Positions 1-38,297 of a stretch of 38,297 bases of DNA are shown one piece after another (the first letter of the stretch is position 1; every line of letters begins with the position of its first letter). A program made the position numbers and the translations under genes. Origin of the DNA: Paludibacteraceae bacterium (GTDB lineage Bacteria; Bacteroidota; Bacteroidia; Bacteroidales; Paludibacteraceae); contig JAGBVI010000011.1 of assembly GCA_017630395.1 (NCBI GenBank), forward strand, positions 1 to 38,297. The letters are read 5' to 3'. The notes beneath the pieces are model-generated. The model made no database searches. It was not told the origin of the DNA and was given only the letters and a program-made list of their open reading frames with translations.

Positions 1-85
1 CATGTACCAACTCAAAATAATCGTATATTACACTTGGTAACAACAATTTTAACGGATCTTCTATCTTCTTTTTACGCTGTTCCAT
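1..85 (-). mobile_element. 5' end of an IS transposase gene (ISAon1-like), cut by the window edge
   Basis: Read on the minus strand from the ATG at 85, the first 28 codons give a peptide beginning MEQRKKKIEDPLKLLLPSVI and continuing YDYFELVH to the window edge. The LLLP...YDYFEL pattern is what I know from the N-terminal domain of ISAon1-family (ISL3-like) transposases of Bacteroidetes. A TAnnTTTG-type -7 box (TATCTTTG, minus strand 97-90) lies just before the start. Most of the gene lies outside the window, so whether it is intact cannot be judged. The family assignment rests on a short peptide and is moderate. Confidence 0.55.
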
Positions 86-115
86 ACCACAAAGATAGTA
101 TATTTTCAAATCTTT

Positions 116-140
116 CCCACCGAAATTTTACGGTGATCCC
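116..140. repeat. Probable terminal hairpin/inverted-repeat end of the left-edge IS
   Basis: Upstream of the transposase start is a compact palindrome: CACCG (118-122) and CGGTG (131-135) around an AT loop, bordered by CCC on one side and ATCCC on the other. Its position just outside the 5' end of the transposase gene fits the outer end of the insertion sequence. The matching end is outside the window, so the boundary is inferred. Confidence 0.4.
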
Positions 141-145
141 ATTTT

Positions 146-427
146 TTTTACTTAGAATGAAAATTTGAACTATATTGGGATTAATGATTTAATGCTATAT
201 AACGCAGGGGATAATCAATTTTGTAAAGATTTTTTTTTCGCAGATGTTCCTTGCTGATATATAGGTGACACCAAGTTTTATATGAATTTTTAATTTCCAT
301 AACTTGCTGTCTTGTTATTCCTGAGTATTTTTATTGTTGCAGGTTAACTATATCGTAGCCATTCGTAAAAATATTTCAATATTTTGTATGCTCCAAAGTT
401 ATCTTTATATGATATTTTGTAAAATCA
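146..427. other. Intergenic spacer without a recognisable gene
   Basis: AT-rich sequence between the IS end and the stop of the minus-strand gene at 428. I see no convincing reading frame, strong hairpin or copy of the repeat families found elsewhere in the window. Confidence 0.5.
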
Positions 428-1639
428 TTAATCTATGCGTAATTCTTCTTTATCCTCCTTTTTAAATGAGATTCGTTCAAATGGGTTCTTTACTCGCTTG
501 CCAAAGTCCGGCATAGCCCAACCTAAGCCCATTTGAAGACATTCGACCTTCAGAAGGTGTGTTTTTAGCTCTATTATACCAAAGAATTTCGGGGTAAAGT
601 AGAATCGAGTAACAGCTTTTGTGTAAAGAATGTTTTCGATGCGATTTTCATACTTTTCTCCGTTTTCATCGTATTTAGGAAATTTAATTTTGGAGAAGCA
701 GTAGATTCCAACATGTAATCCAACGTTAACACGATGAGTCGTAATTTCATTTGCCAATGCAACTCCGGCGCGAATACGATTGTACATGCGATTTTCTTTG
801 ATAAAATTGTATCGGGTGTTTATGTTTCTTTGTGTTCCGTCATATGCATCATTGAAGAAGCAATCAGCAGCTAAACCTATTCTATACGCGTTAGATAAGG
901 GTAGGTATAGACCTGCATTGATGGCTGCATTTATGTAATAATCTTGCTTTCTTTCCAATTGGTTGGCTCCTGCAGTTCCGTAAATTTCCAGAGCCATGCA
1001 TCTGTCGACAGGTTTGGCTGGATAATCAATAGGGAGCGGCCATACGTTGGGTGTGTATTTGAGTCCTAATTTTAAATTTGCAAGATAGCAATTTTGTGCG
1101 TCAAGGGTAACATTCCCATTGAAATAAGCCATGACGTCTGCACCAATGTTGATAATCCACTGTGATAGGGGATTCCCAAATTTTGTTCCCAATGCAAAGT
1201 CCATATTTAATCCACCGCACGCAAATCCGGTAATTGGGAAATAGTCATACCGATAACCTTCTTGATTGATTATTCCTGCTAATCCGCCTCCCCATTTAAG
1301 ATTTAGGGCGAATCGGTTGGTGTGAACAATAGCCCAATGGAAGTATGGGTATGCATGAATAGCATGATGCATAAATTCAGGTTCATTGATTTTTAGGTAA
1401 CCGGTTGCAAAACCTAATGTTGGGAAGTTGTAGGTATATTCCCAATTTCTATTTCCAAAAAGAGGTAGTTCCATTCCTAACTCCCCACCATAACAATTTC
1501 CATCATCTGATAATGACCAGCCGTAGTAGCCATCAGCCTTAAACCTATATATGGTGTTTTTTTGTCCGAATACAGAAGTCGAAAAAATTGAAATTAAAAG
1601 TAGTATTGTTGTTATACCTATCTTATGTGTAGTTGCCAT
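428..1639 (-). CDS. Secreted, probably outer-membrane beta-barrel protein (acyloxyacyl hydrolase/PagL-like)
   Basis: 403 residues starting at ATG 1639, with an N-terminal hydrophobic segment ending around FGQ that looks like a signal peptide. The rest alternates short aromatic and glycine-rich strands, as in a beta-barrel. Residues around 65-80 (WEYTYNFPTLGFATGY) and the region ALGTKFGNP...GADVMAYFNGN resemble Bacteroidetes proteins annotated as acyloxyacyl hydrolase (PagL-like lipid A deacylase). In those the catalytic region reads roughly HFSNG; here the matching place reads AYFNGN, so the expected His-Ser pair seems absent. A second half (about 215-403) looks like another set of barrel strands. 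It may be a non-enzymatic relative or simply a barrel of unknown function. It is monocistronic, with an IS end downstream and repeats upstream. Confidence 0.5.
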   Translation of the reverse strand: MATTHKIGITTILLLISIFSTSVFGQKNTIYRFKADGYYGWSLSDDGNCYGGELGMELPLFGNRNWEYTYNFPTLGFATGYLKINEPEFMHHAIHAYPYFHWAIVHTNRFALNLKWGGGLAGIINQEGYRYDYFPITGFACGGLNMDFALGTKFGNPLSQWIINIGADVMAYFNGNVTLDAQNCYLANLKLGLKYTPNVWPLPIDYPAKPVDRCMALEIYGTAGANQLERKQDYYINAAINAGLYLPLSNAYRIGLAADCFFNDAYDGTQRNINTRYNFIKENRMYNRIRAGVALANEITTHRVNVGLHVGIYCFSKIKFPKYDENGEKYENRIENILYTKAVTRFYFTPKFFGIIELKTHLLKVECLQMGLGWAMPDFGKRVKNPFERISFKKEDKEELRID

Positions 1640-1755
1640 TAGTTTTTATTTACCCATGAAGGAATTAGAAATAAAATATATCTTAAAAGTTGTCTTATTT
1701 GAAAATCAATAGATTAAAAACTTTTATTAGGTGTGTAATTTGTAACCTAAATTTA

Positions 1756-1950
1756 AGAGGTTGTTTAAATTTTATTTCGACCCTATTTGAGAGTGATTTT
1801 TAAGATTATTTTTATTATCCTTTTGCCGTTAATAGTGGACTATTCTCGAAAAATGAATAGTAAAAATAGCCTAAAAAGCGCATCAAAGATGCCGAAAAAA
1901 AGAGAGTGAAGCTCAAAATCGACTTTATAATAAAATTTAAACAGCTTCTA
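1756..1950 (+). repeat. Family A palindromic repeat, copy A1
   Basis: Begins with AGAGGTTGTTTAAATTTTAT and ends with the near reverse complement AAAATTTAAACAGCTTCT. The arms continue inward to a centre AATAGTGGACTATT. The right arm carries an extra side hairpin (GAGAGTGAAGCTC region) not present in the left arm. It lies upstream of both divergent neighbours. No open reading frame is present. Confidence 0.85.
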
Positions 1951-2040
1951 AACAACTTTTACGCAAAATTCATAAAAATCTTGGATATTTGCAAACCTTT
2001 TTTACGGAAACGGTTAAATTATAGATAATGCAATATTTAT

Positions 2041-2228
2041 GATGCCCATGGCGAGAATAGGAATAAGCAAGTGAATGGAGCGATGCGGGCATCGTAACTG
2101 AAAGAATATAAATGAGATAAGTAAAATAAATTCAAAAGCATCCGAAATGGAATTTATGAGCCGTAAACAAGAAATTGTAATTTATAGAAATTGCCTTAAT
2201 TATAATGGTGAATTTATAGGACTCACCT
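2041..2228 (+). repeat. Divergent family B-like sequence with a GATGCCC/GGGCATC hairpin
   Basis: A perfect 7-bp inverted repeat GATGCCC (2041-2047) / GGGCATC (2087-2093) encloses about 39 bases. It is followed by AAATAAATTCAAAAG and GAATTTAT, which resemble the right arm of family B, and by GAATTTATAGGACTCACC (2211-2228), the B outer end. I read it as a degenerate B element whose outer end is joined directly to repeat A2. Confidence 0.4.
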
Positions 2229-2367
2229 TGAGATTATTTTTATTATTCTTTTGAAGTTAATAGAGGTCTATTCTCAAAAAAAAGAATAATAAAACTGGTT
2301 AAAAAGGGCTTCAAAGAGTCGAAAATAAAAGAGGGTGAAACTCAAAATAAAATTTAAACGGCTTTTA
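2229..2367 (+). repeat. Family A repeat, copy A2, left arm truncated
   Basis: Contains the A centre (AGTTAATAGAGGTCTATTCT), the full right arm with the GAGGGTGAAACTC side hairpin, and the right end AAATTTAAACGGCTTTT. The outer left arm is missing and is replaced by a family B end, so the left half was lost at a junction between the two repeat families. Confidence 0.75.
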
Positions 2368-2654
2368 AATATTTTTCGTTTGGTAGTATTAAAGTAACGC
2401 ACTAAATTAATTCCGCCTACGGGTTAATCATTATATTATATTTTGAACCAAATTATTATGGACAATATATGCCGAAAAAAATCTAATTTCAATGATTTTG
2501 CTGATGGTTTTATCAAGGAAGGTAGAAAAAGATTAATTTAAGAGTGAGAGAAAAATTGAATTTTTCTGCCCCTAAAGAAGAGTTCTTTAAACATTTTATT
2601 TAATTTCGCGTTTCATAGTTGACGCTACAAAATTTGCAAATTTACAGAAGATAT

Positions 2655-3191
2655 ATGGAGACGAAGAATAATTTGGGACGCAAGGGGTGCGATGTAGTTC
2701 CGGAAATAGCATTGGCAGAAATTTTAAAGCAAAATAGATGGACTATTTCTACAGCAGAAAGTTGCACCGGAGGAAGAATAGGAGCTTTATTGACAAAGCA
2801 CCCCGGAAGTTCTGTTTTTTATAAGGGGTCGGTGATTGCCTATTGCAACGAAGTGAAACAGTCTGTTTTAGGAGTTCAATCAGATATATTGGAAAGCCAA
2901 GGAGCCGTTTCTGCACCCGTTGTGGAGCAAATGGCACAAGGAGTTGTGAGATTACTGAAAACAGATTTGGCAATAGCTGTTTCTGGAATAGCCGGTCCCG
3001 ATGGGGGGACTGCTGAAAAACCTGTAGGAATGGTCTGGATGGCGGTGTCAGATGGGCAAAATACAAAGAGTGAGTGTTGTTATTTTGGTAGAAATAGGGA
3101 AGAAATTATGAGAAAAATTGCAGAGAGGGCAATTTTTTTTGCAAAAGAATTTGCTGAAAATAAAAAAGATTGTACCTTTGCACCTCGATAA
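2655..3191 (+). CDS. cinA: CinA C-terminal domain protein / nicotinamide-nucleotide amidohydrolase (PncC)
   Basis: About 178 residues from ATG 2655 (METKNNLGRK). A TTG 36 bases upstream could add 12 residues, but the ATG matches family start positions better. The stand-alone CinA C-terminal domain is seen as TAESCTGGRIGALLT (near residue 33), GSVIAYCNEVK, GAVS, and SGIAGPDGGT...KPVGMVWMAV. Enzymes of this family deamidate nicotinamide mononucleotide to nicotinate mononucleotide in pyridine nucleotide salvage. The N-terminal MoaB-like domain of full-length CinA is absent, which is common for the short form. Its 3' end holds the promoter for the ribosomal protein operon that follows. Confidence 0.9.
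   Translation: METKNNLGRKGCDVVPEIALAEILKQNRWTISTAESCTGGRIGALLTKHPGSSVFYKGSVIAYCNEVKQSVLGVQSDILESQGAVSAPVVEQMAQGVVRLLKTDLAIAVSGIAGPDGGTAEKPVGMVWMAVSDGQNTKSECCYFGRNREEIMRKIAERAIFFAKEFAENKKDCTFAPR
3150..3180 (+). promoter_or_regulatory. Bacteroidetes promoter for rpmB-rpmG-bL38, inside the cinA 3' end
   Basis: TTTG at 3150-3153, a 19-base spacer, and TACCTTTG at 3173-3180 match the Bacteroidetes primary sigma factor consensus TTTG-N19-TAnnTTTG. Transcription would start about 3187, near the cinA stop, giving a leader of about 165 bases before rpmB. Confidence 0.8.
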
Positions 3192-3259
3192 TGACTCTGC
3201 GAAGATGCGTGCAGGTTATGTCGAAAAAAAGGAAAGATAAGGGGATTTATAGTTTGAAT

Positions 3260-3299
3260 TTCTGATAGTTACGCTGCTTTCCGAGAGGAAAGATCAGAA
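3260..3299 (+). promoter_or_regulatory. Structured 5' leader of the rpmB operon, candidate ribosomal protein leader
   Basis: TTCTGAT (3260-3266) pairs with ATCAGAA (3293-3299). Inside this, CTTTCC (3277-3282) pairs with GGAAAG (3287-3292) and closes a GAGA loop, a GNRA tetraloop. Ten unpaired bases (3267-3276) remain on the 5' side only. The structure sits between the promoter and the rpmB start and is not followed by a T-run, so it is not a terminator. A regulatory role in r-protein synthesis is inferred. Confidence 0.5.
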
Positions 3300-3350
3300 G
3301 AAAATTAAGCCTCCTACTTTATATGTAAAACTATTAGATTTTATACAGCG

Positions 3351-3584
3351 ATGTCAAAAATTTGTGAAATTACTGGTAAAACTGCAATGAATGGAAACAA
3401 TGTTTCTCACTCAAAGAGGAGAACAAAGAGAACATTCGATGTAAATTTGTTTACGAAGAAATTTTATTGGCCTGAACAAGATTGTTGGATTCGTCTTAAA
3501 GTTTCAGCAAAGGGTCTTCGTATTATCAATAAGAAAGGTATTAATGCAGCATTGATTGATGCAGCAAGAAAGGGTATCATTTAA
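3351..3584 (+). CDS. rpmB: 50S ribosomal protein L28 (bL28)
   Basis: 77 residues beginning [20 protein letters not shown], with [18 protein letters not shown] typical of bL28. Length is normal for the family. It is a component of the large ribosomal subunit and the first gene of a three-gene ribosomal operon (15 bases to rpmG). A strong promoter and a folded leader lie upstream. Confidence 0.97.
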
Positions 3585-3598
3585 AGGAGGATTGTATA

Positions 3599-3787
3599 AT
3601 GGCAAAGAAAAGTAAAGAAAGTCGCGTGCAAGTTATTTTGGAGTGCACTGAACATAAGGATAGTGGAATGCCGGGAACTTCTCGTTACATTACTACTAAA
3701 AATAGAAAAAATACTCCTGATAGATTGGAATTAAAGAAATACAATCCAATCTTGAAGAGATACACTATTCATAAAGAAATTAAGTAA
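3599..3787 (+). CDS. rpmG: 50S ribosomal protein L33 (bL33)
   Basis: 62 residues, [20 protein letters not shown] with [20 protein letters not shown], the standard bL33 pattern. The usual zinc-binding cysteine pairs are absent (one Cys, in LECTEH), so this is a C-minus type bL33. It lies between rpmB and the bL38 gene, transcribed as one unit. Confidence 0.96.
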
Positions 3788-3806
3788 TCTTAAAATTGAT
3801 TGAATC

Positions 3807-3959
3807 ATGGCAAAAAAAGCGGTTGCAACTCTACAAAAAGGTGAAGGTCGTGCTTACGCTAAAGTAATCAAGATGGTTAAGTCTCCTAAAACAGGTGCTT
3901 ACTATTTCGACGAGCGTATGGTTCACAACGACGATGTAAAAGAGTATTTGGCTAAATAA
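3807..3959 (+). CDS. DUF4295 protein, Bacteroidetes ribosomal protein bL38
   Basis: 50-residue basic protein starting MAKKAVATLQKGEGRAYAKV and ending DDVKEYLAK. It belongs to DUF4295, found in Bacteroidetes directly after rpmG. To my knowledge this family corresponds to bL38, seen in the Flavobacterium johnsoniae ribosome structure. The start ATG is 19 bases after the rpmG stop, and a strong terminator follows. In many Bacteroidales I recall ftsY coming next; here it does not. Confidence 0.9.
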   Translation: MAKKAVATLQKGEGRAYAKVIKMVKSPKTGAYYFDERMVHNDDVKEYLAK

Positions 3960-4030
3960 ATACTATACGTGATGTCTTATCTATATAAAAATGTTTAATT
4001 TTTCTTTTATAAAGATAAGTCTTGATAAAA

Positions 4031-4067
4031 TATCACCCACGAGTTTTTTCTTAGTGGGTGATTTTTC
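4031..4067 (+). terminator. Rho-independent terminator of the ribosomal protein operon
   Basis: TATCACCCAC (4031-4040) and GTGGGTGA (4054-4061) form a stem around a T-rich loop, followed by TTTTTC. It ends the rpmB-rpmG-bL38 transcript. Confidence 0.85.
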
Positions 4068-4151
4068 TTTAAATTATGTTCTAAATCATCGAGAAGGAAA
4101 AAATTTCTAATTGTAAAGGTTCGCTTATAAATAGCAATTGATTATTTTATA

Positions 4152-4342
4152 TGCAGTTTAAATTTTATTAAAAAATATTTTAGAATTTCACTCTCTAATT
4201 TTTGGCATCTTTGAGATTCTTTTTAACCTGTTTTTATTATTCTTTTTTTGATAATAGTTCACTATTTACTGTAAAGGAATAATAAAACTCCCCTTAAAAA
4301 ATTCTCTCCGAAGGGCTCGAAATAAAATTTTAACAACTTCTT
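4152..4342 (-). repeat. Family A repeat, copy A3, inverted orientation
   Basis: Reads as the reverse complement of the other copies: AGTTTAAATTTTATT, then the side hairpin as TTTCACTCTCT, then TTTGGCATCTTTGAGATTC, the centre GATAATAGTTCACTATT, and the outer end TTTTAACAACTTCTT. It fills the space between the bL38 terminator and the pyk promoter. Its end stops about 15 bases before the pyk -7 box. Confidence 0.82.
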
Positions 4343-4357
4343 AAAATCTTGGTAAAT

Positions 4358-4365
4358 TAACTTTG
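4358..4365 (+). promoter_or_regulatory. Probable -7 box of the pyk promoter
   Basis: TAACTTTG fits TAnnTTTG and lies 23 bases before the pyk start. The -33 region (around 4335-4340) falls in the terminal arm of repeat A3 and is not a clear TTTG, so the repeat may have replaced the original upstream element. Confidence 0.5.
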
Positions 4366-4388
4366 AACGTCGATAAAGCATTAATATA

Positions 4389-5834
4389 ATGGATAAGCAA
4401 ACAAAAATCATCGCTACAATTTCTGATATCAGGTGTGAAAAAAGTTTTATTCAGTCTCTTTTTGAAGAAGGGATGAATGTAGTTAGAATGAATTCTGCCC
4501 ATATTGAGGAAGAGGGATTTGATAGAATTATTAATAATACTCGAGCTGTTTCCAATGAAATCGGAATTTTGATGGATACCAAAGGTCCGGAAGTTCGTAC
4601 TACTGTGTGTAAAGAACCACTTGAAATAAAAACCGGAGATATTATTAAAATGGCCGGAGCTCCTGAAGAGTGTACCACTAAAGAGTTGATTTGTGTTAGT
4701 TATAGGGATTTCGTCAAAGATGTATCTGTAGGGAGTGATATTCTGTTTGATGATGGCGAGATTGATGTGAAAGTGATTAGTAAGACAGATGACTATTTGC
4801 TTTGTGAAGCAATGAATGATGGTGTACTTGGAAGTAGAAAAAGTGTTAATGTGCCGGGAGTTCGTATTAATTTGCCATCTTTGACCGAGAAGGATAAAAA
4901 GAATATCTTATTCGCTATCGATAGGGATATTGATTTTATAGCACACTCTTTTGTTCGGAATAAACAAGATGTACTTGATATTCAGGCGATTTTAGATGAA
5001 CATAAAAGTCCTATAAAGATTATTGCCAAAATTGAAAATCAAGAGGGTGTAGATAATATTGATGAAATATTAGAGGTTGCATACGGCGTAATGGTTGCTC
5101 GAGGAGATTTGGGAATAGAAATACCGCAAGAAAAAATTCCTAGTATTCAGCGTGTATTGATTCGTAAGTGCGTGGTAGCGAAAAAACCAGTTATAGTGGC
5201 TACTCAAATGCTACATTCAATGATTAAAAATCCACGTCCTACTCGTGCAGAAGTGACCGATGTTGCCAACGCGATTTTTTATAGAACTGATGCTTTGATG
5301 TTGAGTGGTGAAACTGCTTATGGAAAATATCCCGTAGAAGCTGTTCGGACGATGGCCAAAGTGGCGTCTGAGGCTGAAAAAACAAAATTAAAGGATAATG
5401 ACATCAAAATTCCTTACCTTCATAATGAGGATGATATTACCTCCTTTTTAGCAAAACAAGCTGTAAAATCTCAAGAATTGTTGAGTACAAAAGCGATAAT
5501 TACAGATAGCTATACGGGGAAAACTGCCAGATATTTGGCGGCTTATAGAGGTGTAAATCCTATATTGGCAATCTGTTATAAGGAACGTTTGGTGCGTCAA
5601 CTTGCTCTTTCTTACGGGGTTACGCCAATATATCAGGAGGAAAAAGAGGATACAAGACACTATTTTTTTGCGGCTCTTAAAATGTTGATTGAAAATGGTT
5701 ACTTGAAATTTTCTGATAAAGTTGCTTATTTAAGTGGTAGTCAAAATATTGGGGGTGGAACTACATTTTTAGAAATAAATAGCATAGACAATATTTTTTC
5801 CAACCAAAAGGAGTATTTGTTGCCTAATTTTTAG
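4389..5834 (+). CDS. pyk: Pyruvate kinase
   Basis: 481 residues. The N-terminus reads KIIATISDIRCEKSFIQSLF...GMNVVRMNSAH, followed by DTKGPEVRT (substrate and cation binding), the B domain to about residue 165, then the signature KIIAKIENQEGVDNIDEI (near 210), MVARGDLGIEIP, VIVATQMLHSMI and NAIFYRTDALMLSGETAYG. It makes pyruvate and ATP from phosphoenolpyruvate and ADP in the cytoplasm. Length is normal for a type without an extra C-terminal domain. It is a single gene between repeat A3 and a terminator. Confidence 0.96.
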   Translation: MDKQTKIIATISDIRCEKSFIQSLFEEGMNVVRMNSAHIEEEGFDRIINNTRAVSNEIGILMDTKGPEVRTTVCKEPLEIKTGDIIKMAGAPEECTTKELICVSYRDFVKDVSVGSDILFDDGEIDVKVISKTDDYLLCEAMNDGVLGSRKSVNVPGVRINLPSLTEKDKKNILFAIDRDIDFIAHSFVRNKQDVLDIQAILDEHKSPIKIIAKIENQEGVDNIDEILEVAYGVMVARGDLGIEIPQEKIPSIQRVLIRKCVVAKKPVIVATQMLHSMIKNPRPTRAEVTDVANAIFYRTDALMLSGETAYGKYPVEAVRTMAKVASEAEKTKLKDNDIKIPYLHNEDDITSFLAKQAVKSQELLSTKAIITDSYTGKTARYLAAYRGVNPILAICYKERLVRQLALSYGVTPIYQEEKEDTRHYFFAALKMLIENGYLKFSDKVAYLSGSQNIGGGTTFLEINSIDNIFSNQKEYLLPNF

Positions 5835-5865
5835 TTCCATGTTTGGAATCATTTTTTTGTAAACT

Positions 5866-5912
5866 TGACGTCTTTCTTCCTGCGTATAGCGTGATAGAGA
5901 GACGTTTTTTTA
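5866..5912 (+). terminator. Rho-independent terminator after pyk
   Basis: ACGTCTTTCT (5868-5877) pairs with AGAGAGACGT (5896-5905), with one T-G wobble, followed by a run of seven T. Confidence 0.8.
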
Positions 5913-6099
5913 TTGTCGTAACTAGAATGATTGAATAAAATTGCAGCATTAAGTCGAAAAAATAGAAGAAATATTTTCAATTATTTAATTATTAATTATA
6001 TTTGGGTGTTCGGTCTGTGTTTAAAGTTGTTTTATTTATTTTGAATTGCATAGATTGGGGCTAAAAGAATTCATAGAACTACGTACAAATATAAAATAA

Positions 6100-6594
6100 A
6101 TGTATATGAAATGGCGAAATTTTGAGAGAGTATGCCTCTCTTTGGTTACATTGTTTTTTATTTCATTCAATCTGTTTGCGGAGGAGAATAGCATTATTTT
6201 AACGATGAGGGATGGTCGCGTAAATGCTGTTGCGTTGTTAGACGAACCCAAATTAACTTTCCCGCAGGATAGTTTACAAATAGAAACAGAAGATTTTAAT
6301 TTGATAGTTAGTCGTCAAGATTTTTCATTCTATTCATTCGGTGATTTTGAATCAACACTCATAAAAGAGAAATCAGTTGACAATTCATTTGTTTATTTAG
6401 ATGGAGATATTTTGGTAGTAAAAGGCCGGTTGGCATCAAGTTTATTTTCAATAACTGATGTTGAAGGCAGGGTTTTCCCTCTCTCTCCCATGAAGGAAAG
6501 TGAAGAGCAAATAGAAATTTCTTTGAAAGGTGTTCCTGCAGGGGTTTATTGTATGGTTTTAGGGGATATGGTCTTTAAATTTGTTAGGCGATGA
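6100..6594 (+). CDS. Secreted protein of unknown function, partner of the CotH gene
   Basis: 164 residues. An alternative ATG lies 6 bases downstream. A hydrophobic stretch (VCLSLVTLFFISFNLFA) forms a signal peptide. The mature start NSIILTMRDGRVNAVALLDE matches a short module found at the mature N-terminus of the two other secreted proteins here (CotH protein and pectate lyase). The C-terminus (GVPAGVYCMVLGDMVFKFVRR region) resembles the last strands of an Ig-like or type IX sorting domain, but the match is not strong enough to call. Its stop overlaps the next start by ATGA, so translation is probably coupled. The function is unknown. Confidence 0.8.
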   Translation: MYMKWRNFERVCLSLVTLFFISFNLFAEENSIILTMRDGRVNAVALLDEPKLTFPQDSLQIETEDFNLIVSRQDFSFYSFGDFESTLIKEKSVDNSFVYLDGDILVVKGRLASSLFSITDVEGRVFPLSPMKESEEQIEISLKGVPAGVYCMVLGDMVFKFVRR

Positions 6595-8381
6595 AGATAA
6601 AATTATGTAGTTTGTCGTTTTTTTTGGGGGTGCTTTGCTCTCTCAATGTTTTTGCATCAGATGTATTGTATATTTATAAAAAGGATTCTACAGTTGTTGG
6701 ATATCCTATAGATTATGTAAAAGCAATTCATACAGATGCAGAGGAGCATATTGTATATGTTGGAGAGAATAGTTATTCTTGTCCGGTATCAGAGATTGAT
6801 AGAGTCTCCTTTGATTCTCCTCTTTTGCCTCAATTCATAACGTTTCATTTTAATGATAAATACAATCTGCAACTGCCATCTAATATAGATTGTTTATATG
6901 ATACTACAGAAAATTGTTGGCGTGGATCGGTTAATTCGATTGGGCACTATTTAGTACCTTCTTTTCAACTTAAATCAGGTGTGAAAGTCTATTTTAATGA
7001 AACAAGAGTGAAGAGTAAGAAGAGTGTTTTAAATTTTAAAGAGAGGGTGGAGTTGTTATTAGTTGATTCAACGGTACAATTGTTATCGAAACAAGGGGAA
7101 GATTCATATCAATTTTTACCTTGTACGAATAAAGTTTCTGTGGATGTTCATTTTCCATCTGATACAGCCAATGTGAATAAAGTTTATATTTGGACAGAGG
7201 GAGGGGTAGATGTGCAGAGTAAAACAGATTATTTGAGCGCAAAGATGGAAATTTCGGACAATGGAGTTTTTAGTGGTTATAGCGACTCTACTTATATCAA
7301 AGGAAGAGGAAATACAACGTGGAGTAGCACCTATAAGAAACCTTATCGGTTAAAACTCTACTCAAAAGGGAAGCCATTAGGGTTGGATAGAGGGAAAAGT
7401 TGGAATTTGCTAAATAATTATCGGGATTCAAGTATGATGTGTAATGCAATGGCAATGAAGATAGGACACATGTTGGGAATTCCTTTTACCAACCACATGC
7501 TGCCGGTAGATTTGTATCTTAACGGAGAGTATAGAGGAAATTATTCTTTTACTGAGAAAATAGGGATTGCTAATAATAGTGTAGATTCGGAAGAAGAGTT
7601 GGGAGCCTATATATTGGAATTTGATACCTATCTTTTTGAAGATCCTTATTCCAATAAATATCAAGAGGAGTACAAGGATTCGTCCTCTATTTTTCACTTG
7701 CCTTTTTGCGTTTCAGAGCCGGATTTGGATGAGATGCAGGAAGAAAATGCACGTTATTTCTTCTCTAAGACAAAGTTGGATTTAAAAGAGCTGGAAGAGG
7801 CAATCGCGGAGAAGGATTCAGATGACATCATGAATTATATTGATGTAGAGTTGTTAGCGAAAACATTCTTTGTTTATGATGTAACGTTTAATAACGAAGT
7901 GAATTGGCCTAAGAGTGTCTATTTCTATAAATTGGATACTTTGGGCTCTTTGTTCAGTATGGGACCATTGTGGGATTTTGATTTAGCGTTTGGTCAATAT
8001 TCTCAAATGTACGATTTTCAGCCTGCGATGGATTGGAGATTGTTAGGAACTCCAATTTGGCCCAATGATGTCGGCTATTCTTATCGAGGAAGTGGCTATA
8101 TGTTCTTTTATTATATTAGACAGAATAGAGCTTTTCAGAAAGCTTATTATGAAGTGTATAAAGAGTTTGCTCGTCGTTTGCCTGAATTATATGATTTTGC
8201 AGAGTCTTACTATTTGTATGGAAAATCATCGTTTGAAAAGAATGCTGAATTGTGGCAGTGTGGTAAAGATGCAGAGGCACTTCTTTCTCGTTTTAAAGAG
8301 TGGATTACTTATCGAGTAGAGACGCTTTATCGTCACATGCGTGAGTATGATTCTTCTCTTCCTGAAAATCCTGATATTTGA
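6591..8381 (+). CDS. Secreted CotH kinase-family protein
   Basis: 596 residues with a signal peptide (FFLGVLCSLNVFA). Residues about 22-75 form the same N-terminal module as its neighbour (VLYIYKKDSTVVGYPIDYVK, ending IDRVSFDS). From about 225 the CotH domain (PF08757) is clear: YIKGRGNTTW, KKPYRLKL, KSWNLLNNYRD, LPVDLYLNGEYRGNYSFTEK and LWDFDLAFG (near 460, the metal-binding DFD). CotH proteins are atypical protein kinases first known from Bacillus spore coats. In Bacteroidetes they are usually exported with unknown substrates. The gene is translationally coupled to the small secreted protein before it. A strong terminator follows. Confidence 0.88.
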   Translation: MKIKLCSLSFFLGVLCSLNVFASDVLYIYKKDSTVVGYPIDYVKAIHTDAEEHIVYVGENSYSCPVSEIDRVSFDSPLLPQFITFHFNDKYNLQLPSNIDCLYDTTENCWRGSVNSIGHYLVPSFQLKSGVKVYFNETRVKSKKSVLNFKERVELLLVDSTVQLLSKQGEDSYQFLPCTNKVSVDVHFPSDTANVNKVYIWTEGGVDVQSKTDYLSAKMEISDNGVFSGYSDSTYIKGRGNTTWSSTYKKPYRLKLYSKGKPLGLDRGKSWNLLNNYRDSSMMCNAMAMKIGHMLGIPFTNHMLPVDLYLNGEYRGNYSFTEKIGIANNSVDSEEELGAYILEFDTYLFEDPYSNKYQEEYKDSSSIFHLPFCVSEPDLDEMQEENARYFFSKTKLDLKELEEAIAEKDSDDIMNYIDVELLAKTFFVYDVTFNNEVNWPKSVYFYKLDTLGSLFSMGPLWDFDLAFGQYSQMYDFQPAMDWRLLGTPIWPNDVGYSYRGSGYMFFYYIRQNRAFQKAYYEVYKEFARRLPELYDFAESYYLYGKSSFEKNAELWQCGKDAEALLSRFKEWITYRVETLYRHMREYDSSLPENPDI

Positions 8382-8400
8382 GCAGTCTCCAATAAAAATT

Positions 8401-8432
8401 AAGAACCACTTTTCACAAGGTGGTTCTTTTTT
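8401..8432. terminator. Terminator between cotH-like gene and convergent cytochrome gene
   Basis: AAGAACCAC (8401-8409) and GTGGTTCTT (8420-8428) form a 9-bp stem followed by TTTT on the plus strand. The minus-strand side is also AT-rich, so it could act in both directions. Confidence 0.8.
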
Positions 8433-8659
8433 GATTTATTCACAAACTTATTGATTCCTCGAAAGGAAGATTGTTGCAAAAATTATGGCTTACAAAAGCA
8501 ACACTCTTCTAGTCGTCCATTGTTGAGTCTCTTTTGTGTAATTAGAGACTCTGTTTTAATTTTCTGATACAAAGATACAATGCTATATTTTTTTGTAAAA
8601 TCCCTTTTATTAGGGATATTTTCAGAAATAGTCGCCACAATTAGTGATATTCTTTGAAA
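8433..8659 (+). other. Convergent intergenic region with a second hairpin
   Basis: About 225 bases with no gene. It contains GAGTCTC (8526-8532) pairing with GAGACTC (8546-8552), followed by TGTTTTAATTTT, possibly a back-up terminator for the plus strand. Nothing else is recognisable. Confidence 0.5.
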
Positions 8660-10882
8660 TCAAGCATAGCTATGCATCCCTCCAAAATAGTAATTTACTC
8701 CAAAATAGGTTGTTAAAATCAAAAAAGCTCCAATTATAAGATAGAGGTGAAATAGCTGAGGTTTGCGTAAGAATGGTAACGAGTCGTTGTGCATGGCAAT
8801 AGAGTAGTACAACATAGAGATAAGAGCCCAAGTCTCTTTCGGATCCCATGACCAATAATTCCCCCACGAAACATTGGCCCAAATGGCTCCGATAAATATT
8901 CCTGCGCTCATGAAAAATAGTGCAGGATAGAGTAATAATTGGTTAAGAGATGTGAGATTTTGGATAGCTTCATTATTTTGTTGGAATAAAATCAAAATTA
9001 CTGATAGTAGAGAGATAATAGTTATAAATCCAATCAGTGTATAGGATATCATCATTAATGAAACATGAATGCTGAGCAGAGGGGAATTTAATACCGGCAT
9101 AAGGTGGGTTATTTGCGGGTTTGAATCACTTAACGTTGCTCCTAGTAGCGCAAATCCAGACATTAAAATTCCCATAGGAATGACAATACTTATTTTTTTT
9201 CGGGCTATCAGTGCGCCAAGTTGTGCCATCCATGCTATAGAAAGCATTGTTTCATGTCCGTTTGAAAAAGGGAGTCGTTCCGATATTATTCCTCTTAGTG
9301 ATAGGATAAATGATAGGTAGGAAAATGACAATAGTAAAAAAACTATGGAGAGTGTTTGGAATCGGTAGAAACGACGATTCCCAATAAGTTGTAAGCATAG
9401 TAGAACAAAGGCAATAAATCCGATTATTAATGTGCAATACCCTAATGTTGGCAAAATATTGTACTTTAAATATAGTTGTTCTGCTTTTAGTTGAACTGCG
9501 GAAGGGGCATTGTCTCCTAACTTTTGTAATTGATGTTTTTTGAACTGCTCTATCCATACTTGGCAAGATTCTCTTTTTTGTATTGATTCATATAGAAGTG
9601 GGATAAAGTGATTTGTTAGGAGTGAATCGTAAGAATTTAATGTGTAAGATTTAGCTTCTGAAGACGAAAGTAATTCGATATTTCCTCTATTGTTTATAGG
9701 GAAAATTTTGATAAGTTCTCCTGAGTGTAGCATGAATATAAGTTGGGCCTTCTCGTCGATAATACTTAACTTTTTCCATCTCTTTTCTTTCTCTTTTGAG
9801 GTGGCGGGTTGCGACATAAATTCCTCTATTTTGTAACTTACGTCATTGTTAAAATAGTCGGTAAATTTTGCGTAGTCTGAAGTTATTCCTAATACATTTT
9901 GTTCATATTTACCTTTGATTTTGAACATAGGTTCGTTCTGCCAAATTTCAGGTGCAAAAATCCATCCACAGAGCACTTCGGGGGCTGAATATTCTTTATA
10001 AGAGCTTTTTCCGGTAATTTTTTTTGTAAAGTCACTTGCGAAATTTTCCATTGTGGAGATACGTCCTTGGTGTTGTATTAAGATTTGACCGAAAGCAGCT
10101 AATTCTTCATCCGAAAGAGTTTTTGTTTTTGCCCAACCCTGATTGGGAATAGTCATGAAAAGAAGCAATACCGAGAGCATTTTCCAGCGTTTATCTTTTA
10201 GGAGATGTCTGAATTTCCCTTTGGGTGCAAGTAGCAGTAGGAACATGGAGAAGAAGAGTAGACCATAACCAATGTAGGTTATGCGTACTCCCCATTTGTC
10301 GTAGGTTACAGTTAAAATTGTTCCCATTAAATCTTCGTCGTAACTGGTTTGATAAAAGCGATATCCATCTATATTTAATATCTTGTTCATGGATATTGTT
10401 GCAGGGATGCACTTTTGCTTTTTTTGGATATGAACAATGCTTTTATAGTCGGCCGGGGTAGTTGTTCCCGGATAGTTGATTACGTTAAATTCAGAAAGAC
10501 TTAAATAAAAAGGAAGTTTGATAAGTCGGTTCTCTTGAAAAGAGACGAATTTGTTTTTTTCTACACCTTTTCGTAGATGCAAGATTCCGCTTTCATGAGT
10601 AAAGTGAGTGACACAAGCTCCAAGTAGAATTAGAATCAGGGAACAGTGAAACAGAAGCAATGGCATTTTCCTTCCATCTCCATTCCTGAGTAGAACCACC
10701 ATACCGGTCACTCCTAATAAACCCCATAAAAGCAGAAGAGGAGTAGAAGTATATAAATTGGGAATGTCGGTCGAATTTTGAAGAGTTTTTCCAATGAAGC
10801 TATTAATTATTAAGTATATAATTATTATACCCAACAAGATAAATGGGAAATACGTTATTCTATTATGTAACTTTTTTTTCAT
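8660..10882 (-). CDS. Fused ResB-CcsA cytochrome c synthase (system II)
   Basis: 740 residues from ATG 10882; a TTG 15 bases upstream would add five residues. The N-terminal half has ResB-like membrane helices (TYFPFILLGIIIIYLI, LLLWGLLGVTGMVVLL), a long periplasmic part from about 260 to 490, and then the multi-helix CcsA part. The CcsA part carries the haem-handling WWD motif WGNYWSWDPKETW near residue 675 and flanking histidines (FSNGHETML, LSIHVSL, YSIAMH). Such CcsBA/NrfI-type fusions attach haem to c-type cytochromes at the outer face of the inner membrane. No cytochrome or nrfHA gene is adjacent. A TATTTTTG box lies just upstream on the minus strand. Confidence 0.9.
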   Translation of the reverse strand: MKKKLHNRITYFPFILLGIIIIYLIINSFIGKTLQNSTDIPNLYTSTPLLLLWGLLGVTGMVVLLRNGDGRKMPLLLFHCSLILILLGACVTHFTHESGILHLRKGVEKNKFVSFQENRLIKLPFYLSLSEFNVINYPGTTTPADYKSIVHIQKKQKCIPATISMNKILNIDGYRFYQTSYDEDLMGTILTVTYDKWGVRITYIGYGLLFFSMFLLLLAPKGKFRHLLKDKRWKMLSVLLLFMTIPNQGWAKTKTLSDEELAAFGQILIQHQGRISTMENFASDFTKKITGKSSYKEYSAPEVLCGWIFAPEIWQNEPMFKIKGKYEQNVLGITSDYAKFTDYFNNDVSYKIEEFMSQPATSKEKEKRWKKLSIIDEKAQLIFMLHSGELIKIFPINNRGNIELLSSSEAKSYTLNSYDSLLTNHFIPLLYESIQKRESCQVWIEQFKKHQLQKLGDNAPSAVQLKAEQLYLKYNILPTLGYCTLIIGFIAFVLLCLQLIGNRRFYRFQTLSIVFLLLSFSYLSFILSLRGIISERLPFSNGHETMLSIAWMAQLGALIARKKISIVIPMGILMSGFALLGATLSDSNPQITHLMPVLNSPLLSIHVSLMMISYTLIGFITIISLLSVILILFQQNNEAIQNLTSLNQLLLYPALFFMSAGIFIGAIWANVSWGNYWSWDPKETWALISMLYYSIAMHNDSLPFLRKPQLFHLYLIIGAFLILTTYFGVNYYFGGMHSYA

Positions 10883-10994
10883 CAATTTTTTTTGCAAAAA
10901 TACGATAAAAGAAATGAAATCGCCATCATTAAATGTAGTGAATTTTTCTATTTTTTTTCTTCTTTAAGTATCTTTATACCTAACTAAAAATAAG

Positions 10995-11002
10995 TACCTT
11001 TG
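10995..11002 (+). promoter_or_regulatory. -7 box of the promoter for the DUF4491 gene
   Basis: TACCTTTG matches TAnnTTTG and lies 36 bases before the start. A CTTTA at the -33 position is only a partial match to TTTG. Confidence 0.6.
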
Positions 11003-11037
11003 CAGAAAAGATAAATGCTAAAATTTTAGGATTGTAT

Positions 11038-11349
11038 ATGTTTGATTTTATAGAATTAAATAATTTAACCGGTTTGGTTATTGGATTTTTCTCCTTCTTT
11101 GTTATCGGGTTATTTCATCCGTTAGTAATAAAAGGAGAATATTATTTTGGAGTGAAATGTTGGTGGGCATTTTTAGTTTGGGGAATTGTATGTTCCATTT
11201 TATCGCTTTGTTGCGATGAACTTATTCTTTCTGTCTTTTTAGGAGTGGTTGCATTTTCTAGTTTTTGGAGTATTGGAGAGGTTTTTGAGCAGAGGAAGCG
11301 AGTTGAACGAGGATGGTTTCCTAAAAGAGAAAATAAGTCGACCAAATAG
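11038..11349 (+). CDS. DUF4491 small membrane protein
   Basis: 103 residues from ATG 11038 (MFDFIELNNLTGLVIGFFSF). Three hydrophobic segments are seen: TGLVIGFFSFFVIGLF, CWWAFLVWGIVCSILSL and LILSVFLGVVAFSSFWSI. Between them are HPLVIKGEYYFGVKCWW and the conserved tail EVFEQRKRVERGWFPKR, which I recognise from DUF4491, an uncharacterised Bacteroidetes inner-membrane family. It is divergent from the cytochrome synthase gene; repeat A4 follows directly. Function is not known. Confidence 0.85.
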   Translation: MFDFIELNNLTGLVIGFFSFFVIGLFHPLVIKGEYYFGVKCWWAFLVWGIVCSILSLCCDELILSVFLGVVAFSSFWSIGEVFEQRKRVERGWFPKRENKSTK

Positions 11350-11375
11350 TTGAGATTGTCAGTTGAGTGTTTATT

Positions 11376-11570
11376 AGAAGTTGTTTATAATTTATTTCGA
11401 CTCTATTTGAGCTATTTTTAAATTTATTCTTATTCTTTTTTTTGTCGTTAATAGTGACTATCCTCATAAAAAAGAGTAATAAAAATAGGATAAAAAGAAT
11501 TTCAAAGATGCAGAAATGTAAGTGAGTGAAACTCGAAAATATATTTTAATAAAATTAAAATGGCATCTTA
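11376..11570 (+). repeat. Family A repeat, copy A4
   Basis: Starts AGAAGTTGTTTATAATTTAT, has the centre GTTAATAGTGACTATCCTC, the TTTCAAAGATGC right arm and the GAGTGAAACTC side hairpin, and ends in a decayed AAAATGGCATCT. It is more divergent than most copies. It lies between the DUF4491 gene and the tRNA terminator. Confidence 0.78.
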
Positions 11571-11623
11571 GTCTTTTGGGGAGGTATAGACTCATCTTAT
11601 ATATTTTTTGTTGGTCAGGTTTA

Positions 11624-11668
11624 TTAAAACAAAAGAGAACAAATCATCATAGCGACAATTTGTTCTCT
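11624..11668 (-). terminator. Terminator of the tRNA-Asn transcript
   Basis: On the minus strand AGAGAACAAAT (11668-11658) pairs with ATTTGTTCTCT (11644-11634) and is followed by TTTGTTTT. It sits directly after the two tRNA genes. Confidence 0.85.
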
Positions 11669-11672
11669 AAAG

Positions 11673-11746
11673 CTCTCCCTCTTGGACTTGAACCAAGGAC
11701 CCTCTGATTAACAGTCAGATGCTCTAACCGACTGAGCTAAGGAAGA
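11673..11746 (-). tRNA. tRNA-Asn (GTT), copy 1
   Basis: A 74-base tRNA on the minus strand. The acceptor stem is TCTTCCT with AGGGAGA, the D-arm contains AGCTCAGTCGGTTAGAGC, the anticodon loop is CTGTTAA with anticodon GTT, and the T-arm contains GGTTCAAGTCC. The discriminator base is G and CCA is not encoded. It is identical to the second copy 21 bases away. Confidence 0.95.
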
Positions 11747-11767
11747 ATGAATAGTTATTTTAAGTTG

Positions 11768-11841
11768 CTCTCCCTCTTGGACTTGAACCAAGGACCCTCT
11801 GATTAACAGTCAGATGCTCTAACCGACTGAGCTAAGGAAGA
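11768..11841 (-). tRNA. tRNA-Asn (GTT), copy 2
   Basis: Identical in sequence to the other copy and transcribed first, since it is nearer the promoter at 11871-11901. The pair forms a short tRNA operon with its own promoter and terminator. Confidence 0.95.
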
Positions 11842-11870
11842 GTTTATTGCATTTTCTCTCAAATGCGTTG

Positions 11871-11901
11871 CAAAGGTAAGTACATTTTTTTTATTATGCA
11901 A
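11871..11901 (-). promoter_or_regulatory. Promoter of the tRNA-Asn pair
   Basis: On the minus strand TACCTTTG (11878-11871) is a full -7 box, with TTG (11901-11899) 20 bases upstream as a -33 element. It lies about 30 bases before the first tRNA. Confidence 0.75.
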
Positions 11902-12267
11902 TACTTTTTCTGTAAATTTAAAATAAAAATATTTGTAGAAATCTTATATTCTTTAGTAGTAGATAGTTATGAGTTAAAGTTATAGGCTTTGAGGAGCTTT
12001 GTAGAAGCAAACTACATCCTGCTGTACAGAAAAAAGTCGTGATGAAGTTATGGGAGACTCGGTAAAATGGTCAAAGATTTCTCAAAGAAAGGGGAGGGAA
12101 AAAGGAGATAAAGATTATCTTGTGATTTTAGGATTATTTACTTATATTTGTAGGTGAGCCATGGATGTGATGAGAAATGGATTCATGAGCTTATTATAGA
12201 GATAGTTAAGGTTTTGTCAAACATTGCTTGTCGGTGTAACATGCGTCGAAAGCCCAAAGAGAGAATT
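11902..12267 (+). other. Intergenic region with the PfkB kinase promoter
   Basis: About 365 bases without a convincing gene. TATATTTG at 12143-12150 with CTTG 20 bases upstream (ending 12122) makes a plausible promoter for the kinase gene. The leader would be about 110 bases. The open frame continues upstream of the kinase start to 12154, but that extension is not kinase-like. Confidence 0.55.
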
Positions 12268-13248
12268 ATGTTAAAGATTTTAGGATTAGGAAACGCCTTG
12301 GTGGACGTTTTGACAGTTTTGGATTCGGATGATTTGTTACAGAAACTTTCGTATCCCAAAGGTAGTATGCAATTAGTTGGTAAGGAACAGTCTGTGGAGT
12401 TACAAAATGCCATTCGTGATAGAGAGCGTTTTTTTGTGACAGGTGGTTCTGCGTCGAATACGATAGCCGGTTTGGCAAAGTTGGGAATCTCTTGTGGTTT
12501 TATTGGAAAGGTTGGAGAGGATGAAGAGGGGACATTTTTTGGTCGGGATATGAAATCTTGTGGAGTTGAACCATTTTTGATAAAGAGTGATTTACCGACT
12601 GGTGTTTGTGTTTCGTTAATTTCTCCGGATAGTGAGCGAACGATGATAACTTATTTGGGTGCAGCTTGTGAATTGCAGTCGTCTGACCTCAGTTTGTCGC
12701 AATTTCAAGGGTATGATTTATTTCATATAGAGGGTTATTTAGTTCAAAATTATGATTTGATAGAAACTGCGTTGAAAATGGCAAAAGAGGCAGGTTTGAA
12801 AATTTCGTTGGACTTGGCGAGTTATAATGTTGTGGAGGATAATTTGGAGTTTTTGCATCGTATTACATCTGAATATGTGGATATCATTTTTGCCAATGAA
12901 GAAGAGGCGAAGTCATTCACCGGGTTAGCTCCTGATGAGGCTGCAGATTTGTTGGCAGAGAAGTATTGTGAAATTGCTGTCGTAAAAAAGGGGAAGGATG
13001 GCTCAATAATTCGTAGAGGTGAAGAGGTGTATGAGGTTCAGCCTTTGAAAGGTGTTGAGGCTGTTGATACTACCGGTGCAGGTGATCTGTATGCTTCCGG
13101 ATTTCTATGCGGATACTCTAATGGTCACTCCTTGAAATATTGTGGTGAATTAGGAGCTTTGGTTAGTGGAAATATTGTTCAAGTGGTTGGAACTAAGATG
13201 GATGAAGCAAGATGGAATGTAATTCGTACAGAAGGTTGTGTGGATTGA
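12268..13248 (+). CDS. PfkB-family carbohydrate/nucleoside kinase, adenosine kinase-like
   Basis: 326 residues from ATG 12268 (MLKILGLGNALVDVLTVLDS). The start was chosen because the beta-strand LGLGNALVD is the family N-terminus; the 38 codons upstream look non-coding. PfkB signatures are seen: GGSASNTIAGLAKLG, GFIGKVGEDEEG, and the C-terminal DTTGAGDLYASGFLCGY with the catalytic Asp. The pattern best fits the adenosine kinase-like branch of the ribokinase superfamily, which phosphorylates nucleosides or sugars with ATP. Substrate cannot be fixed from sequence alone. dnaE follows after 129 bases. Confidence 0.88.
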   Translation: MLKILGLGNALVDVLTVLDSDDLLQKLSYPKGSMQLVGKEQSVELQNAIRDRERFFVTGGSASNTIAGLAKLGISCGFIGKVGEDEEGTFFGRDMKSCGVEPFLIKSDLPTGVCVSLISPDSERTMITYLGAACELQSSDLSLSQFQGYDLFHIEGYLVQNYDLIETALKMAKEAGLKISLDLASYNVVEDNLEFLHRITSEYVDIIFANEEEAKSFTGLAPDEAADLLAEKYCEIAVVKKGKDGSIIRRGEEVYEVQPLKGVEAVDTTGAGDLYASGFLCGYSNGHSLKYCGELGALVSGNIVQVVGTKMDEARWNVIRTEGCVD

Positions 13249-13377
13249 ATTTAGTTCGATATAGAGATAGATCAAAGATAGTAGTATGTAGAATTGCCTC
13301 TATAATTTTGAATGAATTCTTTTGAGTTGATTTTTGTGATAGGTAGGGGTGGTTTATAAAATAATAGGTTGTTTTTT

Positions 13378-16300
13378 ATGGGAGATTTTGTTCATTTGCA
13401 CGTACATACGCATTATTCGATCTTAGACGGAATGTCTAAAATTCCGGATTTAGTGGAAAAAGCAAAACGTTGTGGGATGTCGGCATTGGCTATTACTGAT
13501 CATGGAAACATGTTTGGTATGAAGGAGTTTATGGATTATGTGGGAGGCCAAAATAAATCGGTCAAGGGAGATATTAAGAGCCAAGAGGCGATTTTGAAAT
13601 CCGACACTGCTACTGACGAGGAGAAGAATGAGGCAAAGACAAAGATTGAATCGTTGCAAAAACAGATATTTAAGCCGATTATTGGAGTTGAGGCTTATTG
13701 TGCAAGACGTACCTTGTATGATAAGGATAAAGATTATAAGGAGGTTGATCCAATATCAGGGAAGGAGTATATAGTGGATAGCAGTGGTTATCACCTTGTG
13801 TTATTGGCTAAAAATAAAACGGGGTATCGTAACCTATGTAAGTTGATTTCCATTGCGTGGGTGGATGGAGAGTATCGTCGACCTCGTATTGATAAAAATA
13901 TTTTGCAACAATTTAAAGAGGGGTTGATTGTTTGTTCTGCCTGCTTGGGAGGTGAGATTGCAAAGTTATTGACCGCAAAAAAATATGAAGAGGCAGAAAA
14001 GGCCGTGTTGTGGTTCAAGGAGGTTTTTGGTGATGATTATTATTTGGAAATGCAGCGTCATAAAACGGACAAACCCAATGCGGATACAGAGGTCTATCAA
14101 ATGCAAGAGGCGATAATTCCTCATTTGGCGGAGTTATCCAAGAAAACGGGTGTGAAGTTAATTGCATCCAATGATGTCCATTTTGTAGAGGAGGAGCATG
14201 GAGAGGCGCATGATCGTTTGATATGTTTAAGTACCGGAAAAAAAGTCTCCGATGAAAATCGCATGCATTATACCAAACAAGAGTGGTTGAAATCACCTCA
14301 AGAGATGGCTGCTATATTCCCTGATTTTCCGGAGGCTCTCTCTAATACTTTGGAGATTGCCGATAAGGTAGAAACCTACTCGATAGATTCCGGTCCGTTG
14401 ATGCCTAAATTTGAGATTCCAGAGTCATTTGGAACAGAGGAAGAGTATCGAAAGAAATTTACAGAAGAGGATTTGTTTAATGAGTTTACGAGGGATGAAA
14501 AGGGGAATGTTGTTCTTTCGAAAGAGGAGGCAGATGCAAAAATTGAAAAATTAGGAGGGTATGAAAAATTATATCGTATAAAATTAGAGGCCGATTATTT
14601 GGCTCATTTATCTTGGATCGGTGCTGAAAAACGTTATGGCAAGGAGTTGACTCAAGAACAGCATGAGCGAATAGTATTTGAGTTACACATTATGAAAACG
14701 ATGGGATTTCCGGGCTATTTCTTGATTGTGATGGATTATATACGTGCGGCTCGTGAAGAATTAGGAGTTTCAGTTGGTCCCGGTCGTGGGTCTGCAGCAG
14801 GTTCGGTGGTAGCATATTGTTTGTGGATTACAGATGTGGACCCTTTGAAATATGATTTGCTGTTTGAGCGTTTTTTAAATCCGGATCGTATCTCTTTACC
14901 CGATATTGATGTCGATTTCGATGATGATGGTCGTGGAGAAGTACTTCGGTGGGTAACAGAGAAATATGGAAAAGAAAAGGTGGCTCACATTATTACATAC
15001 GGAACCATGGCAACGAAGTCTTCGATAGCAGACGTCGGGCGAGTGCAAGATATTCCTTTGTCACAAGTGGATGTCATAAAAAAGATGATTCCGGATAAAT
15101 TCCCTGATAATATAGTGGACGAAAAGGGGAAAACGCCCAAAGTGAATATCAGAAATTGTTTGAAATATGTAGAACCATTGAAAGAGGCATATGAAGGTTT
15201 AGATGAAGGAATTTCCTCCATGTTGCATTATGCTTCTATCTTGGAAGATACGATTAGACAAACCGGAATTCATGCGTGTGGAGTTATTATCGGTGCTGAT
15301 GATTTAACTAATTTTGCGCCTATCTCTACGGTCAAAGATCGTGCAACGGGAACAGATGTTATGGTAACTCAGTATGATGGGCACTATGTTGAGTCGGTGG
15401 GATTGATAAAGATGGACTTTCTTGGACTTAAAACACTGAGTATCATTAAGGAGGCTTTAAAAAACATTAAATTATCACATGGTGTTGATGTAGATATTGA
15501 CAGAATTCCTATAGATGACGAGTTGACATATAAATTGTATAGTGAGGGAGCTACTGTGGGTACCTTCCAATTTGAGTCGCCCGGAATGCAGAAGCATTTG
15601 ATCGCATTGAAGCCCTCTACTTTTGAGGATTTAATTGCGATGAATGCTCTATATCGTCCGGGACCGATGGATTATATCCCTACTTTTATTCGCCGTAAAC
15701 ATGGTGAAGAGCCTATTGAGTATGATATTCCAATTATGGAAAAATACTTGAAAGATACCTACGGGGTAACAGTCTATCAAGAGCAGGTGATGTTGTTGAG
15801 TCGGTTGTTAGCTGATTTTACTCGTGGTGAGTCTGATACACTTCGTAAGGCAATGGGTAAGAAGCAGAGAGCAACATTGGATAAGTTGAAGCCTAAGTTT
15901 GTGGCTGGAGGGATGAAAAACGGGCATGATGAAAAAGTCTTGGAGAAGATTTGGGGAGATTGGGAGAAGTTTGCGTCCTATGCATTCAATAAGTCGCATG
16001 CAACATGTTATTCTTGGGTCTCGTATCAAACAGCTTACCTAAAAGCGCATTATCCTGCCGATTTTATGGCAGCGAACTTGACGCGAAATAAAGATAATAT
16101 ATCTGATATTGCTAAGTTTATGGAGGAGTGTAAACGAATGGGTATAAAGGTGTTGAACCCTGATGTGAATGAAAGTTATTTGAACTTTACCTCCAATACA
16201 GAAGGAAATATACGTTTTGGATTAGGCGGTATCAAAGGTGTGGGTGAGGCTGCCGTTGATGCGATTCTTAAAGAGCGAAAAACGAATGGCTTATATAAAG

Positions 16301-17241
16301 ATATTTATGACTTTTTTGAGCGTGTAAATCTATCGGCTTGCAATAAAAAGACAATTGAAAATTTAGCTCTGTCAGGAGCATTCGATTGTTTTTCGGATGT
16401 AAAAAGAGAACATTTCTTAGCGGTAACAGCCAAGGGTGATTCTGTATTAGATATTCTTATTCGCTACGGGAATAAGGTACAGTCTGAAAAAGAGTTAAGT
16501 GCCAATTCTCTATTTGGAGATATGAGTGAAGCTATGATTGCTAAACCGGTACTGCCTGAGGTGGAGAGTATGTCCTCATCTGAATTATCCAATAGAGAAA
16601 AAGATTTGGTTGGAATTTACCTCTCTGCACATCCGTTGGATGACCATTATGTAGTATTGAAATATGTGTGTAATGCAGAAGTGGGACAATTGAATGATGA
16701 AGAATTTTTGGCACAATCGGAAGGCAAAAATTTGTTGGTTGGAGGAGTTGTAACCAATGTTCGTTCTGGAACAACAAAAAAAGGAAGTCCATATAAGATT
16801 CTTACTCTGCAAGGGTATGTGGGGTCTTGTGAGTTTTTCTTTTTTGGTGAGGAAGTAGTTCCTTATTCCGGTTATTTTGTTCCTGGCTATAAACTGCTAC
16901 TGCAAGTTCAGTATAAACAACGGTTTGCTTATCAGGATCGTAAATCGATTGTGGTTTCAAAAATTTCTCTCTTGACGAATGATGCAGAAAAAATGGTTGA
17001 AAATATCGTCATAATTATGAATGATTCTATGTGTTCAACTCATTGCACGCAAGTATATGAATTATGCGATTTATACAAAACAGATTCGGGGGGAAGTGCG
17101 TTATATATAAAAATGTTGATGCAAAGTTCAGGAAAAATATTAAATTTGCGTTGTCGTGCGTTCAAGGGAGTGAATGTAACTAAAAGTTTCTTAGATGCTT
17201 TGACCGACTTAGAAGTTGAATTTGAGATAAATAAAGTGTAA
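13378..17241 (+). CDS. dnaE: DNA polymerase III alpha subunit
   Basis: 1287 residues from ATG 13378 (MGDFVHLHVHTHYSILDGMS). The PHP domain is first (HVHTH, ITDHGNMFG, IIGVEAY), with an inserted charged segment at about 58-97. The polymerase core follows, with GPGRGSAAGSVVAYCL and the catalytic PDIDVDFDD near residue 510, later than in the E. coli protein because of N-terminal insertions. Then come NALYRPGPMDYIP, FNKSHATCYSWVSYQTAYLK, and an OB-fold at about 1120 (LLVGGVVTNVRSGTTKKG). It is the replicative polymerase catalytic subunit. trxA follows after 58 bases. Confidence 0.97.
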   Translation: MGDFVHLHVHTHYSILDGMSKIPDLVEKAKRCGMSALAITDHGNMFGMKEFMDYVGGQNKSVKGDIKSQEAILKSDTATDEEKNEAKTKIESLQKQIFKPIIGVEAYCARRTLYDKDKDYKEVDPISGKEYIVDSSGYHLVLLAKNKTGYRNLCKLISIAWVDGEYRRPRIDKNILQQFKEGLIVCSACLGGEIAKLLTAKKYEEAEKAVLWFKEVFGDDYYLEMQRHKTDKPNADTEVYQMQEAIIPHLAELSKKTGVKLIASNDVHFVEEEHGEAHDRLICLSTGKKVSDENRMHYTKQEWLKSPQEMAAIFPDFPEALSNTLEIADKVETYSIDSGPLMPKFEIPESFGTEEEYRKKFTEEDLFNEFTRDEKGNVVLSKEEADAKIEKLGGYEKLYRIKLEADYLAHLSWIGAEKRYGKELTQEQHERIVFELHIMKTMGFPGYFLIVMDYIRAAREELGVSVGPGRGSAAGSVVAYCLWITDVDPLKYDLLFERFLNPDRISLPDIDVDFDDDGRGEVLRWVTEKYGKEKVAHIITYGTMATKSSIADVGRVQDIPLSQVDVIKKMIPDKFPDNIVDEKGKTPKVNIRNCLKYVEPLKEAYEGLDEGISSMLHYASILEDTIRQTGIHACGVIIGADDLTNFAPISTVKDRATGTDVMVTQYDGHYVESVGLIKMDFLGLKTLSIIKEALKNIKLSHGVDVDIDRIPIDDELTYKLYSEGATVGTFQFESPGMQKHLIALKPSTFEDLIAMNALYRPGPMDYIPTFIRRKHGEEPIEYDIPIMEKYLKDTYGVTVYQEQVMLLSRLLADFTRGESDTLRKAMGKKQRATLDKLKPKFVAGGMKNGHDEKVLEKIWGDWEKFASYAFNKSHATCYSWVSYQTAYLKAHYPADFMAANLTRNKDNISDIAKFMEECKRMGIKVLNPDVNESYLNFTSNTEGNIRFGLGGIKGVGEAAVDAILKERKTNGLYKDIYDFFERVNLSACNKKTIENLALSGAFDCFSDVKREHFLAVTAKGDSVLDILIRYGNKVQSEKELSANSLFGDMSEAMIAKPVLPEVESMSSSELSNREKDLVGIYLSAHPLDDHYVVLKYVCNAEVGQLNDEEFLAQSEGKNLLVGGVVTNVRSGTTKKGSPYKILTLQGYVGSCEFFFFGEEVVPYSGYFVPGYKLLLQVQYKQRFAYQDRKSIVVSKISLLTNDAEKMVENIVIIMNDSMCSTHCTQVYELCDLYKTDSGGSALYIKMLMQSSGKILNLRCRAFKGVNVTKSFLDALTDLEVEFEINKV

Positions 17242-17299
17242 TTAAGAGCATAATTGCTTTAATGAAATAAAATTAATATTAATAAAAAAAGTTACTATC

Positions 17300-17614
17300 A
17301 TGGCAGTAGTTATTACAGATGCAAATTACGAAGAGATGGCGAATAAAGGTCAGTTGTTGGTTGTTGATTTTTGGGCTCAATGGTGTGGTCCTTGTCGTTC
17401 GATTGCCCCTATTGTAGAAGAGTTGGCAACAGAATTTGAGGGTAAAGCCATTATTGGGAAAGTTGATGTGGATGATAATCCGGACATTGTCTCTAAGTTT
17501 GGAATCAGAAACATCCCTACTATTATCTTCATCAAGAATGGAGAGATGGTTGATAAAGTTGTAGGTGCTGTTCCTAAAAATGAATTATTGGAAAAAATTA
17601 ATGCTAATTTGTAA
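17300..17614 (+). CDS. trxA: Thioredoxin
   Basis: 104 residues with the active site WCGPC at 28-32 in VVDFWAQWCGPCRSIAPI, and the cis-proline loop RNIPTIIFIKNG. It has no signal peptide, so it is a cytoplasmic disulfide reductase that serves ribonucleotide reductase and other partners. Placement directly after dnaE is, as I recall, a common Bacteroidales arrangement. Confidence 0.96.
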   Translation: MAVVITDANYEEMANKGQLLVVDFWAQWCGPCRSIAPIVEELATEFEGKAIIGKVDVDDNPDIVSKFGIRNIPTIIFIKNGEMVDKVVGAVPKNELLEKINANL

Positions 17615-17642
17615 TAGCAATCAATAAAATAGTAGATTGATT

Positions 17643-18104
17643 ATGGATTTTTTGTTTATTCTCTTTTATGTGGCAATTTTTGCTATTGGAGTCTATTTCG
17701 ATGTTCGCAAGAAAAAAGCAGCGAAAGATGGTGTGGAGCGCGAAATAGCCACCCATACGCAGAAAAAAACAGCAAGTACGCCGGAGCAGAGAAGGCGGAG
17801 TCTTTCTGAAGAAATTGCTCAAAAAGAGAAAGCTAAAAAAGAGTTGGAGAAGGTGGTAAAGCAGGTTAATGCTGCTAAATATACCAGTGAACAACTGCTT
17901 AAGGAGAAGTTGAAAAAACGAGAAAGTTCTGGTTTTATGGGTACTCATACTCTTGAAGGAACAGGAGGTATTGTTGACTTAAAGACAATGGTTGCAGAAC
18001 CAGTAGAGGCTTTGGATTTAGGTTTCTTATCGGAGTTGGATTCTCCAGAAGAGTTGAAGAAGGCATTTTTGTATTCGGAAATCTTAAACCGACGCTACAA
18101 CTAA
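17643..18104 (+). CDS. Small membrane-anchored coiled-coil protein, unknown
   Basis: 153 residues from ATG 17643. One N-terminal transmembrane helix (FLFILFYVAIFAIGVYF) is followed by a basic stretch (RKKKAAK) and a long charged helical region rich in Lys/Glu (EEIAQKEKAKKELEKVVKQV), likely a coiled coil. The C-terminus (about 110-153) contains DLGFLSELDSPEELKKAFLYSEILNRR, which looks like a small folded tail or docking helix. It sits 28 bases after trxA and 100 before the sirtuin gene on the same strand. I do not recognise a named family. Confidence 0.75.
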   Translation: MDFLFILFYVAIFAIGVYFDVRKKKAAKDGVEREIATHTQKKTASTPEQRRRSLSEEIAQKEKAKKELEKVVKQVNAAKYTSEQLLKEKLKKRESSGFMGTHTLEGTGGIVDLKTMVAEPVEALDLGFLSELDSPEELKKAFLYSEILNRRYN

Positions 18105-18204
18105 GAGTTCTTTTTGGAGACTTATGGAAGCCTTAGTTGCTGTCTTGTTCGATGGTGGCAACTCTATGTTATATTACACTTCGATTAAAATAGTAAAATA
18201 ATCT

Positions 18205-18897
18205 ATGAAAAAGAGATTAGTCGTATTAACAGGAGCCGGGATTAGTGCAGAGAGTGGTATTCGTACATTTCGTGATTCTGATGGAATGTGGGAAGAGTAT
18301 AGTGTGGAGGATGTAGCAACACCGGAGGGTTTCTTTAGAGACCCGGAGTTGGTATTGAATTTCTACAACCGTATGAGACAGGATTTGAAGAATCATCATC
18401 CTAATTTTGCGCATGAGGCATTAGCTCGGTTGGAAAGTGAGTATGACGTATCTATTATTACGCAAAACATTGATGACCTTCATGAGAGAGCCGGAAGCTC
18501 TGAGGTATTGCACCTACATGGTGAATTATTGAAAGCACGGTCAATTGATGATGAAAATTTGATAATTTCATTGCCTCCGGATGCGTTGGATATCGCATTA
18601 GGAGATAAAGCTCCGGATGGAGCTCAGTTGCGCCCTCATATAGTCTGGTTTGGAGAGCCTGTTCCTAATATTGAGCTGGCAATCAAATGGGTCCAAAAGG
18701 CTGATTTGTTCTTAATTATTGGGACCTCTCTGTTGGTTTATCCAGCAGCCGGATTGGTGCGTTATGTACCCTCTGGAGCACAGATTTATCTCATTGACCC
18801 CAAAGAGGTTAAATTGCCGGTGAATGCATCTGTAAACGTTATTCAAAAAGTCGCCTCAGAAGGAATGAGAGAGTTTTTGAAGTTGGTGGATGATTAA
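18205..18897 (+). CDS. cobB: Sir2-family NAD-dependent protein deacylase, cysteine-free
   Basis: 230 residues. NAD-binding motifs are GAGISAESGIRTFRD (11-24), TQNIDDLHERAG (86-97), the catalytic His105 in HLHGEL, and IIGTSLLVYPAAGL. RPHIVWFGE is the class III (SIRT5/CobB-like) sequence. The zinc module that normally holds four Cys is replaced by RSIDDENLIISLPPDALDIA, and the whole protein has no cysteine. The YxxR acyl-specificity motif of class III enzymes is changed here to Y54-N-R-M57-R58. It should still bind NAD and remove acyl groups from lysine, but substrate range is uncertain. Confidence 0.9.
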   Translation: MKKRLVVLTGAGISAESGIRTFRDSDGMWEEYSVEDVATPEGFFRDPELVLNFYNRMRQDLKNHHPNFAHEALARLESEYDVSIITQNIDDLHERAGSSEVLHLHGELLKARSIDDENLIISLPPDALDIALGDKAPDGAQLRPHIVWFGEPVPNIELAIKWVQKADLFLIIGTSLLVYPAAGLVRYVPSGAQIYLIDPKEVKLPVNASVNVIQKVASEGMREFLKLVDD

Positions 18898-18900
18898 GAA

Positions 18901-18946
18901 TTTGTTTAAATTTTAAATAACTTCTAAGTGTGAGTTCTATAAATTC
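18901..18946. repeat. Remnants of family A and family B ends
   Basis: TTTGTTTAAATTTTAAATAACTTCT (18901-18925) joins a left and a right family A end with the middle missing. It is followed by GTGAGTTCTATAAATTC (18930-18946), the outer end of family B. The pieces lie just after the sirtuin stop codon. Confidence 0.55.
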
Positions 18947-18987
18947 CTCCTTTTATAATGCAGAAAGTGTAAAAGAAGGTAGATGAA

Positions 18988-19031
18988 CTTTGCGGCAATA
19001 TCCCTTGAAAGAAATTGATAGAGGCCGCAAA
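18988..19031 (+). promoter_or_regulatory. Hairpin in the leader of ettA
   Basis: TTTGCGGC (18989-18996) and GCCGCAAA (19024-19031) form a perfect 8-bp GC-containing stem with a 27-base loop, 36 bases before the ettA start. GAACTTTG (18986-18993) within the left arm partly resembles a -7 box. The hairpin is therefore either part of the promoter region or of the mRNA leader. Confidence 0.4.
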
Positions 19032-19066
19032 AAGCTAATTCAGAATAAATTATAAATCTATTTAAT

Positions 19067-20737
19067 ATGGCAGACGATAAAAAAGTTATTTTTTCGATGG
19101 TAGGTGTAAGTAAGACTTTTAATAATCAAAAGAAAGTTTTAAATAATATCTATTTATCGTTTTTTTATGGAGCAAAAATTGGAATTATTGGTCTAAATGG
19201 ATCGGGAAAATCTACCTTGATGAAAATTATTGCCGGTGTTGAGAAATCATATCAGGGAGAGGTTGTTTTTTCGCCAGGGTACTCTGTAGGTTATTTAGAA
19301 CAGGAGCCTAAGTTGGACGATGAAAAAACTGTTAAGGAGGTCGTTCAAGAAGGAGTGTCTGAAGTTGTAGGCCTTTTGAAAGAGTTTGATGAGATAAATG
19401 AGAAATTTGCAGACCCGGATGCTGATTTTGATGCATTGATAGCTCGTCAGGGAGAGTTGCAAGAATTATTGGATCAAGCGGATGCATGGAATTTGGACAA
19501 TAAATTAGAACGAGCAATGGATGCGCTTCGTTGTCCACCAGAGGATGCATTGGTGAAAAATCTCTCCGGAGGAGAAAGGAGAAGGGTTGCACTATGTCGT
19601 CTTTTGTTGAGTCAACCTGATATTTTGTTGTTAGATGAGCCAACTAACCATTTGGATGCAGAGTCTATTGATTGGTTAGAGCAGCACCTGCAACAATATA
19701 AAGGAACAGTTATTGCTATTACGCACGATAGATATTTCTTGGATCATGTGGCAGGTTGGATTTTGGAGTTGGATAGGGGAGAAGGTATTCCGTGGAAAGG
19801 AAATTATTCTTCATGGTTGGAACAAAAAACAAAACGGTTAGAGCAAGAAGAGAAGCAAGCGAGTAAACGAAGAAAAACATTAGAGCGAGAATTAGAATGG
19901 GTGCGAATGGCTCCTAAAGCTCGTCAAGCTAAAGGTAAAGCCCGTTTGAATGCATACGACCAATTGTTGAATGAAGATCAAAAAGAGAGAGAAGAAAAAT
20001 TAGAAATATTTATACCGAATGGGCCACGTTTGGGAGCGAAAGTTATTGAGGCTAAAGGGGTGAAAAAAGCCTTTGGAGATAGATTGTTATTCGATGATTT
20101 GAATTTTGTTTTGCCTCAGAATGGTATTGTGGGAATTATTGGTCCGAATGGAGCCGGAAAGACAACGCTGTTCCGTATGATTATGGGCTTGGAGAGTGTA
20201 GATGGAGGAACGTTTGAAGTGGGAGAGACTGTAAAAGTAGGGTATGCCGACCAGTCCCACAAGGATATAGATCCGGAGAAAACGGTATATCAGGTAATAT
20301 CCCAAGGTTCAGAATTTATTCGTTTGGGCGGTAAAGATGTAAATGCGCGTGCATATTTGTCTCGATTTAATTTTACCGGAGGTGACCAAGAGAAAAAATG
20401 TGGCGTGTTATCGGGAGGAGAACGTAATCGTTTGCATTTAGCTCTTACCTTAAAATCGGATGCGAATGTCTTATTGTTAGATGAGCCAACCAATGATATT
20501 GATGTAAATACGTTGAGAGCATTGGAAGAGGGGTTGACAAATTTTGCAGGATGTGCAGTGGTAATTTCTCACGACCGTTGGTTCTTAGATCGTATCTGTA
20601 CGCATATTTTGGCCTACGAAGGAGATTCTAATGTCTATTTTTATCAAGGCTCTTATTCAGAGTATGAAGAACATAAAAAAGGACGTTTGGGAGATGTGGC
20701 ACCGAAACGAATCCGATATAGAAAATTGATGGAATAA
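19067..20737 (+). CDS. ettA: Energy-dependent translational throttle protein EttA (ABC-F)
   Basis: 556 residues, close to the E. coli EttA length. Two ABC ATPase domains have no membrane part. Domain 1 has Walker A GLNGSGKST (near 43), LSGGERRRVA (165) and LLLDEPTNHLD (186). A basic and acidic linker follows (about 250-300, with KRRKTLERELEWVRM). Domain 2 has GPNGAGKTT (358), LSGGERNRLH (447) and LLLDEPTNDID (470). EttA binds the ribosomal E-site and gates translation according to ATP/ADP. It is transcribed alone, with a hairpin leader and a terminator. Confidence 0.95.
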   Translation: MADDKKVIFSMVGVSKTFNNQKKVLNNIYLSFFYGAKIGIIGLNGSGKSTLMKIIAGVEKSYQGEVVFSPGYSVGYLEQEPKLDDEKTVKEVVQEGVSEVVGLLKEFDEINEKFADPDADFDALIARQGELQELLDQADAWNLDNKLERAMDALRCPPEDALVKNLSGGERRRVALCRLLLSQPDILLLDEPTNHLDAESIDWLEQHLQQYKGTVIAITHDRYFLDHVAGWILELDRGEGIPWKGNYSSWLEQKTKRLEQEEKQASKRRKTLERELEWVRMAPKARQAKGKARLNAYDQLLNEDQKEREEKLEIFIPNGPRLGAKVIEAKGVKKAFGDRLLFDDLNFVLPQNGIVGIIGPNGAGKTTLFRMIMGLESVDGGTFEVGETVKVGYADQSHKDIDPEKTVYQVISQGSEFIRLGGKDVNARAYLSRFNFTGGDQEKKCGVLSGGERNRLHLALTLKSDANVLLLDEPTNDIDVNTLRALEEGLTNFAGCAVVISHDRWFLDRICTHILAYEGDSNVYFYQGSYSEYEEHKKGRLGDVAPKRIRYRKLME

Positions 20738-20754
20738 TCAATTTTAAGAAAATT

Positions 20755-20800
20755 CAAAAAGAGACTGTTTCAAAAAAAATTGGTTCAGTCTCTTTTCTTT
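20755..20800 (+). terminator. Terminator after ettA
   Basis: AAAAAGAGACTG (20756-20767) pairs with CAGTCTCTTTT (20786-20796) and is followed by a T-rich tract. Confidence 0.85.
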
Positions 20801-20977
20801 TTTTATGACTTTCTCCCCAATTAGCATGAGAGGATTTAGAGAGTTACTATTCACTACTTCTTAATTTATATTCTAAATTTCGCAAATAGTTAATTTTTTT
20901 TACAAATAGGATAGTTTTCCCTTTAATTTTTATTACTTTAGCGCCCAAAATGAATTTATAAACAATAAGATATATTT

Positions 20978-22699
20978 ATGAGTAAACCAAAGACAAAAGG
21001 ATTGTGGAAAATTAACACACTCTTGACTATTGCAGGAAAAATGCAATGGATGAAATTGGATAAAGCAGCTAAGAACTGTAAAAAGGCACAAGAAAAGACG
21101 TTACGTCAAATATTGGAATATGCAAAAGATTCTGTTTACGGGAAAGAGCATAATTTTGCAAAAATTTTGGAAGCTAAAACGCCGGAGGAGTTGTTTAAAC
21201 GTTACCAAGAAAATGTAAAAGCTAACGATTACGAAGATTTTCGTCCGTACGTAGAACGTCATAAAAATGGAGAAGCAAATGTTTTGTTCCCTGGGAAACC
21301 TAAAATGTATGCAACAACATCAGGAACAACAAGCGAGCCTAAATGGATTCCGATCACCAATGAATATTATTCCAATATTTATAGTAAGATGACTAAGGTT
21401 TGGTTGTATTCTTTTATTAAGAATAGACCAAAAGTTTTTGAAGGTCCTATCGTATCTATTGTAGGTAAGGCGATTGAAGGTGCTGCTCCTGATGGAACTG
21501 TATTTGGTTCTGTTTCGGGTGTAACACAACGAGATTGTCCGGAATTTATTAAGGTGATTTATACAGCACCTGCAGATGTATTCTCGATATCAGACTACAA
21601 ATCACGTTATTATGTGATTATGCGTTTGGGTATTGAACATAATGTTCATTTGGTGGTAACTGCCAACCCTTCTACAATTGTTGAGATGCAGAAAAATGTG
21701 AACGAGTTCTTTGATGAATATGTAGAAGATATCGAAAAAGGAACTATCAGTAGAAAATTAGATATTCCGGAAGATATCAGACAAAATATTATCAAAGCAA
21801 AGAATTTGAAACCGAATCCTGAGCGTGCAAAAGAGTTGAGAGAATTGAAAGCTAAATATGGAGAGGTGCTTCCAAAACATTATTGGCCGGATATGCAAAT
21901 TTTGAATACGTGGAAGTGTGGTAATACAAAATTCTATTTGGATAAATTCAAAGATTCGTTCCCTTCTCAAATGTTACATCAAGAGTTTAGTTACTTCTCT
22001 TCTGAATGTCGTGCAGGTTTGGTATTGGATGAAACAAATGGAACCGTATTGTTCCCTCACATGCACTATTTTGAATTTGTAGAGAAAGATGATTTGGAAA
22101 ACCCAAATCCAAAATTCTTGCAATTGCATGAGTTGGAGTTAGGAAAACAATATTGTCCTTACGTCACAACGTGGGCAGGTTTGTATCGTTATACAATGAG
22201 TGATTTGTTGGAAGTGGAAGGTTTTTATGGTACAATTCCGAAGGTACACATGGTACAAAAAATCAATGGAATTGTAACAATGACAGGAGAAAAATTGCAC
22301 GAGACTCAGTTTACTTCTGCAGTAGAAGAGACTGCAAAAGAGTTGAACATGCCGGTTAAATTCTTTATCGGATTTGCTGATATGAGTGTTTCAGCTTATC
22401 GTTTCTATTATGAATTTGAGAATCAAGAAACTTCTCAAGATGAGGCCGAGAAATTTACTAAGGTTGTTGATGAAAAGTTGAAGAATAGAAATATGGAGTA
22501 CCAAGCTAAACGTGATTCGTTGCGTGTTCATGACCCATATACTCATCTTCTTGTTTCTGAGTCGTTTGAAAAATTCAAAGCTCGTTGTATTGAAGAGGGA
22601 GCTCGTGATGGACAATTTAAGTTGAACTTATTGTTGCAAGATGAGGCTCGTCATGCTAAATTTAAAGATTTAGTTAAAGGAAGTTCTATAAATTCATAG
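20978..22699 (+). CDS. GH3 auxin-responsive-promoter family acyl-adenylate protein
   Basis: 573 residues. The whole protein fits the GH3 family: N-terminal helix region (KTLRQILEYAKDSVYGKEHNF), ATP-binding loop ATTSGTTSEPKWIPIT near residue 110-125, then YFSSECRAG, LFPHMHYFEFV, GLYRYTMSDLLEV and GEKLHETQ. Plant GH3 enzymes adenylate carboxylic acids such as auxin or jasmonate and join them to amino acids. Bacteroidetes carry homologues of unknown substrate. The last six codons and stop (22682-22699, SSINS and TAG) coincide with the outer end of a family B repeat, so the C-terminal tail is repeat-derived. Confidence 0.9.
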   Translation: MSKPKTKGLWKINTLLTIAGKMQWMKLDKAAKNCKKAQEKTLRQILEYAKDSVYGKEHNFAKILEAKTPEELFKRYQENVKANDYEDFRPYVERHKNGEANVLFPGKPKMYATTSGTTSEPKWIPITNEYYSNIYSKMTKVWLYSFIKNRPKVFEGPIVSIVGKAIEGAAPDGTVFGSVSGVTQRDCPEFIKVIYTAPADVFSISDYKSRYYVIMRLGIEHNVHLVVTANPSTIVEMQKNVNEFFDEYVEDIEKGTISRKLDIPEDIRQNIIKAKNLKPNPERAKELRELKAKYGEVLPKHYWPDMQILNTWKCGNTKFYLDKFKDSFPSQMLHQEFSYFSSECRAGLVLDETNGTVLFPHMHYFEFVEKDDLENPNPKFLQLHELELGKQYCPYVTTWAGLYRYTMSDLLEVEGFYGTIPKVHMVQKINGIVTMTGEKLHETQFTSAVEETAKELNMPVKFFIGFADMSVSAYRFYYEFENQETSQDEAEKFTKVVDEKLKNRNMEYQAKRDSLRVHDPYTHLLVSESFEKFKARCIEEGARDGQFKLNLLLQDEARHAKFKDLVKGSSINS

Positions 22700-23060
22700 T
22701 TTTAAATTAAATAGGTATAAATCGCAATGCGATAAACTTTTCGGTACTTTTTGATTTATTTCGGTAGCTAAGAAGTTGTTTTAAATTTATTTCGAGCATA
22801 TTTGAGAGAGATTTTTAAGTTTATTTTTATTGCTGTTAATAGTTGGACTATTATCAAAAAAGAATCATAAAAATAGGTTAAAAAGAATCTCAAAGATGCC
22901 GAAAAAAAGAGTGAAACTCAACATAAATTAAAAATAAAATTTAAACGGCTTTTGATTGTTTGTCAGTCGGTCACAGTGCTTGCACTGCCACTCCTTAAGC
23001 ACTGCAATCTTATCGAAATCAAATCAAAAACTCCCCGAAGTGAATTTATAAAACTCATCT
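22682..23060 (+). repeat. Family B repeat interrupted by A5 (first unit of a tandem pair)
   Basis: The B left arm (AGTTCTATAAATTCA, then a side hairpin ending AAACTTTTCGG) runs to about 22769. Family A copy A5 follows. B then resumes at about 22953 with TGTCAGTCGGTCACAGTGC and the apical hairpin CAGTGCTTGCACTG, and closes with GAATTTATAAAACTCATCT. It begins inside the GH3 coding sequence. Confidence 0.8.
22771..22952 (+). repeat. Family A repeat, copy A5, nested in B
   Basis: A full-length copy from AGAAGTTGTTTTAAATTTAT to AAAATTTAAACGGCTTT, with the side hairpin GAGTGAAACTC. The centre is shortened (GTTAATAGTTGGACTATTATC with fewer bases before it). Both flanks are family B sequence. Confidence 0.85.
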
Positions 23061-23061
23061 A

Positions 23062-23437
23062 AGGTGAGTTTTATAAATTCACCGTTTAAAATTAAAAAGT
23101 ATAATCGTGGGTGATAAACTTTTGGTACTTTTTGATTTATCTCGGTAGCTAAGAAGTTGTTTTAAATTTATTTCGAGCATATTTGAGAGAGATTTTTAAG
23201 ATTATTTTTTTGTTAATAGTGACTATCCTTAAAAGGAATAATAAAAATAGGTTGAAAAGAATCTCGGAGATGCCGAAAACAAGAGAGTGAAACTCAACAT
23301 AAATTAAAAATAAAATTTAAGCGGCTTCTGATTGTTTGTCAGTAGGTGAAAGTGCTTGTACTGCTCACTTCTTTTGCAAGACTATCAACACGAAATAGAA
23401 TCAAAAATTCCCGAAATGAATTTAAAGAACCCACTTT
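23062..23437 (+). repeat. Family B repeat interrupted by A6 (second unit of the tandem pair)
   Basis: Repeats the previous unit: B left end AGGTGAGTTTTATAAATTCA, side hairpin with ACTTTT, then copy A6, then the B right half (TTTGTCAGTAGGTGAAAGTG) ending GAATTTAAAGAACCCACTT. The insertion point of A within B is the same as in the first unit, so the pair arose by tandem duplication. Confidence 0.78.
23152..23329 (+). repeat. Family A repeat, copy A6, nested in B
   Basis: Full-length copy from AGAAGTTGTTTTAAATTTAT to AAAATTTAAGCGGCTTCT with a shortened centre (TTGTTAATAGTGACTATCC). Closely similar to A5. Confidence 0.85.
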
Positions 23438-23462
23438 AAGAAGTAATTCGCTCTAGATAAGG

Positions 23463-24146
23463 ATGGAAGTTGACTTTAAAGGCATAAAAGCTGTTGTGTT
23501 TGATTTTGATGGCACTCTGTATAATAATCGCCATTTCCCATTTTGGTTTGTAATGGCAGATTTGTCTGAAATTTTTATAATGAAAAAGGAAAGAACTTTC
23601 AGAAAAGATATGCAAGGTGTAGATTTGAAGACCAAGGAGGCGTTTGAAAAAGAGTTTTATGGACGTTTGGCGACTGCTAAAAAATGTTCATTTGAATCGG
23701 CAAAAGTATGGTATGAAAATGATTTTATGAATCGTTTTATATCGGTGTTGGAGAAACATTATTTTGCCAATGATAAGGTGGAAGAGGTTTTTGGAAAGTT
23801 AAATCAAAAAGGAATGGCAACGGCTGTTTATTCTGATTATCCTATGCTCCCTCAGAGAATGAAGGCTGTAGGGTTGCCAGAGAATTTGACTCGTAATTGT
23901 TGGTGTGCGCCTACTATGGGAGCGTTTAAGCCAGCGTGTCGTCCAATGTATGAAATCGCACAGTCATTGGGTGTTTCCTGCTCTGAAATTTTAATGGTGG
24001 GAGATAGAGAGGATACAGATGGTGAATCTGCTTTCTCTTGTGGTGCGAAGTTTGTTCGAATAAGAAAGAATGATAAGGATTATGGTGAATTGGATTATCC
24101 TTTCATGACTTGGGACGAATTTGCCAATAAGGTTCTTTCTTTGTAG
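23463..24146 (+). CDS. HAD-superfamily hydrolase
   Basis: 227 residues. Motif I DFDGT at 14-18 holds the nucleophile and acid/base Asp. Motif II is the Ser in AVYSDYP, motif III the Lys in GAFKPACRP, and motif IV GDREDTDGESA. The cap is helical (about 25-100), fitting the phosphoglycolate phosphatase-like (subfamily IA) group. It is a cytoplasmic phosphatase of small phosphorylated metabolites, substrate unknown. The gene stands alone: a repeat block ends 25 bases upstream and a bidirectional terminator lies downstream. Confidence 0.85.
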   Translation: MEVDFKGIKAVVFDFDGTLYNNRHFPFWFVMADLSEIFIMKKERTFRKDMQGVDLKTKEAFEKEFYGRLATAKKCSFESAKVWYENDFMNRFISVLEKHYFANDKVEEVFGKLNQKGMATAVYSDYPMLPQRMKAVGLPENLTRNCWCAPTMGAFKPACRPMYEIAQSLGVSCSEILMVGDREDTDGESAFSCGAKFVRIRKNDKDYGELDYPFMTWDEFANKVLSL

Positions 24147-24202
24147 TTAAGTGGAATCTAAATCGTTTCTATAGGTTGAAACGAGATGATTTATAAGGAT
24201 AA

Positions 24203-24238
24203 TAAGAGGGCATATCTATTTTGATACACCCTCTTTTT
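24203..24238. terminator. Bidirectional terminator between HAD gene and pectate lyase
   Basis: AAGAGGG (24204-24210) pairs with CCCTCTT (24229-24235). The plus strand is followed by TTTTCC and the minus strand by TTATTATCC, so it can serve both convergent genes. Confidence 0.75.
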
Positions 24239-24249
24239 CCTTTCTAAGA

Positions 24250-25980
24250 TTACTCTCCAAAGATGGATACCAGTTGGGAGGTGTAATTTTGGATGGCCTG
24301 CATTAATTCGTTATTTACCGCATAGTCATCATCATCTTGACTGTCATTAAATTCCCATGAAAAATCTCCACCATTGATTCGTCCTGACTCATTTTCTATA
24401 ATTTCGACAACTTTATCGGTAGGGTCCGGATTGTAACTATACATCACAGAGGTGTTGGTGTCAAAGTTGTTGTAACCGGTTGCCCCTTGCTTGCATTTTA
24501 TGTCAGAAGGTACAAGGTCGGTTCTGTTAGTGACTTCGTATGCGTCAAAGTCACTGCTGTTTTGCTGATAGGTGATGTATGATTTTTCACCACTAATGTA
24601 GTTGTTATACGATTTTATAATTCCACCATTCTCTCCGGAGAAAGTTCCGGAATCAGAACCTTGCATTGAAATTAACATCGGATATTTACAGTTTCTAAAG
24701 TAGTTATTTTCAACAAATGCGCATGCTCCATAGGTAACACCTACGCCATACTTAGAAACACCATCGTAGTAGTTGTTGTAAATATGAACACTCATTGTAC
24801 GAATACGAGGGTGGCGAGAATCTGAGTGGTCGAACCAATTGTGGTGGTAAGAAATCCAATTTTCTCCGGTTTCAGATTTCATACCGCAAAGAGACATTTT
24901 TCCGGAATCCCAAAAGTGATTATACGAAATGGTGATATATTTTGAATCATTTTTTAAGTCCATTGAACCATCGCCTTTCGCTTGGTCTGCATCACTTCCA
25001 GCCGTCCCATAAAAGATGTCGTTGTTATGGATCCATATATTGCTGTTAGCAGTTTCCAATGCAATGCCATCATCTCCGAAGAGCATAATAGCCAAGTTTC
25101 TAACTTCGATGCTGCGGGCTCTATTACAGCGAATTCCAAATCCATAACACACCGCATCCTCTCCAACACCTTCTATAGTAATATTTTGAATCGGTTTATC
25201 AGCTGAACTTGCTTTGATAAGTAGATTGTTGGTGTCACCGGACTCGTTCATGCCATCAATAGAAATTTTCCCGATAAGGCGTAGGCAGATGGGGCGGGTT
25301 TCATATCCCTTTTGTAAAGCTTTCAAAATAGCACTGATGCCAACACATTCGGTAAACCCTGTTGAAGAAGTTTGTACCGATAAAGAAATTGAACTTTTGC
25401 TTTTTTCGGTGATATATAGAACAACTGTATTCTCTTTTAAAGAGCCATCATTATTGTAGGCACCCACTCCTATATTGTTGTTGAAATGAGCAAACCCTTC
25501 TCTGTTGTGGGCTTTTGTGGAGAAGGAGGTGACAGATGCCTTATTTCCCTCTTTCCCTTTCTCAATAGGAACAATTTTTAGATCGTAGAAGCCGGCAGGT
25601 AATCCCGGAATGTCAGCACGGATGTAGGAACCATAGTTTCTGATTAACATTTTGTCGATTGGAGAGTAAGAATTTGCCTCCTTGTTTTTGTAGTAAACAT
25701 TGTAGTCGGATGCCCCATTTAACGGAGTCCATTCAACAAATCCGGATTCAAACCACCCGCCCGAACGAATAATCTGAACAGAGTCTGTAAACGATACAGA
25801 AGGGTTAGAAGAGGAGGAGTCCGGAGGAGTTACTTCTCTTTTGACGAATACAATACTATCAACATTAGAAGTTGGATAATCAGCAGTAGTGCCATCGCTC
25901 ATGTAAATAATAAAACTATTCTGAGCCCAAAGAAAAGTCACGGTAATCATTAATATACCGAGAAGAAATAACTTTTTCAT
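24250..25980 (-). CDS. Secreted pectate lyase (PL1-like, parallel beta-helix)
   Basis: 576 residues with a signal peptide (MKKLFLLGILMITVTFLWAQ). Residues 21-55 are the N-terminal module shared with the two secreted genes at 6100-8381 (SFIIYMSDGTTADYPTSNVD). A fibronectin type III-like domain follows (about 68-155). The catalytic beta-helix has IRCNRARSIEVRNLAI, NSNIWIHNNDIFYG, DGSMDLKNDSKYITISYNHF, and the active-site strand WFDHSDSRHPRIR with the conserved R-x-P-x-x-R of PL1 lyases. It cleaves polygalacturonate by beta-elimination. No SusC/SusD or other polysaccharide utilisation genes are next to it. Confidence 0.88.
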   Translation of the reverse strand: MKKLFLLGILMITVTFLWAQNSFIIYMSDGTTADYPTSNVDSIVFVKREVTPPDSSSSNPSVSFTDSVQIIRSGGWFESGFVEWTPLNGASDYNVYYKNKEANSYSPIDKMLIRNYGSYIRADIPGLPAGFYDLKIVPIEKGKEGNKASVTSFSTKAHNREGFAHFNNNIGVGAYNNDGSLKENTVVLYITEKSKSSISLSVQTSSTGFTECVGISAILKALQKGYETRPICLRLIGKISIDGMNESGDTNNLLIKASSADKPIQNITIEGVGEDAVCYGFGIRCNRARSIEVRNLAIMLFGDDGIALETANSNIWIHNNDIFYGTAGSDADQAKGDGSMDLKNDSKYITISYNHFWDSGKMSLCGMKSETGENWISYHHNWFDHSDSRHPRIRTMSVHIYNNYYDGVSKYGVGVTYGACAFVENNYFRNCKYPMLISMQGSDSGTFSGENGGIIKSYNNYISGEKSYITYQQNSSDFDAYEVTNRTDLVPSDIKCKQGATGYNNFDTNTSVMYSYNPDPTDKVVEIIENESGRINGGDFSWEFNDSQDDDDYAVNNELMQAIQNYTSQLVSIFGE

Positions 25981-26066
25981 TATCTTGTAATTAATTAAGT
26001 GATAGCTACCATATATTAGGGAGTAGCTTATTAATATTTGTAGTTTGCGACCATTGATATTGTTTG

Positions 26067-26074
26067 CAAATATA
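26067..26074 (-). promoter_or_regulatory. Probable -7 box of the pectate lyase promoter
   Basis: TATATTTG on the minus strand about 87 bases before the start; no clear TTTG at -33. The pectate lyase would have a leader of roughly 80 bases. Confidence 0.45.
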
Positions 26075-26117
26075 TAGATAATTTACATAATAGGTAGTAA
26101 AGTTGTTATTTTTTCTT

Positions 26118-26513
26118 AGAAGTTGTTTAAATTTTATTTCGAGCCTATTTGAGAGAGATTTTTAAATCTATTTTTAATCTTCTTTTGTAGAAAATAGTGG
26201 ACTATTATCAAAAAAGGAGAATAAAAATAGGTTTAAGGTGAGTACTATAAATTCACCGTTTAAAATTTAAAAAGTGTAAATCGCAGATTGATAAACTTTT
26301 CGGTAATTTTTGATTTATTTTGGCAAATTGCTGCTTGTCGGTCGGTCACAGTGCTTGCACTGCTTCCTTCTTTCGCACGGCAATTTACTCGAAATAAATT
26401 CAAAAATTCCTCGAAATGAATTTATAGAACCCACCTAAAAGAATCTCAAAGATGCCGAAAATAAGAGAGTGAAACTCTAAATTTTTTTTTTAATAAAATT
26501 TAAACAGCTTCTT
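26118..26513 (+). repeat. Family A repeat, copy A7, with a B element inside
   Basis: The A left arm and centre (AGAAGTTGTTTAAATTTTAT to AATAGGTT) run to 26235. A complete B element follows, then the A right arm (AAAAGAATCTCAAAGATGCC, side hairpin AGAGTGAAACTCT) to AAACAGCTTCT. The composite is about 95% identical to the one at 33102-33494. Confidence 0.87.
26236..26436 (+). repeat. Family B repeat, uninterrupted, nested in A7
   Basis: 201 bases from AGGTGAGTACTATAAATTCA to TTTATAGAACCCACCT, ends inverted. The apex is CAGTGCTTGCACTG. The left arm has an extra side hairpin between AAAAGT and ACTTTT. It interrupts A exactly within GGTTAAAAAG. Confidence 0.85.
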
Positions 26514-26588
26514 AGTAAGAAGAATTTCAAAAGAGCTAAAATCATAAATTGGGAATAGTCTAAAATAATATTTCCGTGTAAAGGGAGG

Positions 26589-26617
26589 TTGGATTTCAGT
26601 AAATTGTCTTATATTTG
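26589..26617 (+). promoter_or_regulatory. Promoter of the MBL hydrolase gene
   Basis: TATATTTG at 26610-26617 with TTGG about 18-19 bases upstream fits the Bacteroidetes consensus. It is 25 bases before the start codon, so the leader is very short. Confidence 0.6.
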
Positions 26618-26642
26618 CAGTTCGAAATGAAAATAGTCTGAC

Positions 26643-27290
26643 ATGGAATTGAAGATTTTTAGATTCAACCAACTACAAGTCAATACCTATTTGTTGATAG
26701 ACGAATCAACTCGAGATGCAGTTATAATAGATCCCGGTTGTCAGTCGGACGATGAAAAGGCATTGCTGAAGGAGTATATCGAGACGAATAATATTCGACT
26801 TGTACGTATGTTGAATACCCACTTACACTTTGACCATGTATATGGGAATCGCTTTATCGAAGAGACGTATGGTATAGGTGCCGAGGGGGCGAAAGAAGAT
26901 ATGTTTTTCTTGAATCACTATACAGACTTGTTGGCATTGTTTGATATGCCGTTGGATGAAGATGCTCTACCGTTGAAAAATAAGCTCCGGGAAGGAGATG
27001 TGATTTCGGTAGGAGATATACACCTAAAAGTGTTGCATGTACCTGGACATTCTCCTGGTAGTTTAGCTTTTTATGATGAAGCTTCAAAATCGGCATTTAT
27101 TGGTGATACTATACTAGAAGGGGAGGTAGGTCGAACGGATTTACATAGAGGTAATTATGATACATTAATTAAGAGTATTACAGAAAAAATCATGTCTTTA
27201 CCCGATGACACAGCACTCTATAGTGGACATGGAGATGCTTCCACAGTCTTGGAAGAGAGATTGAATAATCCTCATTTAAAGAATTTGTAA
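26643..27290 (+). CDS. MBL-fold metallo-hydrolase, glyoxalase II-like
   Basis: 215 residues. Metal ligands are in THLHFDH at 59-65 (His60, His62, Asp64, His65), VPGHSPG near 142, GDT near 161, and YSGHG near 200. The pattern fits small bacterial glyoxalase II-like hydrolases (YcbL type) that act on thioesters, though many members have other substrates. It is probably cotranscribed with the acyltransferase gene 26 bases downstream. The gene starts just after the A7 repeat. Confidence 0.88.
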   Translation: MELKIFRFNQLQVNTYLLIDESTRDAVIIDPGCQSDDEKALLKEYIETNNIRLVRMLNTHLHFDHVYGNRFIEETYGIGAEGAKEDMFFLNHYTDLLALFDMPLDEDALPLKNKLREGDVISVGDIHLKVLHVPGHSPGSLAFYDEASKSAFIGDTILEGEVGRTDLHRGNYDTLIKSITEKIMSLPDDTALYSGHGDASTVLEERLNNPHLKNL

Positions 27291-27316
27291 GAAAGAGATT
27301 TTTAAATATTATATTT

Positions 27317-28180
27317 ATGGCACAGTCTTGTTTTGAGAATAAAAGGTATAAAATGCTGAAAGTAAAGGAGGGAGTCTATGTTCCCGATGTTGAAAATACT
27401 TTCCCGGAAGATAACCCTTTTTATCATCGTTTGAAGTATGACTTTATCTATGATCATGTATTTGATGAAAATTATCCCTATATCGATAATTCTTTCAAAG
27501 CAAGATTTGCTCGTTTTTTTGGACGGATTAGGGCTTTTGGAGTCTGTTTTTGGGTTAATCCATTGGTCTTCGGTCTTCGAATTAAAAACAGAGAGGTTTT
27601 AAAAAAGTATAAAGATGCCTTGAAAAATGGAGCAGTGACTGTTGCTAATCATGCTTATCGTTGGGATTTTCTTGCGGTATGGCAAGCATCCGGGCAATCC
27701 AATTTATGGTTCCCTGGTTGGGGCGAGAATTTTAATACGTATGAGCGTGATAATATGCGTGCTGCTTGCGGAATCCCTGTGCCTACCAGTATGTCGGGTT
27801 TGAAAAAATTTAATGAGGCTTTTGACTCTTTGCATGAACAAAAAAAATGGATTCATGTCTTTCCGGAAGAGTGCCGTTGGGATTTTTATAAACCTTTACG
27901 ACCATTCAGAAAAGGCGCTTTTACTTTCTCTTATAAATACAAAATCCCAATTGTTCCAATGGTGATTACCTATCGTGAAAGGACAGGTCTTTATAAGTTG
28001 TTTAACAAAAATATGCCGTTGTTTACGATTACAGTAGGAGAACCAATTTTCCCTAACTTGGATTTGCCAAGAAAAGACTCTGTGGATGAGTTAAGAGATA
28101 GAGTACATGCGAAAATGGTGGAGATGGCTGGTATTGTTGAAAATCCTTGGCCAAGTGTTTTGCCTAATGATAACGGATAA
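27317..28180 (+). CDS. Lysophospholipid acyltransferase family (PlsC-like)
   Basis: 287 residues; an in-frame ATG at residue 13 (MLKVKEG) is an alternative start. The HX4D catalytic motif is NHAYRWDF near residue 113, and the FPEGxR-type motif is FPEECRWDFYKP near 190, followed by PIVPMVITYRERTG. Such enzymes transfer acyl chains to lysophosphatidate or similar acceptors at the inner membrane. The sequence differs from housekeeping PlsC (FPEE instead of FPEG), so the acceptor may differ. It shares a transcript with the MBL hydrolase. Confidence 0.82.
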   Translation: MAQSCFENKRYKMLKVKEGVYVPDVENTFPEDNPFYHRLKYDFIYDHVFDENYPYIDNSFKARFARFFGRIRAFGVCFWVNPLVFGLRIKNREVLKKYKDALKNGAVTVANHAYRWDFLAVWQASGQSNLWFPGWGENFNTYERDNMRAACGIPVPTSMSGLKKFNEAFDSLHEQKKWIHVFPEECRWDFYKPLRPFRKGAFTFSYKYKIPIVPMVITYRERTGLYKLFNKNMPLFTITVGEPIFPNLDLPRKDSVDELRDRVHAKMVEMAGIVENPWPSVLPNDNG

Positions 28181-28248
28181 AGAATTTAAGGATGCTTTTG
28201 ATTTGACATTTTGATTTATGTTAAAATCTGATTTTTTAAAGTAATCTA

Positions 28249-28279
28249 TTTGTGAGTTGTAATTAAATTTTTAATTTCG
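28249..28279 (+). promoter_or_regulatory. Promoter of lysS-gpsA
   Basis: TTTG (28249-28252), a 19-base spacer and TAATTTCG (28272-28279) match the Bacteroidetes consensus with one change. It is 34 bases before lysS. Confidence 0.7.
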
Positions 28280-28313
28280 TTGCTTGATTAACGATTAATG
28301 TTATTATAATACA

Positions 28314-29864
28314 ATGAGTATTTCAGAATTGAGTGAACAAGAAATTCTTCGTAGAGAGAGTTTGAAAAACCTAAAAAATATGGGTATCGACCCATATCCG
28401 GCTGCAGAGTATGTGGTAAGTGCTTATTCTACAGATATAAAAAGCGAATTTCAAGATGATGCACCTCAACGTGAGGTAACTGTGGCTGGTCGTATCATGA
28501 CCAGACGTATCATGGGGAAAGCCTCTTTTATGGAGTTGCAAGATAGTAAAGGACGTATCCAAATTTATATATCTCGTGACGAAATTTGTCCGAGCGAAAA
28601 TAAGGATATGTACAATGTTGTTTTCAAAAAACTTTTGGATATCGGCGATTTTATCGGAATTAAAGGTTATGTCTTTCGTACTCAAATGGGAGAAATTTCA
28701 GTTCATGCCTCTGAAATTACGGTGTTAAGCAAGTCGTTAAGACCATTGCCTATAGTGAAGTACAAAGATGGTGTAGCGTATGACTCTTTTGATGACCCGG
28801 AATTGCGTTATCGTCAACGTTATGTTGATTTAGTTGTGAATGAAGGTGTGAAAGAGGTTTTCTTGAAGCGTGCAAGAATCATAAAATCTTTGAGAGATCA
28901 ATTAGATGAAGCCGGGTACACCGAGGTGGAAACTCCTATCTTGCAATCATTGGCAGGTGGTGCAGCAGCTCGTCCGTTTATTACTCACCACAATACATTG
29001 GATGTCGATTTGTACCTTCGTATTGCTACCGAGTTGTATTTGAAACGTTTGATTGTAGGTGGTTTTGAAGGAGTTTATGAAATAGGTAAGAACTTCCGTA
29101 ACGAAGGAATGGATAAAACTCATAATCCGGAATTTACCTGTATGGAGTTGTATGTACAATACAAAGATTATAATTGGATGATGAACTTTACTGAGAAGTT
29201 GTTAGAGCGTATTTGCTTGGATGTTAATGGCTCATACGAAACAACAATCGGTGATAATGTGATCAGTTTTAAAGCTCCTTTTAAACGCATCTCTATCTTG
29301 GATTCGATAAAAGAAAAAACAGGATATGATTTGGAAGGGAAATCAGAAGAGGAGATTAGAGCCATCTGTAAAACTCTAAAATTAGAGGTGGATGAAACAA
29401 TGGGTAAAGGAAAGATGATTGATGAAATCTTTGGTGAATTCTGCGAAGGTTCTTATATACAACCAACTTTCATTACAGATTACCCTGTAGAGATGTCTCC
29501 TTTAACCAAAATGCATCGTTCAAAAGAGGGCTTGACAGAACGTTTTGAATTGATGGTGAATGGAAAAGAGTTGGCTAATGCCTATTCAGAGTTGAACGAT
29601 CCGATAGATCAAATGGAGCGTTTCCAAGAGCAGTTGCGCTTGTCTGAAAAAGGTGATGACGAAGCGATGTTTATCGATCATGACTTTGTGAGAGCTTTGG
29701 AATATGGTATGCCTCCAACCTCAGGTATTGGTATCGGAATCGACCGTTTGGTTATGTTGATGACAGGTAAGACAACAATTCAAGAGGTGTTATTCTTCCC
29801 TCAAATGCGACCTGAAAAGAAGTCAAAAGCAAATGAGGAACAAGAATCAGACGAAAACGAATAA
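28314..29864 (+). CDS. lysS: Lysyl-tRNA synthetase, class II
   Basis: 516 residues. The OB-fold anticodon-binding domain is first ([18 protein letters not shown]...[10 protein letters not shown], about 45-90). The class II catalytic core follows with motif 1 near VETPILQ, motif 2 [15 protein letters not shown] and motif 3 [15 protein letters not shown] near the end. It charges tRNA-Lys. The C-terminus stops soon after [10 protein letters not shown] with an acidic tail. gpsA begins 9 bases after the stop. Confidence 0.97.
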
Positions 29865-29873
29865 TTTATTTGT

Positions 29874-30872
29874 ATGGGAAAAACTCCTAAAATAGCTGTG
29901 ATGGGAGGCGGTAGTTGGGCTACTGCAATTGCTAAAATATGTATGGCTAATCAGGAACGTCGCATCGGTTGGTATATGCGTCGAAAAGAGCAAATTGCCG
30001 AATTTCAGCAATTGGGACGTAATCCGTCTTACTTGCCAACAGCTCAGTTTGATGTGAGCAGAATCGACTTTTCTGCAAACATTAATGAGGTGGTTAAAAA
30101 ATCGGATATTTTGATTTTTGTAACACCATCTCCTTTTTTAAAACAACATTTGAAGAAATTACGTGTCCCTTTAAAAAATAAACTGATAGTTTCTGCAATC
30201 AAAGGTATTGTGCCGGATGATAACCTAGTGGTTTCAGAATATTTTCATAAAGAGTATGATGTGCGATTGGAGAATTTAATGGTGATTTCTGGACCTTCTC
30301 ACGCAGAAGAGGTGGCAATGGACCGACTTTCTTATTTAACTATCGGAGGATTTTCGAGAGAGAACTCGAAAATGTTGGCAGATATGTTGCGTTGCAATTA
30401 TGTTAAAACCTCTGTAGTAGATGACGTATTCGGTTTGGAGTATGCTTCTGTGTTGAAGAATGTTTATGCAATCGCTGCAGGTATCTGTCATGGCTTGAAA
30501 TATGGAGACAATTTTCAGGCTGTTTTAGTTTCCAATGCGATTCAAGAGATGAATCGTTTCTTGAATATCGTCAACGAAAAACAGCGAAATATTAATGAAT
30601 CAGCCTATCTTGGAGACCTTTTGGTGACGGCTTATTCTAAATTTAGTAGGAATAGAACTTTTGGAACCATGATTGGGAAAGGCTATTCAGTTAAGACCGC
30701 TCAATTGGAGATGGAGATGATAGCTGAGGGATATTATGGAACAAAGTGTATTTACGAAATTAATAAAGATTACCAAGTGAATATGCCGATTTTGAATGCT
30801 GTATATAACATACTTTATGGTAAAATATCGCCGGTGATAGAGATAAAAGTGCTAACAGATTTGATTCGTTAG
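29874..30872 (+). CDS. gpsA: Glycerol-3-phosphate dehydrogenase [NAD(P)+]
   Basis: 332 residues. The Rossmann motif is AVMGGGSWATAIAKI (8-22), then VTPSPFLKQHL, VSAIKGIVPDD, ISGPSHAEEVA and the catalytic region LKNVYAIAAGICHGLKYGDN with its Lys. It makes sn-glycerol 3-phosphate from dihydroxyacetone phosphate for phospholipid synthesis. It is in an operon with lysS, and pgi follows after 55 bases. Confidence 0.95.
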   Translation: MGKTPKIAVMGGGSWATAIAKICMANQERRIGWYMRRKEQIAEFQQLGRNPSYLPTAQFDVSRIDFSANINEVVKKSDILIFVTPSPFLKQHLKKLRVPLKNKLIVSAIKGIVPDDNLVVSEYFHKEYDVRLENLMVISGPSHAEEVAMDRLSYLTIGGFSRENSKMLADMLRCNYVKTSVVDDVFGLEYASVLKNVYAIAAGICHGLKYGDNFQAVLVSNAIQEMNRFLNIVNEKQRNINESAYLGDLLVTAYSKFSRNRTFGTMIGKGYSVKTAQLEMEMIAEGYYGTKCIYEINKDYQVNMPILNAVYNILYGKISPVIEIKVLTDLIR

Positions 30873-30927
30873 TACTCTTTGTTGTTGGTGCATAGGTTAG
30901 TTTTTAATAACGAAATAAAGAATAAAA

Positions 30928-32289
30928 ATGGAAAACATGAAATTGAACATTGAGAATGCATTCGGATGCGAAGGTTTGTATGTCTCAAAGCAAAGCGTTA
31001 GTGCTTATGATTCAAAAGTTAAAGAGTGCATAAAAATGTTGCATGATGGTTCCGGTAAGGGAAATGATTTCTTGGGTTGGTTGACTTTGCCTGGTTCTAT
31101 TACTGAATCATTTATGGACGAAATCATTGCTACTGCAAATGACCTAAGATCTCGTTGCGACGTGGTAGTGGTTGCCGGTATCGGTGGATCTTACTTGGGT
31201 GCTCGTGCGGTTATTGATGCTTTGTCTAACTCTTTTGCAGCGTATCAAAAAAGCAAGAAAAATCCTGCAATCGTTTATGCCGGAAATAATATCAGTGAGG
31301 ATTATTTGGCAGAATTGTCTGCATTTTTGAAGAGAAAACAATTTGGTATCATCAATATCTCTAAGTCGGGAACAACAACTGAAACTGCATTGGCTTTCCG
31401 TTTGTTAAAAACTCAATTGGAAGAGCAAGTAGGAAAAGCGGAAGCTCAAAAACGTATTGTGGCTGTAACTGATGCTGCGAAAGGTGCGTTACGTAAATTG
31501 GCTACTCAAGAGGGATACAAAACTTTCGTTATTCCTGATAACGTGGGTGGACGTTTCTCTGTGTTGACTCCGGTTGGTCTATTGCCAATTGCAGTAGCAG
31601 GTTTTGATATTAAGAAATTGGTGGCAGGTGCTGCTAAAATGCAAGAGATGTGTGGTGTGGATGTTCCATTTGCTAAAAACCCTGCTGCTGTTTATGCTGC
31701 TGTTCGTAATGAGTTGTATCAAAAAGGGAAAAAGATTGAAATCTTGGTGAACTATCACCCTAAATTACACTATATCGGTGAGTGGTGGAAACAATTGTAT
31801 GGTGAGTCTGAAGGAAAAGAATTCAAAGGTATTTTCCCTGCTGCTGTAGATTATTCTACTGATTTGCACTCAATGGGACAATGGGTACAAGAGGGTGAAC
31901 GTACAATTTTTGAAACAGTTATTTCCATCAAACGTCCTAACAAGAAGATGATTGTTCCGGAAGATAAAGAAAATTTGGACGGTTTGAATTTCTTGGCGGG
32001 TAAACGTGTTGATGAGGTGAATAAAATGGCTGAATTAGGTGTTGTTTTGGCTCATATCGATGGTCAAGTCCCTAATCTTCATATTGATTTGCCTTCGTTG
32101 AACGAATATTACATTGGACAATTGTTCTATTTCTTCGAGAAAGCTTGTGGTATCAGTGGTTATTTGTTGGGTGTAAATCCATTCAACCAACCGGGTGTTG
32201 AGGCTTACAAGAAAAATATGTTTGCGTTGTTGGGTAAACCGGGTTACGAAGAAGAGACTAAAGCTATCCAAGCAAGAATTAATAAATAA
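30928..32289 (+). CDS. pgi: Glucose-6-phosphate isomerase
   Basis: 453 residues, the short bacterial form. Sugar-phosphate binding motifs are [16 protein letters not shown] and [17 protein letters not shown], followed by [17 protein letters not shown] (PGI signature), and near the end [16 protein letters not shown] with the catalytic Lys. It interconverts glucose 6-phosphate and fructose 6-phosphate. It is the last gene of the lysS-gpsA-pgi run, closed by a terminator. Confidence 0.96.
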
Positions 32290-32297
32290 TTCAATAT

Positions 32298-32331
32298 AAA
32301 AGGTTGTGCCTTTGGGTGCAACCTTTTTTTT
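32298..32331 (+). terminator. Terminator after pgi
   Basis: AAAGGTTGTGCC and GGTGCAACCTTT form a hairpin with a TTTG loop and one wobble pair, followed by eight T. Confidence 0.88.
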
Positions 32332-32369
32332 CTATTAAGTTAACTTCAGTAAATTAGGTAATTTTTCGA

Positions 32370-32400
32370 TGAAATTTAAATAGCTTCTGAACAACTCTTA
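32370..32400. repeat. Isolated family A end fragment
   Basis: GAAATTTAAATAGCTTCT (32371-32388) matches the family A right end and is followed by GAACAACTCTTA, like an inverted left end (AACAACTTCTT). A similar arrangement occurs after copy A1. It lies just before the DedA gene. Confidence 0.5.
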
Positions 32401-32455
32401 ACTTACAAATTACACTTGATAGAAGTTATGGCACTGAAAACGAAAGATAAAATTT

Positions 32456-33082
32456 ATGGAATCGTTAGATATAATTCAATGGTGTTTGGATAATCTGAAT
32501 TATTGGACTGTTGCTTTGTTAATGGCAATAGAGAGTTCGTTTATTCCATTTCCATCTGAAATTGTTGTTCCTCCTGCAGCGTATAAAGCGGCGGCAGGAG
32601 AATTGAATGTGGTGGGCGTCGTATTGGCGGCCTCTGTAGGAGCTCTATTGGGAGCTTTGATTAACTATGGTTTGGCCTATTGGTTGGGCAGACCTGTTGT
32701 CTATAAATTTGCAGAGAGCAAATTCGGGAAGGCTTGTCTTTTATCGCAAGAAAAAGTGGAGTATGCAGAAAAGTATTTCTTAGAGCATGGTGTCTCATCT
32801 ACTCTTATAGGTCGTTTGGTGCCGGCTGTTCGTCAACTTATATCCATTCCTGCAGGATTGGCTAAGATGAAATTGCCGGTTTTCTTATTCTATACCTTTT
32901 TAGGTGCTTCTGTATGGAATATCATTTTGGCGGCTATCGGTTACGGATTGCATAGTCTGGTCCCTAAAGATATGTTGGCCTCTGCTATTGAAGAGTATAA
33001 ACCCTATCTATTCTGGGGCGGTGTCGCTATCTTTGTAATATTTGTTTTATATTTAGTTATCTCTTCTAAAAAGAAAAAATAG
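32456..33082 (+). CDS. DedA-family membrane protein
   Basis: 208 residues. The DedA/SNARE-associated (VTT) domain is seen in FIPFPSEIVVPPAAY (with the conserved Glu), GALLGALINYGLAYWLGRP, and the signature GRLVPAVRQLISIPAGLAKMK (Arg-rich, conserved). Several transmembrane helices are present, the last near 185-203 (LFWGGVAIFVIFVLYLVI), with a basic KKKK tail. DedA proteins are thought to move phospholipids or undecaprenyl phosphate across the inner membrane. The gene is alone between pgi and repeat A8. Confidence 0.92.
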   Translation: MESLDIIQWCLDNLNYWTVALLMAIESSFIPFPSEIVVPPAAYKAAAGELNVVGVVLAASVGALLGALINYGLAYWLGRPVVYKFAESKFGKACLLSQEKVEYAEKYFLEHGVSSTLIGRLVPAVRQLISIPAGLAKMKLPVFLFYTFLGASVWNIILAAIGYGLHSLVPKDMLASAIEEYKPYLFWGGVAIFVIFVLYLVISSKKKK

Positions 33083-33101
33083 ACAGTAGGTTGCTATTAT
33101 A

Positions 33102-33494
33102 AGAAGTTGATTAAATTTTATTTCGAGCATATTTGAGAGAGTTTTTTAAATCTATTTTTAGTCTTCTTTTGCAGAAAATAGTGGACTATTATCAAAAAAG
33201 GAGAATAAAAATAGGTTTAAGGTGAGTACTATAAATTCACCGTTTAAAATTTAAAAAGTGTAAACCGCAGATTGAAAAACTTTTCGGTAATTTTTGATTT
33301 CTTTCGGCAATTTGCTGCTTGTCAGTCGGTCACAGTGCTCGCACTGCTCCTTCCTTTCGCACGGCAATTTACTCGAAATAAATTCAAAAATTCCTCGAAA
33401 TGAATTTATAGAACCCTCCTAAAAGAATCTCAAAGATGCCGAAAATAAGAGAGTGAAACTCTAAATTTTTTATAATAAAATTTAAACAGCTTCT
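33102..33494 (+). repeat. Family A repeat, copy A8, with a B element inside
   Basis: Same composite structure as 26118-26513, about 95% identical by eye (roughly 20 differences in 395 positions). A left half to 33219, B 33220-33420, then A right half ending AAACAGCTTCT. Confidence 0.87.
33220..33420 (+). repeat. Family B repeat, uninterrupted, nested in A8
   Basis: 201 bases from AGGTGAGTACTATAAATTCA to TTTATAGAACCCTCCT. It has the same length and the same insertion point within A as the copy at 26236-26436. The apex is CAGTGCTCGCACTG. Confidence 0.85.
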
Positions 33495-33540
33495 AATTTG
33501 TTATATAGACCAATTTAAACGTAATTTAAAGAAATATAAA

Positions 33541-34239
33541 ATGAAAAAGATTTTTGATTTATTGTTCGTATCTATTTTTGCTATTGTTGGATTTGTTTCC
33601 TGCGATTCAAAAAAAGAAGATACAACTGTAGATGAGGATAATTCAGGCTACTCCATTTCAACGGATGTTCTGGATTCAATAGCATTATTACCCAATTCAA
33701 AAACGTTGAGTGTTGATATTATGGAGGCTTTGTCAGCCAGAAGAACAGAACGTGCATTCTCAAACGACAATTTAACCAATCAACAAATTGCTGATTTGTT
33801 GTGGGCTGCGAATGGTGTGAATAGAGCAGGGGGTGGGAAACGTACGGCTCCATCTGCTCGTAATGCTCAAGAAATTGATGTATATCTATTTACCCCTGTT
33901 GCTATCTATCGTTATGAGGCGGTTTCCCACTCTTTGAAATTGGTGAAAGAGGGAGATTATCGAACTTCGGCAGGTACTCAACCATTCTATGCAGCAGCTT
34001 CTGTAGCCATCTCTTTGGTGGTTGACTTCGATAAGATGGAGGGATTTGATGAAGAGGCAAAAGCCTTTTATTCTGCAACGGATGTCGGATATGTGAGTCA
34101 AAATATTTATCTCTATTGTGCTGCTGAAAATTTGGGAACTGTTGTCTGTGGAAGTGTCGATAGAGAGGCAGTTGCCAACTTGTTGGGTATTCAAAATGGA
34201 AAAGTATTGTTGTCTCACGCAATCGGAGTGCTAAATTAA
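33541..34239 (+). CDS. Nitroreductase-family lipoprotein (SagB-type)
   Basis: 232 residues. A lipoprotein signal peptide ends in the lipobox GFVSC (Cys21), followed by acidic and Lys residues (DSKKEDTTVDED) that may act in surface export. The FMN-binding nitroreductase fold starts at ALSARRTERAFSNDNL, with ADLLWAANGVNR, KRTAPSARNAQEIDVYLF, VGYVSQNIYLYCAAENLGTVV and a C-terminal GVLN. SagB-like oxidoreductases act on peptides or small molecules; here no cyclodehydratase partner is present. The substrate is unknown. The gene is flanked by repeat A8 upstream and a terminator downstream. Confidence 0.88.
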   Translation: MKKIFDLLFVSIFAIVGFVSCDSKKEDTTVDEDNSGYSISTDVLDSIALLPNSKTLSVDIMEALSARRTERAFSNDNLTNQQIADLLWAANGVNRAGGGKRTAPSARNAQEIDVYLFTPVAIYRYEAVSHSLKLVKEGDYRTSAGTQPFYAAASVAISLVVDFDKMEGFDEEAKAFYSATDVGYVSQNIYLYCAAENLGTVVCGSVDREAVANLLGIQNGKVLLSHAIGVLN

Positions 34240-34321
34240 GGTGCTTTCTAAGTGATATCAGAGGAATTGGAAATCAGCTTTAGACGGTAGTTGTTACCAC
34301 TAAATCTAATTGGATAATCTT

Positions 34322-34358
34322 TGGGGAATGGTTTTGGAAATCATTCCTCATTTTTTTT
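34322..34358 (+). terminator. Terminator after the nitroreductase gene
   Basis: GGGGAATG pairs with CATTCCTC (one wobble) around GTTTTGGAAAT, followed by a run of eight T. Confidence 0.8.
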
Positions 34359-34404
34359 GATGAGCCCAATTTAAAAGAGTTGTCTAAAAATATTCTCATA
34401 AATA

Positions 34405-34435
34405 TTTGCGAAAAAAATTCTTTTTGTTACATTTG
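34405..34435 (+). promoter_or_regulatory. Promoter of the wza-wzc capsule operon
   Basis: TTTG (34405-34408), exactly 19 bases, then TACATTTG (34428-34435): a perfect TTTG-N19-TAnnTTTG promoter, 35 bases before the first capsule gene. Confidence 0.8.
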
Positions 34436-34470
34436 TGTAATAGGAGTTTAGTAATAATTAACGAATTTCA

Positions 34471-35307
34471 ATGAAAGTAGTGTTTAATAATATAAATATA
34501 TTTAAGAAAGGAATTTTCTTGCTTCTTTGTGGTATGTTTTTGCTTTTGATGTCATGTTCGACAAAAAAAAGTTTGGCCTATTTGCAAGAAGAGAGTGGTG
34601 ATTCTACTATGGTCGTGGCAGCTCAAGAGTTGTATGATGCAAGAATTAAACCTAAAGATTTGTTGACTGTCACGGTAAATACTTTTGATAGAGAAGCATC
34701 TGTTCCATTCAACTTAATGTTTCCATCCGGTTCGGCCTTGCCTCCGACAAATACTAATGGAGAGAATGCCATGCAAAAGTATTTGGTAGATAATGATGGA
34801 AATATTGATTTTCCGGTATTGGGCAAGATAAAGGTGGCAGATATGACCAAGAATCAGGTGGAAGCCTATTTGAAGGATCAATTACGTCCCTATTTAAAAG
34901 AGGAGCCGTTAATCAATGTCAGAATGGTTAACTACAAAATCTCTGTCTTGGGAGAGGTGAATAGACCTAATAGTTATACCATTACCAACGAAAAGGTGAA
35001 TGTTTTGGAGGCTTTGGCTTTAGCCGGAGATTTGACAATTTATGGGAAACGCGACAATGTAAAATTGATGCGAGAGTCTGTAGATGGGAAAAGAGAGGTG
35101 GTTGTTTTGGATTTGACCGACAAGAACCTTATTCATTCCCCTTATTTCTATTTGCAACAGAATGATGTGTTGTATGTAGAGCCTAATAAAACAAGAATGC
35201 GCAATAGTAAATATAGTGCACTGACGGGTCAAATCTTAACCGGTGTGACTGCTGCAGTGTCTGTAGCAAGCTTGATTGTAACAATCATTGCAGCTTCCGG
35301 AGATTAA
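34471..35307 (+). CDS. Wza-like polysaccharide export lipoprotein
   Basis: 278 residues. A long hydrophobic N-terminus ends in the lipobox LLMSC (Cys29), followed by STKKSLAYLQ, typical of Bacteroidetes Wza homologues. The Poly_export domain starts at YDARIKPKDLLTVTVNTFD, and an SLBB-like region follows (VLGEVNRPNSYTIT, VNVLEALALAGDLT). The C-terminus has a hydrophobic helix (GVTAAVSVASLIVTIIAASG), the place of the outer-membrane helix in Wza. It would form the outer-membrane channel for capsule or exopolysaccharide, working with the Wzc-like kinase encoded 42 bases downstream. Confidence 0.92.
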   Translation: MKVVFNNINIFKKGIFLLLCGMFLLLMSCSTKKSLAYLQEESGDSTMVVAAQELYDARIKPKDLLTVTVNTFDREASVPFNLMFPSGSALPPTNTNGENAMQKYLVDNDGNIDFPVLGKIKVADMTKNQVEAYLKDQLRPYLKEEPLINVRMVNYKISVLGEVNRPNSYTITNEKVNVLEALALAGDLTIYGKRDNVKLMRESVDGKREVVVLDLTDKNLIHSPYFYLQQNDVLYVEPNKTRMRNSKYSALTGQILTGVTAAVSVASLIVTIIAASGD

Positions 35308-35349
35308 GGGGTTGCCATTGATACAACGATTAAGGGAAAGGAGGTTTTT

Positions 35350-37671
35350 ATGACTAAGAAAGAGGAAGGTATCGACGTAAAGGATCTTTTGTATCACTTT
35401 TTGTCTAATTGGAGGGTGTTTGTATTCTCTATTGTTGTCTGTTTGGCTGTGGCTTGCATATACATCTATTATGCTATGCCTACCTATCGTGTTACGGCTT
35501 CCGTGATGGTGAGAGATGAGAAGCGTGGTGGCGATTATATAACAGAACTAACTGTCTTTGAAGATATTAATGCCTTAGCTAAATCTGCAACGGATAATGA
35601 GGTGGAGATTTTGCGTTCCAAATCTTTGGCTCGTCGTACGGTGACGGAATTGGGGCTTTATAAAAGCTATATGGGGCATTCCGGTTTCAGAAAGTATGAT
35701 TTGTATGGTCGTTCGCCAATTGTTTTGAATGATTCTCTCTTCTTAGTGAATGAGGTGACTCAACCTTATATAATTCGCATAGATCTTAGTGACCCCGAAG
35801 AGATGGATTTGACTCTTCATTGTGGCGAGGTGCAATTGGTGGATACAACATTTTCCGCTTTTCCATTGCTTTTGCACACCAATTTAGGTCCTTTAGAGTT
35901 GGTGAAAGAGTATGATTGTGAGAGTGATGAGTGCGAAGAGATCTCCATCCAATTGCAGGCTCCTATCTCTGCTGCACGTGCCTATTCAAACAATTTAACC
36001 GTTATGCCTTTTAGCAAAACTACCTCTGTAATCAATCTGAAATTGGTGACAACCAATAAAGAGAAGGGAGTTAAATTCTTGGATGGTTTGATTTCGATTT
36101 ATAATCGTATGGCGATTGATGAGAAAAATGAGTCGGCCATGAAAACGGCGATATTTATCGAGGAGCGTATCAAAATGTTGCAAGATGAGTTGGGGATTAC
36201 AGAAAAGGATTTGGAGGATTATAAACGCAAAGAGGGGTTGACCGATGTTTTCTCTAATGCCGATTTATCTTTGGCTAAAAGTGCTGAGTATGAACAGAAA
36301 AGGGTGGATAATGAGACGCAGTTGAAATTGGTTCTCTTCTTGAAAGAATATCTGAATAATGAGCAGAATCGGGGAATGGTTATCCCATCCAATGTGGGTC
36401 TTACAGATAAAGGATTGATAGAGCAAATTAATCTCTACAACAAGATGTTGTTGGAGAGGAATCGTTTGATGCAAACCACATCAGAAAATAATCCGGTGGT
36501 GGTACAACTAACCAACCAAATCAATGGTTTGTATGACAACGTGATGACTTTGGTGGATAATGTAGAATCCGGATTGAAAATTTCTCAAGAAGATCTAAAA
36601 CAGCAATTAGACAAATATAGAGGAAAGATTTATAATGTGCCTACACAACAACGTCTCTTTGAGGAGATTGAACGTCAAAGACACATTCAACAGCAACTAT
36701 TCTTGATGCTTTTGCAGAAAAGAGAAGAGAATGCTTTGGCGATGGCCGCAACGGTTAATAAAGCGAAGATTGTGGATGAGAGCGTTGCAGATAGTGTGCC
36801 GATTGCTCCTAAAAAATCGATTATCTTGTTTTTTGCTTTGATGATTGCTTTGGCAATAGCAGTGGTTTTCGTTTTGGTAAAGAGATACTTCTCGATTTAT
36901 ATTAAAAATACCAATACAATAGAGAAGGAAAATTTAACCACTTTGCCAATGGTGGCAGAGGTGCCTTATTTCTCGGAAGCCTATATTTCTAATCAAAATT
37001 TGGATACACTTCGCAAAGAGGTCTTTCGTATGTTGCGAACCAATATTCAATTTATTCTAAAGGAGAAGGAGAATAAGGTAATTTTGTTCACTTCTTACTC
37101 CTCTGGAGAGGGAAAAACCTATATAACAGCCAATACAGCTATCTCTTTTGCTTCATTAGGAAAGAAAGTAATAGCCATTGGAGCTGATATTCGTAATCCT
37201 CATTTGAAAGATTTCTTTTGCGATGAGGTGAAAGTGGGTCTGTCCAACTACTTGGCCAATACAGATTTGAGTTGTGATGATGTAATTTTGTCAACGGAGT
37301 ACGATAATTTGGATGTAATTCCTTCCGGTCCCGTACCTCCTAATCCAACCGAATTATTGTCTTTAAGTAGATTGGATGAGTTGATGGATTATCTTCGTTC
37401 TAAATACGACTATATTTTGATAGATTCTGCACCATTGTCATTGGTATCCGATACCTTGGTATTGGCTCGCGTGGCAGATATGAGTGCAATTGTGTTTAGA
37501 GCAAACTACTCGAATAAACATTGGTTCAAATCCATCAATAATTGGGTGGAAGAGGGTAGATTACCTAATTCAGCCTTGATTTTGAATGGTTTGTATGAAG
37601 AGAAATTCTTGCAACGTATTTATGCATCATACGGTTACGGATATGGTAAATACGAGTATAGATACCATTAG
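35350..37671 (+). CDS. Wzc-like polysaccharide co-polymerase and tyrosine autokinase
   Basis: 773 residues. The Wzz domain has a first transmembrane helix (VFVFSIVVCLAVACIYIYY, about 21-40), a long periplasmic coiled coil (about 240-480), and a second helix (IILFFALMIALAIAVVFVLV, about 493-512). The cytoplasmic BY-kinase has Walker A SYSSGEGKTY near 583, Walker A' IAIGADIRNP near 608 and Walker B YDYILIDSAP near 690. The C-terminal 16 residues hold seven tyrosines, the usual autophosphorylation cluster. It controls polymer length and export with Wza. Walker A' has GAD in place of the common DAD/DSD. Confidence 0.93.
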   Translation: MTKKEEGIDVKDLLYHFLSNWRVFVFSIVVCLAVACIYIYYAMPTYRVTASVMVRDEKRGGDYITELTVFEDINALAKSATDNEVEILRSKSLARRTVTELGLYKSYMGHSGFRKYDLYGRSPIVLNDSLFLVNEVTQPYIIRIDLSDPEEMDLTLHCGEVQLVDTTFSAFPLLLHTNLGPLELVKEYDCESDECEEISIQLQAPISAARAYSNNLTVMPFSKTTSVINLKLVTTNKEKGVKFLDGLISIYNRMAIDEKNESAMKTAIFIEERIKMLQDELGITEKDLEDYKRKEGLTDVFSNADLSLAKSAEYEQKRVDNETQLKLVLFLKEYLNNEQNRGMVIPSNVGLTDKGLIEQINLYNKMLLERNRLMQTTSENNPVVVQLTNQINGLYDNVMTLVDNVESGLKISQEDLKQQLDKYRGKIYNVPTQQRLFEEIERQRHIQQQLFLMLLQKREENALAMAATVNKAKIVDESVADSVPIAPKKSIILFFALMIALAIAVVFVLVKRYFSIYIKNTNTIEKENLTTLPMVAEVPYFSEAYISNQNLDTLRKEVFRMLRTNIQFILKEKENKVILFTSYSSGEGKTYITANTAISFASLGKKVIAIGADIRNPHLKDFFCDEVKVGLSNYLANTDLSCDDVILSTEYDNLDVIPSGPVPPNPTELLSLSRLDELMDYLRSKYDYILIDSAPLSLVSDTLVLARVADMSAIVFRANYSNKHWFKSINNWVEEGRLPNSALILNGLYEEKFLQRIYASYGYGYGKYEYRYH

Positions 37672-37677
37672 ACAATT

Positions 37678-37692
37678 TCTATAGAACTCACC
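37678..37692 (+). repeat. Family B end fragment after wzc
   Basis: TTCTATAGAACTCACCT matches the outer right end of B, 7 bases after the wzc stop. No other part of B is recognisable. Confidence 0.5.
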
Positions 37693-37739
37693 TATAATTT
37701 AGTTAGTGATGATTTATCATAATTTATAGAAGTTGTCTT

Positions 37740-37900
37740 AGAAGTTGATTAAATTTTATTTCGAGCCTATTTGAGAGTGATTTTTAAGATTATTTTTATT
37801 ATTCCTTTGAAGATGATAGTGGACTATTATCAAAAAAGAATAGTGAAAATAGCTTAAAAAGCGCCTCAAAGATGCCGAAAAAAAATTTAAATAGCTTCTT
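37740..37900 (+). repeat. Family A repeat, copy A9, lacking the side hairpin
   Basis: Starts AGAAGTTGATTAAATTTTAT, has the centre GATAGTGGACTATTATC, and the right arm passes from GATGCCGAAAAAAAATTTAA straight to ATAGCTTCT. The GAGAGTGAAACTC side hairpin present in other copies is missing, leaving a nearly symmetric palindrome. Confidence 0.83.
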
Positions 37901-37919
37901 ATATATTAGTCTGAAATTC

Positions 37920-37969
37920 CCGGGTCGTCGTAACGAATTTTGTTACTGACGGCCGCGAAGCGTGCCCGG
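37920..37969 (+). ncRNA. GC-rich three-way-junction fold, candidate structured RNA or element end
   Basis: CCGGGT (37920-37925) pairs with GCCCGG (37964-37969), closed by a T-G pair. Inside are two hairpins. The first has CGTC-GTAAC (37926-37934) with GTTAC (37942-37946) and GACG (37948-37951), a single bulged T and a 7-base loop. The second is CGC with GCG around GAA (37954-37962). The surroundings are very AT-rich, so this GC island stands out. No promoter or poly-T tract is seen. Identity is unknown. Confidence 0.4.
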
Positions 37970-38156
37970 AGGTGAGGTAATTGAGTGTTTGGGATTGATT
38001 TTTTGGAGATATAGAATCACTTTAGGGGTGGTTAAATTCAAAAACAAACTAAGAAGTTGCCTAAATCTTATTTATTGATTTCGGTTGTTGCCGTTGGGGC
38101 AAATCGCATTTGCTGAATTTATAGAAGTTGCCTAAAATATTTTTTCAATAAAATTT
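37970..38156. other. Intergenic region with degenerate repeat arms
   Basis: No gene. It contains AGAAGTTGCCTAAAT (about 38052) and AGAAGTTGCCTAAAATAT (about 38124), both like a family A left end. It also has a perfect hairpin GCAAATCGCATTTGC (38099-38113) and a B-like GAATTTATAG. This looks like decayed repeat material. Confidence 0.5.
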
Positions 38157-38297
38157 AGAAGTTGTTTAAATTTTATTTCGAGCATATTTGAGAGAGATTT
38201 TTAAGGTTATTTTTATTATTTTTTTGCCGTTAATAGTGGACTATTATCAAAAAAGAATAATAAAAATAGATTAAAAAGAATCTCAAAGATGCCGAAA
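38157..38297 (+). repeat. Family A repeat, copy A10, cut by the window end
   Basis: From AGAAGTTGTTTAAATTTTAT through the centre GTTAATAGTGGACTATTATC to CTCAAAGATGCCGAAA. The side hairpin and right end lie beyond the window. Confidence 0.85.

Follow-up and report, generated by a model that had tools for sequence, protein, structure and literature searches.

The IS1031- and IS427-like groups of the IS5 family have short, T/A-flanked targets. Palindromic bacterial MITEs include ERIC, Correia and RUP, which are short, intergenic, high-copy and gene-less, RUP being tied to an IS; their ends and hosts are other than those of the elements described here. IS5-related MITEs are known in the Bacteroidales from Porphyromonas gingivalis, namely BrickBuilt, MITEPgRS/MITE464, MITE239 and MITE700; in the sections of the published account drawn on here, their terminal repeats match the IS5-family ISPg1, ISPg3, ISPg4 and ISPg9, and MITE239 is reported inside a BrickBuilt copy (PMC4596501).

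We analysed a stretch of 38,297 nucleotides from a Paludibacteraceae bacterium (hereafter, the window), which is contig C77 of a draft genome of 3.57 Mb in 128 contigs. The palindromes in it that we call family A are, very probably, non-autonomous MITEs, with repeats of ~16-20 bp that would be recognised by an IS5-family transposase and with movement by a DDE reaction that duplicates a TNA target. The terminal repeat of ~16-20 bp and the TNA duplication are common to family A and to IS5-family insertion sequences of 924-928 bp; in contrast to these, family A is without a transposase and is palindromic over the whole of its interior. According to the same sections on P. gingivalis, the MITE repeats of that species, e.g. 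GAGACTGTTGCA and ACGTCAGTTCGA, differ from the GAAGYTGTTTAAA of family A, BrickBuilt and MITEPgRS hold internal tandem repeats, the BrickBuilt duplications are unequal in length, and the term 'palindrom' is absent (PMC4596501). No named family for A was found in the literature searched, nor any report joining Coprobacter with a miniature inverted-repeat; the core string, searched in both directions, matched only texts unrelated by title. Judged against the literature, family A is a new family within the known kind of IS5-related MITEs.

Family A copies in the window and in related genomes

All ten copies placed in the window by the preliminary description were found, but the one at 2229 is without its left end and the one at 38157 runs into the contig end (Table 1). 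Both ends are present in 8 of the 10 copies, comprising five single elements (176-192 bp), two of which sit inside elements of a second type, B, two elements of 391-393 bp and one of 158 bp. Full single copies, GAAG...CTTC, are about 190 bp long and not 180 bp as first given. The window copies lie between larger ORFs, in keeping with their description as intergenic and non-coding; overall, an ORF of at least 80 aa is overlapped by more than 30 bp in 4 of 84 elements, and those ORFs are 93-122 aa long. Folding into a long hairpin and a GAG..CTC side hairpin confined to one arm had been ascribed to the copies in general, and both hold for most of them, but neither the 4150 copy nor the 2229 region, folded with flanks, forms a hairpin end to end, and the 37741 copy lacks the side hairpin.

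Table 1. Family A copies, B elements and an empty target in the window (coordinates in the window; A[B], B nested in A; B[A], A nested in B)
Feature	Coordinates	Strand	Remarks
Family A, full single copy	1757..1948	+	Flanks TAA/TAA; covariance model R1, E 6.7e-36
Fused-end B remnant, 21 bp	2207..2227		By eye
Family A, left-truncated (left terminal repeat missing)	2228..2365	+	Limits by eye; abuts B end-to-end remnant
Family A, full single copy	4150..4340	-	Flanks TTA/TTA; model match
Family A	11377..11567	+	Flanks TTA/TTA; model match
B element holding family A copy, B[A]	22678..23059
Family A copy within B	22772..22952	+	Flanks TAA/TGA; model match
Second B[A] unit, tandem	23063..23435
Family A copy within second B	23153..23328	+	Flanks TAA/TGA; model match
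Composite A[B], 393 bp	26119..26511	+	Flanks TTA/TTA; orthologue in SIG111 is L062
B element, 199 bp, nested in A	26237..26435		Flanked by TAA
Single target triplet TCA, empty here	32346..32348		SIG111 counterpart holds an A copy, flanks TTA/TTA
Composite A[B], 391 bp	33103..33493	+	Flanks TAA/TAA; fused-end remnant of 41 bp at the orthologous SIG111 site
B element, 199 bp, nested in A	33221..33419
Family A, internally deleted, 158 bp, without side hairpin	37741..37898	+	Flanks TTA/TTA; model match
Family A, cut by contig end	38158..38297	+	End motif and model match

A 20-base end motif, allowing up to 3 mismatches, occurs 367 times in the genome (186+181) versus 8 times (2+6) for a reversed-pattern control, and covariance model R1 gave at least 150 matches, some of them partial. 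Nine of the ten window copies are among the model matches listed, the 2229 copy being absent from these. Several contigs terminate within near-identical A copies, which may be taken as a hint of recent spread. With up to 8 candidates scored per genome, the model matched 25 of 300 family genomes, the present genome and SIG111 counted; among the 16 same-genus genomes listed, matches occur only in these two, which counts against the main explanation. Among 26 loci inspected from this family-wide search, A-like ends were seen in 15 and matching TNA flanks, judged by eye, in 12 of these; the ends are different or unclear in ten, and one locus (L158) is seemingly spurious. SIG111 is syntenic with the present genome, with long matches at 91-95% identity, the window having been compared with it from position 1000 onward. 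For example, the sites at 1757, 26119 and 37741 hold an A copy in both genomes.

Insertion sites and same-ended insertion sequences

The view that target duplication is not consistent did not survive a systematic count. Identical 3 bp flanks, all of them TNA (36 TTA, 38 TAA, 2 TCA and 2 TGA), were found in 78 of 98 rows whose ends were paired by script, a set in which some ends are wrongly paired and a few sites are orthologous. Identical triplets occur in 29 of 40 rows from the present genome (shuffled mean 12.7) and in 49 of 58 rows from other genomes (shuffled mean 25.8), the latter comprising 53 from SIG111, four from Coprobacter RGIG4084 and one from Muribaculaceae RGIG893; the shuffled means are high because two triplets dominate. 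The triplets are unmatched in 20 of the 98 rows, wrongly paired ends among them, and these were counted against the main explanation. Of the eight window copies that retain both ends, six lie between identical TNA triplets, and the other two are those within the tandem B[A] units. Meanwhile, comparison of empty sites between the present genome and SIG111, which the preliminary description had proposed, confirmed insertion at three sites. SIG111 is occupied at L082, gattaa[A]taataaattt, where the present genome is empty (L012, GATTAATAAATTT); the present genome is occupied at L010, where SIG111 is empty (L077); and SIG111 is occupied at L087, the counterpart of the empty site near 32346 in the window.

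These observations bear on the REP-like reading that had also been suggested, in which REP/BIME-like palindromes are spread by a Y1 (RAYT/IS200-type) transposase via single-stranded hairpins. The long hairpins and the pairing kept across subfamilies agree with such a process, but terminal repeats shared with DDE insertion sequences and a 3 bp target duplication are not expected of a Y1 mechanism, and the empty sites likewise speak against it. REP elements are palindromic, extragenic and present in many copies, as family A is; however, in the part of the literature source used here they are 20-40 bp long, whereas family A is ~190 bp with a TNA duplication (PMC3733652). Size and target duplication thus contradict a REP/RAYT assignment, for which a unit of 20-40 bp and no target duplication would be typical, and we regard this origin as extremely improbable.

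An insertion sequence of 924 bp with A-type ends (GAAGCTGTTTAAATTT) and TTA/TTA flanks is present in the genome (L037/L102), its transposase being broken by stops. Related genomes carry versions of 924 bp (L103) and 928 bp (L104), the latter with an open frame of 258 aa; the L104 protein matches DUF4096, DDE_Tnp_1 and the IS5-family NCBIfam model NF033580 (transpos_IS5_3; E 3.2e-63, 213.7 bits, cut-off 110). A full element with the ends of family A plus a transposase, which the preliminary description had suggested looking for, therefore exists in the present and related genomes. The flanking triplets are TAA/TAA in both L103 and L106, L105 has no left end, and L104 has the unmatched flanks TAA/TTA, which count against the main explanation; the TNA duplication is nevertheless common to the same-ended insertion sequences and family A. 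Because the same ends bound insertion sequences of 924-928 bp with an IS5-family transposase, family A is read as an IS5-type MITE, and the MITE interpretation first offered is further supported by the 3 bp TNA duplications and the empty sites. Family A is short and without coding capacity, has many copies, and shares its terminal repeats with an IS. In the proposed mechanism, the IS5-family transposase (258 aa, DUF4096 + DDE_Tnp_1, NF033580) would recognise the terminal repeats GAAG[C/T]TGTTTAAATTT in trans and move A by a DDE reaction, the 3 bp TNA target being duplicated.

The distribution of the transposase is narrower. A search with its first 160 residues matched 16 of 200 family genomes, the present one included; in the three other same-genus genomes with a match, it extends over 34-42 residues only, which counts against the main explanation. 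The full L104 protein was searched in five genomes, SIG111 entering twice (G120 and G200, one genome by their identical matches). The present genome gave two pieces of one broken copy and SIG111 one 35-residue fragment, and no match was found in the Coprobacter and Muribaculaceae genomes searched. Accordingly, the protein search found no intact matching transposase in the present draft or in SIG111, which was counted against present mobility.

Other PF01609/PF13586 transposases of the present genome were considered as a source of family A and rejected, no A end pair being found around them. At L033, two A ends lie more than 1 kb beyond the transposase match, and at L040 one A end, pointing away, lies 82 bp past the last frame, near a contig end. 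By eye, the proteins of L031, L033, L034, L035, L036 and L038 resemble the IS4 type.

Arm pairing and the side hairpin

It had been claimed that arm pairing is kept although the sequence varies. This was assessed on the covariance alignment (A1), which holds 32 of 73 aligned copies chosen for diversity, L086 being dropped for its unclear orientation; five of the 32, from Coprobacter RGIG4084 and Muribaculaceae RGIG893, have very different interiors. Over 70 pairs, 91.1% of the cells are standard pairs and ~9% are mismatches. Cells changed on both sides number 83; shuffling gave 25.0 and sliding no more than 34, so across subfamilies the claim stands and the proposed test for compensatory changes is positive. 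It had been suggested that copying through a folded single strand might account for the kept pairing, but such a step is not needed. The adverse outcome named beforehand did not arise, as the arms covary and no named family was matched in the literature searched. The claim gains no support, however, from changes private to one copy. Among the 57 private changes that hit a Watson-Crick pair (raw counts, 73 copies), 30 gave a mismatch, 16 G-T and 11 A-C; with 41 of 57 ending in a mismatch or A-C, there is no sign of guarded pairing.

Double changes far in excess of the shuffled and slid controls might also be produced by a structured RNA, or by a terminator or regulatory element, that is kept by the host at each site, mobility being secondary. 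On the modelled strand of the 32 copies, G-T cells outnumber A-C cells 139 to 48 (39 versus 24 column pairs), as expected of pairing in RNA; a single terminal-repeat position at which the two ends are unlike accounts for 26 of the 139. However, among the private changes, where pairing looks unguarded, G-T exceeds A-C only by 16 to 11. The orientation relative to tandem genes shows no bias (19 same, 16 opposite), and the 65 gene contexts (25 divergent, 35 tandem and 5 convergent) are similar to a length-weighted background of 31%, 58% and 12%. In addition, the presence of A differs between close genomes, and no Rfam match was obtained, at E up to 0.5, for any A copy of the window and 8 loci. 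A host-maintained RNA or regulatory element is thus improbable. Because private changes show no guarded pairing and orientation is unbiased, we infer that constraint or arm correction would act in the mobile source lineages of the MITE and not on each inserted copy, which would then decay freely.

Within the MITE reading, the pairing may reflect one arm being copied onto the other, by gene conversion or hairpin-templated repair, and not selected folding. Double transversions between subfamilies, from T-A to A-T and from A-T to C-G (pairs 65/108, 67/107 and 68/106), are consistent with arm copying, as are the unguarded private changes and the occurrence of hairpin-type losses such as the 41 bp fused-end remnant in SIG111. 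Yet the additional side hairpin of the right arm has no counterpart in the left arm, and mismatches persist in a share of the cells (~9%). We consider arm copying possible but somewhat doubtful.

By eye, the insertion sequences carry a left-end hairpin ~33-52 bases in, of the form GAGAG..CTCTC or close in L102, L103, L108, L118, L121 and L126 and GACTC..GAGTC in L104 and L106, with one G-T pair in L106; the side hairpin of family A lies ~35-47 bases from the right end. Since the position of the side hairpin matches that of the subterminal hairpin of the insertion sequences, upstream of the transposase gene, we propose, with moderate confidence, an origin of A's right arm from the left end of the IS, the likeness of the hairpins being positional only. 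The terminal repeat is the only clear sequence common to A and the insertion sequences, which counts against the main explanation, and beyond it the shortness and AT-richness of the sequences preclude proof of descent.

Nested elements and a possible common core

Nesting in the window is reciprocal, with two A[B] and two tandem B[A] units. All eight A[B] composites examined, two from the window and six from SIG111 loci, share the same B junction, and seven of the eight have matching outer triplets; two of the eight, window 26119 and L062, are orthologous. Besides this orthologue, SIG111 has 12 places, among them its five other composites of the eight, where 397 bp or more of the window composites is matched at 93-98%. 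The single B junction and the SIG111 copies point to one nesting event of B in A, after which A[B] would have travelled as one unit; the pairwise identity of 54-55% between two composite groups is a script orientation artefact. B-type ends, GGGAACTTCTATAAATT / GGGAGGTTCTATAAATTCA, flank a transposase of 356 aa (L032) from another IS5 group (NF033581), but the flanking triplets of L032 are unmatched as read, and a B-ended unit is less certain.

A tentative reading, for which we put the chances a little short of even, is that the Bacteroidales hold modular palindromic MITEs, in which a core, approximately GAAGGA - variable, covarying stem-loop - GAC(C/T)GA, would be joined to the ends of different IS groups. 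The core would be conserved and selected, and the ends swapped by nesting followed by internal deletion. The end types concerned are A with TNA duplication, B, and CCCAAATCGGTCATTAGA with 5 bp duplications. The core may act as a folded single strand, since tandem G-A steps lie below the hairpin, and end swapping by nesting is suggested because both A[B] and B[A] occur in the window. On the minus strand, the B element at 26237..26435 has the centre AAGGAA-GCAGTG-CAAG-CACTGT-GACCGA; the window copies of family A have the same kind of stem-loop without the GA flanks.

The CCCAAATCGGTCATTAGA end, at up to 2 mismatches, was found in 50 of 250 family genomes, versus 1-2 matches in each of 10 genomes for the reversed control; because of these control matches, single hits may be due to chance, but not those in genomes with tens of them. 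Pairs of CCCAAATCGGTCATTAGA ends 60-300 bp apart have identical 5 bp flanks in 9 of 15 cases, by eye. When 25 bp were trimmed from each end of 23 picked elements, 60 of 186 different-end pairs outscored all 100 shuffles, but many of the 23 had been found with a central-stem model and picked after their centres were viewed, which favours shared centres; the GAAGGA and GACYGA steps are absent from that model, and for L184, L187, L189, L198 and L206 the ends were the sole basis of detection. The right flank GAC(C/T)GA occurs in 14 of 42 tabulated elements, with at least three end types and with stems that vary while remaining paired. The left flank is less strict, exact GAAGGA being present in 6 of these 14. 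Automatic hairpin choice was wrong in several of the 42 rows (e.g. L154, L153, L206, L142, L139, L163, L144 and L156), and the evidence for the core comes from inspection by eye and simple alignment. Against the modular reading, a TAGCGGGCTA centre, at up to 2 mismatches, was detected by script in 2 of 15 CCCAAATCGGTCATTAGA elements, and the centres of L179, L197 and L207 are unrelated; inspection by eye added L178 to those with TAGCGGGCTA and showed a GCAATGG..CCATTG centre in several other CCCAAATCGGTCATTAGA elements. A strict core pattern matched 3 of 393 genomes of the order versus 2 with a reversed-control match, only G533 (12 matches) being convincing. Should the core be genuine, families of MITEs whose ends are unrelated would be related in their middle, a relationship missed by end-based classification.

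Family A brings together, for one MITE family, a same-ended IS, empty sites, composites, deletion remnants and two syntenic genomes. It becomes testable whether the long palindromes of MITEs are kept because folding aids transposition or because the arms correct each other, and the present genome and SIG111 allow direct tracing of how palindromic MITEs nest and decay in the Bacteroidales.

Family B and other palindromic elements

Family B, which nests in and also hosts copies of family A, is a second MITE family with the ends GGTGAGTNCTATAAATTC, and several of its copies are accompanied by triplet duplications. In the same genome, a unit with B-type ends (locus L032, 178-1504) codes for a 356 aa IS5-family transposase (NF033581, DUF772). 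A third palindromic element type is marked by CCCAAATCGGTCATTAGA ends (loci L178-L207). These ends were present in 50 of the 250 family genomes searched, with a maximum of 101 end matches per genome, and the control matched in 10 genomes; 5 bp AT-rich duplications are frequent at elements of this type.

Positions of the features in the window and in the loci read
Feature	Location	Strand	Remark
Family B	window 26237-26435, 33221-33419, 22678-23435
Two tRNA genes	window 11673-11746, 11768-11841	minus	a short way past the A copy at 11377
Subterminal hairpin, IS left ends	L102, L103, L104, L106, L108, L118, L121, L126
GAAGGA/GAC(C/T)GA central motif	L145, L148, L189, L143, L167, L168, L160, window B
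A and B remnants with fused ends	window 2207-2227; SIG111 L132 near 5237-5279; L076 around 3767

Hairpins and the common central motif

At the IS left ends, a subterminal hairpin lies upstream of the IS5-type transposase gene and is retained despite sequence change (GAGAG/CTCTC or GACTC/GAGTC). Several elements with differing ends have a central motif in common, approximately GAAGGA, a variable hairpin and GAC(C/T)GA; on just one of the two strands, tandem G-A mismatches could arise from the GAAGGA and GAC(C/T)GA steps. Genome G533, from another family of the order, contains 12 core matches (loci L167, L169-L177); three of these loci were read (L167, L174 and L176), and there the matches lie inside palindromes with the left end GAGGTTGTTTAAAAA or similar.

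The tRNA region and fused ends

The stretch with the two tRNA genes (11673-11841) is unlike that of the syntenic related genome SIG111, which lacks the neighboring A copy. The A and B remnants with fused ends might be the residue of hairpin deletion.
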